DNA of 64,000 nucleotides from Pomacea canaliculata. Its lineage: Eukaryota; Mollusca; Gastropoda; Architaenioglossa; Ampullariidae. This document shows positions 1 to 64,000 of this stretch, in pieces. Where the stretch lies: positions 24,795,868 to 24,859,867 of the forward strand of contig NC_037593.1 in the NCBI RefSeq assembly GCF_003073045.1. The letters are read 5' to 3'. Every line of letters starts with the position of its first letter. The stretch's first letter is position 1. Position numbers and translations under genes: made by a program. The notes beneath the pieces are model-generated. The model was not told the origin of the DNA and ran no database searches. It worked only from the letters and a program-made list of their open reading frames with translations.

Positions 1-910
1 TGCAAAACAATCGTCTTGCGTAACAAACTGATCGAGTTGTGATGTTAAATCGATAGTTGTTTGTCTTTCAATCTTATGTAGTCTTCCGTTTTATACCTGT
101 CTCACTCGCCCAAGTCGTAAACAGGATGTGAAAATGTGAGGTGAGACTGAGTTCAGATTATATTTTAAAGCTTGTTTTTTTCTGGTCTGTCTATGCCAGC
201 TGCGCAAACATTTCAAACATGTTCTCTCTTTGTGACCGTAGTTTGTTGAGGGTTTTTTCCCACGCAACAAATTACAAAAGGGCGGATTGGGGTGACTCAG
301 AGGAAAGCAGAGCCAGGCATGCTGGGACTGCACACGTTGCGAAAGAGTTAACACACTGTGACGACACTACGTTGACAAAATACAGCAGGCTACATTTTAA
401 GTAGATCATTGTGTACGGTCGACGAATGATTTCATAAATATCAAAATAGCCCTTGAAAATGAAAATGTTCCCCAACCTGTTGTAGATCAATATGACTATG
501 TTGTAATTTGAGATATTGTGTTTTTGCAAAAAAAGAACGGCAGGGAGGATTACAGGGGGCAGAGGGAGGGAGCGACTGGGTCTTGATGTTTGGACACCTC
601 CCACTTCACTCCAAACGTGCCTTTCCTACGACACATGAACAGTCAACCAGTCAAGTATGGAAATGCACATCAAACGTGCAAGTGTTTTACTGCTCTGCTA
701 CACTCAATCCGAACAATTAGCGAGATTCTGAGATAAACAACGGATCGAAAGTTGATATCAAATGGCAGCTGGAAGAGTTAGAGGATGATCTCAACTCCAT
801 AGAAGCGGGGAAACTTGGCTGATGAAACATTCCTTTCTCACGATAACGAAAATCCCACTATACAATCACGAACTTTTATTTCTGGACTGCTGGCAGACGA
901 TTTTTTCCAG
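1..910. other. Spacer, no supported gene
   Basis: I see no exon with splice sites, no transposon end and no RNA gene here. Short open frames occur on both strands but lack homology-like composition or matching splice sites. Confidence 0.5.
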
Positions 911-1075
911 TTAACTACTAAAACGAGGCAAGTTACTACAAAGCTTCCGGTTTATTCACATTTCAGATTAACTACTAAAACAAGGCATGCTTCTACAAAG
1001 CTTCCGGTTTATTCACATTTCAGATTAACTACTGAAACGAGGCATGCTTCTACAAAGCTTCCGGTTTAGTCACAT
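911..1075. repeat. 57 bp minisatellite, three copies
   Basis: Three head-to-tail units start at 911, 968 and 1025. Each is 57 bp, begins TTAACTACT and contains AAGCTTCCGG; the third is cut short. The units differ by a few substitutions. The period is a multiple of three, so the plus strand stays open as a 19-residue repeat (key residues L-T-T-K-T-R and T-K-L-P-V-Y-S-H-F), ending at a stop in unit 3. There are no clear flanking splice sites, so I treat this as a minisatellite rather than a gene. Confidence 0.8.
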
Positions 1076-1255
1076 TCTTTGTTTAGGCTCATTGAGACTA
1101 AGAGCAGAAGCTAAGCGTTGGTCTTGGCAGAAAGACAGCAATCCACCTATACACATCCGTGATACAATTATAAGATTATTCTGTACACACTTGAGTAAAC
1201 AACTGCATGCATTTCAGAAAATGCCTTAAGTAATAAATGCCTAATGTTGACTGCG

Positions 1256-1525
1256 TTAACAGTGTTCAGAAAGAACTTTGTTCTTGACCCGTGTGCTCCA
1301 CTTTACTTTCTCGCCCTTCTTCCAGAAATATTGACAAAGGTCACACAGGACAACAGCACCAAGGATGGTGCAAAGTGCTATGCTGCAGGCTACTCCCATC
1401 ACTGCAGCGGATGGGTGTTGGTCGGACACGTTGCATCTCTTCCGGATCTGCTGGCTCAAGCCGGAAGGCCACACTTTCAGCAGGTCTGCCTTGCTCTTTG
1501 TTTACGGATCTCAGATGTGAATCGC
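1256..1525 (-). CDS. Possible 3'-terminal exon of an unseen minus-strand gene
   Basis: A strong minus-strand acceptor (T-rich tract then TTCCTCAG) lies just above 1525. One frame from it stays open for about 60 codons and is charged and proline-rich. A second frame contains a convincing membrane helix (V-M-G-V-A-C-S-I-A-L-C-T-I-L-G-A-V-V-L-C) followed by a lysine-rich end resembling a receptor stop-transfer and tail, but it has a stop between the acceptor and the helix. No upstream exons on this strand were found between here and gene A. It could be the orphaned end of another Ig-type receptor or a chance open frame. Confidence 0.25.
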
Positions 1526-1530
1526 TGAGG

Positions 1531-2170
1531 AAGAAAACAAAATAGAAAAATCTCAGTTATTTCAGCATACACACTGCTTGAACACCACTTCAAACAAATA
1601 TGCTGCATAATACTGTATGTGCACAAGCATGCTAACATGAATATTTTAGGCAAATAGAGCTTACTTGTATATCACACCATTAAGTACAAATGTGTAGTAA
1701 TAATAGGAAATGAATCCCAATATCCGATTAAAAAAAAAACAAACTTTATTTTACGTTGTCTCTGATGTCTAGCAAACAATTAATTCAAAGACTGCGATCG
1801 AGGAGATAGCACTGCATCTTAATATTGAATGCACCTTACATATGAAGATTAGAAAAATTCACTCACTCTTCTTTCGGTATTTTTGAACCGAGTGCAGTGC
1901 TGTCTCTCTCTCCTTGCTGAATTAAGCAATCAAGGATCAATCACACTTTTTATGATTGAGTTTATTTCACAAGAATCAACGAATGAACTACATGGATGTT
2001 ATCGTAATTAGATGTTTGATATACTTTCTGCGTTTGTTATTTGTCTTCATATATTTATAGAGCCGTCCATAATTAAAAACAAAAAAAAAATAATTATTAT
2101 TCCACAGCGTTTATTATACGAGTTAACAGATAATAGGCAAAGGTGGAGGTTAACCCGAATAGCTTAAACG
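1531..2170. other. AT-rich spacer upstream of gene A
   Basis: No exon, repeat end or RNA gene could be supported. Short poly-A runs near 1730 and 2085 are the only notable features. Confidence 0.45.
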
Positions 2171-2171
2171 C

Positions 2172-2408
2172 ACAGCAAAAGTAATCATTATGATTGTAGC
2201 GGTAGCACCGAAGTGAGCTCTCAGTAACAGCGAGGAAGCACTCGGAGGCTAGCTGTCTTCTACACACGTTTTGATGACGTCATGCAAAAAAAAAGTTCAT
2301 CGCTCAAGGGAAACTACTCTTCAAAAGTTAGGGAGGGGTCAAGAATAGTTTGTGACTTACTTCCCCTACACACGTTCAACTTTGTTATTATCACACTAAA
2401 TTGCAAAG
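2172..2408 (+). promoter_or_regulatory. Shared 5' module promoter, gene A copy
   Basis: This stretch aligns with the DNA just upstream of exon 1 of genes B, C and D. Conserved blocks, in order, are GTAATCATTATGA, a CAGTAACAGCGA block, a palindromic CRE/ATF site TGACGTCA at 2275-2282, a CAAGGGAA-CTACTCTT block and GTGACTTACTTCCCC close to the start codon. Conservation in four copies whose flanks differ argues for function. That CREB/ATF-type factors use the octamer is established for animals in general; its use here is inferred. The transcription start cannot be placed from sequence alone. Confidence 0.65.
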
Positions 2409-5400
2409 ATGTCACAGAAATTTCATCGCGTGCGTAATGGCATGGCTGATAAAGAGACGCTGGAAGTGTGTTTTGCGGTCGACTCAGACGAGGATCGTGA
2501 TATTGTAGCTGAAGATGACAATACTGAAGGGAGAACTTTCGAGGAAGAAGTCCCGCCACAAGTTTGTAAAAACGCGTGTTCAGTAAGAAAACCCCACATG
2601 GTAAGTCAGCACATGATGAGTCTCAAGTTTTTAGATGATTTCTATGACTGATGAGTTATAGGCTATGTCCCTTCAGTAAAGTAAAAAGCTTTTATCCACC
2701 TTATTGTCCTGGATGTAACCTAACTGACTGAGGAGGAAATGGTGGCATTACAGTGTCCGTCGTAGTATACCGTCTGTAGTTTAATATCATCATACTCGAA
2801 GCTCCGACCAACCTAAATCCACCGCCAAACTAAGATCATATCCAGTATGGCGTGTTGTTTTGTAAGGTTTTATGAATGAATCGATACTGCATAGACATCT
2901 CCAATTTTACTTTGCGTAGTAATTCAAACCGCCGGTGTTATCATGAATGCATGTTGGTTTTTAAAAAAGTCAAGGACGTGATATTAGTTCGTGAAATAAA
3001 TCGAGAGAAAAGGTCCTCATAACTATATGCCTACTTTACAAGAAATTGAGAGGAGATATCTTAATAAAATCCCTTTCCAAAAAATGCAAAATGCGATTGT
3101 CTTATGAGAATGCAATTTTTTCACGATTAGCTGGAATTCACTAGCATTCTACTAACGCCCCATAGGATTATGTTGCAAACACACAATTTTAACTTTTTGG
3201 TCGGCTTAATACCAAGGACTGTAGAATCTTTTGGCACCAGAATTTTGTATATCGAGTGTGGACAAAATAGAATCAAAGAGAGGAAATGTACATAAATATA
3301 AATTGGTTTCACTTTATGCATAACACCCCTTACTCTTACAGACAAATGTGTTATTTTAATTCTGACTTGTGTGATAATGAGAAAAGTGAAAGAATATTAA
3401 AATATTTTATATAATATTTAGTTTCAGAAAGCTGTCTGGGGCTTCAAAAGAAGCACAGCATTGACAGTGTTTCTAAAGCGCCAAAAGCGAAAGGAGGGTG
3501 AAAGTAAGTATCCTATTTTAGCAAGAGCACAAAAATATCCCTGTAACCTTTAACCTACACTGATTGTTGAAAACCAGGCACTTTCCCTAAGCCATCACCC
3601 ATCCCAAAATCAAAACAGTCTAATGGTTTGGATTACGGATATGTAATTTTTTCAAATGACTATTTGTATTTATTTACAGGTAATGTAGCATTTCTTGCAA
3701 GAGGCAGGGCAGAATATGCAGCTCTGTCACCTCTTGAGAAAAAAAAACTGGCGACAGAAGCTGCATCCAATACTCTTCCAGAAACTCTGGAAGAAAAAAA
3801 AGAATATCTTAAGCAGCTCATGCGCCAACTACACAAAGTGGTGAGTGTTCACCACATCACTTAGACACTGGTATGAAATGTACATGATTCCTTTTCTCCT
3901 TTGTTTAACTTTACACTGATATATATATTAGATGTATACAGGTGCACTTTACATTTATTTGCAATCTAATAATAAAAGTACAATTGAATCTTCTACTTTG
4001 CAGGAAAATGTTCTTGCACACATTGGTGCAACATACTACATTGAAATAAATTTTGACGACACGAATCATACTTTCGCACATGATAGCATTCCTAGACATG
4101 TGCTACAAGAGACTCGATATCCATTGCAGGCACCTTTATCAAACGTCGCATATCTGCGCAAGTGTGTGCAGAAAATTTTTAATGATGCATATGGTGAGAA
4201 ACTGTCGATATTGTATCCCTTCGAAAATATGTAAAATACTTGCCATCAGAAAAAGGACTTTTATATTTTTCTTAAAGGTGTCATGCTATAGAGGAAATGC
4301 AATCAGCTTACAGGCATAGATTTTGTTTTTATGACCAACAAAGTCAGTATAGAAGATGCTGGGAAAACCTGCTTTTTCCATTACTAGTAGATGCAGGATG
4401 AGCTAAGAAACTGCTATAGCAAGTATGAGCACAGCAGTTAAGCTTTCTGCTGTCTTGGGGCATGAGTTACACAGTATTAGAGCATCTCAGTGTTCTGAGG
4501 AACTGAGTTGCTTTCGAACATTCTAGAAGAATTATAAGTAGGTAATATGTATTTATTGTATTGTGCAGATAATTTTATACCATCTTATCTGACCTGTGAA
4601 TGTTTGATTTCAGCCAAAGCATTGGGAAAGGAGGAGTGCAACACCAACTTCCCCTACAAGAGACACTCTCTTTCACCTGTAGTCAAAATTACAGGAATGC
4701 CAGAAGGTGTTAAATTTAAACACCCTTCCAATTATGGAGCAGGAACATTAAAACAAATAGTTGCCATCAAGGCAAATATCAAGATGGAGCTCATAGCCCC
4801 AAGGTACATTTTTATAGTTTTATAGTTACTCGTACAGCAGAATCAGAATGTAAACAAAAGAAGCTGCATATACTGTATATTTTTGTATGCTATATAATGT
4901 GCTGTTGTATAAAAAATAATGTACCTGGACAGATGTGGTCCACGGCCCATTAAGTTTTTTGTCAAACACAAGGAAGAATTATTGTATTGTATACCTGATT
5001 AAAATATCATTGGTGTGCAGTGCCCCAGAAGTCATACAAACCGGTGTGGTGGAACATATGTGAGTATATTGTACTGTGAGACACTCGAGTCGCTATAAGG
5101 TTATGGTACAATGATGTCACAGTGCAGTGTGGCAGAAGACTCAAGTCTGTGTGCTGCAGAAGTGGTACACTGGTGGTGGTGGATATATGAGTATATTACT
5201 GTGAGACACTGGAAAATAAATACAACGTATGTGAAAACAGCAGTAGTGGATTTTATTTTCAATATTTTTTACAGAAACAGATCATTTCTGACTATGTTCA
5301 TTCTGAATAGTACAGTACAGTGTGAGATCTCATGCTTAACTCGTTGGTTTCTTCAGTTTCGTGGCAGGAGAATCAGCTTCAGAAGTGGTACAAACTACCT

Positions 5401-8400
5401 TGGTGCAGGATATGTGAGTATGTTTTACTGTTTTCCAATGATTTGTACAGAAACAGATCAGTTCTCACCAACTGATCAATATATAAACAGCAATACAGGA
5501 TTCCAATGGGTCTGTTCATTCTGAAAAGTACAAAACAATGTGCGAATTTACACAAAATCTTTGGTTTCGTCAGTTTTGTGATAAGTTTATGGCACAATTA
5601 TGTATTCCATCTACACAAATGTCATTGTGCAGTGTGGCAGAAGACCCGAGTCAGTGTGCTGCAGAAGTACAAACACCGGTAGTGGCGGCTATGTGAGTAT
5701 ATTACTGTGAGACACTGGAGAATAAATACAATGTATGTGGAAATAGCAGCAGTGGATTTTACTTTCAATATTTTTTACAGAAACAAATCAACTCTAACCA
5801 TATATACATTATGTAGGATTCCCATAGGTCTGTTCATTATAATTAGTACAGTACCGTGTGAGATCTCATACTTACCACTTTGGTTTCTTCAGTTTCACGG
5901 CAGAAGAGCCAGATACAGAAGTGGTACAAACCACCTTGGTGCAGGACATGTGAGTATATTTTACTATTTACATGATTGTTTTCCAATAATTTGTACAGAA
6001 ACAGATCAGTTCTAAAAATATAAGATTCCAATGGGTCTATTCACTCTAAAAAGTGCAGTACAATGTTAGATTTCATGCTTACCTCTTTTATTTCTTCAGT
6101 TTCATAGTAGAAGACCCAGCTTTAGAAGTGATACAAACACCAGTGGTGGCGGATATGTGAGTATATTACTGTGAGACACTAGAGAATTAATATAATGTAT
6201 ATAGAAATAGCAGCAATGGATTTTATTTTCAATATTTTTTACAGAAACAAATCAGTTCTAACAATATGGGATTCCATTGTGTCTGTTCATTCTAAATATT
6301 ACATTACAGTGTCAGACATCATACTTATCTCTTTGGTTTCTTTAGTTTCATGGCAGAAGACCCAGCTTCAGAAGTGGTACAAAGACCGGTGGTGGCAGAT
6401 ATGTGAGTATATTACTGTGAGACACTCTAGAATAAATACATTGTATGTGGAAATAGCAGCAGTGGACTTTAATTTCAATTTTTTTTTTTACGGAAACAAA
6501 TCAGCTCTAACAATATGGGATTCCATTGTGTCTGTTCATTCTAAATATTACATTACAGTGTCAGACATCATACTTACCTCTTTGGTTTCTTTAGTTTCAT
6601 GGCAGAAGACCCAGCTTCAGAAATGGTACAAAGACCAGTGGTGGCAGATATGTGAGTATATTACTGTGAGACACTCTAGAATAAATACATTGTATGTGGA
6701 AATAGCAGCAGTGGATTTTAATTTCAATTTTTTTTTTACGGAAACAAATCAGCTCTAACAATATGGGAGTCCATTGTGTCTGTTCATTCTAAATATTACA
6801 TTACAGTGTCAGACATCATACTTACCTCTTTGGTTTCTTTAGCTTTGTGGCAGAAGACCCAGCTTCACAAGTGGTACAGACCACCTTGGTGCAGGATATG
6901 TGAGTATATTTTGCTATATTACACTGTAAAATATGGTGAATAGTATAGAATAGTATGAAAATATGTAAGTCTAATGTAACTGTCATTATTGTGCAATGCA
7001 GAAAAAGAATGTAGCAACTGAAGTGCTGCATTATTACCCGAGAATGTTGGATTTATCAGAATCATTCACAGAGCTTTTGATAAACAATTTTGTATGATTA
7101 TTTACATTGATTAATTTGCTGTGTTTTCTTTTTATTCTGACCAGGCAAGAGGGGCCCACAAGCAGTTCGCAAATTAGTAAGGCAACTGATTTTCTCATTA
7201 ATGCATGCAAAGGAAGCAAAAATTAAATATATCTGTGATATGCAGTATGTCAATGCAAACATGTATTTGCTCCTTGTCTGATATTATGTAAACATCAAAA
7301 ACCCCATTTAGATTCTGTTAAAGCAGAGACATAATTGCAGGATGCAGTGTCTGAGATAGCTGAACAGATGACTGTTTTGCTGCCCGTCATCCGTCCCAAA
7401 TTCTGTGACAACACCAAATGTACACAAGAAACACCTTGTTTGTAGTCATTACAGTATCCTGCCTATGTAAATCAACACCAATTTTTGTTAACACAATGCT
7501 AAGGCTACTGTTTGTTCCCTCATGAAGGCAAATTTTGAAAGGTCTTAGTCAAACAAAACAGATGGGTCATAGTGAGAGCAGGCATTGATAAAATCATTTA
7601 TTTCTTATTTTTTACTTTGTCTATTTATTTGTGTACAGGTACAGTACAGGATTCTGCAAAGCAGCAGCAGGAATCAGGGAGAAAAAAGAAAAGAACAGGT
7701 GATAATTCTTCATGTTCCCTGATAAAAGAAAAATTTTGAAAGATCTCAGCTAAATGAAACAGATGGGTCGTATTGAGAAGCAGACATTCATAAAATCATT
7801 TATTTCTTACTTTTTTACTTTTTCCATTCATTTGTGTACAGGTACAAGAAAGGATTCCGCAAAGCAACAGCAGGAATCAGGGGAGACGAAGCAAAGAACA
7901 GGTGATAATTCTTCGTTGATAGGTTTTATAGGACAAAGTTTCCAGCTGTTCCACTTTTCTGGTTGACTGTATTGTTAACTGCAGTGATGTATATGTCTGT
8001 AGACATTGTCCTGTGTTTGAGAAGTCACAGCCTTCAGGCATGCTTATCAACAAATATATCTTTCTGATGCCAGCAATATTTGTATTGATGCTGAGTCACA
8101 ACTCTTATTTCATGTTATTGTGCAGGACTCAGAACTCTGTGGACAGCAGCAGAAGTACTTCTTGTTCAGCAACACTTCGGTGAGGAGTTGGCCGGGCTGA
8201 AGCCAGTGTCACGCAGCAGCATTGACAGTTTTCTGGAGCAACAAACAGTGGTCAAAAGGACTTCTACTGCATTGGGAAATTATCTGTTAAGGAACAGGTA
8301 ACTGCAACACTTACACAATTAAGGATACCTGTCAGCATGAGCCTCTATAGCTAGAAGAAAACAATTATATCTTCATTGTCTTCAGTATCAGTCTGTTAGG

Positions 8401-8772
8401 GTGGGTGGGTACCACTAAAATCCCACTAGGCAAGACATCAAACAAAGTAACTAGGGTTGGATAAGACACACCCTGCACAACCCTGCTGAAACCAGTGCCA
8501 GGCAGGCGTTCGAATGCAACCCTCAGGGGAAGAGGATAGTTGGGAGGCCAAAGCAGACTTGGAAAAGATCAGTAGAGAGCAAGGCAATGGATGCCGAAGC
8601 CACATGAGCCCCATTAAACTAAATAAATGGTGGTGGTGTCAGCTGCACTTAGAATTTGTAATAATGGCATATGATATTCATTTCTTCTTGTGCAGCTTGA
8701 AACAGATAATTTTTATTAATCTCACCTGTAACTTCATGTTTCAGGAAGAAAAGCAGACCTGATGATCAGTAG
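2409..8772 (+). CDS. Gene A: HMG-like and SANT-like protein with mini-exon array
   Basis: Exons: 2409-2600, 3428-3503, 3680-3840, 4004-4193, 4614-4803, 5021-5059, seven mini-exons (5357-5413, 5633-5692, 5893-5949, 6100-6156, 6346-6402, 6595-6651, 6843-6899), 7145-7176, 7639-7698, 7842-7901, 8126-8297, 8745-8772. All introns are GT-AG, phases agree and the total is 1602 nt (533 residues). Residues 1-64 are acidic. Residues about 70-125 are weakly HMG-box-like (A-L-T-V-F...L-S-P-L-E-K-K-K-L). Residues 270-417 are acidic/valine repeats. Basic Gln/Lys segments follow, then a helical domain starting L-W-T-A-A-E-V-L-L-V with S-S-I-D-S-F-L-E-Q and R-T-S-T-A-L-G-N-Y-L-L-R-N, resembling SANT/Myb-like domains, and a basic end K-K-S-R-P-D-D-Q. 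A nuclear DNA-binding role is inferred; no enzyme motif is visible. Exon 2 could instead start at 3422, which adds two codons. The counterpart of exon 5 of B and C was not found. Confidence 0.72.
5298..6920 (+). repeat. Tandem mini-exon array of gene A
   Basis: Repeat units of roughly 200-275 bp, each holding one mini-exon. A unit runs from donor GTGAGTATAT through a conserved intron (GAGACACT, then AATAAATACA, GGAAATAGCAGCAGTGGA, then an acceptor-like TTTTTTACAG, then TCTGTTCATTCTAA) to the acceptor TTCTTCAG, TTCTTTAG or ATTGTGCAG. Each exon begins and ends in phase 2, so any number can be joined without frame change. The encoded unit resembles F-M-A-E-D-P-A-S-E-V-V-Q-T-T-L-V-Q-D. Units ending at 6402 and 6651 are nearly identical, so they duplicated recently. 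A further copy at 5128-5186 has lost both the symmetric length (59 nt) and the donor (AT in place of GT), and looks dead. Confidence 0.85.
8395..8660 (+). mobile_element. LINE 3' fragment in intron of gene A
   Basis: Conceptual translation of 8510-8630 reads N-P-Q-G-K-R-I-V-G-R-P-K-Q-T-W-K-R-S then V-E-S-K-A-M-D-A-E-A-T, the ending typical of non-LTR reverse transcriptase ORFs that carry G-R-P-x-x-T-W. Stops follow, so it is decayed. It sits in the last intron. The same fragment lies in the same intron of gene B (43530-43775), so insertion preceded the segmental duplication. Confidence 0.6.
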
Positions 8773-9072
8773 TGAATCGCAGCACCTTATCACCAAGACT
8801 GATGACGCTTGAGATATTGGATTGAGTCTTAAGGGCATTCTGTACTTTCAAGACGCATTTTCACTGCCATGTGCTATCTGCTTCACAGAGCTGACTGATG
8901 TGTGGGTTCTTTCTGGGTACTCCACCTTCTTATCACCAACCACCTGTGTGATAATGTTCCATGATGCAGCCCACCAAATTCAAGACATTAAAAAATTGCA
9001 ATTTTTCCTTTTTGGTAGCTGTCAGTTACATTGAATTATATGTATTCTTCATTGCTTTGATGTCTTTGCAGA

Positions 9073-9078
9073 AATAAA
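9073..9078 (+). terminator. Candidate polyadenylation signal, gene A
   Basis: AATAAA lies about 300 nt after the stop and is conserved at the matching place in gene B (44185-44190). A second AATAAA occurs near 9544, so the true 3' end is not certain. Confidence 0.45.
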
Positions 9079-9079
9079 G

Positions 9080-10224
9080 CATTTGCCCAGTGATGGGATT
9101 TGATCCCAGTACAGAAAAAAATACGACTTGTATGATTAGTTGTGACACTTGCCTCATAAGGTATATGTTTCTATCCATGTGATTATGACATGGTAGGGTG
9201 TTGTGGTTGTGTGGCTGTTACGTAGGTTCGGATGTTATGAACTAATTATTTGATCTACACTGTTGGTGTTGCTATTGGTTGTGTTGTAACTGAATATATA
9301 AAAATGTAAAGAAGTTATGAATGTGGAAGATTGTAAGTTTTTTAATTGGTCTGTATGGTTAAATTTGTTGCTGGCATGTGTTTGTGCGACGGTGCTTCTC
9401 AGGATTCATCATTAAAAAAAAAATGTTATTGTTATTTTGGTGTTTTTGATACAATGAAAAATTATTGTCTCAAGTATTGGTTCATTATCATATCTTGTCT
9501 ATCCAACTTAAGAATGAAGGATGACCAATGTCATTCCTTGTCAAATAAAACCAAACATACTGTATCATATAATCTATCATTTCTTGGCTTCATTCCTTGG
9601 CTGTTCTTTGTGCTGAACTGTTTTGTCATAGAATAAGAAGTTCTTATCTGGTCCTTGCACGACCGCCTAGAAGTTTTGGGGACATATCATTGGGTTGTTA
9701 CTGTGTCTGGACCTGATTCTGGTTGAGGAAAGAATGTGCTTTAGTGTCTGATCTTCAAAGCAGCACCGAGTGTTTTGACTGTCCTCTTCGCTAGCTACTT
9801 TCAATTTTTGGTTCTTTTTCGCCTGAGAAATCGAGTGGGTTGTAGCCTGAGTTCTTTTACAGGTTCATGACAGAGTAACCAAACATGTATGTAATATAAT
9901 AAAGTACCTGAACAAACCTGTGAGCACAAGATACACATAAACATGTAGTAGGTTTATATAACATGTACGTAAATAGAATACACAAAATGTGAAATTGGAC
10001 TATGTCCTGCTATCCAGTATTGGGTCCTCCCAATTCGTATAAGGGTTCAAATGTCTTGGGAAGGCGTCATGTTCACTCATCTGATACAATGGCAACTTCA
10101 ACAGAAAAGGTAATTCTTTATCTGCATCCATCAACATGCCCAGGATTGTTCCAGCCATCGTATGTCTAGAAACAGCTGTTGGTGGGGTTCCTGTAAAAAA
10201 AAGAATATACCTATACCGTCTGTC
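9080..10224. other. 3' flank of gene A
   Basis: Up to 10080 this is the downstream part of the segmental duplication shared with gene B. I see no coding exon. Parts may be 3' untranslated sequence. From 10081 to 10224 nothing was recognised. Confidence 0.45.
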
Positions 10225-10500
10225 ACGCAGAAGCACAGTTATGGAGATCCTCAACTGTCACATCCTTATAAAGAAGCATCTTCAGCGGGAATTCTATCCA
10301 AACTTCATCACCCTGGTGGTGCCGATCCTCACCTACGGGTGTGACAAAGGACTGTGCTCGCCGAAACGAAAAGGAGAATCCAGGCATTCGAGAACAAGTG
10401 CCTGAGGAAGGTGGCCGATGCTGTGGTGGCCAAAGGAAGAACTGGCTTACGAACCTCAAAGACTGGAATGGTTGTCCTGTGCTCAACTGTTTCACCATCT
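10225..10500 (+). mobile_element. LINE reverse-transcriptase C-terminal remnant
   Basis: Plus-strand translation contains V-V-P-I-L-T-Y-G-C followed, in a shifted frame, by A-E-T-K-R-R-I-Q-A-F-E-N-K-C-L-R-K. This is the conserved end of many non-LTR reverse transcriptases (S-I-L-L-Y-G-C ... R-I-x-A-F-E-x-x-C-L-R). The frame change and later stops show decay. It lies just outside the end of the segmental duplication. Confidence 0.6.
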
Positions 10501-11159
10501 GTCAGGCCTATCCAGCTGCTGTTAGTAGGCCATAATCTAGTTGTAGAAATTTATCTGTAGCTTTATATGCTGGCCTAAATGGTACCACTGGACTGATGCT
10601 AACAAGAAAATGAGTCACTGCCTTTGTGAATACCTTTGTGGCTTTTTTATGGTGTTTTCGCATTTATTCATTGTTTTTTTTTATATTTCTATAAATGTTT
10701 TTGCAGTGTTAGACTGTTAGCACAATGGCTTTTTATGTAGCATTGTTACTTCCTGTTGCTGCTGTTGGGGTGATGCACTTTTTTTTAAAATGACCCTTCA
10801 TTCTGAGTGACCATGGTTCATTTGATACGTAAAAGAAATCTGGTCCTATCTGTAGATGTTACCTGACATGCTATCGTGTGACCAATCTTGTGGAAAATAG
10901 GCAAGAGAATTGTACTCGTGATGCCAGCTCTCCTCTGCTGCTTTTCTGCAACAAAACTATTTGATACAACTCAACTATTAGTTTAACTTGCACCACAAAG
11001 ACCTTTACATCAAATGATAATTAAAATAAATCACTGAGAAACCAGTGGTATCATAGACTCCTCAATTTTTAAAAAATGTTGCAGCCAGCTGTCAGTCGTA
11101 GTCTGTGACAATAATGAGTACAAAAAACACCCTGTTGTGTGTATATAGGTGTGCTTGTG
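10501..11159. other. Spacer, nothing recognised
   Basis: AT-rich sequence without supported exons or repeat ends. Confidence 0.4.
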
Positions 11160-11650
11160 TGTTATTATTATTAAAGTATTAATAATAATACAAAATTTGT
11201 AAAGCGCATACTCAAACTCCTAAGGAGCATGCTCTTAGCGCTTAAGAACAAGATCGAAAAATGGACAGCATACGAGGGACACGAAAACAAACAAATAACA
11301 CATGCACTAAGAAAGAATAAACAACAGTACTAAAAATGAATAAAATCAAATACAGAAAACACAAAGAGGAACCAAATGACAAGAACAAGAGCTGAGAGTA
11401 ACATGATATTGCAAAAGGAAGGGTGTGACAAAGGACTATAGCATTATGGGAAAGGTTGTTAGGAGTAATGTTTACCGAAGAGGTGTGTTTTCAGTGCACG
11501 TGTAAAGGATTCAATAGTGGGTAGGTGGTGGACATGGACAGGGAGCGAGTTCCATTGTTTCGCTTCACAAGAACCAAAAGTCCTGTGACGATATGTTGTT
11601 GATGTTCTGATGACAAGAACGACCTGTCGGTGTGCTGTGGAGTATAAGCC
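11160..11650 (-). mobile_element. CR1/Jockey-like LINE 3' end
   Basis: Read on the minus strand, the segment contains a decayed ending like E-A-K-Q-W-N-S-L-P-V then S-F-T-R-A-L-K-T-H-L-F-G, the common C-terminus of CR1/Jockey-type ORF2 proteins. It then runs to a tail with a GCGCTTTACAAATTTTGTAT motif and ATT-type simple repeats near 11160-11190. The 5' part is missing, as expected for a 5'-truncated insertion. Confidence 0.65.
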
Positions 11651-12537
11651 AGTCGAAGGAATTTTCTAAGGAATCGGAACTTTCCAAACTGATTAATATG
11701 TGGAACTTTGTTTTTGTTACTTTGTGTTTATGGGTTATGTAAATGTGTCGTCACTAACTTCCTTCAAGAAAACAGGCCTAAGCTTCTCTAGAGTCTAGTA
11801 TCCATGACATGTTTCTAGATGACGCAAGATTTTTAACTGTTATTTAAAAGACGTTTTTTCAGAATCCAACATTCCTGTTCCTTCTTGCGTAAACAAGGTT
11901 ACTTCATTGTTAGGTCTTCCATATGGCCTTGCCCTGACTTACTCGTTTGAATGTTAGCAGTAAAACAGAGGTCAGGTGCAAACAACTTTCCCCAACTGTA
12001 GATGTTGAGAGAGAAGCTTAAACTAAAGAGTCAACTAAAAAGCTAATAATCGTTTTACCAGTTGGTTGGCTTGCTTGAACTTATTCCTCTTCTGCTTATT
12101 ATTGTTGTTGATGCTGATGGATGATGCTGATGATGATGCTGCTGATGCTGATGCTGAGGAGGAGGAGGACGACGATGACGACGACATCCAAAAAAAAGAA
12201 TCCAGACTGTGTTTTTAAACTGTCGAAACTGCTATCCTTTGAATATAATCCACAAATATCCACTCTATCAGATATAAATACTTATTTACTTTCTTACTCC
12301 TTAAAATGTAGATAAGAAAGGGAAAATTGTTTGGAAATTTAGGTTTGGTCAAAGTCATTTCAATAAGGAGAATTTAACACACACTCTCTCTCTCTCTCTC
12401 CCATATCCCAGTGTTAGCTTCGATTAAATATAGTGTCGTTTCATCTTACATAGGATTTTACAGGAACAGATATAACAAGGAAGTTAATTAAAGTCTACGA
12501 ATAGTCTAGTAGGTCTGTGCCAAACATATACACAGCT
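11651..12537. other. Spacer upstream of Ig receptor 1
   Basis: Contains a GAT/GCT-rich simple repeat at about 12106-12183 and a short CT tract near 12386. No gene was recognised. The last few hundred bases should include the receptor promoter, but no distinct element was identified. Confidence 0.45.
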
Positions 12538-15500
12538 ATGGCTGTGAGCAGAGCTGTGTTAGTTTACTTGTGCATACTGCTTAAATACGTTTGTAAGTAT
12601 TTTTTCTCTTTTCACAATCATCATCATCATCATCATCACAACAATAATAATCATAATAATAATCATAATATCATCATCATCTTTATGCGGCGTTTAACCG
12701 AAGAATAACTTCACATCACATCAGTTATACTAAGAACCATTAACCAACAGAAGAGAGTTGAAAGCTCATTAAAGAATTATAAGGTAGTTCCTATGTTGCT
12801 GACTGTATTTTATCTGTTTTACAAACTATTTTCCGGTCTGTTCTGTATTTTAGCGACATTTCTTATTCTTGATTGTGGATGGTCCAACGTGTCTACGGTC
12901 GAAGGAAAGGCAGCTCAGCTAAGATGCACCGGTAAACAAACGTATCTCCATCTTCAATTCTCATTTAAAACTACTGTACTCCTAATTAATTTTGACTGGA
13001 TTTAAAATTCCCGTGTCTTTGGACATGGCTGAAATTTATTTACTGCACTCGTCAATTGAGGTTTGTCTTTTTACCACAAAATTTCAGATGAACACTTATT
13101 ACTATATTATTCATCATCGTCGTCATCATCATCATCATGACAGGGTGTGGGGATGCACATTTTCTGACCAGCAATTTTAAAATTTATTGTTCTCCTATTC
13201 TCGGAAGGACACGTTGCATACGTGCCTTACTCTGCGTGCTTCTATGCTATATCTAGACTCTACTCACCTGACAGGTATAAATGCAGCTGAAGCGGTAGAA
13301 TGGCGGCACATCATCCCAGGTGGAACAGCCAACGAAATCATTGTTTCCACATGCCAGGATCAAAACGTGTGCACGGACAACAGCCCCAGCAGGTACCGAG
13401 CCACTCGCCCCGCCAGCAACACCTCGGTGTTGACCATCGTCAGCGTCTCACGGGACGACACCGCCAGGTGGACCTGTCAGGCCGGAGGCGACCAAGACAC
13501 CTGTTCTATGCCTGTTACCATCTGTAATTTGTCTGGGTTTTTTTTAAAGATATAAATTACAATTTTACATACAGGTAGGAAGGTTGAATGTATATTCAAA
13601 TGTTTTATATGTGGAAATTTCCATTTAGATGGGACTATTCCTTTATTTAGAAAGTATTTTTCTGGCAACAGACCCTGCTGATGTGACGGAAAATTGCACG
13701 GTGACTGTAAAAGAGGAGAGTGTTGAGGTGTCATGCACCATCTACAAAGCTTATCCATCGCCTACCTGTACCTGGTCTGAATATTTCTACCCTGCAGACA
13801 GACTCAGTTTGCTGGTAAATAAAGTTTATAGTAAAACATTGATTAGCACTCTGTAGGTTTATTCTTTTGAACGTGTGCTACCGCAGCTGTGGTAAGGTCA
13901 GGCCTTAACCCTTTAGTTGTTTGCCTATTTCAATGTTAATAATAAAGACCTACTAAAGATTATTGAGAATAATTATGCTATAATTATAATAAAGATGGGC
14001 GTGGGGATGAAGGTGTGATAAAAAAAATGTGCTAATGTTCTTCGGTGTTATATTACAGAACGACACATATATGGAACCTCCAAAAACCTTTATTGAAAAC
14101 GGAAATTTGTACTACAACACTTCCTGTCGGGTGTTCAGAAACGTCACCAAGCAGGTGGGAACTTTTAATTACACCGTCGTTATCTACCCCGGGGCTGTGG
14201 TGCGGTCCTCGGTCGTGGCAGTGGGGTCAGGATCACGGTCGTCTGCTATACAGACCACACCATCTTCTGCTACAACCTCTGAAGCTACTACACCATCAAC
14301 TACAAGTAACTGGACGTTTTCTAGTACTGCTTGCTTCTTTAGCAAATTATATATTTCTATCTTTGTGGTTTGTGTATAATGGTTACTGTAGACCTGTGTC
14401 ATTTAATGGGGTAATTCACTCTGACTTTTGATAAATATTTTTCTTAGCCCAGCCCAGGTCTCAGTTCGGGACCTCAAAATGAACAGTAGTAATCACACTG
14501 GTTCAGGTTTGATTTTTTTTTAAGATTCTTTCTTTTTACCAAGGCAACACGTTGTCCTTATTGAACTCTGATGTTCTTGTGGCCAGAATCAGAGGACACC
14601 ACCAGCGAGGTACCGTCAGCTCCAGCAGCTGCATCCGTTGCCGTGTCGGCGCTCGTACCTCATGGAGTCATTGGCATCGGGGTTGGAGCAGTGGTTCTTG
14701 TTGCTATAGTAATCGCAGTTACCTGCATTATTTACAAACGGCGGTTGAAAAGGATTCAGAGAAACGGTTGGTGCACAGCGAGGTTAATAATTCATAAGAA
14801 AATAATTAAATAGCATGCGAAATATTTTTTGCAATTGTGTGTGTGTGTGTGTATACTCGCATGTACGTATGAATGTGACTGTCGTTTCATGACTAGAATC
14901 GTGGTGTCAGGAGACAAAGTTATGCTACATACGTCCGTTTTTGTAGGTTTGTCTGTTGGTTACAATCAAGACAGTGGACAAAGTGAGGGACCAAAAGACA
15001 TTATTCAAAATGCTACCCACATTGGTAAGGCCAATTTCGTCCCTTCTCTCTCTCTCTCCCCCCCCCCCCCCTATAAAAATTTAAAATATACGCACGACGA
15101 TAAAAAAAAAGGTGTAGTGGGTGCAAACATTTAAAAAATAGTTCAAAATAGTGATTGGCGAATGCTTAGCAAAAGGAGAGCAGTATTCATAAGTTAATTA
15201 GGCGTCTCTGCTTACAAAGTGGTCATTATTTTTACCTCTTTCTGTGCCTCTTTCTGTTCTAAAAATGAAAGACAAGTACTCTTTCAGAGTTAGAGAAATA
15301 GTATTTTGTACTGTATTTTAATTAGTCTTTAGAAACAAATTGCAACCCCACTAGACTTTTAAGTATTTTAGAATAAAAAGATTATATATATAATACTAAG
15401 AAAAATTAGCTTTGAGGCCAGTGCTGGTCTTATCATCTACAGAAAATGGAAGGTTCCAATCAAGGATCTTAGTTTTTTTCTTGATTTATTGATATGTGCC

Positions 15501-16441
15501 TTCTTTCTTTCTTCTTTTCTTCCTGCCTTTCTTCATTTCTATTTCTTTCCTTCAAGTCCTTTGCGTGCTGCCATCAAATCTGTACATGTACTTGTGTTTT
15601 TCTTTAACTAGTTCTATGAACAGATTCTGATCCAAATTCATCTAGCTAAGCATCAGTTTGTCATTCTAAATTATCTGTAAATAATATTTCTTATTTATTT
15701 CAATAAAGAGTCGTTGGATGATGGCAGACCGACGACAAACTCAGCCCGCTTTGTAAACACCGAAGGCGTCTATGATGAGATCCTGGAGCCTGACACAGGT
15801 ATGGGTGTGATTGTTTGTTGTAAGATCGAGATAGTTCTTGTTTGAGGTCTCAGCTCAGATTTCCATGGTTTCCAGCTGTGGACATCTGCAGCCCCCTTAT
15901 TAAAGAGCAGAGACATGTTGAGATAACTTTGACATTTACCAGGAAACCTACAGATTGATTTGAGAGCCTTTCACAATTATGATAACTGGAATTTCACCAC
16001 TTACCAGAAAAACAGATAGCTGTATTTTTCATAAATATGTACAAAATGATGATTGTGAACTAGTTTACACACACTGCATCTGTTTGTGTGTAAACTAGTT
16101 CAAAATTGAATTTTCCAACTATATTCCAACAATATGTCACTAAACATTAACTTTAGGCTTTTTTTGAATCTTTAAGTTTTTCAATGTTTGATATGTTGAC
16201 AGATTTCCATCAATATACATCTCTTTCGCGGCCAGATTCTCTGCCGACATCAGCAGCTGTTGACGAAGACGACCAATATTTAACACCTGTAAACGCCTGT
16301 GTTACCTTTGGAGACGGTTATGTGTGTATGACAAATCCCACAACAGAGGACAGAGAACCATCTACTCTTCCTTCACCTCCAGCACTAGACTATATGTTAG
16401 ACAATGACAATGGCTACTTGCTTCCTGCACTCAGACTCTAG
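12538..16441 (+). CDS. Ig receptor 1: two Ig-like domains, membrane helix, tyrosine-rich tail
   Basis: Nine exons: 12538-12592, 12854-12931, 13275-13523, 13672-13814, 14059-14305, 14587-14766, 14947-15024, 15709-15798, 16203-16441. Total 1359 nt, 452 residues, all GT-AG. Exon 1 encodes most of a signal peptide (M-A-V-S-R-A-V-L-V-Y-L-C-I-L-L). Ig domain 1 (about 23-128) has its second Cys in the classic D-D-T-A-R-W-T-C context. Ig domain 2 (about 128-225) is split by a phase-0 intron. A Ser/Thr-rich stalk follows, then a helix at about 283-306 (G-V-I-G-I-G-V-G-A-V-V-L-V) and a basic K-R-R-L stop-transfer. The tail has tyrosines in V-Y-D-E-I, Q-Y-T-S-L, Q-Y-L-T-P, G-Y-V-C-M, D-Y-M-L and G-Y-L-L-P. 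YxxL and YxxM are established SH2-binding patterns, so surface signalling is likely; ligand unknown. It is convergent with receptor 2. Confidence 0.8.
12619..12682. repeat. CAT/AAT microsatellite in intron 1 of Ig receptor 1
   Basis: Runs of CAT, AAC and AAT triplets. A second short CAT tract lies in intron 2 at about 13111-13138. Apparent poly-His reading across them is not coding. Confidence 0.85.
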
Positions 16442-17826
16442 AAATGCTCCCATTATATCGAAAAATGCAATTTTCCTATATCCATGGTGATGGAGGAATT
16501 ATCTCACCTATAACTCCAACGGAAGGCTTCAGTCTCGCTCAGACAGTGAGACTTGTTGGTATAAAGAGAAGTCCACAAACCAGTGTCACGACACCGCCGG
16601 TGCCTCTCGTTTTTCGCTCTCTCCAACTCACCAGCGGGTCGGACAATTGCGCGTTCTTTCGTTCCAATTGAAGAATGATTCGCCTGTACGAGTCTGTCTG
16701 TTTACTGATCAAAATTACCAACCAAAAAAAATAGATCCTAACTATAAAAGCAAAACGGTCTCTAACACCACAGTTTTTCCTTCAATCTCCACTTCTACAA
16801 AGTACAAGGAACACCTCACACGCTATAAACTCACTGTCTTGGCAGTCGTTTCTCCTTTCACATTAGTACATTCGATCTCTGATTAGCAAATCGCATTGTC
16901 TTGGCAAATGCTTTCACCTCTCCCTTTCCGCTCTCTAACTTTCTTCTTCTTCCACTCGCTAACGCTCTTCCTCTTCTATCTACTCTCTAACGTCCTCTTC
17001 TTCTCTCTATTCTCCAGCGTCCTTCTTCTTCTAAATCCCCTCTAACGTCCTTCTGCTTCCATATTCCTTCTAACGTCTCTCCCGCTTACCTCACTATTTC
17101 TTTTTGACGTCACTATACGTCATTTGTCACGTTTTATTTAGAGAACGTCCATCATTAGCACGCTTTCATCTACACACGCGCCCAGTCCTAGCACTCTGAC
17201 TAGATCCATGACAACCAGCCAATGTGTATTTCTCAGTTATCTCAGACTCGATGACTTGAAAGTCTATATTAGACACAATATATATGCTACCTGTCATTTC
17301 TAGTGCAGTTACTCATTTGGACAATGTGTATCTTCAACCATGTCAAAGCAGACTGTCAAAAGCTTTGTTTTACTAAAAAACATTTATGTGAAAATTGGCT
17401 TTAGTCTTTAAACTGCTTCTGTATTTTTTCTCCCCTCTTTCTCTCTCCCCTTTAAAACAGTCAAATCACATGGCAAGTCATTGCTTTATCTATTTATCTT
17501 TCTATCTAGCTAATCTAATCTTTGTATTGATATATGCACAAATAAATATACGAAACCAGTTCTGTCCATTTTTTCTGGTCATTGAATGCGTAGCTAAAGA
17601 TAAAGGATAAGAGATAGTCAGACAGCGAGTGAGAGACAATGTACAGAGCCATCACAAAAATTTCCTGTGCAAGACAAATGTGACCTTTAACATTTTATTC
17701 CTCAACCACAATAAGTTCATGAGACAATCTCCACTTTTAATTTGAACAAAAGAGTGGTCATCATTCTTCTCTACTGATGGAAATGATTTAATATCACATT
17801 TGTTGAAAACTTCAGAACTCTAGGAT
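16442..17826. other. Probable 3' untranslated region and spacer of Ig receptor 1
   Basis: No exon was recognised. Pyrimidine-rich imperfect repeats (TCTAACGTCC-like) occur at about 16930-17090. A candidate AATAAA lies near 17540, about 1.1 kb past the stop, and could be the polyadenylation signal. Confidence 0.4.
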
Positions 17827-17900
17827 CAGGCCCGTTCTTAGCCCCCGCGGGGCCCGAGGCAAAAGTCATGTGCGGGGCCCTCACGCCACGATCACACGGT
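17827..17900. mobile_element. hAT-like terminal fragment
   Basis: Starts CAGGCCCGTTCTTAG and continues GC-rich with GCGGGGCCC, resembling the ends of the hAT-type element at 48759-49223. No matching inverted end was found downstream, so it is a fragment or a chance match. Confidence 0.3.
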
Positions 17901-18149
17901 TTTAGTTGGGATGTGACTGTGGGTGGAATTTGTTGTCATTACAGTCACTGGCCACTGGCCACTAAACCAAAACAGGGCCAACATATAGTGCCTGTGTCTG
18001 GACTCTAGATTGTGGGTGTCAAGAAAAGAAGCAGTTTAATATCAGCTGGCTTCGATTCTTAGCACCAGCAGGTCTGTACCACTGACCACTGTACACACAT
18101 ATTTATCAACAAAATTAACATGAAAATGGTGATTTTATATATAGAGAGA

Positions 18150-18715
18150 GAAAACTCTCCTCCCCAGACCTACGAAATCTTGGTGTTATAGTGGACACGT
18201 CACTGTCTTCTGAATCTCACATTATATACAGTCTGCAAATCCATCTTTCATGACCTTTGCAGGATCAGTCACATCTGACCCTTCCTGCCAGTTGCCGCTA
18301 TCAAAAAGTTTCTATCTTCATTCGCATGTCATTTGGATTATTGCAACTCTCCACTCGTCATTGTCCCAAACCACTTACAGGACACTAGTACAGGACTCAA
18401 GAAAATATCGGCGAAAAGCAGACCATGCTGCACCCCTCCTCCGCCAACTAAACTGTCTAACTGGTTGAGCTCCATCTTTTAAGAAAATAAAATAAAAAAA
18501 AGAAAAGAAATCATTCACAATTCAGAGAACTCTTCCATTCACTCCTTCATTGCCACTTCTTCGTCCAGGCCATCTAACAAATTCTGTTTTTATCAGTCGT
18601 TCATCAGCTTTCTTTTTCTTTGTTGTATAGTCAACCATCGGTGTCGTTTTTCAACAACTTCACTGTAATGTGCTATACAAAATTCAAATAATGGCTATAT
18701 TTGGTATTATTATAT
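18150..18715 (+). mobile_element. CR1-like LINE 3' end, decayed
   Basis: The frames contain L-R-N-L-G-V-I-V-D-T-S-L-S-S-E, then H-L-D-Y-C-N-S-P-L and A-A-P-L-L-R-Q-L-N, the order typical of CR1/Jockey reverse-transcriptase C-termini. It ends in a GTGCTATACAAAATTC motif like the 3' tail of such LINEs. Several frame changes show age. It lies downstream of the last exon of Ig receptor 2. Confidence 0.7.
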
Positions 18716-18976
18716 AAACAAGAAGATACAGCAATACATAAACAAGTAATCTCACATCTCTTGAAAGTTGTATAAAAAGAACAGCACAAGTCTATAACTA
18801 TAGCTACTTTACCATGGACAAATTAAAATTAAAAAACATCTTCAGCAACAGATAGTTATAAAATATTGTCATAGTTGACACAACTTCACAGGGGTTTGTT
18901 TTTTGGTGGGTTTTTTTGACAATTTTTGCTTTTGTAAGGTTTTCCTGATTTAAGAGGTGAATGACAAAGTCAAGAG

Positions 18977-21900
18977 CTAAACATTGATCTCATCACTTAC
19001 CAAAATGATTTTGGGAAAAAGACATAAAATGAGTAGAATAATGGATGGTCGAGTCGTACTGCAAGACTGGACTGAGCCTTGGGGTGTGCCTGTTAAAAGA
19101 AAAACACTTTTGTCAGTAAGAAGAACAAGCATGCATTCACTGCCAATGTGAAAGATGTGATTGCCTACTTAAACTGTCATCAGTCTAATGTAATAACACT
19201 AGTTAAAGTAACTGTATATTGCATAGTCACATGATGGCACATCATGTTACTAAACTAAAGTTCCTAGTTCTCCAAGCAATCTGTCAATTACAACATTCTC
19301 CAACAGGTAAACTATTTTTATTAAATATCTATTTTTATTATTTTATTATTTCACAAGCTGCACGGACTGTAAAAACAAGTTGAATGGATTTCTAGTCAAA
19401 GACCTTGCTGATGAGTTACTTTCATTATAGCACCTTCAGTTATAAAAAAATGTTTCCTTTACCCTCGGTACATGCGCATATGTAAAACATAACACTCTAG
19501 GTCTCAGTATGAAGTAACATAAATATACGACACAAAAATTATTTCTACCTCCATCGGCACATTCTTTTGTTTCTGTGATATCAACTCCCTAAACCTTGAA
19601 ACTCAAATCTGACAGGAACTAAAGTAGCTCAGTGAAAATTTTTTAAGTCCAAAGCGTTAGCAAACCGCTATAGAACAGATTAACAAACATGAGAGATTAT
19701 ACTGAACCCAGGTTATGAGACCTGAACGGAATATTACCCTGATGTTTTCATTTTTCCCAGGCAGAAACCTCATTTCTCGGTAGTTTAGAAATAAATTACT
19801 TCATAGGATTGAAAAAAAATTGCAGAAAACTCTATTAACTAAATATATTAGTCAATATTTAAACACATGTACATTACTGCATGGAGGAACAAGCACGAGG
19901 GGAGGCAGCAAATAACAGAAGAATAAAATGAGAGAAAAGGGAACTAATAAGGTTGTCTCACCATCTTTCACGTCCAGAACAATTGTTTTTGTGAGGCTGT
20001 AGGTGTCGGTCAAGTGGGTTGCCGAACACTGGCACTGCAGCCCGTGGTCTTCGTTGGTCAGTTCAAGGGTTAAGGTCTGGCTGACGCTGGTGGGGTGTCT
20101 AGAGTTCGAACCTTTGTTGGGGATTTCTCGCTCACCACACCCAAAGTTTACACGATCAACGAGAGGGTTGCCGCCGTTTACCGTGCAGGTCATAATTAGC
20201 TTATCGCCAGCATAGTAGGCCTTTTTGTTGTTGTAATCAATTTCCGGAGGTCCTTGAGGTGCGACTGTAAATATCAAAGCATATAGATGTGTAAACATTT
20301 TGGGGGCAAACTGCTATTAAGAATTCTCACGCCTCGCTCACATGTTATTATGTCAAAGTTTTCATATTTTAATATTACTGTCACATCTTTGTAAGTTAAT
20401 GATAAAGCGTTTAACACTAGAAGACAAAATAAAACCAAATCATAACATACTGTGAAATAGATGTCCAAAAAATGTAGAAAAATCAACATCAGAAAAACAG
20501 AACTACATGTATAGTCAAGCCAAGACGCTCAGCAGAGCAATGTTATAACATCATAGAAAAACCTAATGCTTACACTGGATGTACAGTTTTGTGGAAACCA
20601 CTTCCTTTGGGACTGAAGAAGCAGAAGGGTTCACCACGGTACAGTTGATTACTCGTCCGTTGTCTTCTGGTTTTGGAATAATAGTAAATATTTTCTGGAA
20701 GTTAAACATTCCTGAGGGCTCCAGCTGTAATGAAGTAAAACAGAAACTATTCTATATTTTTTTCTAAAGGATGCTTCGTTTGATTTGTATACTTTGTTCG
20801 CATGATGAACCTTAATAAGACGCGGAGTTCTACGGGAATTTAAGTGAGTATCTTCGATATTAAATGTCTTTTGATTCTGCCTTGACAGCAATCAAAGTAT
20901 ACACAATGTGTCCACGCACAATTTTTTTCCCGGAACAGTTTAAAAACAATTTCTAAGGTTTTCAAAACACTGGGGAGGCACTTTGTGTGGTATTGCCTTT
21001 AATACCTATAAATTACAATCAACTCGCCTTAGTTTCTACTGTTGCTGATGGTTTGCCATCACAAGTTATGATAGGGATCGGATTAACTCCCTTGACTTGC
21101 AAATGAAGTTGATACTCCTGATCTCGATTATACACAAACGGCGTGGTCTCTTTATGACTTGCATAGTCGGGAAATGCCACAAACCGAGGTCCAACTGGAG
21201 ACAGAAACAAGTTTCATTAATTCGTCCTTTTTTTTGCAATAGGTGACTATTGTTGGACACTGCTATTCTCTGGCCCCCCAAAATTCCCTAAACCATCAGA
21301 ATTAATTTTTAAAAAATCGTATTAAACTTTAGTTTAAGATACTAAGTAATGAGCAGGACAGATTTTTAGGCTGACATTTTAAGCAGTACATAAATTTGTG
21401 GCAAACTCGTCGCCTGAATACCGCGGATTAAACCCTTGCTAGAAACATCAAAAAGATGGAACTGCAAAAGTTATTAGGTGGGGAGAAAATTAACAAAGAT
21501 AATGCAGAACATAGATATGATTTATCCTGAGGGGAAAGAGAGAGACCTACAGGCAATCTTTGGCTGATACGTCTCTGTAACGTCGCCCGTGTGATGGTGA
21601 ACGATGCACGTGTAGTCTTGCTCCGTAGTATTCCACGGGACAAACGAGGCTTTCAGAGTGCTGGAGTTCTTGGACGTCTGCGGAATAGGCAGGACCTTGC
21701 CATCGGGGCTCAGAAACTTCACATCGCCAGGTGGCGCTCCGGGGTCGCTTACGACGCACGTGCACAGGTCAGCATCCTTCTTTTGTGCATCCTGGAAGTC
21801 TATGAAGGTGCTGATACAGTTTTGTAGAGTGGGTTTGGCTGGTTTCCCTGTTACATGGGAAAAACTTCTTTTAAATATTATACTACGAAATGGAAAATTA

Positions 21901-24307
21901 ATCTTTAATACTTATCTTTATCTAACGAATACTGCCTCTGCTTCTTCACAATGGGTGTGGCATGAGACTAGCAACATCAACGGTACATACACCTGTTTAT
22001 CATAAATTCTCACCCTGACAATGTGAAGGCATCTGTGTACAATAGTGATTTTAGTTTGAAAATATTGTTTTAAACTCTTTCTGTGGATTTTGAAGTTTGT
22101 AGAATGAAAGGAGAGTTCTCTGCTTAGACTTAGGTAAGCGGTGCCTTGTAGTTCACTTTTCAGAAACCCTCTTGTATTCTACAAGACAGAAAATACAGTT
22201 TCGACAAGGTTGATGGTGTACCAAAAGATTGACTGTCGTAAGTTTTCTGTTCCTGACTTTCTACCAAAAAACTTACTAATTTGAAAAGTTCCGTTCACTT
22301 CAATCTCCCTCGTTAGTGGAGAAACAGAAACTTTGTATTTATAGGATCCCTCTTCTTCTGGAAGTAACTTTGAAAGCACACATCTAAAACTGTAGTAGTC
22401 TCTCATGTTACTGGTGTAGACATTTTGTGTCACACTGACGTAGGCAGACGAGATTTCAACATACTTCCGATCCTGAAGAACATTAACAAAACTGGTTAGT
22501 TCAAATTAATGCACATCCTTGGGGGCTTATAAAAGCCGAATGGAAACGAGAGTAAGAAAATGTTTGACGACTGTTTATATGCTTTAAAGACACCAAAGGC
22601 AACCTCAAAATTAAAGATCATTAATAAACTTGCATTGATTAATAGATGTTTTTCATCAATCAGTTATTAAGCAATATATTTGGAACATGGTTTCCCACTA
22701 GAAAAGTTCTTCCTCATAATATATGTTTCAAATTACTTTGTTCGCATGATGAACCTTAACCTTTTCAAATCTTCAGTACCATAAGCCTCGCCATTATTCT
22801 TTAATAAATTTGATTGATAGCCAGTACCTGGATTTTCTCATAGAATTCACATTTGAAAGCGGTTTCTGGGTACACCTTTGATACCAGCAGGGTTCCGTTG
22901 ATGAACTTTTTGTACTCATCGAAGACAACGCTCACGAATTGCACATCTGGTGGATCTGAAAAAGTAATGCTTGGTCAGAGGATATATGCGTAGAAAGATC
23001 TACCTGAATTGATATATGACAGCAAATATACATGTACACACATTAAAATGTATGGAAGTAAGTAATAAAAGTCCACGTACAGACAACGGCATTTACTCTG
23101 CACTCAGCGCTGTCTGACCCCACGGTGAACCTCCAGGTCCCGACTATATTGGTGCCATCCCTCTCCACCTTCACAACGACCATCTGTGACGTGGCATTGG
23201 GTCTAGACAGCTATCAAACAGACAATTGTTTGCTTGTATCAGTATTCTATGGTGACTAAAGTGCCATGCCCATAGTTTACTGGATAAGATCATACATGTT
23301 ACACAGACATGTGCTCTGTAGTCAGGTCTCCAACATGGCCGGCTTGCAAGATCTCATAGTTTCACTAAAGTCTGTTATATAGCAAAGCTCCATGAAGCTA
23401 TCACAGTGTCTTTAGGTCAGATTGTTGACAGAAACATTCCATTAACATTCGTTTATCATTTTTATACATTAAAAAGTTCATAAACTGAAAAGGTCACCAA
23501 CGGGCATTTTACGTTTGTCGCGGGATATCCGAATGTAATCCTGATATGTAAAAGCTCACCTGGAAAATATTCCTAGCTGGAAAGCAGGAACCCGTTGCAT
23601 CACAGAAGCCTATGTCAGTCACGTGATTTGTGATAACAAATCGCACAGTTACCGTTGAATTTGGCGGGAAATCAAAGACCCAAATGGCATGGTTTGTATC
23701 TTCAATCGCGTTTCCTTCCCTGCCGCAGTCGGCTTTGAGGGTTAGACCTGTTTGTCCAGCAGAGACAGGTATCAAGATTAATTTTGTCAGGATTATGTAA
23801 GACTTTGTAAAATTCATTCCCTAGAGGCGTGACCAGAGGTATAGGCGTGCAATAAATACGCGCATTGGTATATAAAACATATAAAACACATATAAAAGCT
23901 GAGAGTACTTATTTCGATATTTGCTTTTTTAGTCCAGAATATCAAACATGGGTATTCGTCGGAGACTAGTTGACAGTGACATTTAAAGATGCAAACAAGA
24001 ACTAACTCATTTTGTAACGCCAAAATATAACCAAACAGCCCATAACAATTTAATTGTTAATATTTTAAATGCTGTTATTATAATTTTGAATTTTGCATTG
24101 TACACATGAAAGAGACATGTTATAGAAATATAACTGATATATAACAGATATCGAGGCATATTATTATGTTTTGTATAATCATCTACAGACAGACGCTGAA
24201 CTGTTGAAATATAAAACTATTCAAGCAGTTAGGAACTTGGTATGTTATTGTATTTTACCTATTTCTAGAAACAAAAGGAGAAAAACCACTTGTGCGAGGA
24301 GCAACAT
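18977..24307 (-). CDS. Ig receptor 2: five Ig-like domains with short hydrophobic C-terminus
   Basis: Minus-strand exons in order: 24307-24259, 23747-23560, 23210-23081, 22955-22828, 22472-22277, 21847-21551, 21194-21028, 20724-20574, 20264-19962, 19089-18977. Total 1722 nt, 573 residues. Exon 1 is a signal peptide (M-L-L-L-A-Q-V-V-F-L-L-L-F-L). Domains 1, 2 and 4 are split by phase-0 introns; domains 3 and 5 are single exons. Domain junctions are phase 1, the usual Ig pattern. Domains 1-3 and 5 match domains 1-4 of Ig receptor 3 in order and exon structure; domain 4 is extra. The last exon has a short spacer, a hydrophobic run (S-I-I-L-L-I-L-C-L-F-P-K-I-I-L) and a stop seven codons later, suggesting GPI attachment or a minimal membrane anchor. 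The exon also contains a good donor at 19001/19000, so a longer tail is possible. Intron 7 appears to be GC-AG. Confidence 0.8.
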
Positions 24308-25033
24308 TTTGGACTTGTGGCAATCAGCTTTCCTTACGACAGACAGCATCTGCGAGTAAATCGTAAAACTTAATGAACTTCAAGAACTTGAATTCAAGGG
24401 CAAAAAATATATATATATTTCTCAATCATGCTACCCAGAAAGCTTGCAAGAGTAGTGAAAAATAATTTCAGGAAATATGATGTAAAGACAATCTTTACGA
24501 AACTCGTTTGAGTAGTGCACTAACTTCTAGCTCAAACGTAAAAATAAAATCACGAATATAATTTGAAAAATAATAAGAATTATTATTATTATTATTATTA
24601 TTATTACCTACCGCTTGGTATCTCCAAAATCAGATCCATAGAAAGACGACATGAACTGTATAACCGTAACTCAGCAAAGAGCTGTCCCAATAGGCAAGAA
24701 TACATAGGCAAGATTCGTTCCCATAAGCTTGTAAGCAAAATTCCGACGAGTCTATTAAAAGAACACTGAAAGCAACCGCTCTGGCAATGAGTCCGAAACT
24801 GCCTCACATAAAAGCAGCAATATTTAGAGACATGTACTTATTTAGTAAACTCTAAACGTGTAACGAAGGGAAACTTAAGCCTGTTTTAAGGGATGAAAAA
24901 ATAACACAAAATAAAAGTCTATCAACAATCTAATAATGTGGAAAGTCCGATTTCTAGAAAATATGATTAGTCTATCTGGTCTACTAAGCCTAAAGCCTAA
25001 GCCGGTTTTATGTGATCCAATATATATATAATT
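24308..25033. other. 5' flank of Ig receptor 2
   Basis: Includes an ATT microsatellite at about 24579-24606. The promoter of receptor 2 is expected here, but no specific element stands out. No other gene was recognised. Confidence 0.4.
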
Positions 25034-26542
25034 CAGGGCTTCTGCTTACGCAAAAAAAAAATGCGTAGAGTACGCATTAAAAGTTCGGAGGACCCCTTCA
25101 AATTTGGGCGAAGAACACATACAAAATTGGGTAAGTGTGGTGTCTGACAACGTAGCTCAATCTATTGTTGTCGTCTGCTACAGGGTGATAGTAACTTCCC
25201 TTGCACTGAGTTTATTTTCCCTTACCAAGAAGAGTTCCATTAAAGGCCGATATCTTCCCACCGGGGGGAAGTGAGTGGTATCGCCCGTGCAAGGGAAGGT
25301 AGGAGTACACGAGGTGCGGACTGCCATCGGCCAGTCGTCTTCAATTACTACCCGGACAAAAGGCGGGGTGGACATCACAGGCACTGCCGACTAGCATGGC
25401 AATAAATCGTCTCCCTCACCCAGTACTTGCGTAGGGTCTGAGCGTTGATGCGAAACGACTTCTGTCTGAACATTCTGTCGGGGTTAGGACTGACTGTATT
25501 CTCCACAAACAAACAAAACTAGAATGTATAAAGGAGAGAAGAATGAACAGCGCAAATGACACAAACATAAAAACAACTGAATTGATCGCATAATGGTCGG
25601 GTTAGATAAGCAAAGAAAGACACAGTGGGGGCGCTATGTTGCAGTCGTGAATTGTTGGCAATTTGTAAAAGTTCAAAGATTGGACTCAAACCGAGGTGTA
25701 CTTTAGGTCAGTCATCAGGAGGAATGAACTGAAAGTATTAAATATTATTATCCCCTCTTATGAGTAAAGAAAGATGTAAGGAAAGACAGTATGTTCAGAT
25801 AGAAGCCGTTTCGCCTCACTTTTCTTAGACCCTACAGCAAGTACTAGTCGGCTGAGAAAGGCGTTTTATTGCTAAATATAGTTTGCAACTGAAACTCGTT
25901 TAATTTATTTGTACAGTTTCAAACACCTTCGATCCCCCTTCATCTCATGATTTACGTAACATTCAGAATCCACTGAATGTCACTGAGCTGTGGGAGTCAC
26001 GTCTTGCAGAGGTTCGCTTTTCTACCTTGCGCCAGGTTTTTTTTTTATCCCAACTTTTATACTTTTAGCAACGTGCCACCTCTCGTTGATGTTTCTTACA
26101 ACTCTAGTTCTCACTAACTTATTAATTGCCAGGTTATGGTTGAGAACTTCCTCTTGAATGATGGCATCTGAGGCATTCATACTTTCATACATCCTCTCCC
26201 ATCCACCACCAGGTGCAGCTTATTTAACTTATTTCAAAGATGTCGTTGACAGCGTGGTTAGAATCATCGTCTTAGAAACGTAAAGAAAGTGAGCACCCCA
26301 AGTACAATGAGCATACGCTCATCACAGATGCTTGCACAGACATCATGGCACAGAAATCTCGCCATTTCTGACTTGACATTACAGTGCTTTGTGTGCCTGA
26401 AAGGCAGTTGAACAAAGTATGTTGATTTGTTGATTTTTTTTCACATTGTAAAGGGACCCCTTAGAGTTAGCCTGGGACCCCTTAGAAATCTGAGGAAGGG
26501 GTCCCTGGGACCCCAAAGAATTTAGCCTTAGCAGAAGCCCTG
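25034..26542. mobile_element. hAT-type element with CAGGGCTTCTGCT ends
   Basis: Left end CAGGGCTTCTGCTTACGC at 25034 and right end reading, on the other strand, CAGGGCTTCTGCTAAGGC at 26542: 16 of 18 positions match. The CAGGG start is typical of hAT. Flanks are AT-rich (ATATAATT and AATATATA), so an 8 bp target duplication cannot be confirmed. No hAT transposase is visible in the 1.5 kb interior. A short splice-like open segment on the minus strand (25383-25226) may be captured host sequence. Confidence 0.6.
25226..25383 (-). pseudogene. Possible captured half-Ig exon inside a hAT element
   Basis: On the minus strand, 158 nt lie between a GGCAG acceptor and a GTAAGG donor, open in phase 1 to 0, exactly the phase pattern of first-half Ig exons in the neighbouring receptors. 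The peptide contains P-P-F-V-R-V-V-I-E-D-D and two Cys (T-S-C...F-P-C), loosely like the P-P-D-V-Q-F-V-S-V-V start of domain 2. No partner second-half exon was found. It may be a relic exon carried by the element or a chance match. Confidence 0.25.
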
Positions 26543-28565
26543 AATATATATCACTTAAAATATAAAAGTGTGAAAGTCATCCATCAAACACGAAAGTATG
26601 GAACACTCTCTACTTCGCCAGCTTGTAATTTAGGCTACAGTATATTATTTTTAAGACCGTATATCTTCATATCCGTATAACACATCTTTTTCTCATAGTA
26701 TGCAGGCATTTGTCCGATCAGTGCCATTATAGTTTTGGGCAACTAAAATACTGGAAGGAGATTTTTCGGGTTTGGGTAGACTAGCACTTGCCCCTTCTCA
26801 CTCAGGTGACAACGACAAGAAACCCATAAACCAGTAGGACATACACAAATGACAGTCAAGTATTCATGACATACTGACACAATGGAGATCCTCTAGTTAG
26901 AAACGGAGAGGTTGACTGGCGATGTGGTGGTCTGTAAACAAAGGGCAGATGATAGGTTCAACTTTTCTGTTAAACAGCAGTCAGGAAGAATAATAGAGTT
27001 TTACAGTAACCTAGTCTGGACATAATGCAGTAACTTTCGGTCCATCTATCTTTCAATATATGTATGTGCGTTTGTGTATCCGTGACCCTGCTTATGAAGA
27101 AATAAATTCTTCTTCTTGTTCCTAATCAACCCCAGTGGAGCATAGGGCCACAACTACACCAAGGGAAGAAATAAATGTTAAAATTTAAATAACACGCCCA
27201 ATCTCATGACAGTAAGTATCCTTATGTGCTGCTGGATTTCTCAAAAGATAAGAAGTGTGAGTCACGAGGTCTGGACAGCATGCACTTGTGTGGGTGTAAA
27301 CAGTCTACAAAGAAAATTCCTGAAATGATTTGTGTGTCAGCACAAAGGTGTCAGCAAGTGTTTACAAGAAATCAGTCTTTCTGTGGGTCGTGAAAACAGG
27401 TTTTTCGAAAAACAAATTATTAATAGCAACTGATTGTGCTTGATCACTGAGATACATCGGGGTAGGCGTTGGCGTCGGTTACGATTATATTTTTGCAATT
27501 ATATTTTTATTGAATGCTCGAAGGAACACCTCACATTTTAGTAGACTCAAGTATGTCAATAAGGGGTAGCTGAGGTCTGTTGTTAATTCTGACACTGTCA
27601 TGAGGAGTAATTCAAGTCCTTGCTCGCGCCATCTTCTATCAGACCAGGAGGCCATGACATCCTCTTGTAACCTTGTATCTTGGGTTATATCATAGCCTCT
27701 ATCTATCTTCCGATTTCTTTTATATTACACGTATTATGCTGTTGAAATGTTAAACTTGATATTAAACTTTGATATTACTGTATTGTACATGACTGAGGCA
27801 ACAGTTCTGAAATTAGAAAGAAATAAAAAAGGTTCGCGAAAATGTGCTCTTTCTCTGTGTATATATCTGAAACATGACAAACATGTTTCTAGGGCTGATC
27901 TACATGATGTCCTGCTCAAGTCCTCAAGTCCTTTGTCATATCATCTACCATCAGACCTGAAAGCCATGATTTTCTCTTTTCTTTGGTAAGGTGGACTAAG
28001 CAATGCCTTTGTCTTCTGTCTCCCAACATCATCAACACCCATATCTGTTATTGTTAGGAGTCTATCGTTAAAGTCATCTTTATTTTGGTTTGCAGAAAGG
28101 CGAGCTAGCGAACTGCCCTGATGGTTCATTTAGACAAGAAATTATGACATAATATTTTCACGATTTTTGTATATTTGCAATATACTTGCAAATTCATTTT
28201 ATTTCCTTAATACGACAGTTTCTCCAATCCAAATGTTCCATTCAAAAGAAACTCGTCACACAACGGTAGTCCATATACACTTCATTCAATATCGTTTCTT
28301 TCATGACAAAGCAATTAGAAGTTTTTCTATATATATTTATTTTTAAAATGTGCAATGTCTCACACAAACAAAACTTAACAACAAAACATGGCTTCTAACG
28401 ACAAGCGAAAAGCACTGGGCAGGTCATCGCTGCCACACCTTCAGAATCTCTTACTAATGATATTATAAATATATAGTTCGTTTAAAATACACAACAATTT
28501 ATGCAAGTGGTAAAAGCATATTTGAAAAGGACTCTAAGGATAATATCACAATTTGTGTATTAAAA
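26543..28565. other. Spacer between Ig receptors 2 and 3
   Basis: About 2 kb with no supported exon, repeat end or RNA gene. Short open frames near 27740-28130 lack splice context. Confidence 0.45.
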
Positions 28566-28571
28566 TTTATT
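28566..28571 (-). terminator. Candidate polyadenylation signal, Ig receptor 3
   Basis: AATAAA on the minus strand about 40 nt after the stop codon at 28611. It would give a very short 3' untranslated region. Confidence 0.5.
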
Positions 28572-28610
28572 AACCAGCGGGAAAAATATTGACAGATTAG
28601 CTTTGATAAT

Positions 28611-31600
28611 TTAGATGTGAGATGATGCTGCTGACGTCTGGAATTCACCTGCCTCCAGTGATACTTCAACTAGGGGTGTGACTGATGTTGGAGCTGGTGT
28701 CCCGACTGACATTGCAGTTGATGTCGTGACTGATGGAGTTGGTGTCCCGACTGACATTGCAGTTGATGTCGTGACTGACGTTGTCATGGTATCGTCACTG
28801 ATACTTCCATCATCGATGCTGCTGAGGCTGTCACACATACCCCTCCTATTTTCACAAAAGAAAAACTGATTTTTTGGGGCGACATTCTTAACATGTCGAA
28901 AACTTCTTAGATATGTATTCTTAAAATCACATTTTCAGCTCCGACTGAAATCTCGAGAACAACTTTTTTCTACTATTTACTTTGGGGAAAGAGCTCGCGG
29001 ATTTTCTTTTTCTTAAATAGAACGCTTGCTTTTAAACATACGAGAAAACCTTGGGAATGGTTTAAACTGCATATATTCTTTTCTGTTCTTTTCAGTATCA
29101 TACCTCTGTTCGGTCGAACTTAGGCCTTGAGCTAAGACTTGGTCAGAAGAGCGCTGCTCCATTTCGAATTGGCCAGGAGCCTGGTGTGGAAAACACGAAA
29201 ATATCGTGCAAATGTAAACTGCATTCTACAAATCATGACTGACAGGTATGTATAAGTGAGAAGGTCAAGACAGGCATGCATTTTAGGCTAAACAAGACGT
29301 TTGGGGAAAAAAATTTATTTGGGGAATTTTATATATACAGTGGAACCTCGGTTAGCGAACGCCTCGGATAGCGAATATTTCGGTTAACGAACAAAAATTT
29401 TGCTAAAAGTTTGTCTCGGATAGCGAACAAAATTTCGGATAACGAACAGCCACGTGAACCACACGTGACCGACCAGCATGTAATCATTCGCGCTCGAGAC
29501 ACAGTTACGATCAGTCGTTCCTTATCTGTGAGCATCCTTCTTATTTAGTGATTGTTGTGCTTTATTTTAATAAGATAATCATCAGTCATGGCTCCAAAGA
29601 AGATTAAGAGCAATTAATAGTAGTGAGGTAATGACAAGGAAGCGGCCAACAAATGAATTGAAAAAGGAAATGATTTCAAAGTATGAAGGTGGCATGCGTC
29701 TGAGGATATGTGATGTCGTATTACCGAAGAGTTTTACAAAAAAGGCAGAGGGAACTGCTAGACATATTGGACAAGTGTTTTCCTTTAACCTCAAAGCTAC
29801 AGAAAAGGAAGTCAGCCCCGATTTTATAATATCACGTGTGCTCATGGAGGGGGAATCCAAGCAGTCATTCCACCCCTTCCTCCCCACACTTGCTTCCAAC
29901 CACGCCGTCAAAACGGCAAGTTTTCTGATGTTTAAATGCTTTCGTTAATGTTTTTATGTTTAACTCCATTTATATTGTGTTATAACTGTTCTCATTACAA
30001 ATACCTATATATATATAGCCTGTAACTTTCAAATATTGGCGAGTCAACAGGGGCTGGGAACCCATTAAATCTATTTCCTTTATTTCTTGTGGAAAAAATT
30101 GTTTCGGATAACGAACATTTCGGATAACGAACAGCTTTCCAGAACGGATTAAGTTCGTTAACCGAGGTTCCACTGTATATACTTGCCAAGATCGTATTGA
30201 GTGTTGTTGTAACAGACGATGGCCTCATGACTACAGTCTATTTTATTGGAGAGAGAGGTTATTCTTTCTTTTGGTGGTGCATACTTTAAATTTCTGTGCT
30301 ATCTGGTATTTTACTTTTTATTTACTGCTGATTCCATTGTTAATATTTTCATTGTTGTTTTATGTGATAATATTTTTTCATGGTCTAGAATCGTCTTCCT
30401 TTCAACTGAGATGGACACGTGGAGTTTCAAATAAGAATATTTAGGCACTGGCAAAACCTGTGACGCTGGAGCTTAAATTAAACTTGTAAGAATGGAACTC
30501 CCAGTTAAACAGTAAAAGGATGCTTCCATAAGAATAAGAAGTTTAAAGTAAGAATTTGTTATGTTCTTCTGTCTGTCTTTTTTATTCTACTAACTTTACA
30601 GGCTGCCAAGAGTTTGTTTAAACTTCTGGCATTCAAAGACTTGGTCACTTTTAGAAACTTCACAATTGTCACTTAGTTTTTGTTTTTGTCTTTACTTCCT
30701 GTTGCCTTGTTTTCGAAGTCCCCTTACCTCAGAAGGAGTTCCTTGTTCTTTGCGCCTTGAGCTGTCACTGTGCTTCGACTTTTGTGGAGCACGGCCAGTC
30801 TGATCTCCAAGTTTACCTGAAGAACCTGGACGTGATGGGATTGGTCGATCGCGCTTCCGGTCTGATTTCTTGAGTTCTTCCTCCCTTGTTTGGAGATCAC
30901 TCTGCGTTGAGTTTTCTGGAGTACGACTCATCTGCTCTTTACTGGCAACTACTTTCCTATTATCATAGATCACACCTCTGTTGTTTGGACGGGGATTCGT
31001 GTCATCGCCGCTGAAGTCGTTGTTAGGATCATTTCTGACATCAGAACTGCTGACAGGGTTTGGGGGTTGCTCGCCGTTACTTTCGTTTGCTTGTCCAGGC
31101 TCAGACATTGTACTCGAACCTCTAACCAGACCGGTTAGCGACAAAGAGTCGTAAGGAGTATTGTCACAAAGACTTTTCCGTTTTAAGTAGATGCCAAAGA
31201 TTACAGCAAGTGTGATAACACCAGCAACACCGACAACAACGCCTACGATGATGTTGACTGTGTTGTCGTTTTTTGCAGGACTGTTGTCTGTACCTGTTAG
31301 ATAAAATAAAGCAAAATATTAAATGGAAAAAGTCTTGTGTTTTAAGATGCTGAAATTGGATAACAAACTGAATCCTTAAATCGAAGCACATATGTTAATT
31401 CCTCCTCACAAAACACCGCCTGATGATTTTATTGTTTCACTGCTTTCATTTTCTTACCGAGATTCACCTGCAAGGTGAGAATAAAGTAGCACACTGTACC
31501 TGCCATTTTGAGAGTGATCGTGATGTTTTTAGTCGTGTACACTCCATTGTCAGCAAAACAGACGCAAAGCGCGTCTCGGTAAGAGTCACTCATACGGAAA

Positions 31601-34600
31601 GTCAAAAGACTGGTCACCAGCTCTCCACTGCGCATGTCCGTCATATCAGACTGCCCCGCGCATGCGAAGTAGACTCTTTGGATGGGAGGGATGCCTCCGC
31701 GGGAGCTGCATGTCATGTTCAGTTCGTCGTTGACCTTGTAGTCGTTGAAAAATCCATCAATGAAAGGAGAACCTGGAGATTCTGGAGTTTCAGAAATGAA
31801 ATATTTTAGGAATATTGAATAATGTTCTCGAGGATGTGTCGTAGCCTGGTGGCTAGTAAGGTTGTGAGGCCGTTAGAGTCTGTGATTTAAAAGCTACCCC
31901 TATCCACTTATTGAATAATTGTAGATGAGTAATAAATTAGACAAATACCATGATTTTTATAATGACTGGTAACATGTATATTTTAGTAAACATTTAACAT
32001 CTGTTTCTTGCTAATAAATCGATCCCGTAAAAGGTTTCTAACCTGCAATCCTGGGTGTGAACTCTACGTCTTTGCTCTGTGTGTAGTGATTGACTGTACA
32101 TCTGTATGGCCTGCCATTGTACTGTGGAGCCACATCGGTGAAACGGAGGGTTAATGTCGTGTCCAGAACCTCCACAAACGTGGTTCCCTCCGGGTTACGC
32201 CAGCTCAGAGAACCCCGCGGGCTTCCGAGGTCAGACGTATTGCACGTGCATGAGGCTACGTCAGTAGAAACGACGTATGTGATTGGACAGTTGAGCAGCT
32301 GAGGCTGTCCGGGGGCTCCTTAAAGACGAAGTATTAGAGAAGATATAGTCATGAGCACACACATATATATATATTCCAGACTTAATCAGACAGTATCACA
32401 CAACTCACTGTCACTCAGTCGCACACAATCACACATCACACCCAGGCAATATTACAATTACTACAACGAGACTTTCAATCTATGAACTCACTGACGATAT
32501 TTGTCGATGTGAATGTCAAGTTATGCGTCTGGTAACCAGGGGTTATCTGCAATAAATAGAAGTATACTCCTTCTCTGGTCGGTAGAGGGAGTTCCATGTC
32601 ACAGCTGGACCGGAAGTACGTCAGACCGGCGGAGTTCACGTATGGCGTGACTGTCGTTGGCGTCATTGTGCTTGGAACACTCGTTTTGTTACTTCCCTTT
32701 AACATGGCGATATATCATATAGAGATATCATATTAAAAATGTAACAGCTCATTGAATTTCCTTTCCTTACACTATTCTAGGACGTTTTTAGTAATCTTTT
32801 TTTTCGTAGTGTAATCCAGCTGTAAGTTAGCGTGAATAAAAAGAACCTTCCGACGAGCTTTCGTCTCGGACAAACCTGGCATTGCTACCAACTTCAGATT
32901 TTCTAATGTATCGGTCTTTACAATAACACACTACAAGTAGAATTTGTTCTAAAAGAAATTCAGACCATATTTTTCCGGCCTGTTGTTCAGCAAGTCATCT
33001 CTAAATATTACGCAATTGTATTTTTAAAGTTGTATTGTTCATTTGTCAATAGCTTTCACGATTTCTTCAAAAAACTACCTTTAAAGTTAGGAACCACAAA
33101 TAATATTGCTAGTCTGTTTACAAGTGTCTCCTGGTCACCATCAAGCCCCCTATTTTATTCTCCCTTCTTTCTCTCCATCCTTCTTCTGTATCATCTTCCC
33201 TTCAATCGCTTACATACATTGGCTAAAGAAACTCTAGACTACATTTAAATACCATTTTTTAAAGTGTCTAATGCCTTAATGCCAACTTCACATTTGGAAC
33301 TCACCAGTATTTGTTGAAACCAGTCACATACAGGCTTTGGAAATATTTTATGAATTTCGCATTCTCCGATCACCTTCTGTTTGGTGTTGTCAAACCTAAC
33401 CTGACATTGACCTAGGTCGGGTGGATCTATGAAAAACGAAAAACGAAAAAAGATGTGGTGTTCTTATCGAAAATTCCGAGGGAAAAATCAGGTATCATAT
33501 TAACCAGACATGGAAGGGTATGTCATATAAAAGATCCCTGTAATCCTGTTATTGCACTGTGGGGCTTAGCTAATGGTTAGTGAGGTGTCAATGGTGTCCA
33601 CAAACGTGCCCAGACATGGTGGGGTACTTCTTTTAAAAGGTTACTTTTTACCCCGATAATCTTCTAATATTTCTGTTTTGGATAAGCAGAAAGGAAGTAA
33701 TTGCAAAAACAAAATCCTTTGCCAAAGGAAAAGAAAACCAGAAACCAGGTCAAGCAGTCATCTAAAGATGACTCTTCATTGTATATATTTGTGTTTCATA
33801 TTTTTATGCACAATAGGTGTTAAATAGTTTAATCTTTGATATTCACTGGGTATTATACATTCGTAGCTCTCATCTGAAGTACTATGAATTGATACTGTGA
33901 GTATGTCTTTGAATCTACTTCTATGTATAACATAATAAATTACACATCTTTCATTAATAAGGAAAATAATTTTTAAAATTATCAACAACTTACACACAGT
34001 CTTGATGCTGCAGTGGCTCTCTTCTGTGGTGGTATAGCACATCCACACGCCCTCAACAAAAGTGTTATCGCGAACCACACGTGAGATTTGAAGCTGTGAA
34101 GTCTCGTTTACACGTGTCACCTCGTACTTGTCTTGATATTTGTTGAGACATGTTGTATCACCTGCAGCAGAAAGCTGTATTAACTGGGTGGGTCTGTGCT
34201 TGAAGGAAATGCCGCTGAAAAGTGTCACTGCCAAATATCCACCGCAGACAAGAGCAGGTGAGCTGTCTGTATTTTTACTACTACTTTATATATTTCAAGT
34301 TTATTTAAATGAAGATATCCTTCCCCTTCCTTATACAGCAGTGAAACTACTTGTGAAATGGTCAGCCATCGATAGAAATACACACCCTATGAATAATGAA
34401 TTTCAAATAAAATATTTTGCTCACCTGTGCAGTTAGCGATGGATATGTTACCGTGGACGTCTGATAATTTAATCCACCAAACCGTATCGCCAGTTCTAAG
34501 TCCTTGGCAGGTGAGAAGGTGACCTGCCCCTTCTATGGCCTCTCCATAGGATCCACAGTCTAGCCTTAGAGCTGTAATAAGTTACAATGGCTCACCACAA

Positions 34601-35160
34601 AGGTCAGATTTGCTTGTCAGATTTATATAATAAGTATATTTCGTATTGCACAATATGCATCATGTTTTGACTTGGTGAGTTCTTAAATCTTCAAAAACGG
34701 ACCTACATGAATAAATACATTGTAACTATTCTCGTCATTGTGCGCGTGTGTGTGTGTGCGCGCTTTCTTGCTTGCTTACCTTTGAGTGTGAAGAGCGATG
34801 AGCTCGTCAATATGCAAAAAGAATGATGGTTTTTGGACAACTAATGGTTGAACAGTAACATTGACAGATAGAGGAGTGAATGGTTAGATGGTCTAGTAAA
34901 TGATTCCTTCATTCATTCAAAATTTACAAAGGCTGCTAACATATTTTCTTGATTTTCAATAAAAATGAATAAATAGTTGTGTAATATATTGCTTCTTAAG
35001 TTCAGTTAGGGAATGAAAGAAAGAGAGAAAGAAAAAGAAAGGAGTGAAATGAACCCTAAAAAGACAAATAACAACTGCGAAGGAAGAAACTGTACCTACA
35101 TGAGCAAGAAATGAAGAGCATCGAGAGAACTCCAGACAGAAGGCAGATGCGGTGGGGCAT
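28611..35160 (-). CDS. Ig receptor 3: four Ig-like domains, membrane helix, long tail
   Basis: Minus-strand exons in order: 35160-35100, 34571-34425, 34161-33994, 33426-33305, 32696-32492, 32318-32043, 31772-31500, 31293-30728, 29180-29104, 28845-28611. Total 2130 nt, 709 residues, all GT-AG with consistent phases. Residues 1-20 form a signal peptide (I-C-L-L-S-G-V-L-S-M-L-F-I-S-C). Domains 1 and 2 use two exons each (domain 1 in phase 1, domain 2 in phase 0); domains 3 and 4 use one each. The helix is at about 431-453 (N-I-I-V-G-V-V-V-G-V-A-G-V-I). The tail has T-P-Y-D-S-L and V-I-Y-D-N-R, candidate SH2 sites (YxxL; YxN as bound by GRB2-type SH2), then a charged Ser/Lys/Arg-rich region. The last exon holds two copies of a V-T-T-S-T-A-M-S-V-G-T-P repeat. 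The exon with the helix stays open past its donor to a stop at 30692, so intron retention would give a shorter tail. Confidence 0.82.
29338..30175 (+). mobile_element. Tigger/pogo-like mariner element, nonautonomous
   Basis: Both ends read inward as CAGTGGAACCTCGGTTA and are followed by CGAAC-type subrepeats. They are flanked by TA on each side (29336-29337 and 30176-30177), the target duplication of the Tc1/mariner superfamily. The interior starts a Tigger-like peptide (M-A-P-K-K-I-K-S-N near 29589, then K-K-E-M-I-S-K-Y-E-G-G) but is interrupted early by stops and is far too short for a full transposase. The element sits in an intron of Ig receptor 3, between the exons at 31293-30728 and 29180-29104. 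Confidence 0.85.
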
Positions 35161-35570
35161 ATCTTTAGTGGTCAGTTGACCCTGCAACATTTCACCCGTG
35201 AAAGGTTTATTCTAGGCTGCCATCCTTTGTCGACTCAAGAGGAAAGCAGGCCTTACACTGAGGTGAAGTACGTTTCTAGAACATCGGGGATTTCCGCATG
35301 TCTAGTCAGGAAATAAATAGTAGACTGGTTTTCCGTAAGGCTTAGTCTTCGGTGCGGCATTTTTTTGTTAAAATCAGCATTTGGTGCTTAAAAACAGCAC
35401 ATTCTTTCATACATTCTGTCCCTGTGTGTGTGTGCGTACGCTTGTGTGTTTGAATTGTGTGTGTGCATCGCCCACAAGAACCTTCCTATGAGTCAGCGAC
35501 TAATTTAAGAATATGTATTTACGATTGCGTATAATAAATCTTTATGGACAGACAGAACAACGTCAAACTA
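35161..35570. other. Divergent intergenic region, Ig receptor 3 and gene B
   Basis: About 400 bp separate the start of Ig receptor 3 (minus) from the conserved promoter module of gene B (plus), so the two genes are head to head. The only simple sequence is a short GT tract near 35420-35465. Confidence 0.45.
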
Positions 35571-35781
35571 AAGTAATCATTATGACAGTAGCGGTAGAAC
35601 TGAAGTGGCCTTTCAGTAACAGCGACTGAGCGATCGGAGGATATCTGTCCTCCACATGTGTTGATGACGTCACGAGAAACGGCTCTTCGGCCAAGGGAAG
35701 CTACTCTTTACAATACAAAGAGCTAACTTGTGACTTACTTCCCCTTGGCGCGTTCAATTTTCTCATTACCTCCTAAGTTAG
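35571..35781 (+). promoter_or_regulatory. Shared 5' module promoter, gene B copy
   Basis: Same ordered blocks as upstream of gene A, with the CRE palindrome TGACGTCA at 35665-35672 and GTGACTTACTTCCCC before the start codon. It is closer in sequence to the C and D copies than to A. Confidence 0.65.
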
Positions 35782-38700
35782 ATGATGGCACAGAAATTTC
35801 ATGGTGTGCATAGAAGTATGGCTGATAAAGAGATGCTAGAAGTGTGTTCAGCGATCGACTCAGACGAAGATCGTGATGTTGTAGCTGAAGTTGACTACAC
35901 TGAAGGGAGAACTTCGGAGGACGAAGTCCCGCCACAAGTTTGTAAAAAGACAGCAAAGAAAAGCCACATGGTGAGTCAGCACATGATCAGTCTCATATGT
36001 GATATGCCTTTCCAGTTTCTAGAAAATCTCTATGATTGATCAGTGATATGTCCCTTCGCTACAGCGGCAGTATCAAAACTTTCTTTTTTATGAGGTGAGG
36101 AGCATCACGGAATACACCTAGTTCGTGCTATACTGAATATGTGCCAGGCATCCACAATTTAGTAAGGTTTGCATCATGTTCCCGTGTCATCCGGTCCGAC
36201 CCTGGCTCACTCTTTGCAATATTCCCGCCACAGACGCTACAGGGCTTTGTGCCGAGCTACACACAGATTCAGGCGGACTATATCAGGAACAACTACAGTA
36301 TTTTGTAGTCAGTAATCGTACCATTCTCTCAGCTTCCCACTTCTGATCTCAGCTTTAAAAAACGAATGACAACTAATTGCCTAGTCTTCTGAAGACTTGT
36401 GATTTTTCCTCTGGTACAAAGTTAGCAAGTATTTTAACTGGTTATTGGAGGGGGGAGTAATTTTAATGTTCTCCCCTCAGGAAAAAACACCACCACCCCA
36501 CCCAACCCAAAAAAACCCACCAAACTGTGCAAACACTTTAAGGGAAATGGTTATTTTGAAAAGTAAAATTCAAAATGCATAATTACAATATTAAAAAATG
36601 AAATGATATAAATAGTCTTTATAATAACAAAAAGAAGAATTAATGTCAAAGCTGATAAAAACCAGAACCCCACTAATTCATGCCTCCCTATTATATGCTC
36701 TTCTGCCAGTCACTGCCTCCATGTGAGCATACTCCACAATCAAAATCATTAACAAGCTGTTATTTTCTTTCTTACTTTGTAAGTAATTATCTTTTGAATG
36801 TATATTATCAGAGAGCGGTTTCGATTTCAGGAATGGTAGACACCTTAATGGAAATGGTGTTTGTTCTCAGAAGTTGTCATAAAGATTGCATATTCCTATA
36901 TGTAGATAGAAGCGTTAAGAAACTCTTTAATGAGCGTCATACATTAAATAGAAATAGTAATCGTTTATTTGAATTTACGTCACTATGTTTAGGTTTCTAA
37001 GTAATCATATACCCACTTATATTCTGCTCAGTCACTCTACCCCTCTTTTTCCTATTTAGAGGGTCAAATGCGATCACCAGTGCTAGCTACACAAAGAATA
37101 CTAGTAAAGTACTGTTAAAAAGTAATTTTGTGGCATTTTTTTTGAGAAGATTATTTTTTTCTAAAATTACCACATATACTGTACATGTATATCTATACGA
37201 AAGTGGTCAGATTTGTTAATGAGGTATTGCCTATATAGTATGTCAGATTAGGAAAAATAATTTAATTGACATAAAAAGTTGATAGTCACATTACCAATCA
37301 AAATACAAAACCAAAATCTTCGATTCATAGTAAACTGTGGAACAGTCATAACTGGTTGATATCTTGGACTTAGCTAGACTATACAGTGTTATTGTAGTGA
37401 ATGTCATGATAGTCTTATCCTACATTCGTGAAAAATATATCGTAATGTGTGGCTGCCAAGCAATAAGCAGTGTTTTATATTAATGAGGTATAATTATAAG
37501 CTATCAACATATCAGGTCTAACTCATTCATTCGAATAAAACAAAAATGACAGTACCTTGCAATATATATATAGGCATAAAAAATTAGACACTTATTTGCT
37601 TTTTTGTGTAGACGATGGAGCCAGTTATTAGAAGAACAACGGCTTTTAATGTGTTCTGCAGTGAAAGGCTGAAAGGTATGTTTATTTTATCTTAGGTATG
37701 GTATTGTACAGCAACTATTATACTACAATAATTGCATTTACTGATGCACTGTTCTATTCTGTTTATCATAGTCTTTGAAGTTTTTCATGTAGAAATGACA
37801 AAAAAAAATCTATATTAATATATATATATATTGCTTATAGAAAGGACGCATTATCACTGATTGAAGAAAAAGAATGACAATATGCTAACAAAGACATTAA
37901 AAAATGAGAAAGAGAATAATTTGTTTGTAAAGTCTTTTTGGCAGCTCCTCATTCATAGCAAATTATGCCTTCATTGCTTTCAAATTTACTGAGATTATGA
38001 GAAACTTTGGGGATTGATACAATAATCTCAGATTACCCTGTGTCAGTGATACCAGAGTGTTTTTTGATTTGCTAGACAAAACTGTGGTAGTGTATAAATT
38101 CTACTAAGCTCTCCTAGTTGAATATTTTTTCTCTGCATTTTGTCTGCTTGACTGAAGCAGTTATGTCCAGTATTTAGCTATTAATTTTTTTTCCTAGCAG
38201 CTGACATTTTACGTAGAAGTGTTTAATTTCAGAACTGCGTCTAAGTGTATAATTTCTGTCTGGCAATGTCCACTTAGTGTAGGGTGTATGTGTTTTTGGT
38301 GTTCCCAGCTAACCCAAATACTGGCTTTCAGCCGGAAGAATGGGGCTTCGAATGGAGGACACTGACAGATGCCTCAAAAAAGGAATACGAGGCTAAAGCT
38401 TATGCCTTGAGACGTAAAAATATTGATGTCAGAGCAATATTGAGAAATATCAATAATATGGTATGTCATCAATATTAATACATTTTGTGCTCTATTTCAT
38501 TTCAGCATGCATAGATTACTTGTTGTTTTTTGCATGACACTGGACAAATTTAGACGCATTTTAGTTTGATTCAAAACGGATGACATTTTATTTGGATTGT
38601 TCAATTTAGATATGTTGTTGCTTTGGACAGGGTGTATTAAAGCTGATAAATATCATGCATCACAATACTTTAACCACTGCATAATCCTGTGGAAGTTATT

Positions 38701-41700
38701 TTGTTTGAGTATAGATTATTGGAGAAAAAACTCTTTTTCTATTAAAACTAAGATTTAATGCTGATTATCTCATTAGAAAAATGCCTCAGTGACTGTATAT
38801 GGGAAATAATAATGATTATGTTGGTTGTGGTGAATATTATAGCAATACAGATTTTATTTTACAGACAAACCTCCTGAAGAAAAATGAGGAGGAGGCTAAA
38901 TCCAGTGAAATAGAGGGCGTGTGTACCATTGTATACAAGAACAATGTCCTCCATTTCACTGAATTTGGTAATCTCACTGGTGTCAGTAAAAACCCCACCA
39001 TCTCCAACCTGATCTGGGGGCATGCATATGGAAGAAAGGCAGACAATGGTGCGGGTTTAACATCACCTTGCATGTTCCACTGTTACTGTTTTGCATTTCA
39101 CCTAAACTATCTGTATAATGTTGAATGTTAAGATGTACACTCGTTTTTTTTTCAAAAGAAAAGAATGTTGCATAAACACAATGCTTTGAAAGGATATTTA
39201 TGCTGTAAAGTTTAGTTTCTTCGCTAACTAAATATGAGAGTACTGATATAGTCTCTTCATTTCAAGTTTCATATCTTTAAGGTGTTGAACAAAAATAAGT
39301 ATGCATTGAAGTAACTAATCACTTGCTATGTTTAAACCTCTTACCGCATGTTTGTCTTGCAGTGAAGGGTAGAAGCATTCAGGAGTTGCGAGGCAAAGCC
39401 ATGGCAAAAATGTCAAAAATTGCAAGTATGTGAAATATCTTGTTTTAAGACAGCATGAGCTATGATGCTTACAGTCTCTGGTACAGCTTTTACCTCTGTG
39501 AATGATGAAAACGATCACAAACTTTGTAGAAGTTTTGCACATTGTGCAAGGATGGGAAGCTAATACAAGCAGTAAAGTAATTGGATCTATGTAATGTTTA
39601 CTATCACAAGCTATGACTCTATCTCAGTAGCTGTACATTTGTTTTGTGTTGGTTTCTTTCACCAGATATTTTTATTTTAGGTGCAATAGAAATATTGCAT
39701 GACTCTATTGACAAGGACTTTATATTAACAGAATCACAGCTTGGCCTGAATCAATTTCCCTATGAGAGGGTCAGAAAGGGAGAATTTATTTTAACTGGAA
39801 TTCCCCCATCCTTAATGCCCTTGCAGCCTCCTGGAAGGATGACCACAAAGGAACTTCTAGCAATCCTTGACTGTAAAGTTACAGTCACCAGGTACCGAAC
39901 ACCTTGGGCATGCTTTATAGGTTAAACTAGATTCAAAAACTCATCTGTACCCCACTGTACCTCTTTTCTTCTGTTAGAGAAGTTTTGCTGACAATGCTTT
40001 GTTGCATCTTTCCTACATGTACTTTAAACTTTTTGGAAGTGTATTGGTTGTTTAATTCTGATGATTTGTATTATTATGAAACCTATATCTTTAATGGGCT
40101 TTTGTAATATTTATTAACTTTTTCTTTATCAGTAACCTTTGTGTCTGGGTTAGGAATTTCTACTGACTTTATGTACATATGTAGCGTGCATCTGACATAA
40201 TATTAAAAGTTTATTTTGAATGATAAAAGTATATGTGTAATATAAAAGACAACCTACTTCAAATAGTGAAACATTTTCCTTCTCATCTTGCTCTTTCTAC
40301 GGTTGATTGCATTTTTCTTTGTTTTGACAAAAGCCATGTAGTAAGCCCCTTTGTGGACAGTTAGTCCATTATAACCAGCTGTATCTAATATGACTCCTCT
40401 GTTTTGCTTGCAGAGCACCTGCAGTGAGAAATTCCACCGACACATCACAGACAAATGAAATTGCAGAAAATACATTGCAACAGACACACACACGACTTGT
40501 ACATGAAACATCAACATCACCTTCCGTAAATAAAGCAACAGAAAGCACTTTACAACAGCCACAAACACGACCTGTACATGAATCATCGTCATCCAAAGAT
40601 AATGAAGCAACAGGAAACATATTACAGCAGAAACAAACACAACTTCTACCTAACACATCAACACATACAAACAGCTCATTAGATACAAATAGACAGACTG
40701 TACTTCTAGAATACAATTTCCAAATGTCACACCACGTCAACACTGCAGAAACATGTGATGGAAGAATCCCGGGTCATGCCACAGAGGGGCAGTCCTTGAG
40801 GTAATTGTTAAAAGCCATTTGGGATTTTGCTGGTTATATGATTACCTGAACAATTTATCTTGTTACTAATGTTTGCGCCACCATTTCCTCATCAAAGACA
40901 TTTTCTTTCCTTATTATTTTTCTGTCATGGTTTTGCTTTCTTACCTTATGTTCATTCTGAATAGTACAGTACAGTGTGAGATCTCATGCTCAACTCGTTG
41001 GTTTCTTCAGTTTCATGGCAGGAGAATCAGCTTCAGAAGTGGTACAAACTACCTTGGTGCAGGATATGTGAGTATATTTTACTGTTTTCCAATAATTTGT
41101 ACAGAAACAGATCAGTTCTAGCAATGCAGGATTCCAATGGGTCTGTTCATTCTAAAAAGTACGAAACAGTGTGCAATCTTACACTTAAATCTTTGGTTTC
41201 TTCAGTTTTGTGATAAGGTTATGGTACAATTATGTATTCCATCTACACAAATGTCATTGTGCAGTGTGGCAGAAGACCCGAGTCAGTGTGCTGCAGAAGT
41301 ACAAACACCGGTAGTGGCGGCTATGTGAGTATATTACTGTGAGATACTGGAGAATAAATACAATGTATGTGGAAATAGCAGCAGTGGATTTTACTTTCAA
41401 TATTTTTTACAGAAACAAATCAGTTCTAACCATATATAGGATTCCAGTAGGTCTGTTCATTCTAATTAGTACAGTACAGTGTGAGATCTCATACTTACCA
41501 CTTTGGTTTCTTCAGTTTTACAGCAGAAGACACGGCTTCAGTAGTAGAAACCACCTTGGTGCAGAATACGTGAGTATATTTTTCTATTTACATGATTGTT
41601 TTCCAATAATTTGCACCCAAACAGATCAGTTCTAAAAATATAAGATTCCAATGGGTCTATTCACTCTAAAAAGTGCAGTACAATGTTGGATCTCATGCTT

Positions 41701-43901
41701 ACCTCTTTTGTTTCTTCAGTTTCATAGTAGAAGACCCAGCTTTAGAAGTGATTCAAACACCAGTGGTGGCGGATATGTGAGTATATTACTGTGAGACACT
41801 CTAGAATAAATACATTGTATGTGGAAATAGCAGCAGTGGATTTTATTTTCAATATTTTTTACATAAACAAATCAGTTCTAACAATATGGGATTCCATTGT
41901 GTCTGTTCATTCTAAATATTACATTACAGTGTCAGACATCATACTTACCTCTTTGGTTTCTTTAGTTTTGTGGCAGAAGACCCAGCTTCAGAAGTGGTAC
42001 AAACCACCTTGGGGCAGGATATGTGAGTATATTTTGCTATATTACACTGTAAAATATGGTGAATAGTATAGAATAGTATGAAAATATGTAAGTCTAATGT
42101 AACTGTCATTATTGTGCAATGCAGCAAAAGAATGTAGCAACTGAAGTGCTGTATTATTACCCGAGAATGTTGGATTTATCAGAATCATTCACAGAGCTTT
42201 TGATAGACAATTTTTGTATGATTATTGGCATTGATTAATTGACTGTTTCGTTTTTGTTTGTTTGGTTTGTTTTTTTTTCTAACCAGGCAAGAAGCACCGA
42301 CAAGCAGTTTGCAAATTAGTAAGGCAACTGATTTTCTCATTAATGCATGCAAAGAAAGCAAAAGTTAAATATATCTGTGATATGCAGTATGTCAATGCTA
42401 ACGTATCTGCTCTTTGTCTGATATTATGTAAACATCAAAAACCCCATTTAGATTCTGTTAAAGCAGAGACATATTTGCAGGATGCAGTGTCAGAGATAGC
42501 TGAACAGATGACTGCTGCCCATCATCAGTCCCAAATTCTGTGACAACACCAAATGTACACAAGAAACACCCTGTAGTCATTAAAGTATCATGCCTATGTA
42601 AATCAACACCAATTTTTGTTAACACAATGCTAAGGCTACTGTTTGTTCCCTCATGAAGGCAAATTTTGAAAGGTCTTAGTCAAACAAAACAGATGGGTCA
42701 TAGTGAGAGCTGACATTGATAAAATCATTTATTTCTTATTTTTTACTTTGCCTGTTCATTTGTGTACAGGTACAGTAAAGGATTCTGCAAAACAACAGCA
42801 GGAATCAGGGAGAAAAAAGAAAAGAACAGGTAATAATTCTTCATGTTCCCTGATAAAGACAAATTTTGAAAGGTCTCAGTTAAATGAAACAGATGGGTCG
42901 TATTGAGAAGCAGACATTAATAAAATCATTTATTTCTTATTTTTTACTTTGTCTATTCATTTGTGTACAGGTACAGTAAAGGATTCTGCAAAGCAGCAGC
43001 AGGAATCAGGGGAGACGAAGCAAAGAACAGGTGATAATTCTTCGTTGACGGGTTTTATAGGACAAAGTTTCCAGCTGTTCCATTTTTCTGGTTGACTGTA
43101 TTGTTAACTTCAGTGATGTATATGTCTGTAGACATTGTCCTGTGTAAGAGAAATCACAGCCTTCAGGCATGCCTATCAACAAATATATCTTTCTGATGCC
43201 AGCAATATTTGTATTGATGCTGAGTCACAACTCTTATTTCATGTTATTGTGCAGGACTCAGAACTCTGTGGACAGCAGCAGAAGTACTTCTTGTTCAGCA
43301 ACACTTCAGTGAGGAGTTGGCTGGGCTGAAGCCAGTGACACGCAGCAGCATTGACAGTTTTCTGGAGCAACAAACAGTGGTCAAAAGGACTTCTACTGCA
43401 TTGGGAAATTATCTGTTAAGGAACAGGTAACTGCAACACTTACACAATTAAGGATACCTATCAGCATGAGCCTCTATAGCTAGAAGAAAAAAACTATATC
43501 TTTGTTGTCTTCTATATCATTCTGTTAGGGTGAGGGGGGTACCACTAAAATCTCACTAGGCAAGACGTCAAACAAAGTAACTAGGGTTGGATAAGACACA
43601 CCCTGCACAAACCAGCTGAAACCATTGCCAAGCAGGCGTTCGACTTGAACCCTCAGGGGAAGAGGATAGTTGGGAGGCCAAAGATACTTGGAAGAGATCA
43701 GTAGAGAGCAAAGCAATGGACGCCGAAACCACATGAGCCCCATTAAACTAAATAAATGGTGGTGGTGTCAGCTGCACTTAGAATTTGTAATAATGCCATA
43801 TGATATTCATTTCTTCTAGTACAGCTTGAAACAGATAATTTTTATTAATCTTACCTGTAACTTCATGTTTCAGGAAGAAAAGCAGACCTGATGATCAGTA
43901 G
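35782..43901 (+). CDS. Gene B: HMG-like and SANT-like protein with mini-exon array
   Basis: Exons: 35782-35970, 37612-37675, 38309-38460, 38865-39048, 39363-39425, 39681-39891, 40414-40800, mini-exons 41011-41067, 41265-41324, 41516-41569, 41720-41776, 41966-42022, then 42287-42318, 42770-42829, 42971-43030, 43255-43426, 43874-43901. Total 1887 nt, 628 residues, all GT-AG. Residues 1-63 are acidic (S-D-E-D-R-D). The HMG-box-like segment (about 72-118) shows T-A-F-N-V-F-C-S-E and W-R-T-L-T-D-A-S-K-K-E-Y-E-A-K-A. Exon 6 carries L-G-L-N-Q-F-P-Y and G-I-P-P-S-L-M-P-L-Q-P. Exon 7 has three imperfect Gln/Thr/Ser-rich repeats. The C-terminal Trp-led SANT/Myb-like domain is almost the same as in gene A. 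A nuclear DNA-binding or chromatin role is inferred from the two domains. It starts about 0.6 kb from, and head to head with, Ig receptor 3. Confidence 0.75.
40948..42050 (+). repeat. Tandem mini-exon array of gene B
   Basis: Five symmetric phase-2 mini-exons (57, 60, 54, 57 and 57 nt), in the same order and with nearly the same sequence as in gene A but without the two extra units that A has near 6346 and 6595. One exon lost a codon yet stayed in frame (54 nt), which argues for selection on the reading frame. Alternative exon use would not change the frame. Confidence 0.85.
43530..43775 (+). mobile_element. LINE 3' fragment in intron of gene B
   Basis: Allelic in position to the fragment at 8395-8660 in gene A, with the same G-R-P-type ending. 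Both copies derive from one insertion that predates the segmental duplication. Confidence 0.58.
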
Positions 43902-44184
43902 TGAATCACAGCACCTTATCACCAAGACTGATGACGCTTGAGATATTGGATTGAGTCTGCTTAAGGGCATTCTGTACTTTCAAGATGCATTTTCACTGCC
44001 ATGTGCTATCTGTTTTACAGAGCTGACTGTACTCCAACTTCTTTATCACCAACCACCTGTGTGATAATGTTCCATGATGCTTCCCACCAAATTCAAGACA
44101 TTAAAAATTGCAATTTTTCCTTTTTGGTAGCTGTTAATTACATTGAACTATATGTATTCTTCATTGCGTTGATGTCTTTGCAGG

Positions 44185-44190
44185 AATAAA
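44185..44190 (+). terminator. Candidate polyadenylation signal, gene B
   Basis: AATAAA about 285 nt after the stop, at the position equivalent to 9073-9078 in gene A. Confidence 0.45.
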
Positions 44191-44199
44191 GCATTTGCC

Positions 44200-46983
44200 C
44201 AATGATGTGATTTGATTCCAGTACAGAAAAAAATACGACTCTTATGATTATGTTAAATGTGCAATAGGAAAGTTGTGACACTTGCCTCATAAGGTATATG
44301 TTTCTATCCATGTGATTATGACATGGTAGGGTGTTGTGGTTGTGTGGCTGTTACGTAGGTTCGGATGTTATGGACTAATTATTTTATCTACACTGTTGGT
44401 GTTGCTATTGGTTGTGTTGTAATTGAATATATAAAAATGTAAAGAAGTTATGAATGTGGAAGATTATAAGTTTTTAATTGGTCTGTATGATTAAATTTGT
44501 TGCTGGCATGTGTTTGTGCGACGGTGCTTCTCAGGATTCATAAATTTAAAAAACTTATTGTTATTATGGTGCTTTTGATATAATGTAAAATTATTGTCTC
44601 AAGCATTAGTTTATATCTTGTCTATCCAACTTAAGAATGAAGGATGACCAATGTCATGCCTTGTCAAATAAAACCAAGCATACTGAATCATTTCATCTGT
44701 CATTTCTTGGCTTTATTCCACGGTTGTTCTTTGTGTTCAACTGTTTTGTCATAGAATAAGTTCTTATCAGGTTTTCCATGACTGCCTAAAAGTTTGGGGG
44801 ACATATTGGCTATAGCTGATGCTGGTTGAAGAAAGAATGCGTTTTAGTGTCTGATCTTCAAAGCAGCACCGAGTGTTTTGACTGTCCTCTTCACTAGCTA
44901 CTTTCAGGCAGCAATGTTTGATTCTTGTTCGCCTGAGAAATCGAGTGGGTTGTACCCTGAGTTCTTTTACAGGTTCATGACAGTTTAACCAAACATACAT
45001 GTAATATAATAAATCTTCAATAAAGTATCTGAACAAACCTGTGAGCACAAGATACACATAAACATGTAGTAGGTTTATATAACATGTACGTAAATAGAAT
45101 ACACAAAATGTCAATTGGGCAATGTACTGCTATCCAGTACTGGGTCATCCCAATTCGTACAAGGGTACAAATGTCTTGGAAAGGCGTCATGTTCACTCAT
45201 TTGGAAATTTTTAATGTATCTCCAAGCATGAAAGCAAGTAAATGTGTTACAAAAAAGTATGGATGGTAGAAAGAGATTTACCCTTCAAACTGTTTCCCTC
45301 TTCTTCCTCATTTGGCTTGTTAATTTCTTTTTAACCAACTGATCTTGCTGTCAGATCTTTGTGTGCGATTTAAAAAAAAAAAAAAAGACCATACAGGGTT
45401 ACCCATCCAACAGCGCTGACAACCAGGTTTTCAACCTCGAGGCAATGGAAAACCGGATGGACTGGCAACACCATGCTTCCTCTTAGTCCTATTTACCCCC
45501 AGTAATAGTATAGGAAGTAACCATACCAAATCAATGTTCAAGTCCTTTCCCTATCCCTCCTACCTGTCGTCTCGCCCTCGTTAATTGTGTGAGTGGATTT
45601 GTGTGTGTAGCAGGCACCTGTTGCCTACCTGTGGGTTTCAGGCTATATTACTCAGGCTTTTATGCTGCCGTGTTAGTCATATCAATCATATTGACTATAG
45701 GTTGACTATATTCCCCAAATTTTCCATGTCCCTAGCATTCTTATGTCCCTATGTGTTGGCTGTCGATGGCATCACTGCAGACGCTGGACCTAAAGTATCC
45801 CGGCATGCAGTGGTTTACGAAAATGAGAAAGTTTCTTCTCGGCACAGCTTTTTTGCACAAGGCCGTAAATGACAAAAGAAGCACATGGCGCAAATGAGTC
45901 AGTATGAAGCACTAGCTTGATGTTATGCTCGATGTGGGTCTAAAAAATCAACATTTATTTTCAAACTACTGCTACCTGATAAAACACACCCACTCTCTCA
46001 CGCAGTTTCTCAGTTAACAATGGCTCCACTAATCATTCATCAATTTTAAAAATGTCTCACAGTTTCCCTAACCCATCTTTGCCGTGATCTTTGTTGCTTT
46101 AGACTCCAACAACTTACTGATCAGCCATCAGGACATTTGTACTAATGGGATGGATGTTTGGGTATGAACAGGTCTACAGGGACGATTAGACAGTAGGTAA
46201 CTGAAAAGATCGAAGGAGCAAGGAAGATATGGATGGATAGAGAGGAGGAGCATGCCAGTTACAGAGGCACTAACAGTGCAGCTGTACTCTAAATACACAG
46301 ACAAAATATTTGGGGCATATTTGAACTCTGATTTTCTTTCCTCAGCAGTTTTATTTATTTTCTTATTCTGAAACGTTCATTTATTCTCTTTTATGTGTGC
46401 ACATTCTTAACACACAGTAAATGGCCAGACGTGCGTCTTTTTTTGTATATTTGTCGGGGTTTACTAAACCGCCAAGTGACAGTGTCATAATCTACGATGA
46501 TTATTATTTCGTTTTATTCCATAATGAACAGATACACCTAAATATACAAAACACATAGTAAAAACACAATAATTATTTAACATTACAGCAAGAACATCTT
46601 TAATCTAGAAATCTTGCAAGCTTTTCATACTTTGTCTTCCAAAAAATATGACACAAATGAAGATGATACTAATGCTTCAAAAATAGCATGTTGTACTACT
46701 TGTATATGTTGTATCCAAAGCAGATCAGTCGGCGGGCTGAGGGCATTTCCGACCTAGGCAAACCTCAAACCATCAACCAGAGCAGACGAGTGCTGTCGAA
46801 TGAATGAGACAACAATATTATACTCTGTCTTTAACTTGAAACAATCAGATTTTCACTAAAACAAAATTTTTTTTTTTACTTTTTTTCACTTTTATTAACA
46901 TTTTACCTTAACCTTAACTCAAATGCTACAACTTTATATTCATTACTTGTTTTGGCTCGCTCTCATGCATCTTCTGCACTATC
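44200..46983. other. Spacer between genes B and C
   Basis: Up to 45200 it is the downstream part of the segmental duplication. From 45201 to 46983 I recognise no exon or repeat end; there is a poly-A run near 45370. Confidence 0.45.
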
Positions 46984-47735
46984 AGTTTGAGCAAGTTGCA
47001 AAGCGCACACGACACATAAATGACAAGCTCGTATATCTAATTTCCGCTTGTAAGTAAGAACATAATTTCCACGAATTTTTGACTCGTATCTCGATTTCTC
47101 GATTTACTTGTAGATTAGTTCACTGTAGTATGTGGAAGTCTTACTGTATAGTGTATATAATCAGTATTTATCATCAGTCAACAAAACAGTGTACCCAGGC
47201 GACGAGAGGTAATTTTTGTCTCTATTTAAAACTTTAATTTTAATGAAAATATAATGATAGGTGTTTTCAAACGTCAAACTGGCAACAGCTGATCGAGTTT
47301 GCTCCGTTCCCCAAAACATTTTATAAACATTTACAAAGGGTTCTCTACCATTTGTAAATCTTTATAAAATGTTTAAATGCCATCTGGATCGTCTGCAACA
47401 GTTGAATCAAATATGGTTTTGATTCTGGATACAAGACTAGTACATTAAAGGCAATGGGTGAATGGTAAACCCACATTTCTTTTTATCTCAGTGTCCAAGC
47501 TTAAACGTCAAACAAAAGTAATCATTATGACAGTCAGTAGCGGTAGAACCGAAGTGCCCTTTCAGTAACAGCGACTGAGCGATCGGAGACTAGCACATGT
47601 GTCCTCCACATGTTTTGATGACGTCATGAGAAAAGGCTCGTCGGGTAAGGGAAGCTACTCTTTACAATACAAAGAGCTAGTTTGTGACTTACTTCCCCTA
47701 CCCACGTTCAACTTTCTTATTACCACCTAAGTTAG
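46984..47735 (+). promoter_or_regulatory. Shared 5' module promoter, gene C copy with long upstream duplication
   Basis: The proximal part (from about 47501) has the same blocks as in A, B and D, with TGACGTCA at 47619-47626. Upstream, 46984-47500 also matches 57213-57720 before gene D, so C and D share about 500 bp more than A and B do. Part of this (about 47010-47130), read on the minus strand, has CAGTGAACTAATCTACAAG and CGAGATACGAG motifs resembling a mariner/Tigger end, so an old element may be embedded in the shared upstream DNA. Confidence 0.6.
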
Positions 47736-50700
47736 ATGATGGCACACAAATTTCATCGTGGGCATAGAAGTATGGCTGATAAAGAGATGCTAGAAGTGTG
47801 TTCAGCGATCGACTCAGACGAAGATCGTGATGTTGTAGCTGAAGTTGACTACACTGAAGGGAGAACTTCCGAGGACGAATTCCCGCCACAAGTTTATAAA
47901 AAGACAGCAAAGAAAAGCCGCATGGTGAGTCAGCACATGATCAGTCTCATATGTGATATGCCTTTCCAGTTTCTAGAAAATCTCTATGATTGATCAGTGA
48001 TAGGTCCCTTCATTACAGCGGCAGTATCAAAACTTTCGTTTTTATGAGGTGAGGAGCATCACGGAATACACCTAGTTCGTGCTATACCGAACATGTGCTA
48101 GGCATCCACAATTTAGTAACCACCCGCTGCACGCCTGCTAAACTGAACGATCCCGTGGTTTCGAGGTGTAGCTCAGCAGGCACTGTACCGCGGCACTCAG
48201 ATAAGGACCACACTCCAGCTTAGTAGCGCTGAGCTATAATAAGACCACCTTGCTCTCGCGTGACATGCAAATGTCGGGGCTAGGCCAACTAAAGCGAAGG
48301 CGACCATCGAAAAAACTGCTCGGTGCTATAACCAGTTCAAGGCCCACGCAATAATCATGACACCAATAACATATGCTTCTTATATATTAGATGTTATTGT
48401 CTTCTGTATTTGAAGTGTAAGTGGTTCTATATACAATGGTTTTTTTGCTTGTTTGGTTTTTTTTTGTGTGTGTTTTTTGACGATCAGCTCGGCTTGCTTG
48501 AATGAGGTCGATTCGATCATAGGACAACTCGACCAAGTCCTTTAGTCTATTAGACACAAATATAAATGACTTTTGCAGTAGTTTTGATTCTTAGATATTA
48601 GAAGAAGCTATTCTACATGCAACAAAGGTTGTTGCTGCTATTTTTTTTTAAAAAGCCCTTTGTCTATCACTCTTCTCCGTTATTGTGTGAACAAAATAAT
48701 CTTTTACATGGTCAAATTGGTAGATATATATATAGTGGGATCGACCAATCCCTCGAATCAGAAGCGGCGTTAGGAACACGCGGGGCCTGGGGCCGACCAT
48801 CCGCGCGGGGCCGGGGTAATGGAGTACGTGTATCAATATCCCTATTGATATGATGCCGGAAGTACTGATTTATATACAGTTAGATAGGCTGGATAAATTT
48901 CGCGAAATAACGAACGAATTTAGCGTTTTAATTGTTCGTAACCGTTTGTGACAGAAGCGGTTTTTTCTTAAAGCGAAATAATATGGTGACGATAACTTAA
49001 TAAACTGCTTGTTATTATTGTCGGGTTTAACGTGAAGACATGGGTTCAATAATTTGCTTCATTAGAACTTAGAAGTGTTTTCTGAACGTCAATTTTTGTC
49101 ACAACATGTTTAACACAGCTAGCAATAAGTCATAAAGATGACCTCTGGGCTAATACGCGGGGCCCCTTCGAGAGCGGGGCCTGGGGCGGCCGCCCCATTT
49201 GCCACCCCCTAACGCCGCCGCTGCCTCGAATGAGTGGAGGGGGGGGTACAACATTGTAAACAATGAAATGTTAATATATTATTATTAGCAAGCAGTTAAC
49301 AGTTCCAATAAATGGAAGTAAAAAGTCTTTGTCATGGTTTAATTGTTAAGCTGTATTGCTTTTTGTTTTAATTTGATAAATAAAATTCCGTCGAAAATCA
49401 ATTATTATTTTATGAAAGGACACTTTTTCACATTTGCGTGTTTAGAATTACCTGTGAAAAGTCGCAATAAAAATTGTGAACACGTATAATTTTTGGAGGG
49501 ACTCTTCGCTATTTTCGTCAATCCCAAAGTTGCATTTTTTAGACTTTTTTGTTAATTGTATCACCCCTTCCCTTGTAGCGAGACAAATGTTCCAACCTAA
49601 GAATCTTATTCCAAGTGAGGAATGCAGACGCTGGGTCTTCTAGTGTTGCTGAATGATTTAGCAGACATTTTCGTGGTATTTGTTTATCAAAACTAAAAAT
49701 AAATCGTGAGTTGTATGTGTTAAGCTTTTTCGTGTTATTTTTATTTAAATTTGACTTGTAGTTACTCTGTAGCAGACAATCAAACACCCACTTGCGCAGT
49801 GATATTGAAAGAAAATAGTGCACTATCCACATCTCTTTGCAAGCTGTAATAATTTGAACCTAAAAGTTTCTTGTGTTTCTCAACTGTTAAATTTAATTTT
49901 GTAGTATGCACAGACCACTGGCTCTCGCTGAGAGTTCAGTTCTGTCCTTACAAGAAAACGCATACCTCGATCACTTGGAACGAGATTCTAGGTTGTAACA
50001 TCTGTCTCACTAAACGTACCCTCCCCATGGAGTCCGTCAAAAGGCAAAGAAAAACAAGTGAAAATTGCAGCTTTCCCCCCCCCCTCCCTCTGACATACAG
50101 GAACAATAACCCAATTAACAATAGGTCATTTTCTGCGGTAGATTTGATCTACATACTTATTGCAATCTACATTCTCTACGGACTTGCATATTGTATATAT
50201 CAACATGGTTTAAATTCCATATATCAGATAGTCAAATCAGCTGTACAACAGCTAAATAGCATCTTCTCGTTAAATTTTAAGTCCCAGAATAAGTAAAGCC
50301 TGGACAAATGAATGTTTGTAAGCGATAATTCTACTTATGAAATAACTTTTTTCCTCAAAGGCATACATTTTGGAAATATAACACATTTAGCCCATTAAAA
50401 TTCATTAGTCTACACTCCAAGTCAGTATAGCCTTCTAACTGTAAAATCCACACAGCCACAAGGCCGTCTATTATTCAGCGTCAGTAGTAATAGAAGGAAA
50501 TTTAGCGCTTAAAAGAGAAATAACAGGCCTTAAAAAGAAGCGAAGTAAAGTAAATTTAGCTATTACTTACCCTTAAGCATAACCATTCAACTACCAAGCC
50601 CTCCAAAAGAAAAGAAAATTAAGAACAATGGAAAGATATAGGTTACATATATTTTTAGTTTACTGCCTGATTTTACAAAGTGCAGCAAGAGAAGTTGTTT

Positions 50701-53700
50701 GAATTTTAAAGTACAAAGTTAAATTTGAATGTATGTGAGAGAGCTAGAGACGCATACAGTGTGAGATCTACAAATTATGGCTACTGTTTTAATTTTCGAG
50801 TGATAACCGTGGGAACAAAAGACTAACAAAAACATTTTTTTGTCTCTTCAGATTATGGAAGGAAAACGAATGACAGCTTTTAATGCTTTCTGTAGTGAAA
50901 AAAGGAAAGGTATGTGAGCAAAGACAAATTTCTGCCCGGGGTCTCCTGGGCAGACAATAAAGTCTGGTTTGATTTTTGATTTTTGATTTGATTTGATTTT
51001 GTAGTTTTGTATATGCTATGTACATTTATTGTCAAAGATTGCAGTGATTCTGTTTGTTCTTGCATATGATTGCATTTCAAAACAAATGCTATATTTTAAT
51101 TGTAGCTAATACACAAGTCATCGTATGTGACTGTTCTTATGGTGTTCGTAAGCTGTTTATTGTGATTTTTGAAACAGTCATATAAGCAAGGTACATGGCA
51201 AAAGCAGCAGCAGAGAGTGTAATGGATCTTTCTAAAGCAAATTCAACTGTTTATTATTATTAGTGGCTAGCGGGAAATCAGTCTTCAGGGAATTTCTATA
51301 GTTCAAACTGAGAGACTCCATCATAGAAAATTTCTGTAGTCATAAGTATATATATTATTTGGTGGTATTGTACAAATTTATTTTTTAGTACGTTGGAATG
51401 ATGAGAGTATACATATTTCATAACCTGATCTTTTATATTGGTTGTGTCTTTCCAATTTTGCAAGTCTTGTTTTGTTTTTTAATATAATTACTTGAAACCA
51501 AATGAGAGTAAGATTTTTTCTTGCAAGTGACTATGTATCTAGGGGTGTCTCATTCCACATGCTTATCACACATCTGAGTCCTTAGTTCTACTTTGTTCAT
51601 TCAAGTACTCCATATATGTATGTGTGTGTCCACATGCGTGCATACATGTGTCATCAGGAAACCCCGGTGCTGGCTTTCGGATGACGATGTGGGCCAGAGA
51701 GTGGCATCAACTAAGCTGTGAGGCCAAGAAATATTATAAAGAGAAGGCCCAGGCTTTAGGAAAGAAATGTGCTGCAGTAAACTCCCTTTGGAAGATAAAG
51801 AAACTGGTAGGTTTTACAGTTTTACAACACTTGGTTCCTACTCTACTGCATTCTGCAAAAGTTGACCAAATTTTTTCAATTTCCTTCTGATCACGATGCC
51901 ATAAAAAGATATTATTCCTCAACTGTTTGGGACAAATTTCTATAGTTGGGAAAGATAAGCTGTGATACATTAGCCAATGATGATATATTATCAGACAATA
52001 AACTAGAGTGTAAAGTGCACAAGTTAAATCGTTTAAACATGCTTATGTTGTGACTTCAAATAATATTGGAGAATGTTACAGATAAACAGCCTTGAAGGCA
52101 CAAGTGACAGGGAAGCTCTAGGGATTCAAGCCATAGGCCTTGTGATATTAAAAAATGGCACTCTGGACGCTTATGGCTTTGGTGGACTTCAAAACTGCCT
52201 GAAGGATATGGCCCTACATCTAAAACTGTTAGGGCTCAGCACAGGAGGGGACATGGCTAATAGTAAGCATTTTATAGACTGCACTCCATGTCAGGATGAG
52301 TGTCAAGCTGTTTTCGTATCATTCTTTCTGAAGCAATTGGTCTTATATAAATTAGAGAAAAGAGGAAAGAATTTGTTCACATTTCTTTCTAAGTGCTCAT
52401 AATTGCATCATTTACTCCAGTATTGCTGTAATAAGTAAGTGATCATTGACACCTTTCCAAGTTGGCTTTATGCATCATATAAATAATGTTTCATTTTTGT
52501 CATGATACATGTTTGTTTTGCAGTTAAAAAAAGCACTATTGACGAATTGCGCAAGCAAGCTCAAAGAAAAATGTCAAAAATTGCAAGTAAGTAAATCATT
52601 TTATATTCACTTTCTGGTTAACCCCATCTTTGGGGATAAGAAAGTGTCATGTTTGTTAAAAAATTTCTTGTTGTCCTTGTAAGACAAGATAGAAATATAC
52701 ATATAGTACTTTCTGATTTTCTGCTTTTGGTCCTCAGTGTTAAAATTATGTTCTTTTATCACATGAATTTTCAGTCTCTGTTTTCTGATTGTTGCTTGAG
52801 ATGCATGTCTTTCATAACCTCTCATCTGTTTATTGTTTTCCCCATGGAGTACACATCTGTCTCAATCTCTGAATCACTTGCCTTATAAAATCTCACTCTT
52901 GGATTATTGTGAAGAAACGTACCAATGTATACAAACTTTTGTGGTATTAATATTCATGTGCTGTATTGCTAAAAGAATTAAAGAGATCTATTTTAGTACA
53001 TTTAGCTACATAAACAGTCCAAAGCACTCACCCAATGTCGTCTATGTGTTTTAAATTTTTGTGAGTGTGATCATTTATGAAAAACAGATTGCTAACAGAT
53101 TCTAGTCACAGATAATGGGTACAATATGCTAAATTTTTGTAGACTTCTATGTTGGTGGTCATTGCCAGGGGGAAGCATGAACCATGGAAATGTCACAAAC
53201 TGGTACTTGTTAAGGTTGTCTCTTTCATACTGATGATGTAAATCAAAGCAGATTGTAGTTTGAGGAATCTCATTGCCCTGTATTTGTATTTTCAGAAGAG
53301 CAACTGGGACTAAACCAGTTTCCCTACAAAAGGGTTCAGAAGGGAGACTTTATTTTATCAGGTATTCCTCCCTCGCTTCTTCCGCTGCAGCCTGCTGGGA
53401 AGCTGGCCATTAAAGATCTGGAAGAGCTCCTTGCAGCACATATATCTGTCTCGAGGTACCAACAAGTGTGGCTTGAAAAGTTAGAATATCCGTGTACAAT
53501 GATGCTTAAAATATTTGTAGGCAAATATTTCAAAATAAAATATTTTTAATAATGAAGGTTTGTGTTTGTGCTGTAAATTAGACAAATTTCTGCTTATTAT
53601 GAGTAATTTTTCAACCATTAAATTTTAACCGTGATTTGATCTTTGGTCCAACTATGTCACTTATGAATGAAAAGCTGCTACCTAGGACATGTATGCATTA

Positions 53701-55919
53701 TGTTGTTTGTGACGTAATTATGGCTAAATCCAACTGCTTAAAGATAGTCTTTTGAAAATTTTGATGTTAATATTTACTGCTTCACATTATAAACACACTA
53801 ATCTTTCTACTGAACTTCCATAGTACAAACCACGAGTGACATTTAAGAAGCAACACATATTCTGGGCAGTGTGTGTGTGTGAGCAAGTTTGCATGGTGGT
53901 TTTAGTATGTCTACACATGTAGTCAGTGGCGATTTAAAATGTGTGAGTAGTTTATTGTGGGTAGTGGTGTAGCATGAAGCTGAAAGAGAATAAAAGAAAG
54001 TGCATGCTTGTGTACATACACATGTATTTGCATGTGTACATCAAAGTGTGCACCTTGTGAGTGGTGGGAGAGGAGCATCCTTTTTTTTTTTTCTGCAGCA
54101 GTTCACTTCCTAGGCACACAATAATAATGCATGAAGTGTGAGAAATAGTGTAAGTGTGTAACTGGCATTCAACGAGTAGCGGCCATCATCAAGATGTTCC
54201 CCATGTAGTGTCAATTATTCTTTTTCTTCTTATACAGGGTTCCCAGGTCCTTGCAAGGTCCTTTTAAGTCCTTTTATATTGAATTTTTGCCAAAAGGCCT
54301 TTTAAGTCCTTTTATTTGCCATGCGGTCCTTTCAAATTCTCACACAGGTCCTTACATTTTCTCTGTGACCCTTTTAAGTCCTTTTATCGATAAAATATTA
54401 CCACAAATTTATTTCCGGAGTCGACTTTGGCGCAAAATACCGACGATTTTTCGCCGCATGTTTTGTCTACACATCTGTACAACACTAGTTGCCCTTCCGT
54501 ATTCGCAAAAAACACTCTTTTTAAAAAGTCTTTAGAAACTTACTCTTTCTTGAACTTTGATCTTCTAGTACTACTGTGCATAGCTCTATTTCTCTCTCTC
54601 TCTCTTCCCGTTAGAGTGTGCGTGCGAGAGAGAGACACGTGAACTGACTTTTGTATTACACCAAAGAATGGCTTTCAGGTTTTGCAATTATTATTACTTA
54701 GATTTCTAGAAAACTTGGAACATTAACGGTGTATGTTATCAGCGCGCTAAGGACACTTTTTAAGTTATCTAATCTAAATATGGCAGACAGGCATCAAAAT
54801 TAACTCTTTGATTATTTATTACTAGAAATACATGTATTTGAGAACATAGAGAAGACCACAGATCATAAATAATACATCTTTCCGACCACACAAGAGAAAA
54901 ACATAAGCATTGATGACTGTCACTTAGGTCCTTACGAATGCATGAAAGGTCCTTTTAAGGTCCTTTTTTGGCACCATCCCTGATCCCTGGGAACCCTGTT
55001 ATATCAAGTCATATTTGAGGACCTGGGTACAAAAATGGTGTCGTTTTCATAGGCTTTACATATATTTGTTAGGGTTTTCTTTTTTCAGAGTACCAGCTGC
55101 ACGGCAGGCCAAAGGCACAGACTTGCCACAGGCTGTTGCAGTTCAAGTCACAGAGTTGCCGCAGGAAGCTGTAGTGCAAGTCATAGATATGCCACAAGAA
55201 GCTGCAGTGGAAGTCTGTGACTCACCACAGGAGGCGGTACGAAACCTGAACTTGCTACCACCCAGCCACAACAGTCTTCCAAAAAGAGTCCCAACATCCA
55301 AGGCAGAAAATACGGCCAAAAGTAAGAACTGCATAAAGTAACTTGTTTCAGGATTATGTTATAATTTTATGTTTCATTCATTAATGAACACTTTTTTAAT
55401 ATGTGTTTAACCACTGTTCATGGTTGTTGAAAGATAAAACTTTTTCCTGTGTTCAATTCATTAGTTAGCCATACTGTACTGACTAAGCATAAGGCCTAGT
55501 GTGGTGCTTTTTTTTATAAAAGCTAATCCGGACAGAAGCAACAGTGCGTAATGGCTTCCTTTGAACTTTCCATTCTTTGCTTCCTTTTGAGTCACTTGTG
55601 AATGTGGACTCTAAATATATAAATATGTGTCTGCATGAATGTTTCAGAAAGAAATATTAAGCACATCTTATATATTTTCTTTTGCTATACCATAGTGTTA
55701 GTGACAATTGTCAGACTATTGGTTATTATTACATGCATTCTGAAATGTGCAGAACCAAGAAAGGAATGGGATGAAGAAGCTCTGAAAGCAGTTGAAGAGC
55801 TACTGCATGGACCACCTGTAGGGCTTCACCAGCTGGAGGAGCTGAAAGGACAGATTCCAGCACTGACCAAATTTTCTGCAATGCAGATTTATGTAAAATT
55901 ATATAGCAGAAAGCAATGA
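47736..55919 (+). CDS. Gene C: HMG-like and SANT-like protein without mini-exons
   Basis: Exons: 47736-47924, 50852-50909, 51658-51806, 52082-52262, 52524-52586, 53296-53455, 55089-55321, 55753-55919. Total 1200 nt, 399 residues, all GT-AG. The layout matches gene B exon for exon through exon 6. The HMG-box-like segment (about 70-115) has M-T-A-F-N-A-F-C-S-E, W-H-Q-L-S and A-K-K-Y-Y-K-E-K-A-Q-A-L. Exon 5 has D-E-L-R-K-Q...K-M-S-K-I-A, as in B. Exon 6 has L-G-L-N-Q-F-P-Y and G-I-P-P-S-L-L-P-L-Q-P. Exon 7 has four internal P-Q-(E)-A-V repeats and stands where A and B carry mini-exons. The last exon begins with W-D-E-E-A-L-K-A-V-E-E-L and ends R-K-Q, a diverged version of the Trp-led C-terminal domain. 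Function is inferred to be nuclear. Confidence 0.75.
48759..49223. mobile_element. Nonautonomous hAT element with perfect 8 bp target duplication
   Basis: The 465 bp element is flanked on both sides by CCTCGAAT (48751-48758 and 49224-49231), the 8 bp duplication expected of hAT. Its ends are inverted repeats: CAGAAGCGGCGTTAGG on the left and CAGCGGCGGCGTTAGG read inward from the right (14 of 16). GC-rich GCGGGGCC blocks lie inside both ends and the centre is AT-rich. There is no coding capacity, so it is a MITE-type derivative. It lies in intron 1 of gene C. Confidence 0.9.
49232..50851. other. Rest of intron 1 of gene C
   Basis: No exon or transposon end was recognised. An open frame at 49871-50296 has hydrophobic and low-complexity parts but no splice or start context, and I do not call it. 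Confidence 0.4.
50935..51005. repeat. TTTGATT-type short tandem tail
   Basis: GGTCTCCTGGGCAGACAATA followed by repeated TTTGATT units. This resembles the 3' tail of a SINE or LINE, but the body is not recognisable. It lies in intron 2 of gene C. Confidence 0.35.
54235..54998. mobile_element. hAT-like element with CAGGGTTCCCAGG ends
   Basis: Left end CAGGGTTCCCAGG at 54235 and right end CCTGGGAACCCTG at 54998 are a perfect 13 bp inverted repeat. TTATA flanks both sides (54230-54234 and 54999-55003). Subterminal GGTCCTTTTAAGTCC-type repeats occur at both ends. CAGGG ends suggest hAT; the visible target duplication is 5 bp, shorter than the usual 8. The element is 764 bp, with no transposase seen, and lies in intron 6 of gene C. 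Confidence 0.7.
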
Positions 55920-57212
55920 AAAAAAATGTGATTACACACGACTTGCTCATTGTACACATGATGTTTGCCATATACATCTTTACGACACGGATGTTTTCGT
56001 GAATGAAACAGCCAACAAAGCTACTGCTAATAATAATAACTTACAATGCTCTTTTATATCCATGAAGGCGTACAGAAAGTCACAATCCACAAGGAAGTAA
56101 ACACGACATTAAAAAAGCCTCACTTGATGTGTTCTTTTGTCACCGGACATGAGGTTCTTAGAATTCACATCTACTTATTCACTGAGCCATTCCCATGAAT
56201 GGACGCTATATCCCCTTTGAATAATACAGTTGCATGGTCGGGACATGAGACTTGTTCGACACGAAGCCATGTTTAAGATCGATCCTTCGAGTGAACTAAA
56301 TAGTGGTTATATTTTAAGGCAAGAAAAGCGAACTCGCTGCCCCAACACCTATAATATCACATAACACTAACGGTTGCCATTATCCCGTAACGTTAATGTA
56401 ACAATGGGCGTTCTTAAAATTCACATTCGAATGTACACTGCACTTAAAATGGAAAGAAAACGCCACCTGGAATTATGGACAGCGATGTGCTGCTTAGCAG
56501 AAAAGCAGGTGTCAGGTCTGGGGGATGGTTCACCGTACACCTTTGTTTACAGTGCAAATTATTTTGCCAGTGGTCTCCTACCCGACCAAGCTGTTATGTT
56601 TGCTACTGACGGCTCTTGAGCTCATTCGAATGTGAATTCTGCAGCTGATTACTTAAGCAGTCAACTATAAGAGATAAAGAGAGTAGGTTAAATAGCGGTT
56701 ACAGTTGTAGAGCGTTCAGTGTGTACTTCGTGCAAAAAAAAGGTGAACATTTTATGAGGTTAGGATATTGCACATTGGGTTGTCTCTTTATAGAACTTTT
56801 GAATTGAGAGTTAAACCTCCCAGCACACCAGCACCACCTTCTCCCTTACCCCCACGTAAAAGTTTTTGTCTCCCAGTCGTCCTCTCCATGCTACCTAGAA
56901 CTTCTCTTTCACCGTCTCAAGCGCGCACATGAAAACAACGTGCACGCACAAATAACATGAAAATATTACAAACACTACCACTTTATTTATGATATCAAAA
57001 CTCACTCTCGGGGTGTAGAATGAGAGTTTGAAATGTGCAACACATGTTCTCTCTAAGACCATGAGTATTAGAAGTGTAGATACACAGCAGACGAGTTAAC
57101 ATTGCTCACCAAGCCTACATCTAAAAGCAAGAGGTATTCGATTTACATTTGGTTCATTTTGCATTTTATTGGTTTGTTTTTAAACATTCGTTGCAGTCAT
57201 ATTTATTGTTCT
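55920..57212. other. Spacer between genes C and D
   Basis: No exon was recognised. A short inverted pair, TTCACATTCGAATG near 56420 and CATTCGAATGTGAA near 56622, could be the ends of a small MITE but no target duplication was seen. The last 35 bases match 63556-63590 just past gene D. Confidence 0.4.
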
Positions 57213-57917
57213 CAGTTCGAGCAAGAGCGCACGACACATAAATGACAAGCTCGTATATCTAATTTCCGCTTGTAAGTAAGAACACAATTTCCACGAATTT
57301 TTGGCTCGTATCTCGATTTACTTGTAGATTGGCTCACTGTAGTATGTGGAAGTCTTACTGTATAGTGTATATAATCAGTATTTATCATCAGTCAACAAAA
57401 CAGTGTACCCGGGTGACGAGGGGTAATTTTTGTCTCTATTTAAAACTTTAATTTTAATGAAAATATAATGATAGGTGTTTTCAAACGTGAAACTGGCAAC
57501 AGCTGATCGAGTTTGCTCCGTTCCCCAAAACATTTTATAAACATTTACAAAGGGTTCTCTACCATTTGTAAACGTTTATAAAATGTTTAAAAGCTATCTG
57601 GATCGTCTGCAACAGTTGAATCAAATACGGTTTTGATTCTGTATACAAGAATAGTACATTAAAGGCAATGGGTGAATGGTAAACCCACATTTCTTTTTAT
57701 CTCAGTGTCCAAGCTTAAACGTCAAACAAAAGTAATCATTATGACAGTAGCAGTAGAACCGAAGTGCCCTGTCAGTAACAGCGACTGACACGTGTTTTGA
57801 TGACGTCACGAGAAACGTCTCATCGGCCAAGGGAAGCTACTCTTTACAATACAAGGAACTAGTTTGTGACTTACTTCCCCTACGCACGTTTAACTTTCTT
57901 ATTACCTTCTAAGTTAA
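57213..57917 (+). promoter_or_regulatory. Shared 5' module promoter, gene D copy
   Basis: Matches 46984-47735 upstream of gene C almost throughout, apart from a deletion before the CRE site, which here is TGACGTCA at 57801-57808. The GTGACTTACTTCCCC block is kept close to the start codon. Confidence 0.65.
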
Positions 57918-60900
57918 ATGATGGCACAGAAATTTCATCGTGCGCATAGAGGAATGGCTGATAAAGAGATGCTAGAAGTGTGTTCAGCGATCGACTCAGA
58001 CGAAGATCGTGATGTTGTAGCAGAAGTTGACTACACTGAAGGGAGAACTTCCGAGGACGAAGTCCCTCCACAAGTTTGTAAAAAGACAGCAAAGAAAAGC
58101 CACATGGTGAGTCAGCACATGATCAGTCTCAAATGTGATACGACTTTCCAGTTTCTAGAAAATCTCTATGATTAATCAGTGATAGGTCCCTTCGTTACAG
58201 CGGCAAAATAAAAACTTTGGTTTTTATGAGCTGAAGATCTAAGGTGAAAGGGTATTTAACCAGTTCGTGCCATACAGAACATGTGCCACGCACCAACAAT
58301 AATTTCTATTTAGTAAGGTTTGCTACATAGTATGTTCCACTTTATGCGGTCTCTTTCGTAAGACATTAACAAGTTACTGTCCCAAGACATTATTTCAAGG
58401 CCAGTAGCACCATCGATCATTACCCAAATGAGATTTGTGCGTTTCCAATCCTTGAAACGTTTCAAAAACGTTAGCATGGTTGTAATAACGTTAAAGTTTT
58501 AGATAAAACATTTGCAAACATGTAAACGAAAATATGAAATAAGTGTATCGTGAACATTTAAAACATTAAAATTAGTTATTTACTATTCTCAAAAATATGT
58601 TTAAAGAATTTAATATGCCTCATCGATATATGTGAGATTTGAAAATCGTTGCGTTTTTCACTAAATGCAGTACCTGTATGCATATTTGGCTATTCCACTT
58701 GTGGATTCACTCCCTTAAGTGATACCCTGCATATTTTTTTCTTCTGTTGTGTCTGCGTGATAAAACCAGTGTTTTAGTGCAACTTATGATTTAATTTTTT
58801 CTTGTAAGGTGTGATTTGTAAAACAAATTTTTCTTTTTGTACAATGTGTACATAGTCGAACACAGTTCAAATCATATCTTCCTACTGGACAAAGGGGAGA
58901 AGGGTGACTAAGATTGTAGAAACAGAGTTAATGGAACTGAAAGAAGAAAGACAGAGCTATTTAATACACTCTGACACAAATAATCACAATTTGCAGGCCT
59001 GTGGAGAAAGTGTTAGAAGTTTTTAACAGTAGTTTGAACCAGCAGACACCAGAAATCTCAACTACAAAACCTGAAATCTCAGAAACAACATCAGGCCAAT
59101 ATTCACATGCTGAATATAACTTGGATGAAAATAGTGATGAGGATGATTTTGAGAAATCATATTTTAGTGAATTTGAAGATTTTATTGATGTCAATTTAAT
59201 TCAGTGATATCTCCAAACAGTAAAAGTAAAACAGCTACAGATTTGGTCACACAGTGGGCATATTGGGCCATAACTTTTAACATTTTCTGCAGTTCACTTT
59301 CAGCATTTCTTGCCTTGTTATACCAAAAGTATGAGGGAGCTTCCAAAAGATTTTGGATTTGCAGAAGTGTTTTTAAAGAAGCCATTTTTGATAGGACTGT
59401 TTTATGGGGAATCAAGCCCAAAACCCTTGAATTTTTAAATGCCTTTGTCCAAGAGTTAAAGTAATCAGGGGTTAAACATGATGAGTTGTTAATAAATATA
59501 TCAACATATGTATGAGATGCACCTGTTAGGTCCTTCATAAAAAATAGTAAACCTCACATGTGATACTCTAACTGTGAAAGATGTACACACACGTTTGGAA
59601 GATTAAAATTACATTTACATATAGTAAAGCCAGTGGCAGACATTACGTCGAAAAATGTTATACTTCCATACAGACAAGGCTTTGTTGTTATTCCAATGAT
59701 TCATTTCAACAATTAAAGTTGTGTGATCTGCTTCACAGCTAAAAAATAAAAAGGAAGGTTTGGGGGAGTAAATGGTATTGAAAGACATGATAAATGGGAA
59801 GTACTCTATACTGTAATATTTTCAATAGGAAGCAAGGGTATTTAGTACAGCAAAAAAAAAATTTTTGCATCACATTGACACTGGGCAGGATTAAGTGGAA
59901 ACCATGTAGTGTTTACATTTTCTTTTGAAATTTCATTATACTTTCCATACTTTGCCTAATTATGATTCTACTGGAAAGTTTAAATTTGTTTTACTCACAA
60001 AACAGTGTCATGCCTCTCTGGACATTTGTCATTGTTGAGTTTACAAAGGCCTTGTTGACATTGTCCACCATACATGGCTGAAGACTTCAGTACTTTAGGA
60101 TGGTGTAAGTTGCAGGTTCATGTTTGTGTGTGCGCATGTGCAGTATCTGACTATACCGTTGCCAGTTATGTGCTATCTGCTTGAATTTAATTCATTGTTG
60201 TACTATTATCTAAGGCATAAATAGTACCGCTTTTATTGTGCTTAGCAAACATTTCTGGTTATGATGTATATTTCAGCGTGTTACATGTTCTTAAAATTTC
60301 CTTCATGGGTGATAGTTTTATTTTTCAGCACTCTAAGAGGGCAGCATACTTGTCATCAAGGGAGGTGACAAAACATGCGAAGGAGGAAACTCTGCCAGAT
60401 AGGTGTACCTGGACTCGTCCTGATGTTCACATTTTGGGTTCAAGGGGTACTTTTCTGTTTGTTAATTGTCATATATGTTATACATAGTTATAGATTGGAT
60501 GTTTGATTACTTCATCAGCCTGGTTAGTCTATTTATGCAATTTAAAAGTACTGTGCCTATTTATTTTTTTGTCAGTGTCTATTTCACACAGACCTTACTT
60601 AGGGTTTATTGTGGTTACAGACTGGAACATACAGCTGCATGACCATTAACATATCTACTAAATGGTCTGTGGTCTCAGTTTCAGACAGTTAACTAATTGC
60701 AAAATCTGCACAATATCCTGTGGTAAAGCAATGCATGCCATTATTTACCATGTACTTCATAAAGAAATGACCTTTTCAGATCAGTTTTTGGTTACCAGAA
60801 AAGCAGATAGTAGCCAGCATTCATCAAATCTTGATACATCAGACGGTGACAGCAAAAGATGTTGGAAAGAACAGAAGAGGAAGAGAAACAAGTATGCACA

Positions 60901-63135
60901 TTGTATCTTTTTTGAGTTATAGAATAACAGGGATTAAGGAATTCTGACACAGATTCCGTTATTGCCATTAAAAAAAAATGCCTTTGTTTTGTTAATGGGA
61001 CATAATGTAGTCTGTATGTCCATCAATGGCATTTATAACCACAGCAATCACATCTCATCCTTGCAACAGTCCATCTCGATTTTTGGTGCAGGTAATCTTG
61101 ATATTATTATTGGTATAGCCTAGGAATCATTCATTATATTATTCTTCAATCTTTTGGTTAAGGAAGGCTGAAATTTTCAAAACTTGTCGCGTATTTGCTT
61201 ACTTATTAAAATTTGGTATGCTTGTTAATTAGGTTAGAGCTAGACAGCTCAGAAGAGGAAGACTACTTTAGGTCACAATCAGCACATCCAGCATCATCGC
61301 TGCCATACCCACGACAACCAAAAGTGGCAAAAAACTGTTTATATCCACAGGCGAGTGCACTAACCGCCAGAATATTAACTCCACAACATGAGCACCCCAA
61401 TGACAAACATGTTGATTCTCTGCAAGCAGTACAAGAGAAGACAGACCTCACAACTACAGCAGTAGAAGGCAGCATCCAGGAAGTGTCTAAAGAGGGTAAT
61501 GCAGAAAATTTTATATTATAGGTTTCTTTTTCTTTCTTTCTTTTTGTTTGTTTATTCCATTTAGTTGTGAATTCCCTTTCGTAAACTCATAGTGAAAATA
61601 GTGTTAGTTATACAAGAGTTGATTATTTGCTGCCTCACAAGCCACCATTGATAGGCTTCATTCACCCATAGTCAAAGTATGTAAAAGTGAATTACCGTGT
61701 GAAATGTCCACTTTCTTTCACTATGTTTATGCTGTTGCAGCATTGCTCCAGCACATTCTTAAACAAGGGATGGAACTAAAATTGATGATGCTGGAAGCAA
61801 AAGATATGCTGATTCATTTGACCTCACTGATGATAAAAAACCAGCATGCTCCAGCAGAGAATGATCATCTGTTGCCAGAAGATTTGATCCTTCCAGTTAA
61901 AACACAGCAGGAGCTAATAGATCTGGAAGGACTCCTTGATGATGACTCCTTTCAAGAATTACTCGTATGTAAAGCAGATTTCATTGTTAAAGCGGTGATG
62001 GAAATGATAACAATTTGTGGAAATTATTACAGCATAGCTTTACTTTTTTTGAAAACCTTGGGGAATGCATTTGAGAAGGGTCAGTTCTTGTGAATCTATC
62101 ATGCATATATATTTTGAAACACAATGTCCTATTGTAGTCAAATTTTAAATCCAGTTTCAAAAGGTTTAAGCCTTTTAGCCTTTATAGTTATTGGGGAATG
62201 AAACATTCTTTTTGTGAAAGTGGATTCCTTTAAGGCAGGGGTGCAGTGGGAGCTTCCAACACTTGGGCCAACTAAAAATCATGTGGTCTGACCCTGCAAA
62301 AAACAACCGTTAATTATATGTTTGACCAAATATTGCAGGCTATTATTTTGAAATGTTATAAATATCCATATGGCCCTAGACAAAAAAAGATATTCTAAAG
62401 GGTCAGGGTTTCACAGCTGAGTTTATTGTGTATATAGTCAGACATGTTTACTGTCTTCTAATGCACTTGCAGATCAAAAGCCTCTCTTGTGTGGGTGGTA
62501 CAAATGCAAAGGATTGTGTAAAAAGAATCATGAAGCGAATCCTGACCGACAAGGTTGCTCGGCATTACAACTGGAAAGGACAAAAAGGAGAGAAGTGGGC
62601 TTTCAAGGGACTTAGAGTGCAGACCCTGATTTGCAGTAAGTGATGTGTATAAATATAAGAAGATATTAATTAGGTTGCATATATTTTATACATATATTCT
62701 AACCTAAAAAGGTGCCGATATAAATGGTTATTTTTGTGTAATATGTGTTGACATTTTTCATAGGTAGCTTCACAGTTCAAAATTTTTTAACTCTTATCAG
62801 AATAATTGTGCTACCATGGGTGAAACTAGCTTAAAACACCTGAAAACAGCAAGACATGGGGAAGCACCATAGAGTTGAAACAAGCTATATGGTGTGAGAC
62901 TTTGTCCGTCTTTAATTTAAGACTCCCAATTTTCCCATTTTTTATATCTTCAGAAGCTGTACGGAAGAACAGTGGGTGCATGGAGACTCCAGATAACATC
63001 ATTGAAGGAGCCATCAAAGAATGGCTACGCTTCGCACCAGAAAGAGATGGAGGCAGAAAGGAGAGGGAGGAAAGAAAGAAACAAGCTATTTCGCGAAGTG
63101 ACACCTGCGTTTCTGCAAATTCTCTGGAATTTTAG
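57918..63135 (+). CDS. Gene D: DUF4806-domain protein with the shared exon 1
   Basis: Exons: 57918-58106, 60329-60446, 60780-60891, 61233-61495, 61741-61964, 62473-62635, 62954-63135. Total 1251 nt, 416 residues, all GT-AG. Residues 1-63 are the acidic family-1 exon 1. Exon 2 (S-K-R-A-A-Y-L...C-T-W-T-R-P-D-V-H-I-L-G) resembles the N-terminal segment often found in DUF4806 proteins, whose usual start exon (ending in a Y-W-P motif) is not seen here. A Ser/Asp-rich, K-R-K-R-N-K-containing linker follows. Residues about 275-385 form the DUF4806 domain: L-P-V-K-T-Q-Q-E-L, L-E-G-L-L-D-D, V-G-G-T, R-I-M-K-R-I-L-T-D, H-Y-N-W-K-G-Q-K-G and K-W-A-F-K-G-L. The end is basic, then short. DUF4806 proteins have no assigned biochemical role that I can cite. 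The exon 1 to exon 2 join (phase 0, with a decayed transposase in the intron) is the least certain step. Confidence 0.72.
58900..59700 (+). mobile_element. Decayed DNA-transposon transposase in intron 1 of gene D
   Basis: Frames read in order: an acidic Ser/Asp-rich N-terminal part (58999-59207), then W-A-I-T-F-N-I-F-C-S-S-L-S-A-F-L, then P-K-T-L-E-F-L-N-A-F-V-Q-E-L-K, then D-A-P-V-R-S-F-I-K-N-S-K-P-H and Y-S-N-C-E-R-C (about 59515-59585). This order matches a widespread animal transposase-like family with a D-A-P...C-x2-C block, distantly like Tnp2/CACTA transposases; the assignment is from memory of motifs. Two in-frame stops flank the last block and there is at least one frame change, so the copy is dead. 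Terminal repeats were not found. Confidence 0.62.
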
Positions 63136-64000
63136 TTAATTAATGTACTATTATGGCACAATTGTGTTGTGAATCTACATTTCTTCGTTGGGATTTGGTG
63201 TGCGGATCCACATTTTATGCGTTGTATTTTGGGATTCTCGCTGCACCTTATCGACTTCTGTGTATCGCAAGACTGCGCCAATTTGCCCTGCTCCCCTCAC
63301 TGCTCAGTGACATTGGTGTCTTTATTAGACAGTCTTTTTCTGGGTAATTTAAAAGATTAGACTGGTTTTTTATTTCTTATTTGCCGATGAAAAAGAGACT
63401 TCCAAGAAATTGGAATTTATTTTTTACCTTTTTCTACATTTTCTTTTCGAGTATCATGAATCTTTATTGTAAATTGTCATTTGTTGTACATCAAGATCAA
63501 TTGTTATTGTGTAATGTAAATGTCCCCAAGGCTTGTTATATCCAAAATTACTGGTTTGTTTTTTAAAATTCGTTGCAGTCATATTTATTGTTATAGTTGA
63601 CAGGAAAGTAAGCAGATTATTTCATGGACCCAGACACGGCTACAGACATACAGATTAAAGGCACTTTTTGAATATAGGTAAAGCACAAACATTTTAATAA
63701 TGCATGTATATATTTCTGTTTATACAAGAGTAGCCGGGGTACCCGGTGTCAATCTGGGTGACTACCAGCATACAGTTCATTCGTCCGAAGCTAATCAAAG
63801 GAGGTGTTGCCAGCAGCAACACGACTCGCTCATGTAGAATATATACTCTAGAATAACCGACCAAATTCCTGACACGGTCTGGAGCCGATTGAAACAAGAA
63901 ACCATTCCCGCCCATCTCTTTTGTTTTATCTATTAGATTAACTTTGTCAAAAGTGATGTATCCCAGCACTCAACTTCATTTACTTCTAGAAACTAGTCCT
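63136..64000. other. 3' flank of gene D
   Basis: No exon was recognised. The stretch 63556-63590 matches 57179-57212 upstream of gene D, a hint that the tandem array may continue to the right. Confidence 0.4.

Follow-up and report, generated by a model that had tools for sequence, protein, structure and literature searches.

A 64,000-nucleotide stretch of the Pomacea canaliculata genome (here called the window) contains four copies of what looks like one promoter and first coding exon, each followed by a different gene body. This raises the question of whether a single 5′ module could serve several genes, and of how it came to stand before them. An earlier sequence-only reading had proposed a portable module giving unrelated proteins the same regulation and N-terminal piece. 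The modules, the putative gene bodies A to D behind them, and their relatives in the genome were analyzed here.

Four homologous 5′ modules

The four modules and their parts are as follows.

2161–2695, + strand, module A: comprises the last part of the dispersed repeat with the CRE, then the leader, exon 1, its donor, and ~95 nt of intron; homologous over 2161–2681 (self-BLAST)
2275–2282, + strand, CRE palindrome TGACGTCA of module A
2409–2600, + strand, exon 1 of A: 64 codons, end in phase 0
35559–36187, + strand, module B: 93% identical to module C over 35559–36165 (self-BLAST)
35665–35672, + strand, CRE palindrome TGACGTCA of module B
35785–35970, + strand, exon 1 of B: 62 codons, end in phase 0
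46984–48117, + strand, module C: with an extra 0.5 kb of upstream repeat sequence in common with module D
47619–47626, + strand, CRE palindrome TGACGTCA of module C
47739–47924, + strand, exon 1 of C: 62 codons, end in phase 0, last residues R-M
57212–58426, + strand, module D: 89% identical to module C over 1.1 kb (self-BLAST)
57801–57808, + strand, CRE palindrome TGACGTCA of module D
57921–58106, + strand, exon 1 of D: 62 codons, end in phase 0

The four modules could be aligned from the CRE through the leader and exon 1 into the beginning of intron 1. Self-BLAST of the window gave E values of 1.2e-94 or lower for all six module pairs, indicating that the likeness is due to homology and not to chance. 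The two analyses agreed on four homologous promoters with an acidic exon 1 and with the CRE at 2275, 35665, 47619, and 57801, as first read. A fifth TGACGTCA, at 17105, is not part of any module.

Exon 1 is an open frame in all four modules and encodes an acidic peptide of 62–64 amino acids; that of A differs in length by 6 nt, with the frame kept. The statement that every exon 1 ends in phase 0 after the residues H-M held for the phase in all four copies, but not for the residues in copy C. The phase-0 donor that follows is GTAAGT in A and GTGAGT in B, C, and D. Between module A and the other three, exon 1 was 83–85% identical and the CRE-to-ATG leader 69–77%, and among the B, C, and D pairs the values were 95–96% and 88%; exon 1 is therefore conserved above its leader in module-to-module comparison. 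The dN/dS of exon 1 ranged from 0.24 to 1.49, with few changes. Putative phase-0 acceptors of the next exon could be read at 3428 (A), 37612 (B), 50852 (C), and 60329 (D). The phase agreement between exons 1 and 2 weighs little, because exon 2 of A, B, and C are related by descent. At all four modules, the body begins ~95–320 bp past the exon-1 donor (the edges of A and B being judged by eye).

Genomic distribution of exon 1 and the CRE

The genome-wide search with the exon-1 peptide that had been suggested for finding further copies was run with two queries. At E ≤ 10 with either query, it returned four matches, all four within the window, so that the peptide is restricted to a 56-kb locus. 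It was not detected in any dispersed relative of the bodies, either in the genome search or in tblastn of the fetched loci. These results indicate that the module has not spread as a portable cassette, contrary to what had been proposed; the dispersed families are those of the bodies. A host-derived first exon that the elements lack is one mark of a host-element fusion gene, and such an exon was found here, with a promoter region that is partly dispersed repeat. The CRE itself sits in an old dispersed repeat, which reaches ~13 bp beyond it, and a genome-wide count of the 18-mer surrounding it gave 39 occurrences; the CRE is thus not a private promoter element.

Bodies A, B, and C

The following features of the first three bodies were identified; exon positions are approximate and were read from the sequence.

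2695–10480, + strand, body A: element-like region, then a tail of repeated short exon-like units
3428–3503, 3680–3840, 4004–4193, and 4614–4803, + strand, exons of body A
36188–45203, + strand, body B: HMG-like/GTF2I-like element gene, 5′ edge judged by eye
37612–37675, 38309–38460, 38865–39035, 39363–39425, and 39681–39891, + strand, exons of body B
40937–45203, + strand, tail of body B: ~90% like the tail of A (self-BLAST)
48118–56508, + strand, body C: HMG-like/GTF2I-like gene containing a 0.77-kb high-copy insert
50852–50909, 51658–51806, 52082–52262, 52524–52586, and 53296–53455, + strand, exons of body C, with more 3′ exons possible

The GTF2I-like repeat of A, composed of exons 4004–4193 and 4614–4803, matched Pfam PF02946 at E = 7.4e-17 and 61.9 bits, above the curated cut-off of 27; this domain was found in 20 places in the genome. 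B and C did not reach PF02946, and their exon profile matched PDB 2dzr, a GTF2IRD1 repeat structure (E 4.5e-4). This match was preferred to an unconvincing profile-profile comparison between the A repeat and the B/C exon (probability 3.8%, E 0.011). For the HMG box (PF00505), B scored 15.9 bits (E 0.019) and C 14.5 bits (E 0.048), below the curated cut-off of 25.4, and B and C are therefore called HMG-like only. No SANT/Myb match was obtained from Pfam at E ≤ 1 among the peptides tested. Of the earlier assignment of three HMG-like/SANT-like bodies and one DUF4806 body, the DUF4806 part was confirmed (1.9e-9), the HMG-like part stayed below the Pfam cut-off, and the SANT-like part found no support there. 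Judged from their sequences, bodies A, B, and C form a single HMG-like/GTF2I-like family. All four bodies have DNA-binding-type domains, and the description of four unrelated proteins no longer applies.

The A–C bodies are dispersed and mobile-element-like, some copies having sharp edges, and no transposase was evident among the element open reading frames (ORFs) listed. For body A, at least 84 matching rows were obtained, at least 77 of them beyond the window (best 40 of 58 candidates scored). The 5′ edge of this family, near 2695, was judged by eye against the copies on C2 and C3. The sequence preceding the C2 copy was labeled a retroelement by eye and had no Pfam match. The tail of A has a relative on C21, the match reaching 10480. 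Exon 2 of A contains no ATG, and an in-frame TAG lies just upstream at 3419–3421; this exon therefore requires an upstream coding exon.

The search with body B gave 65 matches, 58 of them beyond the window, with dispersed copies on C6, C7, C9, C14, and C21. ORF lists and a period-3 substitution scan of a few dispersed copies of the A and B types revealed no native first exon, the scan being low-powered (its reverse-strand control scored up to 7.5, equal to known exons). Inward-facing terminus motifs, spaced 23.3 kb on C21 and 22.2 kb on C9, at first hinted at a complete giant element with terminal inverted repeats (TIRs). The far end of the C21 candidate is an inverted fragment of ~1.25 kb. 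In 9 kb of its interior, a B-type tail was present together with pieces that looked LINE-like by eye, and none of the ORFs was recognizable as a gene for replication or transposition belonging to the element itself.

For body C, the best 40 of 2006 candidates were scored, so that other relatives may be missed. A near full-length relative was detected at C11:10571238-10579307, its edges corresponding to 48120 and 56508, and a partial one on C7. Body C begins at 48118–48120, and the C11 relative begins at the same base, behind a LINE with endonuclease and reverse-transcriptase Pfam matches and without the module. No TIRs of body C were found. Module sequence does not resume after body C in self-BLAST or flank comparison, leaving a clean insertion into intron 1 unsupported.

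Body D

Body D and its surroundings have the following features.

57166–57210, + strand, 45-bp direct repeat, first copy: immediately before unit D, 93% identical to the second copy
58427–63547, + strand, body D: diverged DUF4806 TIR element copy, outer limits judged by eye (global alignment)
60329, + strand, start of candidate exon 2 of D
~62473–62635, + strand, DUF4806 exon of D
63548–63592, + strand, 45-bp direct repeat, second copy: right after the truncated element of unit D

The Pfam match to DUF4806 (PF16064), a domain reported as BEN-like, had an E value of 1.9e-9 and 38.1 bits, above the curated cut-off of 25. At least 152 exon-level matches were obtained at E ≤ 1, three of them within the window (best 150 of 260 candidates scored). 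The DUF4806 elements on C3 and C7 are ~5.55 kb long and 97% identical to each other, with the termini CCCAGATAGCATG...CATGCTATCTGGG; body D is similar to them over 58455–63024 by BLAST, introns included. It has a recognizable element 5′ end, and a 3′ TIR was not found in it. By this likeness, D has diverged from a TIR element that is present in many copies and contains a DUF4806 gene. The insertion of an already joined module and body would agree with the 45-bp direct repeat on both sides of unit D; no flanking direct repeats of this kind were found around A, B, or C. Within the "intron 1" of D, an element-type N-terminal sequence is open at 58990–59206 (w = 0.45), and D could therefore start there instead.

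Coding constraint

Coding constraint was measured as w between each window copy and a dispersed relative, in the frames with the fewest stops in the window. The value of w was 0.35 for body A (against the C2 copy), with exon 2 of A conserved in frame at 0.19, and 0.23 for body B (against the C21 copy). Body C gave 0.60 overall, and the first four of the seven exons tested gave 0.12–0.48, with few changes. The C exon at 55090–55320 was apparently misaligned in this analysis (dN 1.17). Body D gave 0.73 overall and 0.31 for the DUF4806 exon; its candidate exon 2 showed no purifying selection (w = 1.38). By these ratios, coding constraint is visible in the predicted exons of bodies A and B and in part of those of body C. 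Since each comparison pairs a window copy with a relative elsewhere, this constraint may belong to the element family rather than to the genes in the window.

Proposed origin of the four genes

The claim that one 5′ module heads different bodies was upheld, and the history of the modules disagrees with that of the bodies. The B and C modules are 88–100% alike by segment, and the B and C bodies share one 89-bp DNA match only. A and B are ~77% alike in the module and ~90% in the tail, with unalike middles (self-BLAST), indicating that exchange of segments within the cluster is real. The single duplication history of module and body that a simple tandem family would have was not found, the B/C and A/B segments disagreeing. 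In C and D, the edge of the body is the edge of an element, which favors arrival of the bodies behind the module.

We consider it somewhat probable that a locally duplicated host 5′ module was joined to different element-borne genes, yielding chimeric genes. The module, consisting of a CRE promoter partly in an old repeat, an acidic exon of 62–64 amino acids, and a strong phase-0 donor, would have been duplicated within the locus, and each copy would have been joined to another mobile-element-like body, three of them HMG-like/GTF2I-like (A, B, and C) and one a DUF4806 TIR element (D). Because a phase-0 acceptor can be read at the first main coding exon of the bodies, the donor of the module could provide them with transcription, a start codon, and an acidic N-terminal piece. 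Four chimeric genes would result, encoding DNA-binding-type proteins and sharing one type of promoter. Recombination inside the cluster also swaps pieces, as in the A/B 3′ tail. Splicing, shared regulation, nuclear function, and the order of events are what we infer from the DNA. A bolder version, which we regard as quite unlikely, is that the locus is a working assembly site, in which a duplicated "constant" 5′ module repeatedly traps element genes with phase-0 acceptors and so keeps yielding new DNA-binding proteins that are all controlled alike. Trapping of this kind may even be something that the element families depend on, given that no native coding first exon was recognized by the low-powered scan of a few A- and B-type copies.

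Three other explanations were weighed against the joining of a host module to element genes. The modules and bodies might be neighbors only, the modules being tandem promoter/exon relics or a separate short gene, with exon 1 rarely or never spliced onto bodies that have their own starts. Exon 2 of B and C has an early ATG of its own, so that these genes could start without exon 1; the N-terminal sequence retained in D and the small weight of the phase agreement point the same way. However, the exon is open in all four copies, its one change in length keeps the frame, and its donor is conserved, although the leaders have diverged by as much as 31%; exon 2 of A is conserved in frame without a start codon, and the onset of every body lies close behind the donor (by eye for A and B), making mere adjacency rather unlikely. 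We also judge unlikely an ordinary tandem family, in which an ancestral module with an HMG/GTF2I-like body was duplicated long ago, conversion or unequal crossing-over homogenized the 5′ modules and the A/B tails, and D arose by insertion of a DUF4806 element into intron 1 of one copy. The kinship of bodies A, B, and C and the exchange of segments between A and B are as such a family would have them, but all three body types have relatives elsewhere that lack the exon-1 peptide, and the sharp 5′ edge that body C has in common with its C11 relative would be unneeded in a family formed in place. A module that belongs to the mobile elements as their own 5′ end, and moves along with them, would agree with the dispersed repeat in the promoter region; this view is already largely refuted, and we consider it very improbable, as the exon-1 peptide was found in no dispersed copy and the 5′ edges of the copies on C6, C9, C21, and C11 leave the module out.

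Relation to known systems

In the protocadherin and UGT1A clusters, variable first exons are combined with constant 3′ exons. The present locus is likewise a cluster of repeated units with one common and one varying part, but the shared and variable ends are opposite, each copy here having its own body with no common exon spliced. New transcription factors are known to arise when host promoters capture transposon exons. Among the host-transposase fusion genes are SETMAR, CSB-PGBD3, and KRABINER (Cosby et al. 2021, as cited in PMC12062965). As that citing paper presents them, they resemble the route proposed here, in which splicing adds a DNA-binding domain, encoded by an exon of element origin, to a host transcript. 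They carry a transposase, whereas this locus has HMG-like/GTF2I-like and DUF4806 genes and no recognized transposase; unlike in those fusions, duplicates of one host first exon face at least two kinds of body, to which they would be spliced. The same paper describes Caenorhabditis F-box A2 genes that captured the helix-turn-helix (HTH) of Tc1/Mariner (PMC12062965). There too, an element-derived DNA-binding domain was taken up by a multicopy host family, but that family gained one element domain, while here one host first exon stands before several bodies.

Among the titles listed in literature searches, none describes this locus, nor the sharing of a first exon in such a manner. If the reading of host module and element-borne bodies is true, duplication, junction, splice use, and selection could be compared side by side in one species, because the locus is compact, has one host first exon and at least two kinds of element-borne gene, and has relatives still dispersed in the genome. 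With the GTF2I/TFII-I repeat proteins (PF02946), the locus has in common the GTF2I-like repeat of body A and the fit of the B/C exon profile to 2dzr; unlike those proteins, its bodies belong to a snail gene family that is dispersed in the genome and has a candidate HMG box as well as a tail of repeated short exon-like units.

Four homologous modules

The four copies of the promoter and first exon (modules A to D), each followed directly by a gene part (bodies A to D), are as follows.

Module positions, extents of homology among the six pairs in a self-BLAST of the window, and families of the bodies
A, 2161-2695; homology within 2161-2681; HMG-like/GTF2I-like body
B, 35559-36187; homology within 35559-36172; HMG-like/GTF2I-like body
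C, 46984-48117; homology within 46982-48119; HMG-like/GTF2I-like body
D, 57212-58426; homology within 57212-58323; DUF4806 TIR element

The sequence-only reading had described one module in four copies, and this observation stands with small corrections. The homology was borne out, all six pairs being connected at E 1.2e-94 or lower, as was the conservation of the CRE palindrome: every module has TGACGTCA, located 134 bp upstream of the ATG in A and 120 bp upstream of it in B, C, and D. Exon 1, an acidic first exon of 62-64 aa with a phase-0 donor, was open in all four modules, with A differing in length by one in-frame 6-nt step, and the 20 nt following the donor were nearly identical. The H-M ending ascribed to every exon 1 was not found in copy C, which ends in R-M. 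Compared with the other modules, A was 79-84% alike in the part leading to the CRE, 69-77% between the CRE and the ATG, 83-85% across exon 1, and 61-64% farther into the intron; the corresponding values among B, C, and D were 92-97%, 88%, 95-96%, and 77-95%. Exon 1 is thus more conserved than the leader. Its dN/dS among the four copies, based on few changes, was 0.24-1.49.

Exon 1 is private and the promoter is partly a dispersed repeat

Whole-genome searches took in the species' own genome (440,159,624 bases, 24 contigs). At E<=10, the exon-1 peptides of D and A each matched the same four places, all in this window. The proposal of a portable module is therefore turned round: the first exon is locally duplicated and otherwise private, and it is the bodies that come from dispersed families. 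No match was found for the D peptide in Pfam at E<=1, for the A and D peptides in NCBIfam, or for the A peptide in the PDB.

The promoter is not private, because 10 of 14 DNA matches of module D fell elsewhere and were confined to parts of its initial 117 bases. With the upstream region of C as the query, 13 of 54 rows (from the best 40 of 177 candidates), all outside the window, covered parts of 47388-47639 at 70-77% identity; six of these reached the CRE, and three stopped 13 bp beyond it. The 18-mer CAYRTTTTGATGACGTCA occurred 39 times in the genome (reversed control, 0), including once each in modules A and C. Given these dispersed rows and the 39 copies, the putative CRE derives from an old repeat that is dispersed in the genome. 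Genome-wide, TGACGTCA had 29,559 occurrences and its reversed control 12,000. Modules C and D also carry, nested in their upstream repeat, a 74-bp palindromic short repeat (47314-47387), with other copies elsewhere at 88-92% identity.

Bodies A, B, and C belong to dispersed families

Of the 65 matches of body B at E<=1, 58 lay outside the window, and family copies on contigs C6 and C7 were 99.5% identical along 3.2 kb. Body A gave at least 84 rows among the best 40 of 58 candidates, 77 outside the window. Body C had a partial relative on C7 (locus L065) and, among the best 40 of 2006 candidates, mostly a high-copy insert, a near full-length one on contig C11; further relatives may be missed. 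This insert of about 0.77 kb (54234-54999; at least 38 other copies, 96-100% identity) is missing from the C11 relative.

In Pfam, the GTF2I-like repeat of body A straddled the predicted exon 4/5 join, supporting that splice. The exon profile of B and C matched a GTF2I repeat of known structure, and their HMG box was below the Pfam cut-off. In frames picked for the fewest stops in the window copy, dN/dS against a dispersed relative, which does not separate element-family constraint from window-gene constraint, was 0.35 for A (C2 copy), 0.23 for B (C21 copy), and 0.60 overall for C (C11 copy). For C, the first four of seven exons gave 0.12-0.48 (5-12 changes each) and the other three 0.41-0.78, with stops there in the C11 copy.

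Body C starts at 48118-48120, where the similarity of module C to B and D ends; on C11 the edge lies at the same base, preceded by a LINE piece that has Pfam matches to endonuclease and reverse transcriptase. The start (ATC)n-CCACCCGATGCGACC is common to the B-family copies on C6, C9, and C21; 14 such sites were found (10 exact and 4 with a single mismatch, against 0 for the reversed control), five of them 1.8-2.2 kb upstream of a B-family exon. Judged by eye, similar starts stand near 2695 in A and near 36188 in B, and the C2 copy of the A-type body follows a LINE-like ORF, which had no Pfam match. The C14 copy of the B-type body has a shorter 5' side, about 1 kb downstream of an integrase piece. 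For each of the four modules, the donor lies about 95-320 bp upstream of the body start. Inward-facing copies of the B-family terminus stand 22-23 kb apart on C21 (loci L079 and L084) and at C9:13409396-13431566. The C21 locus also has, in inverted orientation, an end fragment of about 1.25 kb with 95% identity to the near end, so a large TIR element is possible.

Body D is a truncated DUF4806 element

The assignment of D to a DUF4806 gene was confirmed by that domain in its protein, which had at least 152 exon-level matches, three in the window, among the best 150 of 260 candidates. DUF4806 is given as a BEN-domain subtype in PMC11075544 and as numerous in Hydra in PMC7642931, in a table that also has transposase domains. 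Seventeen D-related loci outside the window, some being two pieces of one copy, were compared: identity to the query copies was mostly 81-94% for three more diverged loci and about 94-98% for the rest. Compared with window D, their blocks were about 71-82% identical, also through the introns. From the copies on C3 and C7, an element about 5.55 kb long can be defined, whose ends, CCCAGATAGCATG...CATGCTATCTGGG, are inverted over about 0.2 kb. Window D resembled it from 58455 to 63024 by BLAST and from about 58427 to about 63530 in a global alignment read by eye, in which no 3' TIR was found in window D. Among the loci extracted from the search with the D protein, all nine outside the window that span query residues 28-111 carried one TGA in the exon open in D; some weaker rows did not. 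Direct repeats of 45 bp, 93% identical to each other, flank unit D (module plus truncated element), as if the whole unit had been inserted at once; none like them was found around A, B, or C.

Module and body histories

Judged by identity, module history and body history disagree. Modules B and C were 93% alike along 0.6 kb, and their bodies shared only an 89-bp DNA match; modules A and B were about 77% alike, and between their 3' tails (5285-10083 in A, 40937-45203 in B) the likeness was about 90%. The bodies may have been replaced behind the modules, recombination may have swapped modules and tails, or both may have occurred. Separate arrival of module and bodies is favoured by the sharp body edges and by the relatives lacking exon 1; the A and B tails show that segments were exchanged inside the cluster as well.

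As far as sequence can tell, a private first exon is paired here with gene bodies of dispersed, mobile-element-like families. The relations among the sequences, the edges of bodies C and D, the open frames, and the coding constraint on body exons are observed. The reading that we hold most likely, at slightly better than even odds, is that element-borne exons receive their promoter, start codon, and phase-0 donor, together with an acidic N-terminus, from the module. The donor would join exon 1 to these exons, each body would thereby gain promoter, start codon, and N-terminus, and the products would be chimeric proteins of DNA-binding type; such splicing, common regulation of the four genes, and a function of the chimeras are all putative. 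D weakens this reading, because its exon 2 is unconstrained against the element (dN/dS 1.38; DUF4806 exon 0.31; overall 0.73; frames and comparison with a dispersed relative as for A to C) and an element-type N-terminal stretch in its 'intron 1' (58990-59206) is open, with dN/dS 0.45. The process resembles host-transposase fusion as described in PMC12062965, but with no recognised transposase and putative splicing, the locus would work like such fusions rather than be a member.

Tails A and B also contain tandem short exon-like units (5026-6930 and 40949-42049), many at ~246-bp spacing and unequal in count between the two. Between units A and B, three of six tested ORFs in 13190-21911 matched immunoglobulin families weakly, below Pfam cut-offs; this region may hold a cluster of Ig-domain genes, with members on either strand.
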